Below, in pieces: positions 1-51,720 of a stretch of DNA of 51,720 bases; the first letter of the stretch is position 1, and every line of letters begins with the position of its first letter. This DNA is from Deltaproteobacteria bacterium (lineage in GTDB: Bacteria; Desulfobacterota; Binatia; UTPRO1), in the NCBI GenBank assembly GCA_029262315.1, contig JAJCZP010000245.1, positions 1 through 51,720 of the forward strand, in the 5' to 3' direction. Position numbers and translations under genes: made by a program. The notes beneath the pieces were generated by a model. It was not told the origin of the DNA and did not search any database. It worked only from the letters and a program-made list of their open reading frames with translations.

Positions 1-1054
1 TGCCATCGATGCGATGACTCGTGACCTTGCTGATCTCGTAGCTGAGCGCCGAGTCCTCACGTTCGGCAGTGGGACCACTATCACCGCCCTCGGCCGCGGG
101 CTCGTTGGTGAGGGTCGCCGTAACGCCCGGGACACCGCTCGCGCCGCCGGTGGAGTTGACCTCGCGAGAACGTTTCTCGTTCCGTACCGCAACGCGATCG
201 GGGTCGAAGCTCTCCTCCGTACGCTCCACTCGGGACAGATCGAGCGCCAGCGTTACCCGGGCCAGCGCATGCCCGGGCCCGAGAACACGCTCGAGCATCG
301 TTTCGATGCGCGTCACATAGTCGTGCTCGAGCTCGCGTTGCAAGGCCAGCATCCCCTTGCCCGCGGACTGCCCCACCGCCTCCTGAAGATCGCGCGTCAG
401 CACCTGACCGTTCACATCCACAACCGTAACGTCGGCCGCCTGCAGCCCCTCGACGCTCGCCGCGATCAGATGCACCACGCCGGCCACCTGCTCGGTCGCC
501 AGCGAGCGCCCACCGCGCAGCTTCAGGACGGCTGAAGCCGATGGCCGGCGTTCCTCCGCAACGAACAGCGAGCGCTCGGGAAGCGCCAGATGCACCCGCG
601 CCGCCTCGACCTGTTCGAGCTGGGTGATCGTACGCGCGAGTTCACCCTGCAAGGCACGCTGATAGTTCAGTCGCTGGACGAAGTCGGTCATGCCGAGCGT
701 TTGGGTATCGAAGATCTCGAAGCCGTCGCCGCCACCACCACGGGGGATACCTGCCGCTGCAAGCGCCATCCGCGCCTCGTGGACATGAAGCGCGGGCACC
801 TCGATCGTTGTCCCGCCATCCCCCACGCGATACGGCACGCGCTCGCTTTTCAGGTGCTCGATCACCGCACCGGCGTCCGAGGGTCCGAGATCCGCGTAGA
901 GCAGACGGTAGCTCGGTTGCCCAACCCACCACGCGAGCGCAACCGTACCCCCGAGAACCGCAGCGGTCATCGCCAGGAAGGAGGCTCGCCTCCCGGGCGG
1001 CAACGCCAGGAAGAAGTCTCGGAGCTGCAACAGCAGCGCGCGCAGTCGATCCAC
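1..1054 (-). CDS. fliF: Flagellar MS-ring protein FliF (C-terminal part outside window)
   Basis: FliF forms the MS ring in the inner membrane, the base on which the flagellar rotor and export gate assemble. About 351 residues are visible; full-length family members are usually 500-570. A transmembrane segment lies near residues 25-43 (FLAMTAAVLGGTVALAWWV). It is followed by ring-building motifs such as 'YADLGPSDAG' and 'GMTDFVQRLNYQRALQGELARTI', typical of the YscJ/FliF domain. The GTG start is fixed by an in-frame TAG only two codons upstream and by a GAGGGG ribosome site. It is the last visible gene of the flgB-flgC-fliE-fliF operon, 20 nt after fliE. Certain as to family; truncated only by the window edge. 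Confidence 0.95.
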   Translation of the reverse strand, partial: MDRLRALLLQLRDFFLALPPGRRASFLAMTAAVLGGTVALAWWVGQPSYRLLYADLGPSDAGAVIEHLKSERVPYRVGDGGTTIEVPALHVHEARMALAAAGIPRGGGGDGFEIFDTQTLGMTDFVQRLNYQRALQGELARTITQLEQVEAARVHLALPERSLFVAEERRPSASAVLKLRGGRSLATEQVAGVVHLIAASVEGLQAADVTVVDVNGQVLTRDLQEAVGQSAGKGMLALQRELEHDYVTRIETMLERVLGPGHALARVTLALDLSRVERTEESFDPDRVAVRNEKRSREVNSTGGASGVPGVTATLTNEPAAEGGDSGPTAEREDSALSYEISKVTSHRIDG

Positions 1055-1074
1055 TCTCTACCCCTCAGCCACGA

Positions 1075-1386
1075 TCAGACCTGCATCCGCAGGATCTCTT
1101 GGTAGGCATCGACGATTCTGTTCCGCACCTGCATCAGCATGCGGAACGACACGTCAGCCTGTTGAATGGCGATCATCGTATCCTGCAGGTTGGCGTTCTC
1201 GCCCTTCGCGTAGGAGCCGATGGCGTCACCCGCCTCCTGCTGCAGACGATTCACCTCATGCAGCGAATCCTTGAGCATGCTCGAGAACGACTGTTCGCCC
1301 TCCGCGGGGGCTGCGGTCGGGCGTTGCCCCTCGCGTGCTCGGAGACCGGCCAGTTCCGGCAGCTGCGCGATATCCTTGATTTCCAT
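1075..1386 (-). CDS. fliE: Flagellar hook-basal body protein FliE
   Basis: A 103-residue protein of the length expected for FliE, the adaptor joining the MS ring to the proximal rod. The C-terminal half carries the family signature: 'FSSMLKDSLHEVNRLQQEAGDAI' followed by 'DTMIAIQQADVSFRMLMQVRNRIVDAYQEILRMQV'-type helices (here split for brevity). The N-terminal 35 residues are low in conservation, as usual. It begins 3 nt after the flgC stop and ends 20 nt before fliF, so it is translated from the same message driven by the sigma-54 promoter at 2241-2256. Confidence 0.96.
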   Translation of the reverse strand: MEIKDIAQLPELAGLRAREGQRPTAAPAEGEQSFSSMLKDSLHEVNRLQQEAGDAIGSYAKGENANLQDTMIAIQQADVSFRMLMQVRNRIVDAYQEILRMQV

Positions 1387-1389
1387 CCG

Positions 1390-1821
1390 TTACCCCTGCC
1401 CGATCCCGAGCGTCGCCTCGAGCACCCGCTTGGTGGCGTTGACCGCCGCGATATTGGCCTCGTACGCGCGACTCGCCGACATCATGTCCACCATCTCGGC
1501 GACGACGTTCACGTTCGGCAGCCCGACGTAGCCCTCGGCATCGGCGTCTGGATGCCCCGGGTCGAACACCAGCCGCGGCGGGCGCGTATCCGAAACCACA
1601 CGCGCGACCCGCACGGCCGATCCCCTCGCCTCGCCCAGGAGATCGGCGAACCGATCACCGACCGGCAGCGATTCCATCACGACATCGCGGCGTTGATAGG
1701 GTCCGCCCTCCGGCGTACGCGTACTCTCGGCGTTGGCCAGATTCGCGGCAATGACGTCCATCCGCAGTCGCTGCGCGCGGAGGCCACTGGCGCTGATCGC
1801 AAAAGCCGTCCCGGAATCCAT
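1390..1821 (-). CDS. flgC: Flagellar proximal rod protein FlgC
   Basis: A 143-residue FlgC, a proximal rod subunit exported by the flagellar type III system. The N-terminus has the rod/hook family motif 'SGLRAQRLRMDVIAANLANAEST', and the C-terminus the FlgC block 'GYVGLPNVNVVAEMVDMMSASRAYEANIAAVNATKR'-like helix. The start codon overlaps the flgB stop by one base (TAATG), indicating translational coupling. Length and both terminal coiled-coil segments match the family. Confidence 0.96.
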   Translation of the reverse strand: MDSGTAFAISASGLRAQRLRMDVIAANLANAESTRTPEGGPYQRRDVVMESLPVGDRFADLLGEARGSAVRVARVVSDTRPPRLVFDPGHPDADAEGYVGLPNVNVVAEMVDMMSASRAYEANIAAVNATKRVLEATLGIGQG

Positions 1822-2183
1822 TAGCGCAGATCCCCGATCGCCTGCTTCAATCCTTGGTAAGACCCTGACACGAAGCGGGACAACGCGACGATCCGAAGAG
1901 CGTTCTCCGACAGACGCGCCATCTCGGTGTCGAGGTCAACCGAGTTGCGATCGATCTTCACGATGCCATCGCGGTCGACCGTGGGCTCGACGCTCGCTGG
2001 GGTCCGATCGGCGCCGGTGTCGCCGTCGAATGCGGCCTTGAGCACATCCTGAAACTCGAGGTCGCGGCCACGATATCCTGGGGTTTCGGCGTTCGCCACG
2101 TTCTCTGCGAGGAGGTTGTGTCGCGCATGGTGCAAACTCAACGCCGATCCCAAGGCGTGAACGAATGGAGTAAACATCTGCAT
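1821..2183 (-). CDS. flgB: Flagellar proximal rod protein FlgB
   Basis: A 120-residue FlgB, first gene of the rod/MS-ring operon. The N-terminal signature 'HHARHNLLAENVANAETPGY' and the C-terminal helix 'ALRIVALSRFVSGSYQGLKQAI' identify it. The ATG at 2183 is chosen because AAAGGAGC lies just upstream and because the family begins close to this residue. A reading frame extends 30 codons further upstream but crosses the sigma-54 promoter at 2241-2256, so it cannot be the transcribed start. The predicted 5' leader is about 47 nt. Confidence 0.95.
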   Translation of the reverse strand: MQMFTPFVHALGSALSLHHARHNLLAENVANAETPGYRGRDLEFQDVLKAAFDGDTGADRTPASVEPTVDRDGIVKIDRNSVDLDTEMARLSENALRIVALSRFVSGSYQGLKQAIGDLR

Positions 2184-2240
2184 CTTCTCAGCTCCTTTGA
2201 TCGCGGCTGGACTCGCAGCCGGACGGCCTGCCCCCGAGAA

Positions 2241-2256
2241 TGCAAGTGACGTTCCA
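2241..2256 (-). promoter_or_regulatory. Sigma-54 (RpoN) promoter of flgB operon
   Basis: On the minus strand the sequence reads TGGAACG-TCAC-TTGCA. This matches the -24/-12 consensus TGGCACG-N4-TTGCW at all but one listed base and keeps the strict GG-N10-GC spacing. The predicted transcription start is near 2230, 47 nt before the flgB ATG. The adjacent gene at 2399-3742 encodes a GAFTGA-bearing sigma-54 activator, which supports function. Confidence 0.85.
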
Positions 2257-2290
2257 GACGTGAACGTCTCCAAGGAGTCGCCGCGGCGTC

Positions 2291-2368
2291 ACAAGTCACC
2301 GACCGGCATGGGGTTTCCACCACCGCCGCTCAGCCGTCCGATCGCCAGTGTCAAGCGACTGACCGGCA
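2291..2368 (-). promoter_or_regulatory. Pair of direct repeats, candidate activator-binding sites upstream of flgB
   Basis: Two 18-nt elements, at 2291-2308 and 2351-2368, match at 14 of 18 positions and share the plus-strand core GACCGGCA. Their starts are exactly 60 bp apart. They are centred near -70 and -130 of the predicted flgB start, where enhancer sites for NtrC-type activators commonly lie. This is pattern evidence only; no binding site is known for this activator. Confidence 0.35.
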
Positions 2369-2398
2369 CATCCTGCCGCTGCCACATTCCTGGCACGT

Positions 2399-3742
2399 CT
2401 AGGCACATCCAGCGGCGGTATGCTCCGACGCCCGGTACACCGCCAGCTTGTTCCGCAGCGTCCGGACGCTGATCCCCAGCATCTCGGCCGCCCGGCTCCG
2501 GTTGTTGTCGGTCCGACGCAGCGTCTCGAAGATCAGCTGGCGCTCCACATCGTGCACCGTCCGACCCGCCAACCCGGCCTCGGTCATCTCTTGGGCAAAC
2601 GGCTCCTCGTCGAGCCGCACGTCGGCCAGGCTGATCGTCGAGCCCGTACACAGCAACGCCCCGCGCTCGATGGTGTGCTCGAGTTCCCGGATGTTCCCCG
2701 TCCATGACTGGCGTGCCAGATACGCACGCGCCTCTGGCGTGACCTGCAACGTACGGCCGGCGCCGAAGCGCTGACAGAAGTGGTCGATCAGAGGCTCGAT
2801 ATCCTCGGTGCGCTCACGCAGCGGTGGAATGGTGAGCGGCACGACGTGCAGGCGATAGTACAGATCACGGCGAAAAGCGCCGCTGGCCACCAGCGAGCGC
2901 AGGGGCCGATTCGTCGTCGCGACGACGCGAGTGTCGATCGGAACCGGGCGCGACCCTCCCACCCGATCGACCTCATGCTCCTGCAACACCCGCAACAACT
3001 TCGCCTGCAGGGGCGCCTCCATCTCGCTGACCTCGTCGAGTAGCAGCGTCCCGCCACTGGCGAGCTCGAATTTGCCGAGCTTGCGCGCGTTGGCACCGGT
3101 AAACGCCCCGCGTTCGTGCCCGAACAGCTCGCTCTCGAGCAGCTCGCGCGGCAGCGCCGCGCAGTTGACCGCAACGAACGCACGGCCTTGCCGTGGGCCA
3201 GCCTCGTGCACGTACCGCGCCAGAAGCTCTTTGCCCGTGCCACTCTCGCCTTCGATCAGGACAGGCGCACGACTCGCGGCAACGCCCTCTGCGATGGCAA
3301 GCACGCGTGCCAGGCTCGGAGCACGGGTGACCATCCTACGCACGACGCGCACCGCGCGCCGGCTCGGCGCCGCGCCAGTATCCGACAACACTCGCCGCAC
3401 CAGGTGCAGCAAATCTTGCGGCGCGAACGGCTTGGTCAGAAAATCGCTGGCACCCAGCTTCATCGAGGACACGGCGTCTTCCACAGTGCCGTACGCCGTC
3501 ATCATCACCATGGGAGTCCCCGGATGGCGCTCCTGCACGGCCGCCAACAACTCCGCCCCCCCCATCGTCGGCATCCGCATGTCCGAGATGACCAGCGCGT
3601 ACGAATGCTCGGCAAGCGCCGCAAGCGCGGCCCTCCCGTGCTCGACTGCCGTGGCCATGTAGCCGCCCCGCTCGAGCACTTCGGTCAGCCCGAGTCGCAT
3701 CCCCTGTTCGTCGTCCACGACGAGTATGCGTTCACGTTCCAT
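2399..3742 (-). CDS. Sigma-54-dependent response regulator (NtrC/FlgR/FleR type)
   Basis: A 447-residue activator. The receiver domain (about 4-120) has acidic pair 'VDDE', phospho-acceptor Asp in 'ISDMRMP', Thr in 'MMTAYG' and Lys in 'TKPF'. The AAA+ domain (about 140-370) has Walker A 'GESGTGKE', the sigma-54-contacting 'GAFTGA' loop and Walker B 'GGTLLLDE'. The C-terminal Fis-type helix-turn-helix reads 'NNRSRAAEMLGISVRTLRNKL'. The ATG follows AAGGAG and lies 5 nt after the kinase stop. Position between a histidine kinase and flgB makes it the likely activator of the local sigma-54 promoters, like FlgR or FleR. No FleQ/FlrA-like degenerate receiver is seen, so phosphorylation control is expected. 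Confidence 0.93.
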   Translation of the reverse strand: MERERILVVDDEQGMRLGLTEVLERGGYMATAVEHGRAALAALAEHSYALVISDMRMPTMGGAELLAAVQERHPGTPMVMMTAYGTVEDAVSSMKLGASDFLTKPFAPQDLLHLVRRVLSDTGAAPSRRAVRVVRRMVTRAPSLARVLAIAEGVAASRAPVLIEGESGTGKELLARYVHEAGPRQGRAFVAVNCAALPRELLESELFGHERGAFTGANARKLGKFELASGGTLLLDEVSEMEAPLQAKLLRVLQEHEVDRVGGSRPVPIDTRVVATTNRPLRSLVASGAFRRDLYYRLHVVPLTIPPLRERTEDIEPLIDHFCQRFGAGRTLQVTPEARAYLARQSWTGNIRELEHTIERGALLCTGSTISLADVRLDEEPFAQEMTEAGLAGRTVHDVERQLIFETLRRTDNNRSRAAEMLGISVRTLRNKLAVYRASEHTAAGCA

Positions 3743-3747
3743 TTCGC

Positions 3748-4620
3748 TCACTCCTTCTCTTCCACGAATCCTGGCAATGTGATCACGAAAGTTGCACCTT
3801 CCTGGCTCGGACGAACGGCAAGCGTACCGCCATGCGCCGCGACCGCGGCGCGCGAGACGGCAAGCCCAAGGCCCGTGCCGCGTTCCTTCGTCGTGTAGAA
3901 TGGGGCAAAGACCGATTCCGCCGCCCCCGGGGGAAGTCCCGGCCCGGTATCGGCAACCACGATCCGGACCCACCGCTCTGCGGGCTCGAGCGCGACGCGG
4001 AGCGTACCCTCGTCCCCCATGGCCTCGACGGCGTTTCTCACGAGATTCAGCAGGGCTTGCAGCAGAAGCCGGCGATCCACGCTCCACGGACACGCGGCCT
4101 GCCTGGAGCGTTCGATCCGAAGACCCGGCGCCAGGCTCGGAGTCACGCTGAGCAACGCGTCGTCGAGTATGGCTTCGAGGTCGACCCTTGCTCGCTGCGG
4201 TTCCGGAAGCCGGGTGTAGTCCAGAATGTTCGTAACCAGATGATCCAGATCGGCGATGCCGACGGTCACCCGCTCCACGAGACGGCGGGCGCTCGGCCGA
4301 TCGCTCACCTCTTCGCCGAGCATGCGTGCGAAAAGCTCCATCGCGCCCAACGGATTGCGCACCTCGTGCGCGAGCGTGGCCGCCATCTCTCCCATCGCCG
4401 CCAGGCGACTCTGGCGTAGCGCCTGCGTCTCGAGGCAGCGTTGCCGCTCGATACTTGCGGTCAGTGCCCGCTGCTTTTCGTCGACCTCGTCTCGGAGCGC
4501 TCGCACTTGCTCCTCGAGGCGGCGATACTGCTCCTCGAGCGAGGCCGTCGCACTCGTAAACACCTGAAACGCGGCCTGCAGATCCTGAAGCTCCGTCTCA
4601 CGTGCCTGCACCACGTTCAT
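3748..4620 (-). CDS. Cytoplasmic sensor histidine kinase (FlgS/FleS type)
   Basis: A 290-residue kinase without membrane segments. Residues about 5-70 form a coiled coil rich in 'LEEQ..RLEEQVRALRDEV'. The HisKA domain carries the phospho-His in 'LAHEVRNPLGAMELF'. The HATPase domain has N box 'LLNLVRNAVEAMGDEG', G1 'DTGPGLPPG' and G2 'GTGLGLAVSRAAVAAHGG'. Its ATG overlaps the stop of the TPR gene (ATGA) and it has an AAGGAGG site. A soluble kinase paired with a GAFTGA regulator in a flagellar cluster matches FlgS/FleS kinases that sense flagellar assembly state. The signal is not visible in the sequence; the TPR partner encoded just before it is a candidate input. Confidence 0.92.
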   Translation of the reverse strand: MNVVQARETELQDLQAAFQVFTSATASLEEQYRRLEEQVRALRDEVDEKQRALTASIERQRCLETQALRQSRLAAMGEMAATLAHEVRNPLGAMELFARMLGEEVSDRPSARRLVERVTVGIADLDHLVTNILDYTRLPEPQRARVDLEAILDDALLSVTPSLAPGLRIERSRQAACPWSVDRRLLLQALLNLVRNAVEAMGDEGTLRVALEPAERWVRIVVADTGPGLPPGAAESVFAPFYTTKERGTGLGLAVSRAAVAAHGGTLAVRPSQEGATFVITLPGFVEEKE

Positions 4621-7103
4621 GGCGCCTCCTTGGGGGCGAGTGTGGCCACGACCGCCTCGAATTCACGGGCGGCCTCGGCCGCCCGACGCTCCAGACCGTC
4701 CCCCGTCTCCACAGCATCGTCGTACGCAGCAGCGGAATCGAGCGGCGCCGCCAAACGTCCGTGACGATACGCCGCCAGGGACGCAGCCGGCTCGGCCGGG
4801 TATTCGCGCATGAGGCGCGCGAACGCTACCCGTGCCGTCGCCTCATCACCGTTCGCCTCAGCCACATCGCCAAGCTCCCACAAGAGTTCGGCCGCGCGCG
4901 ACGGCGGAAGCGCCGGAGCGACATCGGCCGCGGCAGCTTCCTCGAGAAGCCGTTGCGCAGTCTTCGGATCGTACGCGCGCATCAGCCCCCCCACGTCGAT
5001 GCGAAGCTCGCGCACCTCGCTCGCATCCAATCTCGTTGCCGCACGCGCCAACGCCTCCCCGGCGGCTTGCACGGAACCGACGCCCGCCAGCGCGCGCGCA
5101 CGGGCCGCCATGGCCTGCCCCGCTGAGGGCTCGGCCGCCACCCATGCGTCCGCGACCGCCAGCGCCGCGGCCCAGCCGCCGCGGGCCTCCGCGAGCTTGG
5201 TGGACTCGATCCACCACGGCTCCGGAACAGCAGTCCCACTGCTGCGGCGAGCGTCCTCCAGGATCTCTGTCGCCCGCGAGTACAAGCCGAGTCGCCGGTA
5301 GGCGCCCGCGAGACGAATCTGCCCTGCGAGCGGCAACGCAGACGCCGCGAGCCCGGCCTCGTGGACGATGGCGATCGTTCGACCCGCCGATCCCGGCCCG
5401 TCGAGCTCGGCGAGCGCACGGACGACGAGGGCACGTCGTGCCCCCTCCCCCGACGACGCGTCGAGCGCTCTCAGCCGGCGGAGCCCACCTTCGATATCAC
5501 CGTCGGCCGCGTCCAAGGCCGCAAGTCGCGCCGAGGCGCTTTGGGCAGCGCGCGCTCCGTAGCTCCCTGCGGCCAGCTCCTCATAGGCCGCTCGCGCCGC
5601 CACGCGATCACCAGCGGACTCCGCCACCGCGCCTCGGGTAGCGATGACACGCGCGCGACTCCGAGCGGGCACACGGTCCTCCAGACCGACCAACAACGCG
5701 CGTGCCGCCTCGATGTCGCCGGCGGCGAGACGAACTCGCGCACGCAACAACCGGGTCCCCGGATCGTCGAACAGCGCGCGTGGACAGCGTTGCTCGAGTT
5801 CCGAGACGGAAGTCGCTAGGACACCGTTCGCGCCACCTTCGAGCGCGACTGCCAGAGTGCCACGCGCGTCGAGGCAGGCACCCAATTCCCCTTGTGTAGC
5901 GACCGCCGCATAGTCCTGCCGGGCACGATCCAGCGCACCTGCTTCCAGCGCGAGGTCGCCGGCCAGTGCACGGAGTAGTGCCCCCGTCGGGCTGCCCGCG
6001 GCCGCCGCAGCCGCCGCCCGCAGCTCACCTTCGAAACCCATCGCCCGATACGCGAGCGCGATGTTCAACCGCGCCCTTGGCACGTCGACAAACTCGGGAT
6101 GCCGACGCAAGACCAGTCTGTACGCCTGAATGGCTCCCAGCATCCGACCCGTACGCGCGCCGCTGACGTACACACTGTCAGCTCGCAGATAGTCGTGCGC
6201 GGGCCCCGTGCCCGGGACACTCTGCGGCGTCTCCATGCCGGGCGTCGCCAGAGCGATGGCCAGCGCGGCCGTCTCCGCATCCGCGCGATAGGCGGCCGTG
6301 CCCGGATAAGGAGCGCAGAACGGCACGCCGTACCAGCGGCGCCACGCACAGGGCAGATCGTCGTCGTCGTCGGGAGCCGGGGCGATTGCGGCCCGCACCT
6401 CGGAAGCGGATCGCTCCCCGCCGTCCAACGCCGCGCCGATTCGAACTCCTCTACTCGCCGCCTTTGGCCTCTGCGCATCGATCGCAGTCGCGGTCGGCAA
6501 GGGCGTGGCCGTCGCGCGTGACGTCGGCGTCGGGACCACGGTCGGTTGCGTCGTTGGCCCGGCCGTGACCGAGGCGACCGGCGCCTTCGTGGCGCTCGCC
6601 TTCTCTGGTCGAGGATGTGCGGTCGGCAGCGTGCGCGGCGCGGCGGCACGCGCCACCCGCGGAGCTGCCCGTCGATCTTTCTCGCTACCCAGAAGTACGA
6701 TCAGCCGGGGAGGATCATCCGCCGAGCGAGTACTCACGTCACCAGCGTCCCCCTCAGTCTCGATGCGAATCATTGTCGCGCCGTGCGCGGCGGAGGTCAT
6801 CACGACCCCACGAATTTTCGCGGCCGTGTCCTGAAACCGATCCCCTTGCACCGTCGCGTCGACACGGCTCTCGGGCACGATCACCTCGACGACGTCGTCG
6901 TCGGCCCGTACCGCGAGCGCACCCTGCGTTGCTTCGTTCAGAAAGAAGATGATCTGGCGCTGCTCGGCCTCAGCAACGAAGTGCGGCGGTGAAGCGAACA
7001 GCGGCACGCCGAACGCTTTCGATGCCGATGCGAGAACCAAAAGTCCCGCAAGCAGGCATACGCTATTTCCGTGGTTTCTCAGCTCGTGCTCCCGAACCGG
7101 CAA
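4617..7103 (-). CDS. Secreted/periplasmic TPR-repeat protein with Thr/Pro-rich linker
   Basis: About 828 residues: a hydrophobic signal segment (CLLAGLLVLASASKAFG), a beta-rich domain to about residue 140, a Thr/Pro/Ala-rich linker near 170-215, then Ala-rich helical repeats of TPR character to the end. It is the first gene of the TPR-kinase-regulator operon and ends in an ATGA overlap with the kinase. The start is unresolved. The in-frame TTG at 7103 lies only about 4 nt after the start predicted from the sigma-54 promoter at 7118-7133. An in-frame CTG at 7082 has GGGAG just upstream and would give a cleaner signal peptide. Function unknown; an envelope sensor of flagellar assembly is an inference from position. 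Confidence 0.8.
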   Translation of the reverse strand: MPVREHELRNHGNSVCLLAGLLVLASASKAFGVPLFASPPHFVAEAEQRQIIFFLNEATQGALAVRADDDVVEVIVPESRVDATVQGDRFQDTAAKIRGVVMTSAAHGATMIRIETEGDAGDVSTRSADDPPRLIVLLGSEKDRRAAPRVARAAAPRTLPTAHPRPEKASATKAPVASVTAGPTTQPTVVPTPTSRATATPLPTATAIDAQRPKAASRGVRIGAALDGGERSASEVRAAIAPAPDDDDDLPCAWRRWYGVPFCAPYPGTAAYRADAETAALAIALATPGMETPQSVPGTGPAHDYLRADSVYVSGARTGRMLGAIQAYRLVLRRHPEFVDVPRARLNIALAYRAMGFEGELRAAAAAAAGSPTGALLRALAGDLALEAGALDRARQDYAAVATQGELGACLDARGTLAVALEGGANGVLATSVSELEQRCPRALFDDPGTRLLRARVRLAAGDIEAARALLVGLEDRVPARSRARVIATRGAVAESAGDRVAARAAYEELAAGSYGARAAQSASARLAALDAADGDIEGGLRRLRALDASSGEGARRALVVRALAELDGPGSAGRTIAIVHEAGLAASALPLAGQIRLAGAYRRLGLYSRATEILEDARRSSGTAVPEPWWIESTKLAEARGGWAAALAVADAWVAAEPSAGQAMAARARALAGVGSVQAAGEALARAATRLDASEVRELRIDVGGLMRAYDPKTAQRLLEEAAAADVAPALPPSRAAELLWELGDVAEANGDEATARVAFARLMREYPAEPAASLAAYRHGRLAAPLDSAAAYDDAVETGDGLERRAAEAAREFEAVVATLAPKEAP

Positions 7104-7117
7104 CTTTTGCCGGGTGG

Positions 7118-7133
7118 AGCAACCGACGTGCCA
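7118..7133 (-). promoter_or_regulatory. Sigma-54 promoter of the TPR-kinase-regulator operon
   Basis: The minus strand reads TGGCACG-TCGG-TTGCT, a perfect match to the sigma-54 consensus TGGCACG-N4-TTGCW with correct spacing. The predicted transcription start is near 7107. It implies that the operon encoding a sigma-54 activator is itself sigma-54-dependent, either autoregulated or under another activator. Confidence 0.9.
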
Positions 7134-7181
7134 CGCGACTAGCCCGGAAACCCGACGCTATTGCTCCCGGAAACACACGGA

Positions 7182-7197
7182 TGCCAACGTGTTGGCA
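7182..7197. promoter_or_regulatory. Inverted repeat between gene at 7207 and the sigma-54 promoter
   Basis: TGCCAAC-GT-GTTGGCA is a dyad of 7-bp arms centred about 83 bp upstream of the predicted start of the TPR operon and 10 bp beyond the stop of the preceding gene. It could be an enhancer site for the sigma-54 activator or part of a terminator. The minus strand has only a weak T-run after it, so an operator is slightly favoured. Confidence 0.4.
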
Positions 7198-7206
7198 GCG
7201 CCGCGG

Positions 7207-7785
7207 TCAGATCGCTGACGCCGCACCCGTCTCGAGCCTGGCGCTCCAGCCCTCGAGCACTCCGACCAGGCGCGTATCCAGGATCTCGGCGACGGTCGTC
7301 CACGCGCGCCGCTGCTGCGCCTCGAGGAGCGTCGGCGCGATCGTTCTGATCGCGTCCTGTGCCCCCCCGGCGGGCCTTCCATCGAGGGTCGTGATCTGAT
7401 GGTCGAGAAGGAGCGCCAGCCGAAGCTCCTCCATGAGGGCGGCAAGGAGGCTGTTGCCCCCGCGCTCGTCGCCCTCCCGTAGCAGTGACGCCACCCGGCG
7501 CACTTTCGCCGCAAGCACCAACGCGGCCGCGGCCAGATCCAGACGCTTCCCGGCCGCGAAATCCGCTGGGGTCTGCGTGTGCAGCACGAACGTCCCGACA
7601 CTTTCAGCCGGCCGGCGGAGGTAGCGATCATCGTCGCCTACCTGATGCACGGCCCCGTCAAGCTCGACCGCCGTCACGATGTTGCGAGGGTCCACATGAA
7701 CACGAGCGGCTTCGAAGATCTCTCCGACAGTGGCTCCGCCAGTCGGCATCGTGCCAACATCTCGATCATTGATGAAGATATGCAT
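7207..7785 (-). CDS. Uncharacterised protein of the flagellar glycosyltransferase operon
   Basis: A 192-residue soluble protein I do not recognise. The first 80 residues look like a small beta domain ('MHIFINDRDVGTMPTGGATVGEIF ...' pattern of short strands). The remainder is alpha-helical and Ala/Leu/Arg-rich. It overlaps the preceding GT9-like gene by 20 nt, so the two are surely co-translated. Its helical C-terminus resembles in character the long helical tail of that GT9 protein. Membership of a sigma-54-driven operon inside the flagellar cluster suggests a helper in flagellin modification or export. No catalytic motif is evident. Confidence 0.75.
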   Translation of the reverse strand: MHIFINDRDVGTMPTGGATVGEIFEAARVHVDPRNIVTAVELDGAVHQVGDDDRYLRRPAESVGTFVLHTQTPADFAAGKRLDLAAAALVLAAKVRRVASLLREGDERGGNSLLAALMEELRLALLLDHQITTLDGRPAGGAQDAIRTIAPTLLEAQQRRAWTTVAEILDTRLVGVLEGWSARLETGAASAI

Positions 7786-9403
7786 CGTGCTGTCGCTCCT
7801 TTTCGATCGAGGTTCCGAGCAAGCCGGCCATCAACTGTGCTTCGGACACCAAGGTCCGGTACAGACTCTCCATTTCTCCGGCGAGCGTTGGAACGTCGTC
7901 TCCCCGGAGGTTTTCCTTGCCGAACTGAAATAGCTGCGTGAGGACTCCCGTTTCGGGATGCGTCAAACCATGCTCGACCACAGCCTGATCGAGCGCCTCG
8001 AGCTCACGCCCCAAGCGCTCGATGTCGTCGATCCGCAGATCACGAGCGCGTGCCTCGGCGCCGAGCGCCGCAGCCGTGGCGGCGCCTTGCTCCGTCAACG
8101 CCCGGAGCGTCATGAACCCCGTGGTGCTCACATTCGACGCGCGCGGCGACGGCACCGGCACGCGCAACAACTCGGCCATCAACGTCGCGCGATACGCGCG
8201 CCGCAGATCGTCCTCGGGCCGCACGGCTGAATCGCCAACGGGCTCGCACGCAAACCAGCCGTGCGCATCGAACCCGGTACGATAGACGCGGACGCGGGGC
8301 GCGTCACGAGCCAAACGCTCGACGCCATCCCAATCGGCGACAAGCCGACACCGAACCGCCTTCTCGACGATCTCCGACGTGATGTCGTCCCGGCAGAACG
8401 GATTCAGACAGGTCACAGTGTGATTGCACGGGGCACAGGGCGCCCCGGTGTGCAGCAGTAAATTGTCCACACCATAGGGCCCAGTATCGAACGGCGATGC
8501 CGGCCCGAAGAACAGGGCCACCACCGGTGTGCCGACCGCCGCCGCCATATGCATCGGTCCGGTGTCACCACTGACCAGGACGGCTGCCCGTTTCAAGAGC
8601 CCGCCGAGTTCCCCGATCCCCGTACGCCCACAGGCATTGACGACTCGCCCGCCGATCCCAGCAGCCACACGCCGCGCCAAGAGCCGCTCGGAGCCACCGC
8701 CGATCAGGAGGATATCGCAACCGCTCTGCGTCAGGCGCCGCCCGAGGTCGACGAAGGCCTCGCTAGGCCACTGCCGGCTTGATCGACTCGCTCCCAGTTG
8801 GAGGGCCACGAGCGGGCGAGCACCCGTGGCGAGGCCTTCCCCCAGTAGCGCGTCGGCGCCCGCTTGCGCTGCCGGGGCGACTTCATACACGAGGCCCCCC
8901 GAGGGCTCGTCAGCTCCCGCGATGGCGCGGTAGTAGTCCACCAGATTGAACGTCGCGAGGCGTCGATGCAGACACATCGTCGCGAAAAGCCGAGCCCACG
9001 GATGACGGATCACTCGCATCCCGTTCTCGGTCATGGTCCACCCTCGCGTATCGGGCACCCCGAGCAGACCCATGAACACCGCGCTCATGCGCGAGCTCGA
9101 GAAGTTCAACGCAAGCTCGAACCGCTCGCTCCGAAGCTCGCCGAGCACTTCCTCCACGTATCGGTACGACTCGAGAAGTGCGGTTCCGCCCTCGAGTAGC
9201 AGCGCGCCGAGGCGATCCAGGTCGAGCCGGTAGATCCGGTCGATTCCCGGAATCCCCTCGCACACATCCGCGAAATTCTTCTCGGCGACCACCGTAACCG
9301 TCGCCCCCGGATACCGCTTGTGCAACGCGGCCACGGTTGGGGACGTCTGCAACAGGTCCCCGAAACGTGTCAGGTTGACGATGAGGACGCGAGATACGCT
9401 CAT
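7766..9403 (-). CDS. GT9 (heptosyltransferase-like) glycosyltransferase with helical C-terminal extension
   Basis: A 545-residue protein. Residues 1 to about 350 are a GT9 fold: N-terminal 'ILIVNLTRFGDLLQTSP'-like motif (here VLIVNLTRFGDLLQTSP), 'LALNFSSSRMSAVFMGLLGV', 'LQLGASRSSRQWP' and the donor-site motif 'SGDTGPMHMAAAVGTPVVALF'. GT9 enzymes transfer heptose or related sugars from ADP/GDP donors. About 190 extra residues follow, mostly helical ('RDLRIDDIERLGRELEALDQ'), which ordinary heptosyltransferases of about 350 residues lack. It starts in an ATGA overlap with the CgeB-like gene. Location among flagellar genes favours protein (flagellin) glycosylation over LPS core synthesis, but this is inferred. 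Confidence 0.87.
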   Translation of the reverse strand: MSVSRVLIVNLTRFGDLLQTSPTVAALHKRYPGATVTVVAEKNFADVCEGIPGIDRIYRLDLDRLGALLLEGGTALLESYRYVEEVLGELRSERFELALNFSSSRMSAVFMGLLGVPDTRGWTMTENGMRVIRHPWARLFATMCLHRRLATFNLVDYYRAIAGADEPSGGLVYEVAPAAQAGADALLGEGLATGARPLVALQLGASRSSRQWPSEAFVDLGRRLTQSGCDILLIGGGSERLLARRVAAGIGGRVVNACGRTGIGELGGLLKRAAVLVSGDTGPMHMAAAVGTPVVALFFGPASPFDTGPYGVDNLLLHTGAPCAPCNHTVTCLNPFCRDDITSEIVEKAVRCRLVADWDGVERLARDAPRVRVYRTGFDAHGWFACEPVGDSAVRPEDDLRRAYRATLMAELLRVPVPSPRASNVSTTGFMTLRALTEQGAATAAALGAEARARDLRIDDIERLGRELEALDQAVVEHGLTHPETGVLTQLFQFGKENLRGDDVPTLAGEMESLYRTLVSEAQLMAGLLGTSIEKERQHDAYLHQ

Positions 9404-11190
9404 GCACGGTGCTCCTGCAGATAGAGCTCATCGAACTGATGCAAGAAGAGGAAGATGGCCTCCGACTCCTCCAGCGCCCCCTCGCGATCACCCAGACTCG
9501 CCGCCAAGTGACGCAGCTCGAACGGTGTCGCCGGGTCGAGGCGGGCGAGAAACTGCTCCAGGGGGCCGTCCCCAGCGCGTGCGACATCTCCAACCGTTGC
9601 GGCACGCCGGCGGGTCAGGAAGGTCTCGTGCTGTGCGCCGACCACGGCGCTGAGCATGGCCTCCATACGATGTGCGTAGGTGTGCTCCGCGAGCGCTCGC
9701 AGTCGAGCGCGAATTGCCATGTCGCGTCGCTCGTCCTCGTGCGCCAGAAAGTAGTCCGTCAGCGTGCGCATCTCGGCGACGTCGTGCGCCACGGCCAGAT
9801 CGGTTTCCGGACTGAAGAGCGCGCCCAAGGGCGCCCGTGCATCGACGATCTGAAACGCCCCGCAACCGGCCAGCTCGAACGTGCGAGGATTGACGAAGTC
9901 GCCCCGGGGGTCGACGCCGTCATGATACGTGGACGAGTGCAGATTGAGATTGACGCGCGAGGCATTGAAAATCCGCACGGCGTCGTCAGTTGCGACGCGC
10001 GCTCCCTGGCGCTGAATGACGCGGGCGAGATCGGCCGCGCCTCCCCAATCGCTGCCCCAAATTCGAAAGTCTGTATCGAGGAACTGCCGAAACGCCTGCC
10101 GCCGATTCCAGTAGCCGGCCCCGACAAACGAAACGTCGCTCCCGTAGCGGCGCCGCTCGTTTGCATCGAGAACCCCGGGGCGGTGCACCTCGGGATCCAT
10201 CGCGCAGGGAAGATAGGACACCTGCGCGTCTGTCGCGGCCTGCATGGCCTGCAGACACTCTCCCTCTTGGATCGTGAATATGTAGTCGTAGTGCGCCGCC
10301 ACCTCCCGCCAGTAGGTAAACAGTCGGTAGTCCTCGACGAACCACAGCACCCGCGGCACATTGCGCTTTCCGATCTCGTCGAGCACCTGCACACTGAGAG
10401 GCGCCTGTGCGAGCGCCAGCACCAGATCGGGCTCGGCCGCCTCCACGGCGGCTCCGACCCCCGCGGCCAGCACGTCAACGAACTGCGACTCCAGCTCCGC
10501 CTGCTGCTTTCGAGGAGCGCCGAATCCCCCCAAGCCGCGAAAACCGTCGTAGAATGGACTCAGATCGAGCAGCTGCGCCTCGTGCCCAAGCTCCCCGAGT
10601 GCTCGGGCGGCGTAACCGGCGATCGGCAACGAGCCACCATACATCGGGGAGACCACCATGATCTTCAGCCGCATGCCGCTGCGCGCCGCGGAAGCTCGCC
10701 AACGCTCCAGCGCACGCCGATGGACACCGTTCGGAATGAGCAACGCCGGTGCGTACCCAAGCACGAGCGTCGGCCCGTCCGACACCAGCTCCTCGCTGCC
10801 GTCCTCCACCACCAAGCTTACGCGTGCAAGAAGGCCGTGAAGATCCCGTGCTTCGAGTGCGAGTCGCAACACCGCCCCGTCAGGCTCCACCACCGTAATC
10901 GGGCCCGGGAAGCGCTCGGCCAGCGCCTCGACATGGTAGCCGAGGCCCAAGCCAACGACGACGACGCTCGCCGCATCCGCCGTCTCAATGCGATCGAGGG
11001 CACCGCGCGCCCACCGTGCAGCATCTGCCTCAGGTTGCCCAGGGTGATGGAGAGGCATCTCCTCGACCGAGAGCAATGGTCGGCCGCCGATCTCCCCCAG
11101 CAGGTACCCCGCGGGAATCGTGGCGCGCTCCGCGCACTCGATAGCGCGCGGCGCACGTTCGGCCAGAACCCGACGGTTCTCCTCACGCAC
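9400..11190 (-). CDS. CgeB-like glycosyltransferase with N-terminal Rossmann-like domain
   Basis: A 596-residue two-part protein. The first about 165 residues contain a nucleotide/SAM-type glycine motif 'VVVVGLGLGYHVEALAERFPG' followed by 'ITVVEPDG', as in methyltransferase-like or Maf-like folds. From about residue 178 the protein resembles CgeB/spore-maturation-type GT-B glycosyltransferases: 'LKIMVVSPMYGGSLPIAGYAAR', 'VLWFVEDYRLF', 'VSFVGAGYWNRRQAF' and 'NPRTFELAGCGAFQIVD'. The GTG start has a strong GGAGGTGAG site. It is the first gene of a three-gene operon behind a sigma-54 promoter. Such proteins occur next to flagellin genes as glycosylation enzymes. Confidence 0.85.
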   Translation of the reverse strand: MREENRRVLAERAPRAIECAERATIPAGYLLGEIGGRPLLSVEEMPLHHPGQPEADAARWARGALDRIETADAASVVVVGLGLGYHVEALAERFPGPITVVEPDGAVLRLALEARDLHGLLARVSLVVEDGSEELVSDGPTLVLGYAPALLIPNGVHRRALERWRASAARSGMRLKIMVVSPMYGGSLPIAGYAARALGELGHEAQLLDLSPFYDGFRGLGGFGAPRKQQAELESQFVDVLAAGVGAAVEAAEPDLVLALAQAPLSVQVLDEIGKRNVPRVLWFVEDYRLFTYWREVAAHYDYIFTIQEGECLQAMQAATDAQVSYLPCAMDPEVHRPGVLDANERRRYGSDVSFVGAGYWNRRQAFRQFLDTDFRIWGSDWGGAADLARVIQRQGARVATDDAVRIFNASRVNLNLHSSTYHDGVDPRGDFVNPRTFELAGCGAFQIVDARAPLGALFSPETDLAVAHDVAEMRTLTDYFLAHEDERRDMAIRARLRALAEHTYAHRMEAMLSAVVGAQHETFLTRRRAATVGDVARAGDGPLEQFLARLDPATPFELRHLAASLGDREGALEESEAIFLFLHQFDELYLQEHRA

Positions 11191-11295
11191 CGCGACTCAC
11201 CTCCATCAAGATACCGGGACGTTCGCGCGCAAATGAGCACGAACGCCCCGGCCTCTGACCCAACACAACCACCCCTCGCCCTCCGAACGCGGTAG

Positions 11296-11311
11296 AGCAA
11301 GACGAATGCCA
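11296..11311 (-). promoter_or_regulatory. Sigma-54 promoter of the glycosyltransferase operon
   Basis: The minus strand reads TGGCATT-CGTC-TTGCT. It keeps TGGCA, TTGCT and the exact GG-N10-GC spacing, and differs from consensus at two bases. The predicted start is near 11285, giving a leader of about 95 nt to the GTG at 11190. It lies in the 250-bp gap between the FliT-like gene and the CgeB-like gene; the rest of that gap shows only a short 6-bp hairpin (11394-11409). Confidence 0.75.
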
Positions 11312-11441
11312 CGCACTACGAGCGCCGACACCCCCGTTTCGCGGGCGTTTCATTGCCGCGCCCACCCCGAGTCATGCCGGGAAACTGAGTCCGGGTCAGA
11401 AAGCTGACCGTCGCGACACACGCGCTCTCGGAACGCGCGCG

Positions 11442-11855
11442 CTAGATGCGGCGAGAGGTGAATCGGGGCGGCAGCGCGGTGGCCGAGCTGTAGGTGCGCG
11501 TTTGACTCCGCCCGCGTCGTACCCGCGCCAGGTCGGCCTCGACGGCGTCGCGGGCCCCGACGATGCGGCCAGTGAGATCTCGCTGACGGGCGGCCAACGC
11601 TCGGCCCCGCTCCGCAAGGGTCAACCACGCGCGATCGATCGCGCTGCCGGCCGCCGAGCCGCTACGCGCCGCCGCCAACGCGCTCACGAGTGGAGCGAGC
11701 TCCGCGTGGAGGGTGTCGAGACGGCGCGCCTCCTGGTCGATCGATGCCCAGCCGCCGCTCACCATGTGCTCATCGAGCTGGTCGTATACGCCCTCCAACT
11801 CGCCCCAGAGCACGGTAACTCGGGTCAGGGTTGCCTGCGCGCCCTCAGGCCGCAT
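11442..11855 (-). CDS. Small helical protein after fliS, likely FliT/FlgN-type export chaperone
   Basis: About 137 residues, almost entirely helical. Typical content is 'LWGELEGVYDQLDEHMVSGGW' and 'WLTLAERGRALAARQRDLTGRI', the layout of FliT-like chaperones that hold FliD or other late substrates. It follows fliS directly and overlaps its stop by 11 nt if the ATG at 11855 is used. A longer in-frame start exists at 11888 but without a ribosome site. Assignment rests on size, helical nature and the fliC-flaG-fliD-fliS-x gene order rather than on sequence identity. Confidence 0.65.
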   Translation of the reverse strand: MRPEGAQATLTRVTVLWGELEGVYDQLDEHMVSGGWASIDQEARRLDTLHAELAPLVSALAAARSGSAAGSAIDRAWLTLAERGRALAARQRDLTGRIVGARDAVEADLARVRRGRSQTRTYSSATALPPRFTSRRI

Positions 11856-12246
11856 CGAGCTTCTGCGGGCCACCACCTTGCAGAACATCCCGGTAGGCGC
11901 TCGCGATCGTACCGAGCATGGTACGGACGCGCACCAGCTGCCGCGAAGACTTCTGGAGGTTCGCCTCGACGAGGTGGTCGAGCATGAAGCGGTAGAGCCG
12001 TTCGAGGTTCACTGCGATCTCGCCGCCCTTCTCGTGATCGAGCGTATGCATCAACTCGGCGATCACGGCCTGCGCGCGCGAGAGATGTGTCCCGAACATC
12101 ACCATGTCGTCCGTCTCGAGCCCCTGCTCCGCCAAGCCAAGGAACTTCTGCGCCCCCTCGTACATCAAGAGCAGGAGCTGACCCCGATCCACCGTTCCCA
12201 CCTGAGCGCGCTGGTATTGTTGCGCGGTTGTCTGCGCTGACGTCAT
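11845..12246 (-). CDS. fliS: Flagellin export chaperone FliS
   Basis: A 133-residue FliS that binds flagellin C-termini before export. The family motifs are visible: 'QQYQRAQVGTVDRGQLLLLMYEGA', 'FLGLAEQGLE', 'HLSRAQAVIAELMHTLD' and 'LERLYRFMLDHLVEANL'. A GGGGAGGG ribosome site precedes the ATG. It lies 27 nt after fliD. Confidence 0.96.
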   Translation of the reverse strand: MTSAQTTAQQYQRAQVGTVDRGQLLLLMYEGAQKFLGLAEQGLETDDMVMFGTHLSRAQAVIAELMHTLDHEKGGEIAVNLERLYRFMLDHLVEANLQKSSRQLVRVRTMLGTIASAYRDVLQGGGPQKLDAA

Positions 12247-12273
12247 GACGACTGCCCTCCCCTATTGAACCAA

Positions 12274-13662
12274 CTAGCGATTGTTCCCGTTCGCATTCTG
12301 ATTCGCCCCGAAGAAACTCTCCAAGAACGCACCTTGCGTTTTCAGCGAGCTGACGAGGACCTCCAGGCTAACGAAACTCGCGCGCAAGCTATCCTCGAAC
12401 TGATCCAAATTTCGCTCACCAGACAGGATGCGATCCTCCAGCGAGGTAATGCGATCGCTGAGGGTGTCGGTGCTGATTTCGATCAGCCCGCCCGCCTGCG
12501 TGATCCCGGACAGGTAGTCGTGCAGCCGATCGGCGACCCCATCGACGCCAACCGCCCCGCCGAGCAATTGGCTGAGTGCGGTCTCGTCGCTCGCCAACGC
12601 CTCTTTGAATTCCGCTTGGTCGAAAGCAAGCGTGCCGTCCTGCTGTGTATCGACACCGAGCTGCGCCAGAATGCTATAGACGCCCGGCAAACCAGACACG
12701 GAATCCGAGACGTTGGCCCGGAGGCTATCCAAGATCGAGTCGACGGTCCGATCGAACGCGAGCGGGCCGGCGTTCACGTCGCGGTCTTCCGAGTCCGTTA
12801 CTTGCTCGACAGCGCTCTCGGCGGCGACGAAGGTGATGAGGTCGTTGTACGCCTTGACGACATCATCGACGAGAGCCGCGGTCGCATCCGCGTCGGTCGT
12901 CACCGTCACGGCCGTTGGTCCACCCGTGCCGAGGAGATTGAGCGTGACTCCAGGCAGGACGTCGTCAAAGCTGTTGGTTTCACGACTGAGAGGCGCCGCG
13001 AAGCCGCTGATCGTAAACGAGGCGTTCGCCGCCCCCTGGGTCACGGCGACGCCCAGCGTCGTATCGTCTGTAATGATCGTAAGATTGTTGGACAGGCCGG
13101 TCCCGGTGGTCGCCAGATGCAGGCGATGGTCGGGAGTACTCTCGGTCCCGATATTGATGACGGTCGCGGTCACTCCCGCGTTCAGCTCGTTGATCGAGGT
13201 CGCGAGCCCCTGGAGCGTGGTCGAGGTGTCCAGCGCGACGGATTCCACTGCGCCGCTGCCGACTTGAAAGGCGAAGCTCCCGCTACCCGACGCGACGGTA
13301 TCGTCGGCGCTGGCCGTGCCCGTCGCCGACGTGGCAATTGCGCCTTGAGCGACTGCCGTGACGGTAATGCTGGTCGCCCCCGGGGCGGCACCGTTCGCCG
13401 CCGATGCGGTGATGAGATCGGTGTTGCTGGAGGTCGCCTTGCGCGCGAGGACGTCGTTCGCGTCCCGCAGCTTGTCAACCGCGGTCAGCAGCGTGAGAAT
13501 TCTGGTATTGAACGACTGCAGCGCGATCTCGTGCGCTTCCGCTTCGAGCTTCTGCGTCTGGAGCGAGCCCACAGCCCTCCGGCGCTCGAGCGCTACCAGC
13601 TGATCGACGATCGTATTGGTGTCGAGGCCTGTCGCCAGTCCACCAATGCTGAGAATTCCCAC
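12274..13662 (-). CDS. fliD: Flagellar filament capping protein FliD
   Basis: A 462-residue FliD (HAP2), the filament cap. The N-terminus 'ILSIGGLATGLDTNTIVDQLVALERRR' is diagnostic. Central Ala/Thr/Ser-rich D2-D3 domains span about 90-290, and the C-terminal coiled coil contains 'LIEISTDTLSDRITSLEDRI' and 'RLRASFVSLEVL'-like segments (here SLRASFVSLEVLVSSL). GTG start one base after the flaG stop, with GAGGAGG upstream, so it is translationally coupled to flaG. Confidence 0.96.
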   Translation of the reverse strand: MGILSIGGLATGLDTNTIVDQLVALERRRAVGSLQTQKLEAEAHEIALQSFNTRILTLLTAVDKLRDANDVLARKATSSNTDLITASAANGAAPGATSITVTAVAQGAIATSATGTASADDTVASGSGSFAFQVGSGAVESVALDTSTTLQGLATSINELNAGVTATVINIGTESTPDHRLHLATTGTGLSNNLTIITDDTTLGVAVTQGAANASFTISGFAAPLSRETNSFDDVLPGVTLNLLGTGGPTAVTVTTDADATAALVDDVVKAYNDLITFVAAESAVEQVTDSEDRDVNAGPLAFDRTVDSILDSLRANVSDSVSGLPGVYSILAQLGVDTQQDGTLAFDQAEFKEALASDETALSQLLGGAVGVDGVADRLHDYLSGITQAGGLIEISTDTLSDRITSLEDRILSGERNLDQFEDSLRASFVSLEVLVSSLKTQGAFLESFFGANQNANGNNR

Positions 13663-14013
13663 CTACGCCTCCTCGTCCAGGAGTGCCCCTTGGGCCCTCC
13701 GAATGTTCTTGAGGGTATTCACGACCTCCTCCGGGGGGATGGTGCGGACAACCTCGCGCGTTTCGGCGTCCACCACCTGAACGATGATCCGGTTGAGCTC
13801 CTCATCATGTCGGAACGACAGATCATGCCCGGCGAACTCCGGAAGCTGAATACGCCGTTCCGCAGAGGATGGAACGCGCGATTCTTGCTTCGCCGAATCG
13901 GGGGATGGATGGGAATCGCGCTTCTGTGTGTCGGGGGCGCTGCCAGCGCGAACCGGAGTGACACGAATCTCCCGGCTGATGGGCTGGATCGCATCTGCGC
14001 CGTTGATCGCCAT
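13663..14013 (-). CDS. flaG: FlaG family protein
   Basis: About 116 residues. The C-terminal half has the FlaG signature: 'LSFRHDEELNRIIVQVVDAETREVVRTIPPEE'-like core (quoted in part: 'IIVQVVDAETREVVRTIPPE') and 'NTLKNIRRAQGALLDEEA'. The N-terminus is Ser/Pro/Arg-rich and disordered. FlaG proteins affect filament length and often sit between flagellin and fliD, as here. The ATG at 14013 is preferred to a TTG four codons upstream. Confidence 0.9.
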   Translation of the reverse strand: MAINGADAIQPISREIRVTPVRAGSAPDTQKRDSHPSPDSAKQESRVPSSAERRIQLPEFAGHDLSFRHDEELNRIIVQVVDAETREVVRTIPPEEVVNTLKNIRRAQGALLDEEA

Positions 14014-14030
14014 AGAGAGTACCAACGCTC

Positions 14031-14060
14031 ACGCGGGGACCGAGAATTCGGCCCCCGCGT
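14031..14060 (-). terminator. GC-rich hairpin just after fliC
   Basis: ACGCGGGG pairs with CCCCGCGT around an inner CCGA/TCGG stem and an ATTC loop; a G-T wobble joins the two stems, giving about 13 bp. It begins 17 nt after the fliC stop. No T-run follows, so it may be a partial terminator or an mRNA 3' stabiliser that lets fliC transcripts outnumber flaG-fliD-fliS read-through. Confidence 0.6.
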
Positions 14061-14076
14061 GTCACGCTGTTTCGAA

Positions 14077-14898
14077 CTACGACAGGAGGGACAGGGCCAG
14101 CGAAGGCTGCTGGTTGGCCTGCGCCAGAATCGCCACACCCGCCTGCTGCAGAATGGTGGTCCTGGTCAGGTTTGCCGTCTCCTCGGCAACATCGGCGTCC
14201 CGAATACCCGACTCGGCCGCGGCAAAGTTCTCCCGCGCGACCCGCAGGTTCGAGATCGTGGTATTGAGCCGGCTCTGCACCGCGCCCAGCGTACCTCGCG
14301 AACTCGCCACATTGGCTACTGCCGTGTTCAGGGCGCCGAGTGCGGACTGCGCCGCCCCCGCCGTCGAAACCGCCACGCCAGAGAGACCGATGCCGCTCGA
14401 GGAACCGTCCACCGTGCTGAACGAAATCCGACTGTTGCTGGTTCCGTCCAAGCCGACCTGCAGGCCGACGGTCGTACCGCCCGACAGCAGGTTCACGCCG
14501 TTGAAGCTCGTGGTGTTGGAGACACGATCGATCTCGGAGACGAGCGCGGTGAACTCCTGCTGAATCGCGCTCCGCTGTGAGTTCGATACCGTGCCGGTAG
14601 CGGACTGCGACGCCAGCTCGGACAGCCGAGCGAGGATGTTGCCGACCTCGCCAAGCGCCTTTTCCCCGATGCTGATGGCACTGATGCCGTCGCTGGCGTT
14701 CCGGATCGCCTGAGAGGTGATCCGGACGTCCGCCCGCAGCCGATCGGCGATCGCCAGACCTGCCGCGTCGTCCGAGGCTGAGTTGATCCGCAGACCCGAC
14801 GAGAGCCGCTCGAGCGACCGATTCAACGAAAGGGTCGAGTTCGACAGGTGTCGTTGGGCGTTGATGGATGGAACATTTGTGCTGATGTTGAGAGCCAT
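14077..14898 (-). CDS. fliC: Flagellin
   Basis: A 273-residue flagellin. It has the conserved N-terminal D0/D1 ('MALNISTNVPSINAQRHLSN', 'LERLSSGLRINSASDDAAGL') and C-terminal D1/D0 ('LGAVQSRLNTTISNL', 'SGIRDADVAEETANLTR'). Only a short Ser/Thr/Gly-rich centre (about residues 140-200) takes the place of variable D2/D3. The start is fixed by GGAGGACAATC before the ATG; a 26-codon upstream extension is spurious. Near-minimal length and a Ser-rich surface loop fit a flagellin whose exposed face is decorated by glycans made by the neighbouring clusters (inference). Confidence 0.97.
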   Translation of the reverse strand: MALNISTNVPSINAQRHLSNSTLSLNRSLERLSSGLRINSASDDAAGLAIADRLRADVRITSQAIRNASDGISAISIGEKALGEVGNILARLSELASQSATGTVSNSQRSAIQQEFTALVSEIDRVSNTTSFNGVNLLSGGTTVGLQVGLDGTSNSRISFSTVDGSSSGIGLSGVAVSTAGAAQSALGALNTAVANVASSRGTLGAVQSRLNTTISNLRVARENFAAAESGIRDADVAEETANLTRTTILQQAGVAILAQANQQPSLALSLLS

Positions 14899-15016
14899 GA
14901 TTGTCCTCCGTGGTTCGTGGTCCCCGACGTCCCTGTCTGGGCCTGGGTCCGAGCGGAGAGCCGCTGGCAGGACCATCCTGCCTTTCCCATACGGGACCTC
15001 TCCCCTTCTGCTCGGA

Positions 15017-15044
15017 GTATCGTCGGCGATCGGAGGAAACTTGA
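15017..15044 (-). promoter_or_regulatory. Sigma-28 (FliA)-type promoter of fliC
   Basis: The minus strand shows TCAAGTTT, 12 nt, then GACGATAC. Compared with TAAAGTTT-N11-GCCGATAA this is 7/8 and 6/8 matches with a spacer one base longer. The predicted start is about 110 nt before the fliC ATG, in the 168-bp gap after the GT2 gene. No sigma-54 element is present in this gap. Confidence 0.55.
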
Positions 15045-15066
15045 ACCATGGCTCGTCTGCGCATTC

Positions 15067-17844
15067 TCATGCGCCCTGCTGTAATCCTTCTCGTGTCGTC
15101 GCCCCTTCGAGACGCGCGAGCGCTTCGCGGACGTCCGGCAACTCCGCGACCGTCAAGACATGCCGGAGAAAGGCCGCCGCGAGATCGGGACGCTGTGCCC
15201 GGCCGCAAATTCCAGCGGCCCATTGCAGGACGAGGATGTCGCGCGGCCACTCCACGGGATCGTGCAGCAGGGGCAGGACCCCCGCGAGATCTCCGGCCAG
15301 CACACGTCGCTGCACCGCCACCAGGCGTCTCCACGACGCCGCCTCATCCGCCTCGCACGTTTCCGTCAGGCGGCGCGTGATCTCGCCCTGCACGACCTCA
15401 CTTCTGAGAAACCGGCCATGCTCGGCATAGATGATGTCCTCGTCCTCCAGATCACGGTGCGCCCAGCGCTCACGCAGGCGCCGCCCGTTGGCGGCATCGT
15501 GATCATGGCGCCCGGCAGACTGGCTCTCCAGATGCACCAGCGCACTGGCCGGCTGATACACGACACGGCCCCCGCGCTCCCTGATACGGAGACACAGATC
15601 GATGCCCCCGAAGCTGTTCCGAAACCCCTCATCGAAACCCTGCACGGCTTCGAACGCGCTTCGGCGCACGAGCACGCACGCGGCCGTCACCGCTTGAAGG
15701 TCCCGCCTGACGTTCACTTCGGCCGCGTCGGCGGGAAATCCCTGATACACATGGTACGGCATCCGGTGGAAGCGCGAGAACGCGACGCCGGCATGCTGAA
15801 TCGTACCGTCCGGGAAGAGCAGCTTGCTGCCGACCACCATCACCGACGCATCACGCTCGACCTCCTGGACGAGCGGCGCGAGCCAATTCGCCAGCGGAAT
15901 GGTGTCGTTGTTCAGGAAGACGAGATGGCGCCCGCGCGCCACGGCCGCCCCTTGGTTACAGGCGCGTTCGAAGCCCAGATTCCGCTCGTTGCGTAGGACC
16001 TGCACGTCGCCACCGAGGTGGGTCAGGAACTCCGCTGTCCCATCGGTCGATCCGTTGTCGATTACGATGACCTCGAAGTCGGGGGCATCCGTCACTTCCC
16101 CCAGCGCGGTCAGACACTGCATCGTCAATTCGACCTTGTCGAACACGGGAATGACGATCGAGCAGGCAAACGGCCCCTCCCCGGTGCACCGCACGACGCC
16201 GGAGCAATGCTCGACCGTGGGCAGCGACGCGGGTAGTGCGTCCGCGGCGCGCGGCGCGTAGCGCTCCAGGACGATCGCCGCCGTACGCTCGAAGTCCGCC
16301 GTTCGCTGGCTCGTCGTCGAGCTACCATCCGTTCGCCAGCTGAAGCCGCAGGTCACCTGCGGCACGTGCACGAAGTCGAACGCTTCGGAAAGGCGGATGA
16401 ACAGATCCCAATCCTCGTGTGTCGACAGCGTCTCATCGAAGAACCCGACACGGTCGAGGCAATCGCGGCGATGCATGAGACAGAGGATCGGAATGTAGTT
16501 GCCATGCCGCAGTTGCTCCCGATCAAACGGAACGCTGTAGGGAACGTCCATACCGCGGGTGACGTACGTCGTGCCCTGGGGCTCTTCGAGCACACGATGC
16601 GCATCCGAGTATGCGACCGCCCGATCGCCGCTCACCATCGCCTCGACCAACGTTTGAATGTGATGGGGGTGCAACCAGTCGTCGTCGTCGAGGTACGCGA
16701 GATACGTTCCCCGCGCGAGACGAATGCCGGCGTTGCGCGCCCCCGATCGCTCCAAGCGCTGCCCAAGCTGGACGTAGGTGATGTCGCCGCGTATGCGCAA
16801 CGACTGCACCACGTCAGCCACGTCTGATCCCGCATCGTTGACGACAATCGTCTCGACGTGCGGATAGGTCTGCCCGAGAACACTCTCCACCGCGCGGCGA
16901 AGCCACTCGGGACGATCCCGGGTCGGAATGATGACGGACACCAACGGAAGCTGCTCGGGCGTCGTCGCCCCCGCATCGGGAGGCCTGCTCGGCACCGGTG
17001 CCGCGTTTCCCGTCAGCACCGTGCCTCCGCGCGCGGGCGGCGCGGGCAACGACGCGCCCTCGGGTACCGGGACGACGTAGTGACCTCCGGGCGCTGGTCG
17101 CTCTCCCCACGACGGTGGCCAGTGCCGCTCGCGCGCCTGATCCGATTCCACGCGGGAAAGCTCCAGGTTCGAGTACTCGTTCCCGCCGGGAGCGAGTAGG
17201 TAGAGCCCGAGGACCTCGGGGACGTGTCGGAACTGCGCCCCGGCGGCCGCGAATCGCAAATACAGGTCGTAGTCGCCCGCCGTCACGTAGGCCGGATCGA
17301 AACCGCCCACATCCTCGTGAAGAGCCCGGCGCCACATGGGCTGCGGCCCGACGCAGCATACTTGAAAGAGATGCCGAGCGTCGAAGTCAGGCCAGTGGAA
17401 ATGCGCGGCCACCTCGCCCGACGCGTAGGCCTCGTCGAACGTCAAGTTCTCGGCATGCGTGATGGCGGCGTCTCCGTACGCGAGCCCAACATCCGGATTG
17501 GCCTCCAACAGCGCCGCAAGCTGCTCGAACGCGTCGTGTCGGTGCCGGTCGTCGGCTGACGTCGGCGTCACGTACGTGCCCTCCGCGAACGTCAGGGCGC
17601 GATTCATCGCAGCGAGAATGCCCTCGCGCTCGTCCGTGCGGGTGTAGACGATGTTGTCGTACCGCTGCTGAAACTCTTCGATGATCGCGCGCTCGTTCGT
17701 GGGCGACGCACTATCGACGATCACGATCTGCATCCGATCAGCGATCGTCTGGGCCTCCAGGTCTTCCAACAACCCACGCATGAACCGCTCGGCCTTGTAG
17801 ACCGTGCACAGCGCCGTCACGAGATACCGCGAGTTTTGACTCAT
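15067..17844 (-). CDS. Triple-domain GT2 family glycosyltransferase
   Basis: A 925-residue protein with three GT-A/GT2 modules. Module 1 (1 to about 245) has 'ALCTVYKAERFMRGLLEDLE' and 'SADDRHRHDAF'. Module 2 (from about 300) has 'VSVIIPTRDRPEWLRRAVES' and the metal motif 'YLDDDDW'. Module 3 (from about 560) has 'SIVIPVFDKVELTMQCL' and 'FLNNDTIP'. A helical tail of about 120 residues follows. The ATG overlaps the AKR stop (ATGA), so it is the last gene of the long glycan operon; its stop lies 22 nt before the fliC promoter. It probably builds a short oligosaccharide, either flagellin-linked or surface-attached. Confidence 0.9.
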   Translation of the reverse strand: MSQNSRYLVTALCTVYKAERFMRGLLEDLEAQTIADRMQIVIVDSASPTNERAIIEEFQQRYDNIVYTRTDEREGILAAMNRALTFAEGTYVTPTSADDRHRHDAFEQLAALLEANPDVGLAYGDAAITHAENLTFDEAYASGEVAAHFHWPDFDARHLFQVCCVGPQPMWRRALHEDVGGFDPAYVTAGDYDLYLRFAAAGAQFRHVPEVLGLYLLAPGGNEYSNLELSRVESDQARERHWPPSWGERPAPGGHYVVPVPEGASLPAPPARGGTVLTGNAAPVPSRPPDAGATTPEQLPLVSVIIPTRDRPEWLRRAVESVLGQTYPHVETIVVNDAGSDVADVVQSLRIRGDITYVQLGQRLERSGARNAGIRLARGTYLAYLDDDDWLHPHHIQTLVEAMVSGDRAVAYSDAHRVLEEPQGTTYVTRGMDVPYSVPFDREQLRHGNYIPILCLMHRRDCLDRVGFFDETLSTHEDWDLFIRLSEAFDFVHVPQVTCGFSWRTDGSSTTSQRTADFERTAAIVLERYAPRAADALPASLPTVEHCSGVVRCTGEGPFACSIVIPVFDKVELTMQCLTALGEVTDAPDFEVIVIDNGSTDGTAEFLTHLGGDVQVLRNERNLGFERACNQGAAVARGRHLVFLNNDTIPLANWLAPLVQEVERDASVMVVGSKLLFPDGTIQHAGVAFSRFHRMPYHVYQGFPADAAEVNVRRDLQAVTAACVLVRRSAFEAVQGFDEGFRNSFGGIDLCLRIRERGGRVVYQPASALVHLESQSAGRHDHDAANGRRLRERWAHRDLEDEDIIYAEHGRFLRSEVVQGEITRRLTETCEADEAASWRRLVAVQRRVLAGDLAGVLPLLHDPVEWPRDILVLQWAAGICGRAQRPDLAAAFLRHVLTVAELPDVREALARLEGATTREGLQQGA

Positions 17845-18971
17845 ACCGCTCCCCCCATCCCCACATCACCGTCGCGCACGAACGCCGGCATCGGATCGCC
17901 GAGACCACGCGCCAGCACCCACCCCCAGTACAGGACTTCGCCGTCGAGGAGCGCGTACCTGCGCTCTTCCCCACTCCCGGACATTGCCGCCAGCGGAAGC
18001 GGCTTCAGCGACTCGCCCCGCGCGAGACACTCAGCAACCGCCACCGGCGCCGGGACGAGATCCTGCACGTTCTGTCGCGCCTCGTCGGCCGTGCGGTAGA
18101 CACCCCGAACGTCGATACGCTCCGGAGCCACGTGCAGGATCCGCTGCGCAAAGCACTGCTCGAGATGGGCCAGGTCCGCGTCCTCGAGCCGCAGAGCGAT
18201 CGCACCGGCGTTCTCTGTCGTGTGCTGACGACTCGCAGCCTTCACGAGCGCGATGACCCCCGGACGTCGCAACACCCAGGCCACCATGATCTGAGCGACC
18301 GTACACTCGTACTTCGACGCGAGGCCTGCGAGCAGATCACGTCGTGGGCCAGCAACCATCCCGGCACCCCGATCGAGGACACTGTACGCCAGTGGCGTCA
18401 GGCCAGCCTCCTCACAGTACGGCAGCACGTCACTCTCGGCCGCGCGCTGAAACAAGTTGTACTCCACCTGCACCGAGACCAGCGGCAGATGCGAGGCGAG
18501 CCGCCGTGCGTGCTCGAGTTGCACCGAGGTCATATTGCCGAGCCCCACCCACCGCACTTTGCCGTCAGCCACCAGCCGGTCGAGGGCGGCCACCGTCTCC
18601 TCGAACGGAATCCGCGGCTCCGGCCAATGCAGCTGATAGAGATCGAGATAGTCGGTACGAAGTCGTCGCAAGCTCGCCTCGGCAGCGGCGAGAAGGGTCG
18701 CATAGCCACTGTGTTCCGGGTTGAACTTGCTTGCCAACACGACGCGGTCGCGGCGCCCAGCGATGGCGCGTCCCACCAGGTCCTCAGCGTGACCGCCGCC
18801 ATAGAGCTCCGCGGTATCGATCAGATTCATGCCGAGCTCGATCCCGTACTGCAGCACGGCGATCCGCTCGCGGTCTCGTTCCGACGACGCGTCCGACCAG
18901 GGACCGGTCTTGGTCGTCCCCTGTCCGATCGCCGACGCGAAGGCTCCTGTTCGCCCGAGCGGTCGCTCCAT
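17841..18971 (-). CDS. Aldo/keto reductase fused to ParB-like C-terminal domain (copy 1)
   Basis: A 376-residue protein. Residues 1 to about 285 are an aldo/keto reductase barrel: 'LGMNLIDTAELYGGGHAEDLVGRAI' gives the Asp and Tyr of the catalytic tetrad, 'VVLASKF' the Lys, and 'YLDLYQLHWPEP' the His. A tail of about 90 residues ('LKPLPLAAM', 'YALLDGEVLYWGWVLARG', 'PMPAFV') has the strand-helix pattern of the ParB/Srx N-terminal fold, but the 'GxRR' motif is changed to 'GEVLYWGW'. ATG 18971 is preceded by GGCGAGGG. A second such fusion lies at 23731-24867. Likely reduces a keto-sugar intermediate; the tail's role is unknown. Confidence 0.85.
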   Translation of the reverse strand: MERPLGRTGAFASAIGQGTTKTGPWSDASSERDRERIAVLQYGIELGMNLIDTAELYGGGHAEDLVGRAIAGRRDRVVLASKFNPEHSGYATLLAAAEASLRRLRTDYLDLYQLHWPEPRIPFEETVAALDRLVADGKVRWVGLGNMTSVQLEHARRLASHLPLVSVQVEYNLFQRAAESDVLPYCEEAGLTPLAYSVLDRGAGMVAGPRRDLLAGLASKYECTVAQIMVAWVLRRPGVIALVKAASRQHTTENAGAIALRLEDADLAHLEQCFAQRILHVAPERIDVRGVYRTADEARQNVQDLVPAPVAVAECLARGESLKPLPLAAMSGSGEERRYALLDGEVLYWGWVLARGLGDPMPAFVRDGDVGMGGAV

Positions 18972-18982
18972 GGTCCCTCGCC

Positions 18983-19402
18983 TCAGTCGAGCGCGATCTC
19001 CCACCCTTCGAGACCGTCCACGTCACAATTCGACTTGCGGAGCGCTGGATCCTCATCCCCGAACGCCTGGAGCAGCGCGTTCTTCATCTGATTCCGCAGG
19101 CCGTTCAGCTGATGCGCGAGTTTGAGATGATCCATGTAGCCGGCCTCATCCGTCTGCGCGCGGTCCTTCAAGGTCCAGATGTGGAGATTCATCTGCGCAA
19201 GCACGATCACCATGCGCAGCACGCGGGCCGTCAGTCGCGGCTGGCGCTCCTGGAGAATGGCATCAACATCCTGCATCAGCAGCTCCATCCGCTCCCGGTG
19301 GCTCTCGCCATCCGGTAACAGGACCTGCTTGATCTGATTGATCGTGATCTCGTCGACCAGGTCGGCGCAGGTCGGGAGAATGTGCCGAGCAGTCGTGCTC
19401 AC
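18983..19402 (-). CDS. Uncharacterised helical protein within glycan operon
   Basis: A 139-residue protein I do not recognise. It is helical throughout, with segments 'ADLVDEITINQIKQVLLP', 'RLTARVLRMVIVLAQMNLHI' and 'HLKLAHQLNGLRNQMKNALL', and no membrane span or catalytic motif. The GTG start at 19402 overlaps the stop of the upstream SDR gene (GTGA). It ends 11 nt before the AKR-ParB gene, so it is an integral operon member. A scaffold or regulator of the sugar pathway is possible, but nothing in the sequence shows it. Confidence 0.75.
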   Translation of the reverse strand: MSTTARHILPTCADLVDEITINQIKQVLLPDGESHRERMELLMQDVDAILQERQPRLTARVLRMVIVLAQMNLHIWTLKDRAQTDEAGYMDHLKLAHQLNGLRNQMKNALLQAFGDEDPALRKSNCDVDGLEGWEIALD

Positions 19403-20430
19403 GCGGTCGCCTCCGGCGGTCGGACGGCAGCGGTTTTCGGCGTCAATCCGCTCGTCCGCTCGGCCGCGGTCTCCCGATTGGCGCGATACCACGCCACCGT
19501 TCGCGCGATCCCTTCGACAAGCGGCGTCTGTGCCTCGAAGTCGAGCAGCCGCTGCGCGCGCTCGGTCGACATCAAACGCACGGGATCGCCCGACGGACCC
19601 GCCGGGTCCCAGCAGATCTCCGGCGGCGTCGGCATGGCCGCCGCAATGGTCTCCGCCACTTCGCGAATGGTACACGCGCGGCCACTCCCAAGATTGATGG
19701 GCGTACACACCGGCCCCCGCTCCATCGCCGCGAGCATACCGTCCGCGACATCCTCGACGTAGATGAAGTCGCGCACGACTCCACCGTCGCCCCATACGCG
19801 CACCGGATTCTCACCGTCCAGCATGCGGCGAATGAGCGCGGGGATCACCTGCGCCGTCGCCGCATCGAAATCGTCATGCGGACCGTACACGTTTGCGGGT
19901 CGCACGATCCGCGGGGCCTGCCAGTCGTACTCGTGGAGGTAGGTCTCCGCCTGAACCTCGGCGACACGCTTGGCGATCCCCGCGTACCGATCGTTCTGGC
20001 GCGGGAGGCCGTTCCAAAGGTTGTCTTCGCAGTGCAGTGAGGAGGGGGGATACGCGCAGATACTGCTCACCACCAGGTAGCGCTCGGCACCCGCCCGATA
20101 CGCGGCATCCATCATATGCGTGTTGAAGAGGAGCATGGGCACGAAGTAGCTCGCCGCCCGCGACACGCCGATGCCCACCGAGCCCTTGATACCGACGAGA
20201 TTGAACACGTGCTCCTGTCCGCTCGCCACCGCACGGCATGCCTCGGGATCGGTCAGATCAGCTTGGATGAACTCGACCTCGTCGCCAAACAGCGCGCGCA
20301 CCCTCTCGGGTGGGTCGAGCGCCGCGACCGTCACACGGCTGCCGCGCGCCAGTAGCTTCCGCACGAGAGCGATACCGATCGTCCCGGTTCCACCGGTGAC
20401 GAGCACCCGCCGTTCTCGATAGAACGACAC
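19399..20430 (-). CDS. Extended SDR sugar-nucleotide epimerase/dehydratase-like protein (SDR-1)
   Basis: A 343-residue extended SDR. It begins with the NAD(P)-binding motif 'VLVTGGTGTIGIALVRKLLARG'-type glycine loop (TGGTGTIG) and contains 'VVSSICAYPPS' and 'NVYGPHDDFDAATAQVIPAL'. The expected YxxxK catalytic pair is altered: the Lys of 'AGIAKRVAEVQAETY' is preceded by Tyr at one extra position (Yx4K). The GTG at 20430 follows the SDR-2 stop by one base. It is closely related in layout to the genes at 20432 and 21947, so these look like successive duplications. Likely acts on an NDP- or GDP-linked keto-sugar; exact reaction unknown. Confidence 0.88.
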   Translation of the reverse strand: MSFYRERRVLVTGGTGTIGIALVRKLLARGSRVTVAALDPPERVRALFGDEVEFIQADLTDPEACRAVASGQEHVFNLVGIKGSVGIGVSRAASYFVPMLLFNTHMMDAAYRAGAERYLVVSSICAYPPSSLHCEDNLWNGLPRQNDRYAGIAKRVAEVQAETYLHEYDWQAPRIVRPANVYGPHDDFDAATAQVIPALIRRMLDGENPVRVWGDGGVVRDFIYVEDVADGMLAAMERGPVCTPINLGSGRACTIREVAETIAAAMPTPPEICWDPAGPSGDPVRLMSTERAQRLLDFEAQTPLVEGIARTVAWYRANRETAAERTSGLTPKTAAVRPPEATA

Positions 20431-20431
20431 C

Positions 20432-21439
20432 TCAGGCCACCGCCGCGGCTTCTGGGCCGTCCTGTTGGGTCTGCTGCTGGGCACGGTACCACGCGATCGT
20501 TCGCGCAAGTCCATCGGGCAATGAGATCCGAGGTTCGAACGCGAGTCGGTCACGCGCCATCGTCGTACTCATCAACCGCACCGGAATCGTGCTCGGCCGC
20601 GACGGATCGAACCGCACATCCGCATCCTCGAAACCATCCACCACGAGCAGCGTCTCGAGGACCTCACGGACGGCATGCCCCTGCCCCGACGCGATATTGA
20701 TCGCGAGGTAGTCCTCCGGGTCGGCAAAGGCGCGCATCAGGCCCTCGATGAAGTCATCGACATAGAGGAGGTCGCGCACGTCCTCGCCGGTGCCCCAGAC
20801 CTCGAGCGGATCGTGACGCTCGACCACTCGGCGAAGCAGCGCGGCCGTAACATGCGACGTCGCGAAGTCGAACTTGTCGTGCGGCCCGTATACGTTGGAA
20901 GGCCGCACGACGACCGTGCTCATCGCAGGCCGCACACGGCGCGCGTACGTTTCGCACAGAATCTCAGCGTAGCGCTTCATCCACGCGACCGGGTGATACG
21001 TTGGGTAGGGTTCCCCCGCAAACATCTCCCCCTCCTCCACCGGACGCTCGTCGGTGGGCGGATACGCCGCGCCGCTGCTGATGAAGAGAAACCTCGTAAC
21101 GCCGGCCGCGTGTGCGGCGTCGAGCAACTGCGCATTCATGACGACGTTCGGCGTCACGTGCACCAATGGCGTCTTCACCATCACCGCAGCGCCAGATGTG
21201 TTCGCGGCGCAGTGGAAGACGTAGTCGACGCCATCGACCGCCCGAGCACAGTCCTCGGGCCGCGTCAGGTCGGTCGTCACGTACTCGACCGTGGGATCCA
21301 CCTTCCCTGGCTGGCTGCGATGGACCGTCGCCCGCACCCGCGCGCCCTCACTCCGCAAGCGCGCGATCACGTTCGTCCCGATGAATCCAGCTCCGCCAGT
21401 CACGAGGACGTGCGCGCCCGCGAGCCGTCGATCAGACAT
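20432..21439 (-). CDS. Extended SDR sugar-nucleotide enzyme (SDR-2)
   Basis: A 335-residue extended SDR with cofactor loop 'VLVTGGAGFIGTNVIARL', 'FHCAANTSGAA', 'FISSGAAYPPTDE' and 'RPSNVYGPHDKFDFATSHV'. It resembles GDP-L-fucose synthase or UDP-glucose 4-epimerase-like proteins. In the active-site segment 'YHPVAWMKRYAEILCETY' the residue four before Lys is Val, not Tyr. ATG 21439 has AAGGAGA upstream and overlaps the rmlC-like stop (ATGTCTGA). Co-translation with SDR-1 and the epimerase indicates one pathway. Confidence 0.88.
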   Translation of the reverse strand: MSDRRLAGAHVLVTGGAGFIGTNVIARLRSEGARVRATVHRSQPGKVDPTVEYVTTDLTRPEDCARAVDGVDYVFHCAANTSGAAVMVKTPLVHVTPNVVMNAQLLDAAHAAGVTRFLFISSGAAYPPTDERPVEEGEMFAGEPYPTYHPVAWMKRYAEILCETYARRVRPAMSTVVVRPSNVYGPHDKFDFATSHVTAALLRRVVERHDPLEVWGTGEDVRDLLYVDDFIEGLMRAFADPEDYLAINIASGQGHAVREVLETLLVVDGFEDADVRFDPSRPSTIPVRLMSTTMARDRLAFEPRISLPDGLARTIAWYRAQQQTQQDGPEAAAVA

Positions 21440-21947
21440 GGCAATCTCCTTGATCGCGTCGCGACAGGACCGGCGTCTGGGTCGGCCACCAGATCCCAAG
21501 GCGTGGATCGTTCCACAGCAAGGTAAACTGGCCGGCGCGCTCGTACTCGGTCGACTGCTTGTAGTGAAAGATCGCCTCTTCGCTGAGCACCAGGTGTCCA
21601 TTGCCGTGCTTGGGCGGCACCAGCACCTGCAGGCGATTGCGCTCCGAGAGGGTGAAACCCTCCCACGCACCGCGCTGTGGCGACTCGGGATCCCAATTCA
21701 CCACGACCAGGTAGAACTGGCCATGCAGACACGAGATCAGCTTCCAGGTGTGGTCGTCACCGTGAATGCCGCGAAGCACGTGGCGCGACGACACCGAAAT
21801 GTCGTCCTGAATGAAGTCGACGTCGATGCCGGCCTCGCGGTAGAGACGGCGGTTGTACGTCTCGATGTACGCCCCACGGAAGTCCTCGAATACCGTCGGT
21901 GGCTCGATGACGAGGACGCCCTCGAGGCTCGTGTGCTGGACCCGCAT
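21432..21947 (-). CDS. RmlC-like sugar-nucleotide 3- or 3,5-epimerase
   Basis: A 171-residue cupin of the dTDP-4-dehydrorhamnose 3,5-epimerase family. Family features are 'EDFRGAYIETYNRRLYREAG', 'DDISVSSRHVLRGIHGDDHTWKL' with the catalytic-type His, 'FYLVVVNWDPES' and 'VLVPPKHGNGHLVLSEEAIFHYKQS'. The ATG shares one base with the SDR-3 stop (TGATG). With a heptose kinase and GMD-like dehydratase in the same operon, it may epimerise a GDP-4-keto-6-deoxyheptose at C3/C5 as in Campylobacter heptose pathways; a dTDP substrate cannot be excluded. Confidence 0.88.
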   Translation of the reverse strand: MRVQHTSLEGVLVIEPPTVFEDFRGAYIETYNRRLYREAGIDVDFIQDDISVSSRHVLRGIHGDDHTWKLISCLHGQFYLVVVNWDPESPQRGAWEGFTLSERNRLQVLVPPKHGNGHLVLSEEAIFHYKQSTEYERAGQFTLLWNDPRLGIWWPTQTPVLSRRDQGDCHV

Positions 21948-22939
21948 CACGCACTCTCCCGAAAGTAGTTTGCCTTCTGCTCGTGCTCTCCCCGATGAGC
22001 CAGATACCACTCCCAGGTGGCGCGCAGGCCGTGATACAGCGACGTCGCAGGGGCGTATCCGAGCTGGGCCCGGGCGGCATCGATGTTCATCACCCGGCGC
22101 GCGAATCCCGACGGCTTGCTCGCATCGAACTCGTAGTTGAACGGCACGACGGTCGCGAGCGTCTCGACCAGCTCTCGAATCGTGGTCCCACACCCGGTCC
22201 CGAGATTCACAGGGTCGCCGTCGGTACCACGCAGGAGGGCCAGCACGATGCCGGCCGCCACGTCCCCGCTGTACGCGAACTCGCGGACCGCGCTTCCGTC
22301 GCCCCACACGACGAGCGGATCCTCTCCCGACGCGATCCGCGCCATCAAGGCGGGGATCACCATGGCGTTGGCCGGATCGAAGTTGTCTCCAGGACCGTAC
22401 ACGTTGGTCAACCGAACGACCGCGAAAGAGCGGAGATCGTATTGCGCGCGATAGGCGCGAATCTGAAGCTCGCCCATGCGCTTGGCCCAACCCGGAAACT
22501 CGTCCATGGGCGGACCGTCCCATGCGTCGGCCTCGTGAAAGACCTCGCGGCTGGGATACGCGCCGATCGAGCTGGTGTAGACGAGACGCGCGACGCCGTT
22601 CTGACGACTCGCCTCGAGCACGTTGGTGTTCATCATGAGCAGGGGCACGAGAAAGCTTGCCGGCTTGCGCGTGGTCACCGCCACCGAGCCCTTGATCCCG
22701 GCCACATGGAAGACAAAATCCATGCCTTCGGTCACGCGCGAGCAGAAACCCAGGTCGGTCAGGTCGCCGCGCACGTATTCCGCCTCCGGGTGCGGCCGGA
22801 CGTCGTCCAGCGACACCACACGCACCTGCCCGCCCCCGGCAATGACGAGATCGACGATCTGCCGCCCGACCATGCCCGTCCCGCCAGTCACCAGGACCCG
22901 CTTGCCGCGGAAGTTCTCCAACACGTCTCGATCCAGCAT
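21947..22939 (-). CDS. Extended SDR sugar-nucleotide enzyme (SDR-3)
   Basis: A 330-residue extended SDR with 'VLVTGGTGMVGRQIVDLVI', 'VFHVAGIKGSVAVTTRKPAS', 'YTSSIGAYPSREVF' and 'LTNVYGPGDNFDPANAMVIP'. It is closest in the window to SDR-1 (shared 'GIKGSV' and 'IPAL' blocks). The active-site helix reads 'FPGWAKRMGELQIRAY': Pro at the canonical Tyr position and Phe one before it. ATG 22939 is backed by GAGAGGAGCGAGG. A longer reading frame upstream overlaps the methyltransferase and is not used. Confidence 0.88.
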   Translation of the reverse strand: MLDRDVLENFRGKRVLVTGGTGMVGRQIVDLVIAGGGQVRVVSLDDVRPHPEAEYVRGDLTDLGFCSRVTEGMDFVFHVAGIKGSVAVTTRKPASFLVPLLMMNTNVLEASRQNGVARLVYTSSIGAYPSREVFHEADAWDGPPMDEFPGWAKRMGELQIRAYRAQYDLRSFAVVRLTNVYGPGDNFDPANAMVIPALMARIASGEDPLVVWGDGSAVREFAYSGDVAAGIVLALLRGTDGDPVNLGTGCGTTIRELVETLATVVPFNYEFDASKPSGFARRVMNIDAARAQLGYAPATSLYHGLRATWEWYLAHRGEHEQKANYFRESA

Positions 22940-22950
22940 CCTCGCTCCTC

Positions 22951-23709
22951 TCACTCCACCACGAAGTACGACGCCCGGGACACGTGCGGAAAGCGGCGTA
23001 GGCGCACGTTCGACAACCCGAAGACTTCCATCAGCGCTTGCGTCTCGCCGGGAGAATCGGGGTCGTTCAACTCGTCGAACCCGACCACACTTCCGCGCGT
23101 CAATCGCGGCCGGATGAGCTCCAGACACTGCCGCGTGGGCTCGTACAGATCGAAGTCGAAGTAGGCCAGCGCGACGATGGTCTCGGGAGCCTCGGCCAAA
23201 TAGCGGGGCAGCTCAACCGTCCCATCTCCCGCGCGAAGCTCGAACTTCTTGATGTGCGCGAGCGGGTTCAGACTCTCGTGCAGGGCAAGCACGCGCTCGA
23301 GATAGCGCTGGTAGTCCGGCGCCACGGCCAACTGCCCGGGACGCATCATCGGCGCTCGACCGTCCTCGGGCGCGATATCTGGAAAACCTTGAAAGGTATC
23401 GAAACCCACGATCTTCCGATGGCGGTTGAAGGGGTCGTAGATCCCGCGGAGCGCTGAGAACAGCGCGAGATTCTGTCCCCACCGCGTGCCAAACTCCATC
23501 ACGACGCCCTGCACGTCGACGATCTGACGAAACAGGAAGTCCATGAAGAGCATGCGCGAGAGGTTCTTCGATTCCAGGAACAGTCCGAGGTTCGAAAGCA
23601 GCTGCTCAGGTGGAATCGGAGCCTCCTGGAGTAGCTCGACCAGCGCGCCGCGATCCTCGCGCTCCGTGTCGCTTCCGTACTCGGTAATGGCCAACTGACT
23701 CGTACTCAT
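22951..23709 (-). CDS. TylF/MycF-like class I methyltransferase
   Basis: A 252-residue SAM-dependent methyltransferase of the macrocin O-methyltransferase (TylF) type. Visible are 'GVVMEFGTRWGQNLALFSAL' (SAM site), 'IVGFDTFQGFPD', and the metal/acid region 'LAYFDFDLYEPTRQCLELIR' with 'RGSVVGFDELND'. TylF-type enzymes O-methylate sugar hydroxyls. Preceded by GGGAGGTGGG and 11 nt from SDR-3. Probably methylates the nucleotide sugar or a finished glycan residue. Confidence 0.87.
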   Translation of the reverse strand: MSTSQLAITEYGSDTEREDRGALVELLQEAPIPPEQLLSNLGLFLESKNLSRMLFMDFLFRQIVDVQGVVMEFGTRWGQNLALFSALRGIYDPFNRHRKIVGFDTFQGFPDIAPEDGRAPMMRPGQLAVAPDYQRYLERVLALHESLNPLAHIKKFELRAGDGTVELPRYLAEAPETIVALAYFDFDLYEPTRQCLELIRPRLTRGSVVGFDELNDPDSPGETQALMEVFGLSNVRLRRFPHVSRASYFVVE

Positions 23710-23730
23710 CCCACCTCCCGTCGGGTGCGC

Positions 23731-24867
23731 CTACGCCCCGCGCGACGCATCGCCGCCTTCGATCACAGCCGGAATCGGCGTATCGCCATGTGCGATCACC
23801 CAGCCCCAGTACCTGGTGCGACCCTCCGTCAAACGAAAACGCGTCTTCCCGTTGCCGGCCATTGGCCGAATCTTGATCGGCTTCAACATCTCGCCGTCGC
23901 TCATCTGGCGTGCCAGTTCGGCTGGCCCGGGATGGATACCGAGCGCGTTCGCCCTCGCCTCCGCCAATGTCGTGTACACTGGGCGCCCTTGCTCGTGCTC
24001 GACGACGATCTCTTCGGGGGGCACGCACCGCGTCGGCTGACTGAACGCCGCGCCGAGTCGCTCGCGGTCCGCGGGATCCAGTCGCACGCTGGCGGTCGCC
24101 GCGTTGGCGCGCAGGTGGGATAGTGAGCTCGCTTTCGGAATCGCGATCACCTGCTGCTCTTGCAACAGCCAAGCGAGCGCCAGCTGCGACACCGACAGGC
24201 CGTAGCGCTCCGCCATGACCACCGCGATCGGGAATGCGGCCAGATCAGCGGCCAGGCGCCCGACCGCAAGCGGACTGTACGCGATGAGCGTCAGTTCACG
24301 TGCTCGGCACTCCGGGAGAAGATGCGTTTCGACGCTCCGCTCAAGAAGGCTGTACTCCTGCTGCACGGACACGATGTGCTCACCCGCGGGAGTCGCAAGC
24401 GCCCGCAGTGTTTCTGCCGCCGTACAGTTGCCGAGTCCCAGGAAACGCGCCTTGCCGACCTCGACGAGGCGGCGCATGGTATCGAGCGTTTCGTCGACCG
24501 GAACGTCGTAGCACGGCCAGTGGACCTGCAGCAGGTCGACGTAGTCCGTTCGCATCCGGCGCAGACTCGCCTCGACCGAGGCGATCAGTCCGCCCCGCGT
24601 ACTCGCCGTCGGCGGAAACTTCGTAGCGATCACGACCGAGGAGCGCCGGCCAGTGACCGCGCGGCCCACCAGCTCCTCCGCATGTCCCGCACCGTAACCC
24701 GGAGCCGTGTCGACAAAGCGCATTCCGAGGTCGAACCCTGCCTGCAAACTGCGAATGCAGGCGGCGTCGTTCTGCTCATCGCGAGCGAACGTACCGCCGA
24801 CGCCCATGGTTCCCTGCCCGACGGCAGAGACCGTGACATCGCGTCCTCCCAAACGGCGCTCGCTCAC
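23731..24867 (-). CDS. Aldo/keto reductase fused to ParB-like C-terminal domain (copy 2)
   Basis: A 378-residue paralogue of the gene at 17841-18971. The AKR barrel shows 'LGMRFVDTAPGYGAGHAEELVGRAV', 'VIATKFPP' and 'YVDLLQVHWPCYD'. The C-terminal ParB/Srx-like tail reads 'LKPIKIRPMAGNGKTRFRL', 'EGRTRYWGWVIAHGD' and 'PIPAVI'. Both copies share the 'YWGW' signature where ParB has GxRR. The GTG start overlaps the transketolase stop (GTGA) and has GGAGGTG upstream. Presumably reduces a carbonyl on a sugar intermediate; two copies suggest two different reductions. Confidence 0.85.
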   Translation of the reverse strand: MSERRLGGRDVTVSAVGQGTMGVGGTFARDEQNDAACIRSLQAGFDLGMRFVDTAPGYGAGHAEELVGRAVTGRRSSVVIATKFPPTASTRGGLIASVEASLRRMRTDYVDLLQVHWPCYDVPVDETLDTMRRLVEVGKARFLGLGNCTAAETLRALATPAGEHIVSVQQEYSLLERSVETHLLPECRARELTLIAYSPLAVGRLAADLAAFPIAVVMAERYGLSVSQLALAWLLQEQQVIAIPKASSLSHLRANAATASVRLDPADRERLGAAFSQPTRCVPPEEIVVEHEQGRPVYTTLAEARANALGIHPGPAELARQMSDGEMLKPIKIRPMAGNGKTRFRLTEGRTRYWGWVIAHGDTPIPAVIEGGDASRGA

Positions 24868-25850
24868 GCCCGCACCTCCGTTCCTGCCCTCGCCATGCCC
24901 GGCGTGCGATCGCGACGCGCCGACCCATCGGCCTGCAGCACGCGGACAATGCCCGCAGCGTCGATCCCGGCCACCCGCTCCGCTCCGGCTCGGCCGGTCG
25001 CGCCCAGATACACGTCATCGTTCAGCGAGAGTCGACGAAACGTCGGGTTCACTCCCTCGTCGGCGATCAGTTCGGCCACCAACGAGCCCAGTCCTCCCAC
25101 ACTCGAATGCTCCTCGACCGTCACCACGAGCGGGGCCGCCCGAAGCAACGGTCGAAGCAAGCTTTCGGGCACTGGCTTCAAGCGAAAGCAGTCGACCACC
25201 GTCGCGTCGACACCCGAGTCGCGCGCATGGGCTGCCGCCGTCACCGCGCGCCCGACTGAACACCCGGTCGCAATGACGAGCGCATCCTTCCCCGTCGCGA
25301 GCACACGTGCACCCGCACCGAGCTCGGCGGCGGAGAGCGTGGCGTGCGGTTCAGGAGCCTCCTTGTCCATTCGGATGAATGCCGGCCCCCGGGCCGCGGC
25401 CGCTTCGTATACGACGGCGCCGGCCGTCATCCCGTCGGCCGGGTTGTAGACAGTCATCCCGGGGAGCGCGCGCAGCAGTCCGATGTCGTAGATCCCGTGA
25501 TGGGTCGGCCCATCTGCACCGTACGAAAGACCACTCCCGACACCGAGTCCGATGACGGGAAGCCGATGGGCACACACGTCCAGGCGCAGCTGCTCATAGC
25601 ACCGAGCTGTCACGTGGGAGAGAATTCCGTAAGTGAACACTAGGTTCCCGCCGAGGGCCAACCCTGCCGCGACCGAGATCATGTTCTGCTCGGCGATCCC
25701 GACATTGATGACCTGCGCTGGCCGCGTAGCACGCAGCGCATCGAGCCCGAGGGCACCCATATCGTTGGTGAGCACGAACACGCGCGGATCCTGCGCCGCA
25801 CGCTGCGCAATCGCGTCGAACACCGCGTCGCGTGGATCCAAACCGGCCAT
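24864..25850 (-). CDS. Transketolase, C-terminal subunit
   Basis: A 328-residue transketolase pyrimidine-binding plus C-terminal domain. The TPP-activating Glu is in 'VINVGIAEQNMISVAAGLAL'. Further family blocks are 'SYGADGPTHHGIYDIGLLRALPGMTVYNPAD' (in part) and 'VVTVEEHSSVGGLGS'. The start shares one base with the stop of the N-terminal subunit (TGATG), which fixes stoichiometric co-translation. Split transketolases of this kind are common in secondary and surface-sugar clusters, where they move two-carbon ketol units. Here the acceptor is probably a sugar of the glycan pathway (inference). Confidence 0.9.
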   Translation of the reverse strand: MAGLDPRDAVFDAIAQRAAQDPRVFVLTNDMGALGLDALRATRPAQVINVGIAEQNMISVAAGLALGGNLVFTYGILSHVTARCYEQLRLDVCAHRLPVIGLGVGSGLSYGADGPTHHGIYDIGLLRALPGMTVYNPADGMTAGAVVYEAAAARGPAFIRMDKEAPEPHATLSAAELGAGARVLATGKDALVIATGCSVGRAVTAAAHARDSGVDATVVDCFRLKPVPESLLRPLLRAAPLVVTVEEHSSVGGLGSLVAELIADEGVNPTFRRLSLNDDVYLGATGRAGAERVAGIDAAGIVRVLQADGSARRDRTPGMARAGTEVRA

Positions 25851-26677
25851 CAGCTCACCCCTTCGAGCGCGTGGACCAGCTGGGACCTGGCCTCGTCGAT
25901 CTCTGATCCGCGCGGCATGCGATGGTGCCAGGATTCGGACGATTCCATGAAGCTGACGCCCTTCCCTTTGATGGTCTCCGCGATCACGACTCGTGGCGGT
26001 CCGCTGCGGCCGCGCGGCAGGTCGTCGCACGCCGTCTGGAGCGCGCCGATATCGTGACCATCAACCTCGCGAACGTCCCACCCGACCGCCCGCCACCGAT
26101 CAGCGAACGGCTCGAGCGCGGAGCTACGCTCAGTCGATGTCGTGGCACCCAGACGATTGCGGTCGACAATGGCGAGCAGATTGCCGAGCCGATGATGGCT
26201 CGCGAACGCCGCGGCCTCCCAGATCGACCCTTCATGACATTCTCCATCGCCGAGTACGGTCGCGGCGATCCACTCGGCACCCTCGTGCCGTGCGCTGAGC
26301 GCCAACCCCGCGGCGAGTCCCAATCCATGGCCCAACGAGCCAGACACGACCTCCACACCCGGAAGCAGTGGATCCGGATGCCCCGCGATCCGGCTGCCAT
26401 CGCGGGCAAAGGTGGCGAGCTCGCTCGACGGAAAGAACCCCAGATCAGCCAGGAGCGCGTACAACGTGAGACAGCCATGCCCTTTGCTGAGTATGAATCG
26501 GTCACGGGCAAGCCAGGCTGGATCGCCGGGACGCACGCGTAGCACTCCCCCATGGAAGAGCGTCACGCCGATCTCCACCCAGGAGAACGCTGGTGGCACG
26601 TGCCCCTTGCCGGCGGCAAGCGCCGTCTCCATCACCTGTAGGCGAACAGCTGCCGCCTTCTGCTCCAGCGCGTCCAC
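25850..26677 (-). CDS. Transketolase, N-terminal subunit
   Basis: A 275-residue TPP-binding half. It has 'RDRFILSKGHGCLTLYALLA', 'GSLGHGLGLAAGLALSAR' and the TPP/Mg motif beginning 'GDGECHEGSIWEAAAF' and ending about 30 residues later in 'DRN'. It begins with GTG 3 nt after the methyltransferase stop. It pairs with 24864-25850 to make one functional enzyme. Full-length housekeeping transketolase is about 650 residues; the split form and operon location argue for a dedicated biosynthetic role. Confidence 0.9.
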   Translation of the reverse strand: MDALEQKAAAVRLQVMETALAAGKGHVPPAFSWVEIGVTLFHGGVLRVRPGDPAWLARDRFILSKGHGCLTLYALLADLGFFPSSELATFARDGSRIAGHPDPLLPGVEVVSGSLGHGLGLAAGLALSARHEGAEWIAATVLGDGECHEGSIWEAAAFASHHRLGNLLAIVDRNRLGATTSTERSSALEPFADRWRAVGWDVREVDGHDIGALQTACDDLPRGRSGPPRVVIAETIKGKGVSFMESSESWHHRMPRGSEIDEARSQLVHALEGVS

Positions 26678-26680
26678 GAA

Positions 26681-27694
26681 TTAGCTTCCCCGACGTGGGC
26701 GCCACGCGAGGCTCACCCATCCATCGTGATAGAGGCTCCCAAGATGCTTCTTCACGTGCAGGATCTCGACCTGCCCGCGTTGCTCGAGCGCGCGCAGCTC
26801 CGAGAGGTAGCCCCGCAGGTACCCGCGCTTCTCGGCATAGCGTGCCGCCACGAAATCGAAGAGGGATTCCGGATCGTAGAGTTCGTGCACCGGCTCGAGA
26901 TGCACGCACATCGCGGGATTCGCCGCGCGTAGATAGTCGAGCATCGGTCCGAACGATGTCCCGAGCTGCTCCAATGCACCGAAGGTCACGATCCCCGCGT
27001 CGGGCGCGACCGCGCAACTCGTATCGGGGTGCAGCATGTCGAATCGCCGGCCCGCGATATCGAGGTCCAGCGTACTCGACACCTTGGCGAGGACCTTCTG
27101 CGAGGCCGTCGCCCAATCGAGCCCGGTATACGACCGATCCGGACGGCTCTGCGCGAACGCCACCAGGTTGTGCCCTGGGCCGCACCCAAACTCGTAGACG
27201 CTCCTCACGTCACGAAGAAACGTCTCGCTGAACCACGCCTGCATCACGCGCACGAAGTCCGCTTCGAACGTTCCGGCCTTCGGCCGCACATACTCGCCAT
27301 CGAGGCGCACGATCCGCCGCTCGGGCCTCAGGTAGTGCGGCCACAACTCCTCTGGCCGACCGCCCGATGCTTCGAACCGTGCCAACACATCCCCCCAACC
27401 GTTCTCCCACGCCTCGATGCGTGCCGGCCCTGCGACGGAGAGGTCCCCCTCGAGCGCCTGGAGCACCCCGAGCACGATGGCGTCTCGCGCCCGGCCGCCC
27501 AACACCTCGTAGTCGAAGTCCGCCGCATGAATGATCTCTCGACACCGCGCCGGCACGCTCTCGGGCGTTATCCCGAGGAGCGACGCGAAGCCCTCGATGT
27601 CGAGCGTGCGCGTCTCGCCTTCACGCGGCGCGCCACATTCGTCTACGCCCGCCGGGCGCGCGTTCCGTTCAACTTCCCGTTCCAGCCCGTGCAC
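26681..27694 (-). CDS. Class I SAM-dependent methyltransferase
   Basis: About 337 residues. Motif I is 'VYEFGCGPGHNLVAFAQS' in the middle of the protein, followed by 'YTGLDWA', 'FDMLHPD' and 'IVTFGALEQLG'. About 150 N-terminal residues precede the catalytic domain. The GTG at 27694 is chosen for its GGGGAGAGG site; it overlaps the preceding kinase gene by 26 nt. A much longer upstream frame lies inside that kinase and is not real. Likely a sugar O-, N- or C-methyltransferase of the glycan pathway; substrate unknown. Confidence 0.8.
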   Translation of the reverse strand: MHGLEREVERNARPAGVDECGAPREGETRTLDIEGFASLLGITPESVPARCREIIHAADFDYEVLGGRARDAIVLGVLQALEGDLSVAGPARIEAWENGWGDVLARFEASGGRPEELWPHYLRPERRIVRLDGEYVRPKAGTFEADFVRVMQAWFSETFLRDVRSVYEFGCGPGHNLVAFAQSRPDRSYTGLDWATASQKVLAKVSSTLDLDIAGRRFDMLHPDTSCAVAPDAGIVTFGALEQLGTSFGPMLDYLRAANPAMCVHLEPVHELYDPESLFDFVAARYAEKRGYLRGYLSELRALEQRGQVEILHVKKHLGSLYHDGWVSLAWRPRRGS

Positions 27695-28766
27695 TGATCC
27701 TCTCCCCTCGCACCCGCCGTCCCACCGTCGCGCGCGGCGCCTTTTGCGGCCGCTTCTCCAACGTCGGAGCTTCGCTCCACGATCCGTAGTGAATGATGCG
27801 ACTCCCCTCGTGCTCGAACGCGAAAGGCACATGGAGATACCCCTGCAGCGCGCGCAGCACCGCCTCACGCCGGCGTGGAGGCACGTAGAACACCATGAAC
27901 CCTGAGCCGCCCGCGCCGAGCAACTTGCCGCCGAGCGCACCGTGCTTCATCGCTTTCTGATAGACGTCCTCGACCACCAGGCTCGCCACGCGTGAGCTGA
28001 GCTGGCGCTTCAAACTCCAGGTCTCGTGCAGAAGCGCCCCGAATGCATCGATGTCGGTATCCGATGCGAGGATCTGCACTCCCTCGTCGACCATGGCGCG
28101 CATACGACGCACCACGGCCCGCCGCTCGGACAGATTCGCCACGACGTCCGCCGCCACCTCCGAAGCCAGGCGGCTGGTGCCCGTGTAGAACAGAAGCAAT
28201 CGTTCCTGCAGATCAGCGATTCGCGTGGGGGCAACGGTGACGGGATCGACGATGATCTCGCCGCCCTGCTGAAACTCGATGCGGTTCAGTCCGCCGTATG
28301 CCGCCGCCACCTGGTCCTGCGAGCCGACGTTGTCTCCCATGCGCTCCTGCTCGAGCTCGATCGCCTTCCGTGCCAACTCCTGCTTGCCGATCATCTGCCC
28401 GCGAAACGCTGTCAGTGCTTGAATCAGGCCCACAGCGAAGGACGAGCTCGATCCCATACCGGCCCGCGCAGGCAGATCGCCCTGATGGTGAATCTCGAGG
28501 CCGACCGAGTCGTCGAATTCGAGAAATCGCATACCTTCACGCACGGTCGGGTGCAGAATCTCGGCCACGGTCGACACGGTCTCGACGTGTGACCAGACGA
28601 CCCGGTGCTTGGTCGTGAAGAACGGCGGCAAATGCCGCACGGTCAGGTAGCAGTACTTGTCGATCGTCGTCGACAGTACCGCGCCGCCTTCAGCGCGATA
28701 CCACGCCGGATAGTCACTGCCGCCGCCGAAGAACGACAGCCGATATGGGGCTCGCGCAATGATCAT
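27669..28766 (-). CDS. hddA: GHMP kinase, D-glycero-D-manno-heptose-7-phosphate kinase-like
   Basis: A 365-residue GHMP kinase. The N-terminus 'IIARAPYRLSFFGGGSDYPAWY' and the ATP loop 'PARAGMGSSSSFAVGLIQAL' are characteristic of the HddA/fucokinase-like branch, and 'KLLGAGGSGFMVFYV' is motif 3. HddA phosphorylates heptose 7-phosphate at C1 en route to GDP-heptose. A C-terminal extension of about 35 basic residues overlaps the next gene. ATGA overlap with the upstream GMD-like gene. With the nucleotidyltransferase at 31779 it forms a likely kinase/guanylyltransferase pair; a related sugar kinase remains possible. Confidence 0.83.
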   Translation of the reverse strand: MIIARAPYRLSFFGGGSDYPAWYRAEGGAVLSTTIDKYCYLTVRHLPPFFTTKHRVVWSHVETVSTVAEILHPTVREGMRFLEFDDSVGLEIHHQGDLPARAGMGSSSSFAVGLIQALTAFRGQMIGKQELARKAIELEQERMGDNVGSQDQVAAAYGGLNRIEFQQGGEIIVDPVTVAPTRIADLQERLLLFYTGTSRLASEVAADVVANLSERRAVVRRMRAMVDEGVQILASDTDIDAFGALLHETWSLKRQLSSRVASLVVEDVYQKAMKHGALGGKLLGAGGSGFMVFYVPPRRREAVLRALQGYLHVPFAFEHEGSRIIHYGSWSEAPTLEKRPQKAPRATVGRRVRGERISARAGTGS

Positions 28767-29743
28767 GCGGCCAGTGTCAGCGGGTCCCGCAGCCGACTGC
28801 GATGATACTCGAGAAGATCTTCCAGGGTCTGCTCGAGCGGTATCTCCGGGCGCCACCCTGTGGCCGTACGGAACTTGCTCGTGTCGGGCACCTGCAGTGT
28901 GACATCCGATGGCCGCACCAGCGCCGGATCCACCTCGTGGGCGATCGGACAGGTAGCCATGCCCTTCAGCAGCTCGAGCATCTGACCGACCGTCATCGTG
29001 CGGTCGCCGCCGACGTTGTACACCTCACCTGCTGGGCACTTCTCCAGAAGCAGCCAGTACGCGCGTACCGCATCACGGACGTCTGCGAAGGTGCGCACAC
29101 TGTCCAGGTTTCCGACCCGAAGTGGCGGCACCATGACGCCGGCCTCGATCTCGGCGATCTGCTTGGCGAACGCACTCTCGGCGAAGACATCACCACGCCG
29201 TGGCCCGGTGTGCGTGAACATGCGCGTGCGAACCGTACGGATGCCGTACGAGAGAAAGTACTGGCGCGCCACCATGTCCTCGCCGACCTTCGACACCGCG
29301 TAGGGGCTCGCTGGACGAAACTCGTTGGTCTCCCGGATCGGTAGCTCGCCTTCAGCGACCTGCCCGTACACCTCGGACGAGCTACAGATGTGAATTTTCG
29401 GATCCTGCTTCGTGATCCGCACCGCGTCGAGCAGGTTCGTCGTGCCGATCACGTTGGTGTGCATGGTGTCGGCCGGAGCAACGAAGCTCGCGGACACGTA
29501 CGACTGTGCCGCCAGATGGAATATCCAGTCTGGGCGCACCGTCTCGAGAAGACGGACGAGCGAGTGCAGGTCGCGCAGCTCGGCTTCGTGCAGGAAGACA
29601 CGATCGCGACATTCACGAATGTTCACGAGCGGGCTGCGCCAGCGCACGAGTCCGTGCACCTCGACGTCCGGATGCTCCCGCAGCACGTACTCGGCCAGGT
29701 GGCTTCCCACCATGCCGGTGATGCCAGTGATTAGAATCCGCAT
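28763..29743 (-). CDS. GDP-mannose 4,6-dehydratase-like SDR
   Basis: A 326-residue extended SDR. It has 'ILITGITGMVGSHLAEYVL', 'DWIFHLAAQSYVSASFVAP', 'ICSSSEVYGQV' and an intact YxxxK in 'ASPYAVSKVGEDMVARQYF', followed by 'TRMFTHTGPRRGDVFAES'. This is the pattern of GDP-mannose (or GDP-heptose) 4,6-dehydratases, which make a 4-keto-6-deoxy sugar. The ATG at 29743 has GGGGGAG upstream. Beside an HddA-like kinase, GDP-heptose is a plausible substrate. Confidence 0.88.
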   Translation of the reverse strand: MRILITGITGMVGSHLAEYVLREHPDVEVHGLVRWRSPLVNIRECRDRVFLHEAELRDLHSLVRLLETVRPDWIFHLAAQSYVSASFVAPADTMHTNVIGTTNLLDAVRITKQDPKIHICSSSEVYGQVAEGELPIRETNEFRPASPYAVSKVGEDMVARQYFLSYGIRTVRTRMFTHTGPRRGDVFAESAFAKQIAEIEAGVMVPPLRVGNLDSVRTFADVRDAVRAYWLLLEKCPAGEVYNVGGDRTMTVGQMLELLKGMATCPIAHEVDPALVRPSDVTLQVPDTSKFRTATGWRPEIPLEQTLEDLLEYHRSRLRDPLTLAA

Positions 29744-29753
29744 GGGCTCCCCC

Positions 29754-30851
29754 TCAAAACGGTCCTTTGAAACGCTTGTAGACATCGGCCATCGACGCAT
29801 CGTCGGGGAGCGGCACGTCGCGCCCCTCCCGGCCCAAGACCAGTGTCGCCAACTCTTGCGTCAACCGACGCAGGTTGGGATAGAATTCGTCCTCCAAGAC
29901 TTTGGCGGTCGGACACGGCGCCGGCGCCATCCCGAGCGTCACCACCGGCGCGGTGAGCGCCATCGGCATGCGCTCGCATACGATCCGGCAGATCTCCGCG
30001 CAGACGCCGTAGGCCTTCCATGACGTATCGGCGACCAGCAATCGGCCCGTACGCTCGACGCTTTCCATGATCACCCGCGTGTCGGGATGCGACACGCAGT
30101 TCAGGTCGATAACCTCGATCTCGATGCCGGCGTGCTGCGCGAGATGGTCCGCTGCGCGCAGTGCCTCGAGGACCATGATCGAGGTCGCCACCACCGTCGC
30201 GGCACCGCCCCGACGCACGACCCGCGCCCCCAGCGGGGTATCACCCGTCGCCGCGGCCTCGGCACCAACCCGGAAGTTCACGTCGTACAACAGGCGATGC
30301 TCCAGGCTGATGACGGGACCTCGATGATGCTCGATGATCCACGGATAAGTCTGCAAGATGGCATCGGCGCTCGCGGGGGCGAGGACGAGCAACCCCGGCA
30401 CGTGCGCGAACATCGACTGCAGGCTCTGCGAGTGCTGCGCCCCCTGGCCCCAGCTGCGCCCGATGATCATGCGGACCAACATCGGAACCTCGAACCGTCC
30501 ACCGAACATGTAGCGGTACTTGGCCGCGAGATTGACGATCTGGTTCATCGCCAGTAGTGCGAAGTCCACTCGAATGTGTGTCTGAATCGGATAGAGGCCG
30601 TTCAGCGCCGCGCCGACGGCAATTCCCGTCATGCCCTCCTCGGCGAGCGGTGTATCCATCACCCGCCCCGCGCCGAATTCCTCGGCCAGCCCGAGCGTGG
30701 ATCCGAACGTCCCCTTGTGATCGTCGACACCCTGCCCGAGAATCACGACGTTCGGATCACGCGTCATCGCGTCATGCATGGAGCGATGCAGCGCATCCCG
30801 ATAGGTGCAGACGGCCCCGAGGTCGTCGTTGAGCTTGTGAGCGACCCCCAT
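29754..30851 (-). CDS. TPP-dependent dehydrogenase E1 component, beta subunit
   Basis: A 365-residue E1-beta-like protein. It has 'YRDALHRSMHDAMTRDPNVVILGQGV', the TPP Glu region 'DTPLAEEGMTGIAVGAALNGL', 'HSQSLQSMFAHVPGLLVLAP' and the C-terminal 'LLVADTSWKAYGVCAEI'. It starts one base after the E1-alpha stop. No lipoyl E2 or E3 gene is in this operon. In several deoxysugar clusters a similar E1 pair transfers a two-carbon acyl unit to a keto-sugar, which fits the surrounding genes better than central metabolism (inference from context). Confidence 0.88.
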   Translation of the reverse strand: MGVAHKLNDDLGAVCTYRDALHRSMHDAMTRDPNVVILGQGVDDHKGTFGSTLGLAEEFGAGRVMDTPLAEEGMTGIAVGAALNGLYPIQTHIRVDFALLAMNQIVNLAAKYRYMFGGRFEVPMLVRMIIGRSWGQGAQHSQSLQSMFAHVPGLLVLAPASADAILQTYPWIIEHHRGPVISLEHRLLYDVNFRVGAEAAATGDTPLGARVVRRGGAATVVATSIMVLEALRAADHLAQHAGIEIEVIDLNCVSHPDTRVIMESVERTGRLLVADTSWKAYGVCAEICRIVCERMPMALTAPVVTLGMAPAPCPTAKVLEDEFYPNLRRLTQELATLVLGREGRDVPLPDDASMADVYKRFKGPF

Positions 30852-30852
30852 G

Positions 30853-31782
30853 TCAGGCCACGTCCGCGAGCAGCGCATCGCTGCTCGGCCACGGACTCGC
30901 CTCGGCGAAGGCCACGGCGTCGTCGATCTCAGCGGCAATCTCAGCCGTCCACCGCGCAACGAGGTCGGCCTCGCAACACAACGGATCCCGGCGCTTCCAC
31001 TCCGCCGCTACCTCGGCCGAGCGATAGCCGGCCGCATAGTCCTCCCCGACCCCTACGTGCTCCATGTAGCGCTCCGTCTTGCACTCGACCAGGACAGGCC
31101 CCTCGCCCGTGCGGACCTTGCTGACCGCGTCAGCGAGCACCGCGCGCACGGCCATGAAGTCGTAGCCGTCCTCGCACACCGCAACGTTGATGCCGTAACC
31201 CCGCGCGTGCTCCGCGATACCGAACGCCTGCCGCGCCTCGCGTGGCGAATGCACAGCTAGCCCGTTGTTCTCACACAACAACACGACGGGCAGTCGATGC
31301 AGCGCCGCGAAGTTGAGTGACTCGTGATAGACCCCCTGCTCGGTCGCGCCATCCCCGAAGACCGCCAAAGCAACCTGATCGAGCTTGCGGTGCCGCGCGG
31401 CGAGTGCCGAGCCCACGGCATGCGGGATCGTACTCGCCACCACCGCCGATGCGCCCATGAAGCCGACCTCGGGCGCGGCGAGGTGCATCGACCCCGCTTT
31501 GCCGCCGCCGCAGCCGGTCGCCTTGCCGTACAACTCGGCGAACATGGCGCGCATGTTGCCGCCCTTCGCCAGGTAAAATGCATGACCGCGGTAGGTGCCA
31601 AAAACGAGATCCCGGGCCGCCAGCGCGTCACACGCACCAACAGCGACGGCTTCCTGTCCGATGGATAGGTGAACCGGGCTCTGAATCTTGTCCGACGGAT
31701 ACAGCGCGATGATCCGCTCTTCGACGAGTCGAATGCGGAGCGCGGCGTGAAACAACCGTTCGTACGTATCAGCAACGCTCAT
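30853..31782 (-). CDS. TPP-dependent dehydrogenase E1 component, alpha subunit
   Basis: A 309-residue E1-alpha-like protein. It has 'SIGQEAVAVGACDALAARD', 'GKATGCGGGKAGSMHLAAPE' and the TPP motif starting 'FGDGATEQGVYHESLNF' and closing with 'CENNGLAVHSP'. The ATG overlaps the nucleotidyltransferase stop (ATGA). It forms a heterotetrameric E1 with the next gene. It is shorter than mitochondrial-type E1-alpha and like bacterial acetoin/branched-chain E1-alpha. Substrate unknown. Confidence 0.9.
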   Translation of the reverse strand: MSVADTYERLFHAALRIRLVEERIIALYPSDKIQSPVHLSIGQEAVAVGACDALAARDLVFGTYRGHAFYLAKGGNMRAMFAELYGKATGCGGGKAGSMHLAAPEVGFMGASAVVASTIPHAVGSALAARHRKLDQVALAVFGDGATEQGVYHESLNFAALHRLPVVLLCENNGLAVHSPREARQAFGIAEHARGYGINVAVCEDGYDFMAVRAVLADAVSKVRTGEGPVLVECKTERYMEHVGVGEDYAAGYRSAEVAAEWKRRDPLCCEADLVARWTAEIAAEIDDAVAFAEASPWPSSDALLADVA

Positions 31783-32537
31783 GAGGCCACTCCATAGGCA
31801 CGGAGCGAGGCGTTGCTCCGTGAAGTCATTGCGCGCAGCTCCTCTTCGGCGGCCGCGTAGGATCGTGGCGTGCCGATATCGAGAAACCCCCCACGGGTCG
31901 GAAACGCGTCCAGCCCTTTGGCAATCCAGGCCGGCAGCACTTCCGACTCCAATGACACCGCGCGGCCGGTATCGATCGCGCGGAGTTGCGCGCGACCAAC
32001 GACATAGATCCCGGCGTTGATCCACCCAGGACTCGGCTCGCCCGTCTTTTCGCGAAAGGCGCGCACTGCGTGCTCCGCGTCCATCTCCACCCGCCCGAAG
32101 CGGCCTGCGTCCGGCACCTCGGCCACGACCATGGTTGCCGCCGGTCCGCGTTGCTGATGGCGTGCCCACAACTCTCGGAGATCGACCTCGCAGTAGGAGT
32201 CGCCGTTCAGGACCAGCACGGGATCCGCATCGAAACGGTCCGCCGCCAAACGCAAGGCGCCGCCGGTCCCTGCAATCTCGTCTTCGTGCGAATACTCGAG
32301 CGCGAGGGCGCCGTAGCGATCGCCGATGAGCGCGCGCACTTCCTGCCCGCGATACCCCGTGCACAAGACCACGCGCGCGACGTCGGCGGCCTCGAGCCGA
32401 TCGAGGAGATACGTGAGAAACGGTCGGCCACCGACGTCGGCCACCACCTTCGCCCGATCGTGGACGGCTGGGGCCAATCGAGTTCCACGGCCACCCACCA
32501 ACACCAGGGCAGTTCCGCATCGCGCACGTCGAGCCAT
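31779..32537 (-). CDS. Sugar-phosphate nucleotidyltransferase (HddC/RmlA-like)
   Basis: A 252-residue NTP-transferase. The signature loop is 'LVLVGGRGTRLAPAVHDRAKVV', then 'GRPFLTYLLDRLE', 'VLVLNGDSYCEVDLRELW' with the metal Asp, and 'INAGIYVVGRAQL'. Length and 'GGFLDIGTPRSY' near the end are like HddC, which makes GDP-D-glycero-D-manno-heptose, the step after HddA. The guanyl versus other nucleotide specificity cannot be read. First gene of the 17-gene glycan operon; the ATG has only a weak ribosome site, and a rare or leader-dependent start is possible. Confidence 0.85.
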   Translation of the reverse strand: MARRARCGTALVLVGGRGTRLAPAVHDRAKVVADVGGRPFLTYLLDRLEAADVARVVLCTGYRGQEVRALIGDRYGALALEYSHEDEIAGTGGALRLAADRFDADPVLVLNGDSYCEVDLRELWARHQQRGPAATMVVAEVPDAGRFGRVEMDAEHAVRAFREKTGEPSPGWINAGIYVVGRAQLRAIDTGRAVSLESEVLPAWIAKGLDAFPTRGGFLDIGTPRSYAAAEEELRAMTSRSNASLRAYGVAS

Positions 32538-32924
32538 GACGAAGTCACCCTATGCAAGCGCGTGCCACTTCCGGCGACGCCGGCCCGATACGCTGCAAGT
32601 AGCGAGAAACATGCGCGGCAACGGCGAATCGACCCGGCAAAGTTGCCCCGTCGCAGTCGGAAGATTCGTCCCCCGGTCAAACCACTGACAGCTCGCCACA
32701 CAACCGTTCTGGCACCACCGTAGCCCACGGGCACTCGTACGTGTCGCCACCAGGATGCCGGCGGGAGAGAGGCCCCATTTGGGGTGGCAAAATTGTAGCG
32801 CGCCTCCGCCTTGCTATCTCTCGTCGCATTCGCCGCAATTACGCGAAAAATAGTACGAAAAGCGACTTTCGAGATCGAAAACCTAGTTGCGCGTGAACTC
32901 GCATGACACATATAAAATCATCCC
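32538..32924. other. Divergent intergenic region between glycan operon and secreted-protein gene
   Basis: A 387-bp gap with no credible gene. The right third (about 32830-32924) is AT-richer than its surroundings and holds the plus-strand promoter of the secreted protein. The promoter of the minus-strand glycan operon must also lie here, but I find no convincing -35/-10 or sigma-28 element. A sigma-54-like sequence near 32553-32567 has the wrong spacing. Confidence 0.6.
32887..32916 (+). promoter_or_regulatory. Sigma-70-like promoter close to the secreted-protein start
   Basis: TTGCGC (32887) and TATAAA (32911) are separated by 18 nt. The expected start is near 32923, only about 2 nt before the ATG at 32925. 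No ribosome site is present, so the mRNA may be leaderless. Confidence 0.5.
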
Positions 32925-35900
32925 ATGGTGCCGTACCTCCTGGGTCACTCCCTCCGTTCCTGGACGTTCGCCCTCCTCGCGCTCCTGCTCCTGCAGCCGA
33001 GCCAGGGTTGGGCCGTCCCCCTCGTTTGCGATCAGCCGGGCAACCCGGACTTCGGAATCACCCCCGAAATGGCCAACGCCAACCTCCTCTGCTTCACCGA
33101 TCCCTGCGACATCGAGGATGACTTCGAGGCACCGGCGGGATGTGTCGCGGATTTCGGAACACGCGAGGTGCGCATCAACGGCAACATCGACGTGGGCACC
33201 GGTACTCTCAGGTTCATGGCCGGGACGATCGAGGTACAGAGCAGCGGCCGCCTCCTGGCGCGCTCCGCGACTGGAGCCACACGCGGCGGCCGAATCGAGC
33301 TCATCGCCACCAACGACATCACCATCGCGGGCACCCTCGACATCTCGGGTGACTCGGCCGGAACGATCAAGCTCCAGGCCGGGGGCGATGCCGAAGTCGA
33401 GTCGACAGCGACCATCAAGGCGGTCGGAAATGACACCGACACGCCCAACAGCGCCTCCGGGGGTACGGTCGACATCCGAGCCAACGGCCACATCATCGTC
33501 GATGCCGACATCGCTGCGCGTGGCGGACCCGAGGGCAGCGGTGGCGATGTCACTTTCCGGGCCGGTATCGACCTCTTCAGCGTGAAGGGCATCGACGTCA
33601 CGGGCGGTGAGAGCGACGGTGGCGACGTCGACATGTTCGCCGGGGACAACATTACGATCTCCAGAAGGATCGACGCCAGCAGCTTCGCCAACGGTGGCTG
33701 TGGCGGCGCCATCTCCGCCCGTGCCGGCCTCGATGCGCTAGGCGGCGTACGCCCCGGCGGTGATCTGGTCGTCGACGGCCTCATCCTGAGCGAAGGAAGC
33801 GCTGACGGCGGCGGCGAGGATGCGTTCGGGTGTGACGGTGGCGATATCTCGTTTCAAGCCCTCGGTCATGTCGACGTACGCGCGACCGTCCGAGCAACGG
33901 GCGCCGCCCCGGACGGCTTCGGCGGCACCCTCTCCCTCGACAGCTTCGACTCCCTGCCCACGCTGATCACCGAGTTCGACGGCGACATCATCGTCACCGG
34001 TCCGATCGAACTCCGCGGACGCGGGCTCGATGGCGACGGCGGCGATGTCGACATCACTGCCGGACGCGATGTCGACATGTCCGCGAGTTCCCTCGATCTC
34101 AGCGGTGGCGCCGATGGTGGCGGCTTCACCGCGCGCGCCGGACGTTCGCTCAACCTCGACTCCCCTCTCGACGCCAGTGGCAGGACGGGCGAGGGAGGCG
34201 GCGGCTCCATTGATCTTCGCGGCAGTGAAGCCGAGCGCGGCACGCTCACCATCGATAGGGCGATCAAAGCAACGTCGGGCACGGGCTCCCGCGGCGACTT
34301 CCTCGCCGCCTCGTGCATCCTCGAGATCACCTCGGCCGCCTCCATAGATATGCGGAGCGATCTCGCCAACGGGGGCGGCACCCTGGATCTGTTCGCCAAC
34401 CACGGGCTCACGCTGGGCAACGGCAGCCACGGCTTTGCCGGGCCCGCCGGTAGAATCGCCTTCACCTATCCAGCGGGCACCTTGACCGACAACGGCGCTG
34501 TCTTCGACCTCGCCCCGATTGCAACGGAAACCGCAAACTCGTTCTTCTTCCCCGTCTGCTCGGTCTGCGGCGACGGCGTCCTCGAAGGTGGTGAGATCTG
34601 CGACGACGCCGGCGCCGGCTGCTGCAACGCGACCTGCTCCGTCGACACCTGCGCCACGCCGACCCCCACGCCCACGCAGACACCGACGCCAACACTCACC
34701 GCGACCGTGACACCAACGAGCACGCCAACCGTGACTCCGACAGCCACCGTCACGGCGACTCCCACCGCGACCGTGACCCCGACCGCGACCGCCACCGCGA
34801 CTGTTACCCCGACGGCCACGACTACGCCGACGATGACCGTCACCCCGACGGCCACCGCAGCGACTCCCACCGCGACCGCGGCGACACCAACACCGACAAC
34901 CACGCCAACCGTGACGCCGACAGCCACGACGACCCCGACGACGACACCTACACCGACGACAACGAGCACGCCGACCGTCACCGCCACGGCAACGATGACG
35001 GCCACGGCGACGACAACGCCGACGGCAACAGCCACCCCGACCGAGACCCCGACGCCAACGCCGACGGCCACCACGATCCTGCCTCTCCTCGAGGACAGCA
35101 AATCCGTAATCCGATGCGAGCGCGCCATCAGCAAGGTCTCGACGAAGCTGTTCCTGCTCGAACTCGAGTCGATAGAGAAATGCGGCGTTGGCGCGTTCAA
35201 GTGCGTCCAGACGCGCGCGGAGGGCGCGGACCGCAGCAAGTGCCTCGTGAGCGCCGCCAGCAGATGCGAGCGCAAGCTCGGGCGGATCTCGAAAGCCAGA
35301 GTCGCCGTCACCGAGGCGTTCGACAAGGAGTGCGGCGGAAGTCCCGCCCTGGTCCCCCTGCCCTTCATGCGCTCGTCAGAGGTCATCGGTTTCGAGGAGA
35401 TCGAGCCCGAGTGTCTGAGCGAAATCGGGCTGTCACTGACGTCGCTCCCCGCCATCACCGCATGCGTCCGCTTCGCCGGCAGCTGCCGGATCGAGACGGT
35501 CACGGAGATGAGCATTCCTCACATCGGCGACCTCTTCGCGCAGTTCGAGAACGTCTCGTCGGGCGGCTGCTTGCCCGCGCCCGACGGCAATCTCGCGAGC
35601 CTCGTCGGCACGGATCTCGAACGCCCCGTCCAGAAGTGCCAGAAAGCGATCGCCACCGGCAGCCGCCGCCTGGTGAAGAAGCAGATCAGCGTCGGCCGGA
35701 AGTGCGCGGACACGCTCTTTCGCTGTCGACTCGGCGGCAATGACGCCGCGAAGTGCCAGAAGATCGGCGACCGATGCGCGGCACGCCTGGCGAAGCTCGC
35801 CGCCCCCGGGCGTGGGGCGGTCGAGAAACTCGAGGCCACCATCATCAAAGCATGCAACGAGCTCCCCGCCAGCGCCATCCTCTCCGACGCCGGTCTGGGC

Positions 35901-37313
35901 TACGGCGATGTCGCGGATCGATGCGCCGCGGTCGGCACGGGACCGCTCAGCGATGTGTCGGAGCTGGCACGATGCGTCTCGCGCTCGTACCGTTGCGCCA
36001 CGAACTCGCTGACCCGTCTGGCGCTGCCGATGGTCGATATGGAGCTGCAGCGGGTGGGCGTGACGCTCGGAGATGAGAGTTTCTGCTCGAACGCGCTGCC
36101 GATCGCCACTCCGACCGCGGCCACCGAGCCGACGCCAACACTCACCGCGGCGCCCGCCGCTACCGTGACGCCCCTGCCGACCGCAACGGCCACACCAACC
36201 GTTACCGCGACCATGACGGCAGCAGCCCCGACGGCCACCGTCACCGGCACGCCCGTGCGGACGCCAGATCCCAGCCCCACGACGACGCCCGACCCCGACC
36301 CCACGACGACGCCCGTCGACATGCCCACGGCGACCGCCACGTCGACCCCTGTCGCCACGGATACGCCACTCTCGACGCCGACTTCCACGGCGACACCAAC
36401 CGTGACGCCGACCACAGACCCGAGCGCAACGTCAACGCCAGCAGCCACGCCAACCACGACCGCGAGCGCGACCGCCACGACAACGCCGACCGCCACAGCC
36501 ACTGTCACCTCGACGGCGACACCGAGCCCAACCTCGACAGCGACCACGACTCCGAGCCCCACGACGAGCCCGAGCACAACGCCCACCCCGGCGCTCACCG
36601 CAACGCCCACCCCGACCGCCACCCAAACGCCGGGCCTGACCTGTGGCGACGGCGTCCTCGATCTCGGTGAGCAGTGCGACTTCGGCGACCTGGTGGATGG
36701 CGACGGCTGCAGCAGCCTCTGCGAGTTCGAGTTCCTGATCCCCGGTGGTGGAGGCTCAAAGACCGACTGCATCGGCGAGATCGCCGTCGTCAATCCAAAC
36801 AACGATCCGGCCCTTGGCAGCGATGATCTTCCGAGCAAGAACCAGCGCTGCGTCGACGGCGATCCGACCTGCGATGCCGATGGCCTCGTCAACGATCAGT
36901 GCGTGTTTCAGGTAGCCGTCTGCCTCCTCGTCGACGATCCGCTTCTCCCCGACTGCACACTCGAACTTCCGGTGTACGAGGCCATCGAGAGGTTTGTCCT
37001 GCTCACACCTCGACCCACGGCCGCGAATGCAATGGACGCGAGCAACGCACTAGCCCTCCTTGCGGAGTTCCAGGCGTTGACGGCGATCGAGCCGACCGGA
37101 GCGAGCGAAAATACCTTCGAGTTCCCGACCCCGATCAGCCCGATCCATCCGGACAACTGCACGGGAACGGCGGCCGTCGTCCTCGCCCTCGACGGCAAGG
37201 ACACGCACACCGAGGAGATCCGGACCCGCGCCTATTCGCTCACGCTGGAGGGCGATTCGGTCGGCACGCGCGATACGGACTCGATCGATCTGATCTGCGA
37301 CAGCCCGTTCTGA
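32925..37313 (+). CDS. Large secreted protein with Thr/Pro linkers and Cys-rich domains
   Basis: 1462 residues. A signal peptide (to about residue 30, ending 'SQGWA') is followed by a Gly/Asp-rich repetitive part to about 540 ('GGDVDITAGRDVDMSA' type), as in beta-helix or adhesin passenger regions. A 'CGDGVLEGGEICDD' Cys-rich unit precedes a Thr/Pro/Ala linker (578-717). Residues about 718-1060 hold two similar helical Cys-rich units ('CERAISKVSTKLFLLELESI' and 'CQKAIATGSRRLVKKQISVG'). A second linker (1062-1236) and a second 'CGDGVLDLGEQCDF' (DUF4215-like) unit follow, then a C-terminal domain. No membrane anchor is visible. Probably an exported surface or matrix protein; stands alone on the plus strand. 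Confidence 0.85.
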   Translation: MVPYLLGHSLRSWTFALLALLLLQPSQGWAVPLVCDQPGNPDFGITPEMANANLLCFTDPCDIEDDFEAPAGCVADFGTREVRINGNIDVGTGTLRFMAGTIEVQSSGRLLARSATGATRGGRIELIATNDITIAGTLDISGDSAGTIKLQAGGDAEVESTATIKAVGNDTDTPNSASGGTVDIRANGHIIVDADIAARGGPEGSGGDVTFRAGIDLFSVKGIDVTGGESDGGDVDMFAGDNITISRRIDASSFANGGCGGAISARAGLDALGGVRPGGDLVVDGLILSEGSADGGGEDAFGCDGGDISFQALGHVDVRATVRATGAAPDGFGGTLSLDSFDSLPTLITEFDGDIIVTGPIELRGRGLDGDGGDVDITAGRDVDMSASSLDLSGGADGGGFTARAGRSLNLDSPLDASGRTGEGGGGSIDLRGSEAERGTLTIDRAIKATSGTGSRGDFLAASCILEITSAASIDMRSDLANGGGTLDLFANHGLTLGNGSHGFAGPAGRIAFTYPAGTLTDNGAVFDLAPIATETANSFFFPVCSVCGDGVLEGGEICDDAGAGCCNATCSVDTCATPTPTPTQTPTPTLTATVTPTSTPTVTPTATVTATPTATVTPTATATATVTPTATTTPTMTVTPTATAATPTATAATPTPTTTPTVTPTATTTPTTTPTPTTTSTPTVTATATMTATATTTPTATATPTETPTPTPTATTILPLLEDSKSVIRCERAISKVSTKLFLLELESIEKCGVGAFKCVQTRAEGADRSKCLVSAASRCERKLGRISKARVAVTEAFDKECGGSPALVPLPFMRSSEVIGFEEIEPECLSEIGLSLTSLPAITACVRFAGSCRIETVTEMSIPHIGDLFAQFENVSSGGCLPAPDGNLASLVGTDLERPVQKCQKAIATGSRRLVKKQISVGRKCADTLFRCRLGGNDAAKCQKIGDRCAARLAKLAAPGRGAVEKLEATIIKACNELPASAILSDAGLGYGDVADRCAAVGTGPLSDVSELARCVSRSYRCATNSLTRLALPMVDMELQRVGVTLGDESFCSNALPIATPTAATEPTPTLTAAPAATVTPLPTATATPTVTATMTAAAPTATVTGTPVRTPDPSPTTTPDPDPTTTPVDMPTATATSTPVATDTPLSTPTSTATPTVTPTTDPSATSTPAATPTTTASATATTTPTATATVTSTATPSPTSTATTTPSPTTSPSTTPTPALTATPTPTATQTPGLTCGDGVLDLGEQCDFGDLVDGDGCSSLCEFEFLIPGGGGSKTDCIGEIAVVNPNNDPALGSDDLPSKNQRCVDGDPTCDADGLVNDQCVFQVAVCLLVDDPLLPDCTLELPVYEAIERFVLLTPRPTAANAMDASNALALLAEFQALTAIEPTGASENTFEFPTPISPIHPDNCTGTAAVVLALDGKDTHTEEIRTRAYSLTLEGDSVGTRDTDSIDLICDSPF
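34656..35075 (+). repeat. Low-complexity Thr/Pro codon repeat (linker 1)
   Basis: 420 bp of degenerate ACN-CCN-ACN-GCN codons encoding 140 residues of Thr, Pro and Ala. The in-frame repetition also opens long spurious reading frames on the other strand (Val/Gly repeats), which should be ignored. Confidence 0.9.
36108..36632 (+). repeat. Low-complexity Thr/Pro codon repeat (linker 2)
   Basis: 525 bp encoding 175 residues of Thr, Pro, Ala, Ser and occasional Asp-Pro. It is compositionally like linker 1 but less regular, and separates the helical Cys-rich part from the C-terminal CGDG unit. Confidence 0.9.
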
Positions 37314-37390
37314 GATCCAGAGCCTGACGCACCGACTTCCTCCGTCACTCCACGGTGGCTGGTCCACCAGGAACGAGCTAGAAAGCAGGC

Positions 37391-38617
37391 GTGAGCCTCG
37401 AAGACGCCATCCGGCAGGAAGCGGCGGCCCTCGGATTCAGCGCATGCGGGTTCGCGGCCGCCGCACCGTTGACACGCGGCCCGTTTCTCGAAGGCTGGCT
37501 GGACGCCGGCTTCGCGGGCCAGATGCACTATCTGGCCCGCCGCCCGGCGCGGCGTCTCACGGTTGCCGGCATCCTCCCCGACGCGCGAACGGTGATCAGC
37601 TTGGCCGTCCCGTACGCCCCACCGCCGCTACCGGCGATCGATTGCGACGCGGAACTACGCGGCCGCATTGCCGCCTACACCGTCGGCCCGGACTACCACG
37701 ACACGATTGGCGCCCAGCTCGACCAGCTCGCAGACTTCATTACCGCCCGCGCGCCGGGGACTCGTTGCCGACCGTACGTTGATACGGGCGCCGTCCTCGA
37801 GCGTGAATGGGCCGTCCGAGGCGGCCTCGGCTGGTTCGGGAAGAACACGATGCTGCTCAGCACACGGGCGGGATCCTGGTTCTTCCTGGCCGAACTCGTG
37901 ACCACGCTTGCGCTCACCCCCGATGAGGCCACCGAGGCACACTGCGGTCGCTGCACGAGTTGCCTGGACGCGTGCCCTACGGGCGCACTCGAGGACGGCC
38001 TGGTGATGAACGCCCCCAAGTGCATCTCGTATCTGACGATCGAGCACCGCGGGGCCGTCCCGCGCACCCTCCGCCCGCGCCTGGGAGCATGGATTTTCGG
38101 GTGTGACATCTGTCAGACGGTGTGCCCGTGGAACGAGTCCGATCGCCCGACGATCGGCAAGCCGGCATCAGCCACACCTGGCAGCCCGCAGGCGAGAGCC
38201 CCGCAGGCGAGAGCCCCGCAGGCCAGAGCCCCGCAGGCCAGAGCATGGGTGGCTCCGCCCACGCGACCGCCTTCGGCCGACGTCGAGTGGCTCTACCCCC
38301 GACTCACCGAGCTGGTCACGCTCGACGAGCCCGGCTTCCGCGCCCGCTACGCCCGCACGGCAATTGCGCGCACCAAACGCCGCGGCCTCCTGCGAAACGT
38401 CGCCGTGGCACTAGGAAACGCCACCAACCCGGCCGCGGTCGCACCGTTGACCGTCGCCCTCTGCGACCCCGAGCCTCTCGTACGCGCACATGCCGCGTGG
38501 GCGCTCGGTGCGCATCACGCGCGGGGACACTCGATGGCGGCGGACGCCCTCATCAAACACCGCGGTCAGGAGACGGATCCGGTCGTCGATGCGGAAATCG
38601 CCGCAGCGCTCAGCTGA
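37391..38617 (+). CDS. queG: Epoxyqueuosine reductase QueG
   Basis: A 408-residue cobalamin/[4Fe-4S] enzyme that reduces epoxyqueuosine to queuosine in tRNA. The catalytic-type Asp lies in 'YVDTGAVLEREWAVRGGLGWFGKNT'-like block (split: 'DTGAVLERE', 'GLGWFGKNTMLL'). Two ferredoxin clusters are 'CGRCTSCLDACPTGAL' and 'CDICQTVCPWN'. C-terminal HEAT-like repeats end the protein. GTG start. Unusual: a PQARA x4 insertion from a 15-bp tandem repeat follows the second cluster. Its stop overlaps that of the convergent DHH gene by 8 bp. Confidence 0.94.
   Translation: MSLEDAIRQEAAALGFSACGFAAAAPLTRGPFLEGWLDAGFAGQMHYLARRPARRLTVAGILPDARTVISLAVPYAPPPLPAIDCDAELRGRIAAYTVGPDYHDTIGAQLDQLADFITARAPGTRCRPYVDTGAVLEREWAVRGGLGWFGKNTMLLSTRAGSWFFLAELVTTLALTPDEATEAHCGRCTSCLDACPTGALEDGLVMNAPKCISYLTIEHRGAVPRTLRPRLGAWIFGCDICQTVCPWNESDRPTIGKPASATPGSPQARAPQARAPQARAPQARAWVAPPTRPPSADVEWLYPRLTELVTLDEPGFRARYARTAIARTKRRGLLRNVAVALGNATNPAAVAPLTVALCDPEPLVRAHAAWALGAHHARGHSMAADALIKHRGQETDPVVDAEIAAALS
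38186..38245 (+). repeat. 15-bp tandem repeat, four copies, inside queG
   Basis: Four adjacent 15-nt units, CCGCAGGCGAGAGCC (two) and CCGCAGGCCAGAGCC/A (two), encode PQARA four times in frame. They sit between the iron-sulfur domain and the C-terminal HEAT-like repeats, in a linker that can tolerate length change. Confidence 0.95.
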
Positions 38618-39629
38618 CCAACGGCATCGACGCTACGTCGTCGCCAATGCCCAACACCAGCAGCAGCTGCGTGCGGACTCGTGCGGCGGTCGCATCCGGA
38701 CCGTCGGCATCCACGCGAATACGCCCGCCTGCCGTCATGTCGTGTCCACCAGCGGAATCGGTCCCGAGGACCCGCTGCAAGATATCTCCGGCGTTCACCT
38801 CGCGCTCGGTCGTCCGCAAGGACACCTGCAGGAACTCCCCAAAGGTCCCGATGGCGCAAGCCCACTCGACATCGTCGAGGCGCAGCAGAAAGTCGGCAAC
38901 CTCGGCGACCATGTCCGGATACTGCACCTCGGGCAGGGTGGAGACGACCGCGCGTCCGTGCACGGTCGCACGCTCGATCGCGTCGCGGAACGCACGAAAG
39001 TAGACGCGCGGTACCCGAGCGTTCTCGATTTTTGCCAGCCGCCGCTTGTTGGCAAAGGGGTACAGGAACTGCGCCGCCGCAATGTCCGCGGGTGTCGACT
39101 CCCGCCCCAGATCCTGGGTCTCGGCCGCGATACCGTAGAAGAGCGCGGTCGCGATCTTGCTCTCCGCCTCGAGACGAGACTCCTGCAGGTACTCGGTCAG
39201 GATCGTCGACGTGGCGCCATAATGCTCCCGCATGTCGAGGAACGGAACGCCGGCATACTCCGCGTACGCGGGATGATGATCGATGACGACGGTCGGCACG
39301 CGATCGCTCGGCAACGAGTTGTTGCTCCTTCCGGGCTGGGTATCGACCAGCGCCACATGCACGTCGCCGCACAGATCGATCTCACCGACCGGTTGGATAT
39401 TGATGTTCAAGTACTTGAGCATCGCCCGGTTCTCGGCCCGCCCGACGATGCCACCACGCGCGATGACCGCGTCTTTGTCGAGACACTCGCGCACCAGGTA
39501 GCGCAGGGTCGCCGCGCACGCCAGTGCGTCCGGATCCGGATTGTCGTGGGGAAGAATGACCAGCGGCACCGGACCCTCGAGCACCCGGAGCAATCCCGCC
39601 ACCCGGCTCTTGGGGTCTATGGATGCCAT
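38610..39629 (-). CDS. DHH/DHHA1 phosphoesterase (NrnA/RecJ-like)
   Basis: A 339-residue phosphoesterase. Metal motifs are 'PHDNPDPDALA', 'ALVDTQPG' and 'VVIDHHPAY'; the DHHA1 domain ends with 'GGHDMTAGGRIRV'. Such proteins degrade short RNAs (nanoRNA), pAp or cyclic dinucleotides. No additional domain is present. It is divergent from the SirB1-like gene and its ATG lies about 8 nt after a predicted transcription start. Confidence 0.9.
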   Translation of the reverse strand: MASIDPKSRVAGLLRVLEGPVPLVILPHDNPDPDALACAATLRYLVRECLDKDAVIARGGIVGRAENRAMLKYLNINIQPVGEIDLCGDVHVALVDTQPGRSNNSLPSDRVPTVVIDHHPAYAEYAGVPFLDMREHYGATSTILTEYLQESRLEAESKIATALFYGIAAETQDLGRESTPADIAAAQFLYPFANKRRLAKIENARVPRVYFRAFRDAIERATVHGRAVVSTLPEVQYPDMVAEVADFLLRLDDVEWACAIGTFGEFLQVSLRTTEREVNAGDILQRVLGTDSAGGHDMTAGGRIRVDADGPDATAARVRTQLLLVLGIGDDVASMPLVS

Positions 39630-39643
39630 ACCTGCGAGGCCGC

Positions 39644-39672
39644 ATTATAGGATCGGCACCCTAGTTGTCCAA
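39644..39672 (-). promoter_or_regulatory. Sigma-70 promoter of the DHH phosphoesterase gene
   Basis: On the minus strand TTGGAC and a perfect TATAAT are separated by 17 nt. The predicted start near 39637 leaves a leader of about 8 nt before the ATG at 39629. Confidence 0.65.
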
Positions 39673-39739
39673 CCTTGATTCGCGATCCCGTGGAGCCCGA
39701 TGTCGCGGTATGGTAGCGAAAAGGTTAGGTATCCTGACC

Positions 39740-40588
39740 ATGCCAAGTCCGAGAGAACAGTTTGCGGCGCTGGTTGCCGCGGGGAACGGATGTGATCTCG
39801 ACCGTGCGGCGCTCGAGATAGCGCGGATCGCGTATCCGGATCTCGACCCGAGCCCCTACATGGCGCGCATCGAGGCCTACGCCGATACACTCAGGACCCG
39901 CGTCGGTCGGACCCTTCCCCCAGACGAGGCCACGCTGGAGATCGCACGCTACCTGTTCGAGGAGCTGGGATTCCATGGCAACAGCGAAGACTACTACGAC
40001 CCGCGGAACAGCTTCCTGAACGATGTACTCGATCGCCGCACCGGTATCCCAATCGCGCTCAGCGTGCTGCTGCTCAGCGTCGCAGCACGCCTCAACCTGC
40101 CCGCGCACGGGGTCGGCTTCCCTGGCCACTTTCTCGTGCGCGTCGACGCTCCGAACGGACCGCTGATCCTCGACCCATTCTCCGGCGGGCGCGCTGTCCC
40201 ACGGGACGAGTTACTCGCGCGGCTGCGTGCATTCGCCGAAGCCGGCGGCGGGCCGCCCGGGAGCGATCTCCAGCGCGTCCTGGCGCAGGCTCTGCAACCG
40301 ACGGGAACGCTCGAGATCCTCGGGCGCATGCTCGGCAACCTCCTGAGCATCTACCTGGATCGTGACGACAGTCAGGCCGCGCTGCACACCGTGGACCTGC
40401 TCTTGGTCGTGGCCCCCGATGCCCCCGAGCCGACCCGCCTGCGGGGCATCCTCTACGAGCGCCTCGAGTGCTACGCCTCGGCCCTCGGCGATCTGCGACG
40501 ATATCTGGTCCTCGCGCCACGCGGCCCGTTCGCCGCTGAAGTGCGCACCCGTATCCTCGAGTTGGAAGAACACGGCGCGCTACACTGA
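39740..40588 (+). CDS. SirB1 family protein (transglutaminase-like plus TPR)
   Basis: A 282-residue protein. The transglutaminase-like core shows 'YDPRNSFLNDVLDRRTGIPIALSVLLLSVAARL' (in part) and 'GVGFPGHFLVRV'; the C-terminal third has TPR-like helices 'AALHTVDLLLVVAPDAPEPTRL'. The usual catalytic Cys is not evident: the segment reads 'RRTGIPIALSVLL', where active relatives carry a Cys. SirB1 proteins are widespread and poorly understood. The ATG at 39740 is preferred over one at 39710. Confidence 0.85.
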   Translation: MPSPREQFAALVAAGNGCDLDRAALEIARIAYPDLDPSPYMARIEAYADTLRTRVGRTLPPDEATLEIARYLFEELGFHGNSEDYYDPRNSFLNDVLDRRTGIPIALSVLLLSVAARLNLPAHGVGFPGHFLVRVDAPNGPLILDPFSGGRAVPRDELLARLRAFAEAGGGPPGSDLQRVLAQALQPTGTLEILGRMLGNLLSIYLDRDDSQAALHTVDLLLVVAPDAPEPTRLRGILYERLECYASALGDLRRYLVLAPRGPFAAEVRTRILELEEHGALH

Positions 40589-40665
40589 TCGCGCGTGCCG
40601 CGAGCCACGTCGCGAGCATCGCAGCTTGCCGTGGCTGAGCCATCTGGTAGCGTGGCGCTCCCACC

Positions 40666-42108
40666 ATGACGACGACTGCGCTGCCCCAGCAACTCTTCTC
40701 CGATCGATACGGAGTATCCGAACGCGCCCTCGAACAGGCGCTCGGCTCGGCACTCGCACGTCGCGCCGACTACGGCGACCTGTACTTCGAGCATGCGACC
40801 ACCGAAGCGCTGTCCCTCGAAGATGGCGTCGTCAAGCATACCAGCAAGAATACCTCGCAAGGGGTGGGTGTGCGCGTCCTTGCCGGGGAGAAGACCGGAT
40901 ACGCGTATAGCGACGAGGTGACCGTCGGTGCGCTCGATCAGGCCGCGCGGACGGCCGGACACATCGCCGCGGCATCCTCGGAAGATCGCACCGTCAACGT
41001 AACCCCGGCGGTTCGCGGTCACGACCTCTACGCACTCTCCGCACCACCGATCCAAGCCCCCTTGCGCGACAAAATCGCGCTTCTCGAGGCTATCGACCGC
41101 GAGGCGCGCGCGCTCGACCCACGCGTCAAGAGTGTCCTGGCCTCCATCGTCGTCGAGCAGAAGCTGGTGATGATCGCCACTTCCGACGGCGGGTTGACCA
41201 GCGACGTCCAGCCCCTGGCACGCGTCCAGGTGACCTGCATCGCCGAGGACGCCAACGGCCGGCAGCGCGGCAGCTTCGGCGGCGGCGGTCGCCATCCGTT
41301 CCAATTCTTTCTCGATGGCGACACCCACCTCCGCTATGCCCGCGAGGCAGCGCGCGAGGCCCTGACCAATCTCGATGCGGTCGACGCCCCAGCCGGCGAA
41401 ATGACCGTGGTCCTCGGCCCCGGCTGGCCAGGCATTCTCCTGCACGAAGCCATCGGCCACGGACTCGAGGGCGACTTCAACCGCAAGGGCACCTCCGCAT
41501 TCTCCAACTTGCTCGGCAAGCGCGTCGCCTCGGAATTGTGCACCGTCATCGACGACGGCACGATCCCCAACCGTCGCGGCTCGCTCAATGTCGACGACGA
41601 AGGCACCCCGACCGAGCGCACTGTGCTGATCGAGCGCGGTATTCTTCGCGGCTACCTCCAAGACCGCCTGAACGCCAAGCTCATGGGTATGCCGGCCACC
41701 GGGAACGGCCGGCGCGAGAGCTATGCGCACGCCCCGATGCCGCGAATGACGAACACGTTCATGGTGGCCGGCGAATCCGATCCCGAGGATATCATCCGCT
41801 CCGTCGACCGTGGACTCTATGCCGTGTCGTTCGGCGGAGGCCAGGTCGACATCACCAGCGGAAAGTTCGTCTTCTCCGCGAGTGAGGCTTACCTGATCGA
41901 GAACGGGAAGCGCACCCGCCCGGTCAAGGGCGCCACGCTGATCGGAAACGGCCCCGATGTCCTCACACGCATCGGAATGGTCGGACACGATCAGCGGCTG
42001 GACGAGGGCATCGGAACCTGCGGCAAGGACGGCCAATCGGTTCCCGTCGGTGTCGGCCTCCCAACCATCCGGATCGACGGCCTCGTCGTCGGCGGTACGC
42101 AGGCATGA
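40666..42108 (+). CDS. tldD: Metalloprotease TldD
   Basis: A 480-residue TldD, the zinc-bearing partner of TldE. The motif 'HEAIGHGLEGDF' (HExxxH) near residue 262 is the metal site. Other family blocks are 'LEDGVVKHTSKNTSQGVGVR' and 'DGLVVGG' at the C-terminus. TldD/E cleave unfolded peptides and mature some ribosomally made peptides (microcin B17) or antitoxins. Followed 40 nt later by tldE. Confidence 0.95.
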   Translation: MTTTALPQQLFSDRYGVSERALEQALGSALARRADYGDLYFEHATTEALSLEDGVVKHTSKNTSQGVGVRVLAGEKTGYAYSDEVTVGALDQAARTAGHIAAASSEDRTVNVTPAVRGHDLYALSAPPIQAPLRDKIALLEAIDREARALDPRVKSVLASIVVEQKLVMIATSDGGLTSDVQPLARVQVTCIAEDANGRQRGSFGGGGRHPFQFFLDGDTHLRYAREAAREALTNLDAVDAPAGEMTVVLGPGWPGILLHEAIGHGLEGDFNRKGTSAFSNLLGKRVASELCTVIDDGTIPNRRGSLNVDDEGTPTERTVLIERGILRGYLQDRLNAKLMGMPATGNGRRESYAHAPMPRMTNTFMVAGESDPEDIIRSVDRGLYAVSFGGGQVDITSGKFVFSASEAYLIENGKRTRPVKGATLIGNGPDVLTRIGMVGHDQRLDEGIGTCGKDGQSVPVGVGLPTIRIDGLVVGGTQA

Positions 42109-42137
42109 CCCACCGCGGACACGCAGGCATGACCCAC
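42097..42137 (+). repeat. Short direct duplication at the tldD/tldE junction
   Basis: The 17-nt ACGCAGGCATGACCCAC occurs at 42097-42113, spanning the tldD stop codon, and again at 42121-42137 with a 24-bp period. A partial third GGCATGA covers the tldE start. Confidence 0.9.
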
Positions 42138-42148
42138 GTGAGCCCGGC

Positions 42149-43516
42149 ATGAGTACGACGGCTGCGCGCGCCGATGAGCTGCGCTCCGTGCTGCAAGAAA
42201 CGCTCGATCACGCCAGCGCCGCGGGCGCCACGGCGGCCGATGTCGTTGCCGCGGAGAGCCTCGCCCTGTCGGCCTCGGTACGCCTGGGCGAAGTCGAGAA
42301 GCTCACTGACGCCCGCGAGAAGCGCCTCGGTCTCCGCGTCTTTGTCGGTGGCCGGTCTGCCATCGCCGGAACGTCGGACCTCTCGAAGCGGAGTCTCCGT
42401 CGCTTCGCCGTGGAAACGGTCGAGCTCGCACGCGTCACCGCCGCCGACCCGCTGAACGGCCTCCCCGACCGCGGCGCCCTGGCAACCGAAGCTCCCGATC
42501 TCGATCTCTACGACACCGGCGCGACGATCGTCGCCCCCGACGACGCGCTCCAAGACGCGCGCACCGCCGAAGCCGCGGCGCTCGAGGCCGACCCCCGCCT
42601 CGACAACTCGGAGGGCGCGGAGTTCTCGCAAAACGCCTCGACCATCGCCTACGCCTCGACGCTCGGCTTCGACGGCGGCTATCGGCGGTCGAGTTTCCAT
42701 CTGGGAGTCCAGCCCGTCGCCACGGCCGACGGAGCGATGCAGCGGGACTACTGGTACGCCCGCGCACGCCACCGAACCGATCTCGAAGATGCGAGATCCA
42801 TCGGCCAGCGCGCCGCCGCCCGCACCCTACGACGACTCGGCGCCCGCAAGGTCAAGACACAGGAGGCCCCGGTCGTCTTCGAACCGGAGGTCGCCGCCTC
42901 ACTCCTAGGCCACCTGGCCGGCGCCGTCACGGGTCAGAGTCTGTATCGCGGGACATCGTTTCTCCTCGGACGCCTGGGCGAAACCATTGCCGCCTCGGGA
43001 GTCACCGTCGTCGATGACGGACGACTCCAGCGGGGCCATGGCTCTCGCCCGTTCGACGCCGAGGGACTGCCCACACGCAGGAACGTGGTCGTCGAGAACG
43101 GCCACCTACGGAGCTACCTCCTCGACACCTACTCCGCACGCCGCCTCGAGCTGCAGCCGACGGGAAACGCGGCTCGTGCCGTCGACGGAGGCCCGTCGTC
43201 ATCGCCCACGAACCTCTACCTCGAAGCCGGGCAGCACTCCCCCGACGACATCATCGGCTCGATCGACCGAGGCCTGCTGGTCACCGAACTGATCGGCTTC
43301 GGTGTGAACCAGGTGACGGGTGACTACTCGCGAGGCGCCGCTGGCCTGTGGATCGAACACGGCGAAGTGACACACGCCGTCGAAGAGATCACGATCGCAG
43401 GAAACCTGCTCGACATGTTCCGCGACATCGAGATGATCGGCAACGATCTGACCTTTCGCGGCAGCATCGCCGCCCCGACCGTGAAGATCGGGCGCATGAC
43501 CATCGCCGGCAGCTAG
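42149..43516 (+). CDS. pmbA: TldE/PmbA family protein
   Basis: A 455-residue TldE, the partner lacking the HExxxH site. Features are 'LSLSASVRLGEVEKLTDARE'-like N-terminal block (here 'LALSASVRLGEVEKLTDARE'), 'LGARKVKTQEAPVVFEPE' and 'GNAARAVDGGPSSSPTNLYL', with C-terminal 'MIGNDLTFRGSIAAPTVKIG'. ATG 42149 follows the tldD stop closely; a frame running further upstream lies inside tldD. Confidence 0.94.
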   Translation: MSTTAARADELRSVLQETLDHASAAGATAADVVAAESLALSASVRLGEVEKLTDAREKRLGLRVFVGGRSAIAGTSDLSKRSLRRFAVETVELARVTAADPLNGLPDRGALATEAPDLDLYDTGATIVAPDDALQDARTAEAAALEADPRLDNSEGAEFSQNASTIAYASTLGFDGGYRRSSFHLGVQPVATADGAMQRDYWYARARHRTDLEDARSIGQRAAARTLRRLGARKVKTQEAPVVFEPEVAASLLGHLAGAVTGQSLYRGTSFLLGRLGETIAASGVTVVDDGRLQRGHGSRPFDAEGLPTRRNVVVENGHLRSYLLDTYSARRLELQPTGNAARAVDGGPSSSPTNLYLEAGQHSPDDIIGSIDRGLLVTELIGFGVNQVTGDYSRGAAGLWIEHGEVTHAVEEITIAGNLLDMFRDIEMIGNDLTFRGSIAAPTVKIGRMTIAGS

Positions 43517-43546
43517 CGACGCGCGGTCAGAACCGCCTCGGCCCGA

Positions 43547-44167
43547 CTATCGGAGCGCGTCGAGGCCGGCCAGGTCGTGAACGCTGGCGCGCTGATTCAG
43601 GCGCTGAATCCAGCTCGCGAGGTTCTTCCACTCGGGGTCGAGCTCGATGCCCAGCGCCGGCAGGATCACTACGCGCGGCGCGAACGCGACATCCGCGAGG
43701 GAAAAGTTCCCTACCAACCAGGACCGTCCGGACAGGGAACCGTCGAGAACCGCCAGCATGCGGCCAACCTGCTGTCGTGCCGCCGTCACACGCTCGGTGT
43801 TCTGCTCACCCTCCGGCTTCCGCGTCTCTTCTAGAATGGCATCGGTGACGCGAATGAAGGCATTGTCCGCATAGTCTTCGAGGGCGCGGACGCGTGCGCG
43901 AGCCGCCGAATCCGAGGGCATCAGCTCCGGATGGGGATACTCATCCTCGAGATACTCGTTGATGATTGTCGAATCGTAGACGATGACCTCGTCGTCGATC
44001 AGTGCCGGCACCGTGCCGAAAGGGTTGAGCTTCAGGAAATCCGGGCTCTTTTGCTCGCCGGCCTGGAGGTCGATCGCCGTGGTCTCAAAGCTGAGATCTT
44101 TCTCGGCAAGGACAATGCGCGTCTTCTGGCAGAACGGACTCTCAGCACAATCGTACAGCTTCAGCAT
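43547..44167 (-). CDS. Glutathione S-transferase family protein
   Basis: A 206-residue GST-like protein. The thioredoxin-fold N-terminus has 'YDCAESPFCQKTRIVLAEKD' (Cys in SPFC) and the cis-Pro/glutathione motif 'GTVPALIDDEVIVYDSTIIN'. The helical C-terminal domain includes 'SWLVGNFSLADVAFAPRV'. Resembles beta/zeta or SspA-like GSTs. ATG 44167 with GGGAAGGG upstream. Substrate unknown; convergent with tldE. Confidence 0.9.
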   Translation of the reverse strand: MLKLYDCAESPFCQKTRIVLAEKDLSFETTAIDLQAGEQKSPDFLKLNPFGTVPALIDDEVIVYDSTIINEYLEDEYPHPELMPSDSAARARVRALEDYADNAFIRVTDAILEETRKPEGEQNTERVTAARQQVGRMLAVLDGSLSGRSWLVGNFSLADVAFAPRVVILPALGIELDPEWKNLASWIQRLNQRASVHDLAGLDALR

Positions 44168-44302
44168 CAATCAACCCTTCCCCAACAGTGTTCTAGATTT
44201 CAAACCCGGTGAAGAGGCGCAGCTTATGGGAATCATCCCAATCGCGAAAGGCCACGGCGTGCATTTTTTCTGCGCCCGGGGTCCCGACCTCGCCGAACTA
44301 GC

Positions 44303-45154
44303 TCACGGTAGGTGCTGCCAGGCGTGATAGGAGCTCCGGACCAGCGGGCCGGCCTCGACGTGCCGGAAGCCGAAATCTTTGGCCAAGGCCCCGATCTCGG
44401 CGAACTCGTCGGGGTGGAGATAGCGCGCGACGGCCAACTGGGATGGACTCGGACGGAGGTATTGCCCGAGGGTCAAGATATCGCATGCGTGCTCTCGGAG
44501 ATCCTCGAACACCCGAAGAAGCTCGCCCCGCTCCTCACCGAGGCCGAGCATGAGACCGCTCTTGGTCGGCAGCTCCGGTCGCAGTCGCTTGGCCGCCCGG
44601 AGCAACGCCAGGGAGCGCTCGTAGCGCGATCCCGGCCGTGCCTGCTTGTACAGTCGTGGCACGGTCTCGGTGTTGTGGTTCAGGACGGCAATCGGCGCCG
44701 CGACAACGGTCGCCACCGCGGCCTCGTCTCCTTGGAAGTCCGGGACGAGCACCTCCACCCGGCATCCTGGCTGGTGTGCCACAATGGCGCGCGCCGTCGC
44801 GGCGAAATGCGCCGCACCGCCATCCGCAAGATCGTCGCGATCGACCGAGGTCACCACGACGTGGCGCAACCCCAGCTCTGCCGCCGCCTCCCCGACCCGG
44901 CGCGGCTCGTCGGCGTCGACCGTCGCGGGCCGGCCGTGCTGGACAGCGCAAAAACCGCAGTTCCGCGTGCAGGTGTCGCCGAGCAGCATGAACGTCGCCG
45001 TACCGTGCGCCCAGCACTCACCGACATTCGGGCACTGCGCTTCCTCGCAAACCGTATGGAGATCGAGCCTCCGGACGACCGTCCGGGTCTCATCGACGGC
45101 GGCGCCGGTCGGGGCACGTACCCGAATCCACTCTGGATGGCGACGGGGGATCAC
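44303..45154 (-). CDS. lipA: Lipoyl synthase LipA
   Basis: A 283-residue radical-SAM enzyme that inserts two sulfurs into octanoyl-protein. Auxiliary cluster 'CEEAQCPNVGEC' and radical-SAM 'CTRNCGFC' are intact, as is the C-terminal 'RSSYHA' Ser ligand. The GTG at 45154 (VIPRRHPEW...) is preferred. It has GAGGTGG upstream and matches where LipA homologues begin; further-upstream starts only add two 11-residue repeats (GDPPSPLRGGW type) from the junction duplication. Confidence 0.94.
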   Translation of the reverse strand: MIPRRHPEWIRVRAPTGAAVDETRTVVRRLDLHTVCEEAQCPNVGECWAHGTATFMLLGDTCTRNCGFCAVQHGRPATVDADEPRRVGEAAAELGLRHVVVTSVDRDDLADGGAAHFAATARAIVAHQPGCRVEVLVPDFQGDEAAVATVVAAPIAVLNHNTETVPRLYKQARPGSRYERSLALLRAAKRLRPELPTKSGLMLGLGEERGELLRVFEDLREHACDILTLGQYLRPSPSQLAVARYLHPDEFAEIGALAKDFGFRHVEAGPLVRSSYHAWQHLP

Positions 45155-45220
45155 CCACCCACCTCGCACTGGCGATGGGGGGTCGCCCCACCCCCCGCGC
45201 AATGGCGATGGGGGGTCACC
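45155..45220 (-). repeat. 33-bp tandem duplication at the lipB/lipA junction
   Basis: Two adjacent 33-nt units (45220-45188 and 45187-45155) fill almost the whole gap between the lipB stop and the lipA GTG. Each starts with GG[T/C]GACCCCCCATCGCCA. The lipA start region (GTGATCCCCCGTCGCCA) is a third, diverged copy. Confidence 0.9.
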
Positions 45221-45866
45221 CACCCACCACGTAGCCAAACGTTGCCCGAAACTCCTGCTCGACGACCCGGGCCACCTCTGGAAGCGCAGGACACGCGCCC
45301 GTCGCCTGCTCGAGTGACGTCACCCCGGTGCCCTCGAGACCGCAGGGTACGATCGCAGAGAACGCGCCACGCATGTCGGCAACGTTCAGCGCGAATCCGT
45401 GCAGCGTCACCCACCGTCGCATACCGACGCCGATGGCGGCGAGCTTGTCTTGCCCACACCAAACGCCGGTCATGCCGACCCGCCGCTCCGTGCGCACGCC
45501 GTAACGCTCCGCTACGCGCATGAGCACCGATTCGAGATCCCGGAGATACCGGTCGACGTCCTGCCCTCGCTGGCCGAGGTTGATGATCGGATAGCCGACG
45601 AGCTGCCCCGGGGCGTGGCAGGTGGCGTCGCCGCCACGGCTCACGCGCAACACCGGCACGTCGGCCCGCAGGACGTGGTCGGCGTCGCCCCGTCGCCCAA
45701 GCGTAATCACTGGCTCGTGCTCCACCAGGACCAGGCAGTCGCGTGCGCCATCGGCCACCTCCGCCTGTAGTTCTCGTTGCAGCGCCAGCGTGGCTTCATA
45801 GCACTCGCGGCCGCGCCAGAGAATCCGCAGGTCGTCCGTGGAGCGGGCTGCGGCACTACCGGCCAT
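45216..45866 (-). CDS. lipB: Octanoyltransferase LipB
   Basis: A 216-residue enzyme that moves octanoate from ACP to lipoyl domains. Family blocks are 'LVLVEHEPVITLGRRGDADH', 'SRGGDATCHAPGQLVGYPI', the catalytic Lys in 'GQDKLAAIGV' and the catalytic Cys in 'IVPCGLEGTGVTSL'. ATG 45866 overlaps the E2 stop by 11 nt. Works with the following lipA. Confidence 0.94.
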   Translation of the reverse strand: MAGSAAARSTDDLRILWRGRECYEATLALQRELQAEVADGARDCLVLVEHEPVITLGRRGDADHVLRADVPVLRVSRGGDATCHAPGQLVGYPIINLGQRGQDVDRYLRDLESVLMRVAERYGVRTERRVGMTGVWCGQDKLAAIGVGMRRWVTLHGFALNVADMRGAFSAIVPCGLEGTGVTSLEQATGACPALPEVARVVEQEFRATFGYVVGG

Positions 45867-47115
45867 CCACCACCAGGACGATCGGCTGCTCGAGCAAATG
45901 CGCGAGTTCCTCGAGGAAGCGGCTCGCCATCGCACCGTCGACGATCCGATGATCGCACGACAACGTCACCCGCATGGTTTTGGCGGCGACGAGACGGCCC
46001 TCGCGGGCTACGGCGCGCTCTTTGATCGCGCCCACGGCGAGAATCGCGGCTTGCGGCGGATTGATCACCGCGGTGAAACTGTCGATCGAGAACATGCCGA
46101 GGTTGCTCACCGTGAAGGTCCCGCCGGATAGATCCTCACGCGCGAAACGCCCCTGAGTGGCCTGTTCGCCCAGTCGACGCGCTTCGACGGCCAGCGCAGC
46201 CAGCGAGCGCTCGTCGGCATGCCGCAGCACCGGCACGATCAGCCCGTCGTCGATGGCCACCGCCATGCCCAGGTTGATGTCGGCATGAATCACGAACGCG
46301 TCGTCTTCGAACGAGCTGTTCAAGCGGGGATGGTGCCGGAGCGCGAGCGCGCACGCGCGGAGGATCATGTGGGTGTACGTGGGCGGCGTGGCGTACACCT
46401 CGCTCGCCGCCAGCGCCGCCTTCAGACGCACGGCCTCCGTCATGTCGATCTCCATGGTGACCGAGAAGTGCGGAATGTCGCGAAACGCCTGCGTCATGCG
46501 TCGCGCAATGGAGCGCCGCATACGCGAGAGCTCGTGCCGCTCCGCGGGTGCGGCAGGCTCCTCGATCGACGCGCGCGGCGCACTCGGTACAGCCGCGGCG
46601 GGAGTACCCACGTTCGCGCTTCGCGCTGCGGTGACTGGCGCAGTTTCCGGCGGGCGATCCCCCACCAGCGCGAGCACATCCTCCTTCACGATCCGCCCGC
46701 CTGGACCACTGCCGCGAACCTCGCTGAGCGGAATGCGATGTTCTTCAGCCAACTGCCGCGCGGCGGGGGAGGACTTGATCAAGCCCGACGGGGTCGCAGG
46801 AGCGGGAGGCGGCGCCGTGTGCGTCTCGGGGCGCGCATTCGGGCTCGATCCCGCTGTCGGCTCGGGATCGGCGGAGGACTCGTCGTTGAGACGCGCCAAT
46901 ACCGTGCCAACGGTCGCACTCTCCCCCACCCCGACCTCGATCGACGCGAGCGTCCCCGAGGCCGAAGCCTCGAGTTCCATGTCCGCTTTGTCGGTCTCGA
47001 CCTCCGCGAGGACCTCGCCCACGTCCACGTGATCGCCTGCCTGCTTCAACCAGCGCAGGATGGTCCCCTCCTCCATCGTGTCGCTCAGCCGAGGCATGAG
47101 AATCTCTACCGCCAT
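45856..47115 (-). CDS. Dihydrolipoamide acyltransferase, E2 component
   Basis: A 419-residue E2. The lipoyl domain has the modified Lys in 'VETDKADMELEASASG'. A Pro/Ala linker and the peripheral-subunit-binding domain 'SPAARQLAEEHRIPLSEVRG' follow. The catalytic core has 'TYTHMILRACALAL' and the active-site 'CDHRIVDGAMASRFLEEL'. It substrates LipA/LipB, whose genes follow in the same operon. No E1 or E3 gene lies beside it; the nearest E1 pair is in the glycan cluster at 29754-31782. Acyl specificity (pyruvate or other) is not certain. Confidence 0.92.
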   Translation of the reverse strand: MAVEILMPRLSDTMEEGTILRWLKQAGDHVDVGEVLAEVETDKADMELEASASGTLASIEVGVGESATVGTVLARLNDESSADPEPTAGSSPNARPETHTAPPPAPATPSGLIKSSPAARQLAEEHRIPLSEVRGSGPGGRIVKEDVLALVGDRPPETAPVTAARSANVGTPAAAVPSAPRASIEEPAAPAERHELSRMRRSIARRMTQAFRDIPHFSVTMEIDMTEAVRLKAALAASEVYATPPTYTHMILRACALALRHHPRLNSSFEDDAFVIHADINLGMAVAIDDGLIVPVLRHADERSLAALAVEARRLGEQATQGRFAREDLSGGTFTVSNLGMFSIDSFTAVINPPQAAILAVGAIKERAVAREGRLVAAKTMRVTLSCDHRIVDGAMASRFLEELAHLLEQPIVLVVDGR

Positions 47116-47121
47116 GCCTGA

Positions 47122-47150
47122 AGTATACGGCCCTCCCCCGGCCCGCGAAA
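47122..47150 (-). promoter_or_regulatory. Candidate sigma-70 promoter of the E2-lipB-lipA operon
   Basis: TATACT is 17 nt from a weak -35 (TTTCGC). The start would fall at or next to the ATG at 47115, implying a leaderless message; no ribosome site is visible there. Confidence 0.4.
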
Positions 47151-47167
47151 CCGTGCCTCCGAACGGC

Positions 47168-47869
47168 CTATTCGGCCACGGGCGCGGACCGAGCGGGCGC
47201 ACAGGGTGCGAACGAGCGGCGATGCAGCGGGCTTGGTCCATGCGTCGCCAACGCGGTCAGGTGTTCAGGGGTGGCGTAGCCGACGTGACGCCGAAACCCG
47301 TACTGCGGATAGCGAGCATCGAAAGCCCGCATGAGCGCATCGCGATGCTCCTTGGCAACGATCGACGCCGCCGCGACCGAGTAGACGAAGCTATCCCCAC
47401 GAACGAACGCGCTCTGTGGCATCGGCATCTCGGGAATCGTTCGGGCATCGACCAGCAGATATTCGGGCGGTGCGGGGAGATCCGCCACGGCCAACCGCAT
47501 CGCCTGCAGCCCGGCCCAGTAGATGTTCAGGCGATCGATTTCTGGTGCGTCCACTACGCCGATGCCGATCCCACGCGCGACGATACGGATCGCCTCGACC
47601 GCACGAGCCCGCGCCGCGGCGCTCATCCGCTTGGAGTCCGTCAGCCCATCGGGCAGTCCCTGCTCCCCGAACACGACCGCGGCTGCCACGACGGGTCCGG
47701 CGAGCGGCCCCATGCCGACCTCGTCGATGCCCGCGACCCGCGTGAGGCCCGCGCCCCAGAGAAACCGTTCGACGTACGGCTCCGCGAACGTCAGGCCGCG
47801 TCCCGGACGCCGACCGCGCACGGCCCTGCCCCGCGCCACCGTCAACCGAGGGTCCGCTCCCACAGCCAT
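47168..47869 (-). CDS. rnhB: Ribonuclease HII
   Basis: A 233-residue RNase HII, which removes ribonucleotides and primers from DNA. Active-site regions are 'AGIDEVGMGPLAGPVVAAAV', 'LTDSKRMS', 'LLVDART' and 'EHRDALM'. The GRG motif that recognises the RNA-DNA junction reads GMG here. The N-terminal 35 residues are Arg-rich and may reflect an upstream false start, though the ATG at 47869 overlaps the hupE-like stop and no better start is obvious. Confidence 0.92.
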   Translation of the reverse strand: MAVGADPRLTVARGRAVRGRRPGRGLTFAEPYVERFLWGAGLTRVAGIDEVGMGPLAGPVVAAAVVFGEQGLPDGLTDSKRMSAAARARAVEAIRIVARGIGIGVVDAPEIDRLNIYWAGLQAMRLAVADLPAPPEYLLVDARTIPEMPMPQSAFVRGDSFVYSVAAASIVAKEHRDALMRAFDARYPQYGFRRHVGYATPEHLTALATHGPSPLHRRSFAPCAPARSAPVAE

Positions 47870-48915
47870 ACGAGGGACAGTACGAGCGTTGCCAGTGACA
47901 CCGCAACGACGATGGCACGACGATACCGCACCCGCTGCACGATCAGAATGAACGGATAGGCGAGGAGCACGATCGCGATCTGCCCGAGCTCGACCCCAAG
48001 GTTGAACGACACGAGCGCCACAACGAGCGCATCGGTCGACAACTGCAGATCACGCAAGATCGACGCGAATCCGAACCCGTGCACGAGCCCGAAGGCGAAG
48101 GTCAGGCGCCACCGACCATGATTGCGGTCGAAGAGCAGGTTCTCAGCCGCCACCCAGGCGATCGAGAGCGCGATGGCGGCCTCGACGGGTTTGCTCGGCA
48201 GCACGACGATGTCGAGCGCGGCCAATGCGAGCGTGATGCTGTGGGCCACCGTAAACGACGTCACGATCCCGACGAGCGCCCGCACCCCACCCCCGACGAT
48301 CAGCAGGGCAATCAAGAACAGAATATGATCGTACCCGGTGGCAATATGCTCGATGCCGAGCAGAACGAATCGCTGCAGTACCTCCCATCGCCCCGGGGCA
48401 TTTCCAACCACCACCTCGATGTGGTCTCGGGTGAACAGATACTCTTCGACCCCTCCGGGGAACCGAACCTTGGTGAGGTTGTATCCCCGCCCCCCGCTGA
48501 GCTGCATCAGGCGGTTCACCAGCCGGATCGGCCGTGTGCCATCGCAGGGTCCCCGCAGCCGGAACACCACCGCGCGTCGCGGATCGATCGAGAAGTCGAC
48601 AAGGGTCAGCGGACAGGGCTCCCCCCCGGACTCAACCTCTAGACCGCGGGCGAAGCGTTGCTTCAACACGGGATAGTAGTCGAGAATCTCCTCACTGGTG
48701 AGCGTACCGTCGTCGTCGATATCCGCGACGGTCAGGTCGTGCACCGAGAGCGCCAGGTCGTACCTGATCCGCGTGGGCTCCACGACGATGGCCGCCGAGC
48801 TGATGCCCTGCGGATGCGCCCACGCCGACGTCACTCCACCCAGGACCGCCGTGACAACCAGGCCCCACAGAAGTCCGTGGCTCGATCGCCGCCGCTGGTC
48901 CGTACCGGCTGCCAC
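47842..48915 (-). CDS. HupE/UreJ-like membrane protein with EF-hand-like loop
   Basis: A 357-residue protein. A signal or first membrane helix (GLLWGLVVTAVLGG) is followed by a periplasmic domain containing 'DIDDDGTLTSEEI', a good calcium-binding EF-hand loop. At least five membrane segments follow, with the HupE/UreJ_2 motif 'GIEHIATGYDHILFLIALLI' and 'AFGLVHGFGFASIL'. This family is linked to nickel/cobalt or hydrogenase/urease metal supply and to unknown roles. Translationally linked to rnhB (28-nt overlap) and 5 nt after the HEAT-repeat gene. Confidence 0.87.
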   Translation of the reverse strand: MAAGTDQRRRSSHGLLWGLVVTAVLGGVTSAWAHPQGISSAAIVVEPTRIRYDLALSVHDLTVADIDDDGTLTSEEILDYYPVLKQRFARGLEVESGGEPCPLTLVDFSIDPRRAVVFRLRGPCDGTRPIRLVNRLMQLSGGRGYNLTKVRFPGGVEEYLFTRDHIEVVVGNAPGRWEVLQRFVLLGIEHIATGYDHILFLIALLIVGGGVRALVGIVTSFTVAHSITLALAALDIVVLPSKPVEAAIALSIAWVAAENLLFDRNHGRWRLTFAFGLVHGFGFASILRDLQLSTDALVVALVSFNLGVELGQIAIVLLAYPFILIVQRVRYRRAIVVAVSLATLVLSLVWLWERTLG

Positions 48916-48920
48916 CGCGC

Positions 48921-50174
48921 TCAGTGGTCGTGCATACTTTCGCCGAGCGCCAGCTTGCAGAGGCGCTGGATCTCGTGGTCCGGGTTGCCACGACTCTGCG
49001 ACCGCAGAAAGTCCTCGCCCCGTTGCATGCCGCTCTGCTTGAGTGCGAACGCCGCCGCGGCCTTCACCTTGTTCGGCCGCTCGAGCAGGGCACGCTCCAG
49101 CGCGCTCAACGCCACGTCACCCCCTTCCCTGCCCAACCCCTCGGCCGCAACAACCGCGGCGTCCTCGTCCTCTCCCAGCACGGCCTTGATGAGGATCTTG
49201 ACGACACCCGGCCCCTTGATGAACCCGAGCCGCCGAAGCGCCTCGTGGCGAACGGGCGGGGTGTCGCTGGCAATGACCTCCTCCACCCGAGCAAACGCAG
49301 CGGCAGATCCGTCCTTCACCAACCCACGGACGGCCGCCAGCCGCAGGGCCTCGTCCTTCGAGCGCGAATAGCCGAGCAGCCGCTCCTCGTCCGGTAGCCG
49401 GTCGAGCGACACCAACGCGTCCACGGCCGGGGCCAGCAACGGGCCACCCCGCGCCGCCGTCTCCTCGGCGATTGGAACCATGGCCGCCGCGCGCATACGT
49501 GCGAGGCGCACCAACGTATCCGCCCGATCGGGAAGCGGCACCCGAGCATCGAGCAGGAACGCTCGGACAGGCGCGAGCGCCTCGGCATCCAGAATTGGGA
49601 CCAGGTCGGGGCGCTCTTCGAGCATGCCGAGGGCGCCCTGCCGGAGTCGAGGCACGGGGCTCGCCGTGAGCGCGCCCAGGTGCCTGGCGAGAGCCTCTGG
49701 ATCCTCACGCCGCGCCAGATACGTCGCCACCGGCTCGATCAATGAAGGGTCGCGCAGACTGGCCACCTCGGCAGCCGTGTCGAGCCGCTCCGCCCATTGG
49801 AGATACGAACCTTCGGGCAGTGCCTCCTGGTACAGCGTGTAGCGTGGTAGGGGCTTCGCAAAGATCAGCGTGCGCACACCCTTGGCAAAGTACGGCTTGC
49901 TGGTCTCGAACAGACGCTCCTGGACGAGCTGGAAGGGTTCTCCTGCGCCGAGATCGCCGCTGAGCACACGCTCGGGCTCGACGGTGAAGACCTGGAACGT
50001 CCCGTCCTTGTAGGTGTCGACGCCCGTCACGCGGCCGTACGCGATACTCGTCGAGCGCTCGGCAAGCTCGAACAGCGTCGCCCCGGACCACCCTAGCGCC
50101 GGAACACCGAACACCATTGCCGCGCACGCGGCCATCCCGGCCCCGCGAGACCGGCCCCTCCCCGAAAGATTCAT
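48921..50174 (-). CDS. Secreted HEAT-repeat protein
   Basis: A 417-residue protein. An N-terminal signal peptide (h-region MAACAAMVFGVPALGWS) precedes an all-beta segment (about 40-140: 'AYGRVTGVDTYKDGTFQVFT'). HEAT/PBS-type repeats follow in the C-terminal two-thirds ('AVRGLVKDGSAAAFARVEEVI', 'GREGGDVALSALERALLERP'). No catalytic residues are recognised. Ends 5 nt before the HupE-like gene, suggesting a two- or three-gene operon with rnhB. Confidence 0.82.
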   Translation of the reverse strand: MNLSGRGRSRGAGMAACAAMVFGVPALGWSGATLFELAERSTSIAYGRVTGVDTYKDGTFQVFTVEPERVLSGDLGAGEPFQLVQERLFETSKPYFAKGVRTLIFAKPLPRYTLYQEALPEGSYLQWAERLDTAAEVASLRDPSLIEPVATYLARREDPEALARHLGALTASPVPRLRQGALGMLEERPDLVPILDAEALAPVRAFLLDARVPLPDRADTLVRLARMRAAAMVPIAEETAARGGPLLAPAVDALVSLDRLPDEERLLGYSRSKDEALRLAAVRGLVKDGSAAAFARVEEVIASDTPPVRHEALRRLGFIKGPGVVKILIKAVLGEDEDAAVVAAEGLGREGGDVALSALERALLERPNKVKAAAAFALKQSGMQRGEDFLRSQSRGNPDHEIQRLCKLALGESMHDH

Positions 50175-50188
50175 GGCTCAAACGTATA

Positions 50189-50220
50189 GCGGGGGCGCCC
50201 CCAGATGGGAACGCCCCCGC
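50189..50220. terminator. GC-rich hairpin between PHP-like and HEAT-repeat genes
   Basis: GCGGGGGCG (50189-50197) pairs perfectly with CGCCCCCGC (50212-50220) around a 14-nt loop. There is no T-run on either side. It lies between the stop at 50240 and the HEAT gene start at 50174, so partial termination or mRNA processing is likely. Confidence 0.55.
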
Positions 50221-50239
50221 CACTACGAAACCGTGAAGC

Positions 50240-51720
50240 TCAGGGAATCGCGACGCCCTTGTACATGCCGTCCGCGTCGGCATCGACGAAGAGCGGATTG
50301 GTGATCGCCAGCGACCGGACACCGCACTCGGTCGCGGTCACCGTGGCCAGATCAGCGACGGTCGGGTTCTTGTCGATGCAGGTGTTGCCGCCCGAACAGT
50401 CGCCGTTGGAGGTACATAGCTGACATTCGTCGTTCGAACACGCCTTGATCGGCATCGAGTTCGGGTTCATCGGGAACATGGACGCCGACTCGTTGTCGTT
50501 ACCGCTGACGACGACGACGATCCAGAAGTCCTCGTTGTAGGTCGGGGCGTTGATGAAGAACGGCGGGATGATGGCCTCCAACTGCGTGCTCCCGTCGACG
50601 CCTGCCACCGTCGAGACCGTGAGCGGCCCCTCGATGAAGATGTTTGGTGTGGTGTTGTAACGCCGATAGTTGTCGTCGGCCATGATGGGGAACGCGAGCG
50701 TCTTGTCAGGATCGCAGTCCTCCTTGGTCGAGCCGATGAAGTTTGGCGCCGTCGTCGTGCAGGTCGGCACGTTGCTGACGAAGACTTCGACGGTGTCGAA
50801 CGGTGCCCAGGTCGGACTGTGGATCTCTATGGCCACCTCAACGCGATCCACGCCCAGAGTGTCGTGCGACGCGACGAGCAGTGGATCGGCCAGGGCGTGG
50901 CTCGCCTGCGCGGTCGTGTCGGTATTGACGAGCGTCACCTCGACGAACGGACCGCTCGTCAGGATCGCACGACCGTCGTTGATGTTGTTGGAAACCTCGT
51001 TCGGATCGATCGCTGACGGATCGTCGGTCGATGACGCCACCATCGTCCGTGGACCACCCGCCTGCTCGACCGTGAGCGAGTGTGTATCCGAGTCACCGAT
51101 AGCCGTCTTCCTCAACAATGGGTTCACTGAGTTGAAGTTGTTCAGCATGTTGAACCAGTCGCCCATGTTCTCGCCGAGGGCACGCGCGTTCTGGCCGAGC
51201 GAACTCTCGATCCAGAGCTCGAGCGCGGTGATCTCGTCCGAGTAGGTATTCGTGATCGCCGGATCAAGGCGAATGTCGCCTGGAACCACGCTCGACTGCG
51301 GCGGCGCTACGGTCGTGTCTATACCGTGCAGCGTAAACCAGCCGAGAGTCGGGCTGTTGAAATGGTTGACCTGCACCACGATGGCGTCGTGGGGCGAGCC
51401 CTTCGCCAGGAGGGCGAACTCGCCGGGTGTCAGGTCGTAGTTGAGATCCGAGGGATACCCGAGACCGGCCGGCGCGGTCCCGTCGCCCCAGTCGACCCCG
51501 CCACCGTTCCGCTCTACGAGGCTCGGCGTCAACGGATACGCATTGAAGTGGCCGCTGTTGAACGTGGTGATCTCGCTCCCCGGCGCGGTGCCGAGCAGGC
51601 CGCTGACATCGCCAGACGCCCCCGACGGGAAGTCCACCGACGTGAGCGCGCTGTTGAGATCGGTGACGAAATCGTGATCGGTCGCCACGAAGTAGTCGAC
51701 ACCCTCAGCGAGCATGGTGA
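50240..51720 (-). CDS. PHP/CehA-like metallohydrolase domain protein, C-terminal part
   Basis: At least 493 residues are visible; the N-terminus lies beyond the right edge. 'GVDYFVATDHDFVTD' is the PHP/CehA-McbA metal motif, followed by 'VVQVNHFNS' and 'AIGDSDTHSLTVE', also typical of that family. The last part contains a Cys-rich segment ('CSNDECQLCTSNGDCSGGNTC'), so the protein is probably exported. CehA/McbA proteins hydrolyse phosphate esters or carbamates, but this one's substrate is unknown. Confidence 0.85.
   Translation of the reverse strand, partial: TMLAEGVDYFVATDHDFVTDLNSALTSVDFPSGASGDVSGLLGTAPGSEITTFNSGHFNAYPLTPSLVERNGGGVDWGDGTAPAGLGYPSDLNYDLTPGEFALLAKGSPHDAIVVQVNHFNSPTLGWFTLHGIDTTVAPPQSSVVPGDIRLDPAITNTYSDEITALELWIESSLGQNARALGENMGDWFNMLNNFNSVNPLLRKTAIGDSDTHSLTVEQAGGPRTMVASSTDDPSAIDPNEVSNNINDGRAILTSGPFVEVTLVNTDTTAQASHALADPLLVASHDTLGVDRVEVAIEIHSPTWAPFDTVEVFVSNVPTCTTTAPNFIGSTKEDCDPDKTLAFPIMADDNYRRYNTTPNIFIEGPLTVSTVAGVDGSTQLEAIIPPFFINAPTYNEDFWIVVVVSGNDNESASMFPMNPNSMPIKACSNDECQLCTSNGDCSGGNTCIDKNPTVADLATVTATECGVRSLAITNPLFVDADADGMYKGVAIP

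Follow-up and report, generated by a model that had tools for sequence, protein, structure and literature searches.

The window analysed here is the whole stretch of 51,720 nucleotides from contig JAJCZP010000245.1 of a Deltaproteobacteria bacterium. Within it, a run of 17 genes on the minus strand occupies 15067-32537, followed by flagellar and glycosyltransferase (GT) genes, as listed below.

31779..32537, minus strand: NT, sugar-1-phosphate nucleotidyltransferase, HddC-like (Pfam NTP_transferase 1.6e-30; NCBIfam HddC 117 bits, cut-off 300)
30853..31782, minus strand: E1 alpha, thiamine-diphosphate 2-oxoacid dehydrogenase-type, putative sugar carboligase (Pfam E1_dh 6e-60)
29754..30851, minus strand: E1 beta, partner of E1 alpha (Pfam Transket_pyr/Transketolase_C)
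28763..29743, minus strand: SDR1, GDP-heptose 4,6-dehydratase-like (PDB 7us5)
27669..28766, minus strand: GHMP kinase, heptose-7-phosphate kinase (HddA/WcbL)-like (PDB 3k85 4.5e-42, 4usk; NCBIfam HddA 153 bits, cut-off 600)
26681..27694, minus strand: MT1, class-I SAM-dependent methyltransferase (model pLDDT 90, Foldseek to O-methyltransferases)
25850..26677, minus strand: TKN, split transketolase N-terminal half (PDB 6yak split transketolase 2e-58)
24864..25850, minus strand: TKC, split transketolase C-terminal half, altered phosphate site (PDB 6yaj 5e-45; residue comparison)
23731..24867, minus strand: AKR2, aldo-keto reductase, ParB-like C-terminal tail (Pfam Aldo_ket_red 7e-55)
22951..23709, minus strand: MT2, TylF-like methyltransferase
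21947..22939, minus strand: SDR2, GDP-fucose-synthase-like reductase (NCBIfam Fcl 1.6e-47, below cut-off)
21432..21947, minus strand: RmlC-type 3,5-epimerase, GDP-4-keto-heptose epimerase-like (PDB 7ang/7an4/7m14/8db5, 7e-35 to 1e-33)
20432..21439, minus strand: SDR3, GDP-fucose-synthase-like reductase (NCBIfam Fcl 1e-45, below cut-off)
19399..20430, minus strand: SDR4, GDP-fucose-synthase-like reductase (NCBIfam Fcl 3e-41, below cut-off)
18983..19402, minus strand: 139-aa protein, no family assigned (50% identical copy in L032)
17841..18971, minus strand: AKR1, second aldo-keto reductase, ParB-like tail (42% identity to AKR2)
15067..17844, minus strand: three-domain GT2 glycosyltransferase (Pfam Glycos_transf_2, 3 stretches)
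14077..14898, minus strand: fliC flagellin, probable acceptor (Pfam Flagellin_N/C)
12274..13662, minus strand: fliD (Pfam FliD_N/C)
11845..12246, minus strand: fliS (Pfam FliS 3e-33)
9400..11190, minus strand: glycosyltransferase, DUF3880/Glyco_trans_1_2, weak Maf N-terminal match (Maf-like GT)
7766..9403, minus strand: GT9 (heptosyltransferase family) glycosyltransferase (Pfam PF01075 4e-33)

It can be observed that the 17 genes are packed as tightly as the sequence-only reading had claimed: 99.7% of the region is coding, intergenic gaps range from -26 to +21 nt, and the GC3 of the coding frame is seen in every gene. The families of the E1 alpha/beta pair, the split transketolase (TK), the GHMP kinase, the nucleotidyltransferase, the four SDRs, the RmlC-type epimerase, the two aldo-keto reductases and the three-domain GT2 were confirmed by Pfam and NCBIfam. 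Regarding the two methyltransferases, both fall below Pfam cut-offs; MT2 displays a weak TylF/Methyltransf_24 match, and the fold of MT1 is confidently that of a class-I methyltransferase. The 139-aa protein gave no significant match in Pfam or NCBIfam. The operon was also said to end at the fliC promoter. In agreement, fliC starts 168 bp past the last gene and this gap plausibly holds a putative fliC promoter, although no sigma-70-like site was found there; the glycan system, however, continues further, with fliD, fliS, the Maf-like GT and GT9 coming after fliC. Upstream of the operon, a candidate sigma-54 site (TGGCACG-N3-TTGC at ~32567) was discounted because its spacer is one base short.

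The suggestion that the sugar is a heptose is supported both by homology and by gene neighbourhoods that are conserved from phylum to phylum. SDR1 is matched best by the GDP-heptose 4,6-dehydratase 7us5 (5.9e-83, versus 4e-44 for GDP-mannose dehydratase), with which it shares the motifs RWxxPxxNI and THxGPRRxDVF. The nearest PDB matches of the epimerase are Campylobacter-type GDP-keto-heptose epimerases, 7m14 and 8db5 carrying annotation for GDP-heptose substrates, while the structures nearest to the kinase are heptose kinases. Since the kinase and nucleotidyltransferase score far under the NCBIfam equivalog cut-offs for HddA and HddC, the exact identity of the sugar stays putative. The host GmhA is encoded outside the operon, on contig C223, and no GmhB was identified among 13 HAD matches in the host genome. 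Inside the same cluster in loci L042, L043 and L060 lie GmhA and either GmhB itself or a fusion of it to the nucleotidyltransferase; in two relatives' loci, GmhA and the fusion would complete the heptose pathway. A nonulosonic acid operon was ruled out by the absence of a NeuB-type gene from the 17, NeuB being present only in the Marinomonas island. A 3,6-dideoxyheptose route requires a PLP-dependent C3-dehydratase, assumed to belong to the DegT family; this route was likewise ruled out, such an enzyme being absent from the operon and present in just one of the 25 clade loci, in contrast to a second E1 group, where DegT occurs in 22 of 35 loci.

The E1 pair keeps the TPP motif GDG-NN together with E71 and H140 of the beta subunit, and its loops have diverged from those of PDH. 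In the tree, E1 beta sits in a 31-row clade with support of 100/100 that spans at least 8 phyla and is distant from PDH, its nearest rows being from Myxococcota. These rows pointed to Myxococcota as the probable phylum of the host, and no 16S gene was found in the assembly. The core genes are found together again in at least 8 bacterial phyla. The gene-neighbourhood check proposed by the sequence-only reading was run on the relatives, and the E1-clade loci were found to keep the kinase (21/25) and the dehydratase SDR1 (22/25) across phyla; MT1 occurs in 16 and SDR3 in 15 of the 25. Methylation of the sugar is supported by neighbourhood conservation as well as homology, copies of MT2 in relatives being 58-72% identical. 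Two circumstances named beforehand as adverse did not arise: E2 or E3 genes were found in none of 80 loci of E1-pair relatives, and no homologous cluster turned up to which production of an ordinary O-antigen sugar has been ascribed. The pair appears to fit the pattern of E1-type (aKADH2) sugar carboligases, which are encoded without E2/E3 among nucleotide-sugar genes.

The TK retains the equivalents of the catalytic and ThDP-site residues H26, H66, H100, H261, E411, D469 and H473 of E. coli TktA. Its phosphate anchors (TktA numbering) are altered: R358 is kept, S385 and H461 are replaced and R520 is mostly K, whereas a second, full-length host TK preserves all four. The aldo-keto reductases, described earlier as fusions, do carry C-terminal extensions, which are restricted to TK-bearing loci and look ParB-like. 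In whole-model structure comparison the rows span chiefly the aldo-keto reductase barrel, so the ParB-like reading of the tail is drawn from its secondary structure and from a ParB_N match, below threshold, in one relative.

Sugar and glycosyltransferase genes contiguous with flagellin genes are seen in the window (fliC-fliD-fliS) and kept in other species. In Nitrospirota L033 and L034 the whole set is flanked by flgL/fliW on one side and fliC on the other, and the downstream glycosyltransferases are the same as here, copies of the Maf-like GT (36-38% identical) and of GT9 being located beside fliC. In Marinomonas, Catenovulum and Alteromonadaceae, flagellins lie ~17-28 kb from the locus, and the Marinomonas region additionally holds Maf and NeuB. 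The L046 genome encodes a copy of the three-domain GT2 with 54% identity, and the nucleotidyltransferase is fused to GmhB in relatives. Flagellin, the first of the two destinations proposed beforehand, is supported by conservation across phyla and by homology.

From these genes, with a probability of roughly 0.6, the operon is predicted to supply the O-glycosylation of flagellin with a GDP-activated heptose or several such sugars, of which at least one bears a two-carbon branch. SDR1 would dehydrate GDP-heptose to GDP-6-deoxy-4-keto-heptose. The E1 pair, acting without E2/E3, would decarboxylate pyruvate, and the hydroxyethyl-ThDP carbanion would attack the sugar ketone, forming a 4-C-acetyl tertiary alcohol. 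In lineages that bear it, the split TK would likewise place a hydroxyacetyl unit on a keto-sugar, after which the tailed aldo-keto reductase paired with the TK would reduce the newly made ketone. The RmlC-type epimerase and the GDP-fucose-synthase-like SDRs would epimerise and reduce 4-keto intermediates, probably giving an unbranched heptose too, MT1 and MT2 would O-methylate, and GT2, GT9 and the Maf-like GT would build the glycan on flagellin. Gene content, families, the layout of the operon and the conserved neighbourhoods are shown by the sequences themselves. Every substrate in this scheme, branching by the E1 pair and TK, and attachment to flagellin are inferred from the genes, and the branch itself is proposed from the precedent of the enzyme family (AviB1/AviB2, Pau11/Pau12, KbDH). 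Three Fcl-like C4-reductases would be superfluous for a C4-branched sugar; C3 is another candidate position for the branch, or the operon could produce a branched sugar alongside an unbranched one. A more specific version, in which two independent ThDP carboligases, the E1 pair and the split TK, add acetyl and hydroxyacetyl branches to GDP-heptoses and so give nine-carbon branched sugars for flagellin, is tentative and the odds are somewhat against it.

The kinase, guanylyltransferase, 4,6-dehydratase, 3,5-epimerase and C4-reductases of the Campylobacter jejuni capsule GDP-6-deoxyheptose pathways all have direct counterparts here, those of the kinase and guanylyltransferase being putative; those pathways, which serve the capsule, have no described E1 pair, transketolase or tailed aldo-keto reductase (PMC10680097, PMC10440746), and unlike them this operon encodes neither the isomerase GmhA nor the phosphatase GmhB. 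Sugar branching by E1-type alpha-keto acid dehydrogenase 2 is documented for antibiotics, where AviB1/AviB2, Pau11/Pau12, KbDH and the aldgamycin enzymes are alpha/beta E1 proteins encoded, as here, without E2/E3 among nucleotide-sugar genes (PMC4425429, PMC12247030). In paulomycin the E1 pair is joined with the aldo-keto reductase Pau7, which reduces the acetyl branch (PMC4753412), and the present operon also has aldo-keto reductases. Those carboligases act on secondary-metabolite sugars, whereas the substrate here would be a GDP-heptose for a surface or flagellar glycan, in at least 8 phyla. The split-gene transketolases of miharamycin and amipurimycin, proposed to transfer hydroxyacetyl, similarly lie beside a keto-sugar pathway, but the 13 putative split cases are all from Streptomyces (PMC12247030), unlike these Gram-negative surface-glycan operons, where an E1 pair accompanies the TK. 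The YerE-type ThDP flavoenzymes of yersiniose similarly add a two-carbon branch to an O-antigen sugar, a CDP-4-keto-deoxyhexose, but belong to another ThDP superfamily (decarboxylase/AHAS-like) and use a CDP-hexose; an AHAS-like gene was present only in L042 among the loci. No report was found in the literature of E1-type branching in a GDP-heptose or flagellar pathway, nor a described pathway with this core gene set.

Transketolase is the usual source of sedoheptulose-7-phosphate. The cluster could make linear 6-deoxyheptoses only, the split TK feeding sedoheptulose-7-phosphate to GmhA and the E1 pair having a precursor or acyl-donor role off the sugar ring. The TK is located within a heptose operon with all catalytic residues intact, and among solved structures the split transketolase of C. 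hydrogenoformans is nearest to it. It could just provide sedoheptulose-7-phosphate, and a role can be assigned to it with less confidence than to the E1 pair. This reading is nevertheless unlikely: a full-length TK is available to the host already, the anchors S385 and H461 are replaced, TK occurs in only 7 of the 25 clade loci against 21 for the kinase, and the E1 pair, lacking adjacent E2/E3, shares its transcription unit with keto-sugar enzymes in one phylum after another. Far less probable is a catabolic or PDH/acetoin-type E1, unrelated to sugar, that shuttles with an E2 from elsewhere. The pair is homologous to PDH E1, and a lipoyl E2 (45856-47241) lies within the window ~14 kb away, albeit outside its operon. 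The host, however, carries separate PDH-type and OGDH E1 genes, with the PDH-type E1 alpha on contig C21, and the bare neighbourhoods of the 80 relatives, the differing loop motifs and the distance from PDH in the tree all argue against it; an ordinary PDH is ruled out by neighbourhood and tree.

Regarding destination, the sugar might serve a surface polysaccharide (LPS or capsule), the proximity of fliC being incidental. Flagellin is absent in 5 of 14 relatives tested (Pelagibacteraceae L060, Reyranella L055, L058, L042, L032), and therefore the sugar is not solely flagellar. Nor was flagellin seen beside the operon in L040, L036 and L046, for which adjacency is not claimed; that of L040 is on another contig (60,910 versus 55,449 bases). 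Against this, the operon abuts flagellar genes in the window and in two Nitrospirota, all of which have the GT9 and the Maf-like GT in common, and the Marinomonas region also combines Maf, NeuB and flagellins, which makes an incidental association improbable, slightly more so than the production of linear heptoses only.

The preferred reading, a branched GDP-heptose for flagellin, implies that flagella would carry branched heptoses of a class not reported so far. According to a 2025 review, in vitro characterisation is lacking for every putative ketone-accepting transketolase (PMC12247030), and the operon offers direct candidates for that assay. Sugar branching by E1-type enzymes and split transketolases, documented or only proposed for antibiotics, is perhaps also used by many phyla for glycans of the flagellum and the cell surface, the cultured strain Marinomonas aquimarina CECT 5080 being among the candidates. 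If both ThDP carboligases branch GDP-heptoses as in the more specific version, such a route to branched heptoses of surface glycans would be widespread, extending over many phyla.

Frames rebuilt from the sequence demonstrate that the 17 minus-strand genes occupy 99.7% of the operon, with spacings of -26 to +21 nt and GC3 of coding type throughout, and that the operon is followed on that strand by fliC, fliD and fliS. The gene families proposed in the sequence-only reading, among them a thiamine-diphosphate (ThDP) E1 alpha/beta pair and a split transketolase (TK; halves TKN and TKC), were confirmed by Pfam and NCBIfam matches. The positions concerned are as follows:

14077-14898, minus strand, fliC
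15067-32537, minus strand, operon
17841-18971, minus strand, second aldo-keto reductase (AKR)
18983-19402, minus strand, operon gene with no family assigned
23731-24867, minus strand, AKR directly after TKC

The first methyltransferase, MT1, is confidently predicted as such from its structure model, which has a methyltransferase fold; MT2, with weak profile matches of that type, is a putative one.

The backbone made by the operon is likely a GDP-heptose (probability about 0.85; the grades for backbone, destination, E1 and TK are judgements, not computed values), as suggested by sequence relationships. The best match of the dehydratase SDR1 is GDP-heptose 4,6-dehydratase (6e-83, against 4e-44 for GDP-mannose dehydratase), with which it has distinctive motifs in common, and the RmlC-type protein is nearest to an epimerase group in which several members are annotated for GDP-4-keto-heptoses. 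The GHMP kinase is nearest to heptose-phosphate kinases; both it and the nucleotidyltransferase score under NCBIfam equivalog cut-offs. The best match of SDR2-4, under its cut-off, is GDP-fucose synthase, as expected of C4-reductases. Enzymes of these kinds form the GDP-6-deoxyheptose set described in C. jejuni (PMC10680097). GmhA is encoded elsewhere in the host genome, where GmhB was not identified among 13 HAD matches. The heptose substrate is supported by L042 and L043, loci of E1 relatives whose clusters also hold GmhA and a nucleotidyltransferase-GmhB fusion. A Pelagibacteraceae genome of 1.1 Mb (L060) carries an E1/heptose cluster with GmhA and GmhB, and flagellin was not found in it.

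In the operon E1 pair the ThDP motif is intact, as are the catalytic Glu and His, and the loops are consistently unlike those of PDH. Among 84,980 named genomes scanned, 80 relatives were found, and the tree places E1 beta within a 31-row clade (support 100/100) spanning at least eight phyla. Of the clade loci, 25 reach at least 12 kb; a dehydratase (22), kinase (21) and nucleotidyltransferase (18) recur at these, with E2 and E3 at none. E1 pairs of aKADH2 layout are documented or proposed to add pyruvate-derived C2 branches to antibiotic keto-sugars (PMC4425429, PMC12247030), and in paulomycin the acetyl branch is reduced by an AKR, Pau7 (PMC4753412). By analogy, the operon pair is more probably than not a C2-branching enzyme. 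The host has separate PDH-type and OGDH E1 genes. The operon pair is missing from the five relatives of the same family, and the gene set occurs in a single distant member of the phylum, a patchy distribution that suggests horizontal transfer. In a second group of E1 pairs (L062-L111, L006, L007, L009), the pair is followed by a DegT-family gene at 22 of the 35 loci that reach at least 12 kb, and heptose genes are often near; the product of this group is probably a different branched sugar. In Marinimicrobia L042 (18552-20288 and 14813-16690), two E1 pairs and a split TK are joined by an AHAS/YerE-like ThDP enzyme, which brings three kinds of ThDP enzyme into one cluster; a B12 radical SAM protein is encoded there as well.

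Both halves, TKN and TKC, have matches in a split transketolase of solved structure. Relative to E. coli TktA, in which the roles of the numbered residues are established, they retain R358 and all seven catalytic/ThDP-site residues, carry other residues in place of S385 and H461, and usually have K for R520. All four phosphate anchors are intact in the full-length TK that the host encodes separately. The C-terminal tail of the AKR after TKC has ParB-like secondary structure, and a below-threshold ParB_N match was obtained for one relative's tailed AKR. Both operon AKRs end in this ParB-like domain, seen only beside split TK. The tail is present at 5/5 complete TK-plus-AKR loci checked (L032, L034, L040, L049, L151) and at 0/8 TK-less loci carrying an AKR, which are largely one lineage and thus represent few independent events; TK and tailed AKR appear to be coupled. 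Split TKs are proposed to perform hydroxyacetyl branching in Streptomyces nucleoside antibiotics, in vitro proof being absent (PMC12247030), and the operon TK may, tentatively, be a second branching enzyme.

In this organism the sugar is likely destined for flagellin. In two Nitrospirota (flgK and fliW checked in L034) the E1 operon stands between flgK-flgL-fliW on one side and, on the other, genes for a giant GT2 protein, a GT9, a Maf-like GT and another GT9, then fliC and fliD; homologues of the window's GT9 and Maf-like GT are among them. The flagellins of Marinomonas aquimarina, Catenovulum maritimum and an Alteromonadaceae bacterium share contig and strand with the cluster, at a distance of ~17-28 kb. 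Elsewhere in the window, an exact sigma-54-type promoter match (TGGCACGTCGGTTGCT; 7118-7133, minus strand) lies just ahead of an 828-aa ORF (4617-7103), followed by a histidine kinase (3748-4620), a region possibly of flagellar regulation. Divergent from the operon, a large secreted-looking protein (32925-37313, plus strand) carries long TPTPTATATP-type repeats and CGDGVLEGGEICDD-like motifs. A flagellin gene is absent in 5/14 relatives, indicating that the sugar also serves other glycans. Literature searches of open-licence papers found none describing this gene set. Each component taken singly belongs to a known kind; what is new, as far as could be checked, is the combination, the heptose/flagellar setting and the spread over phyla.
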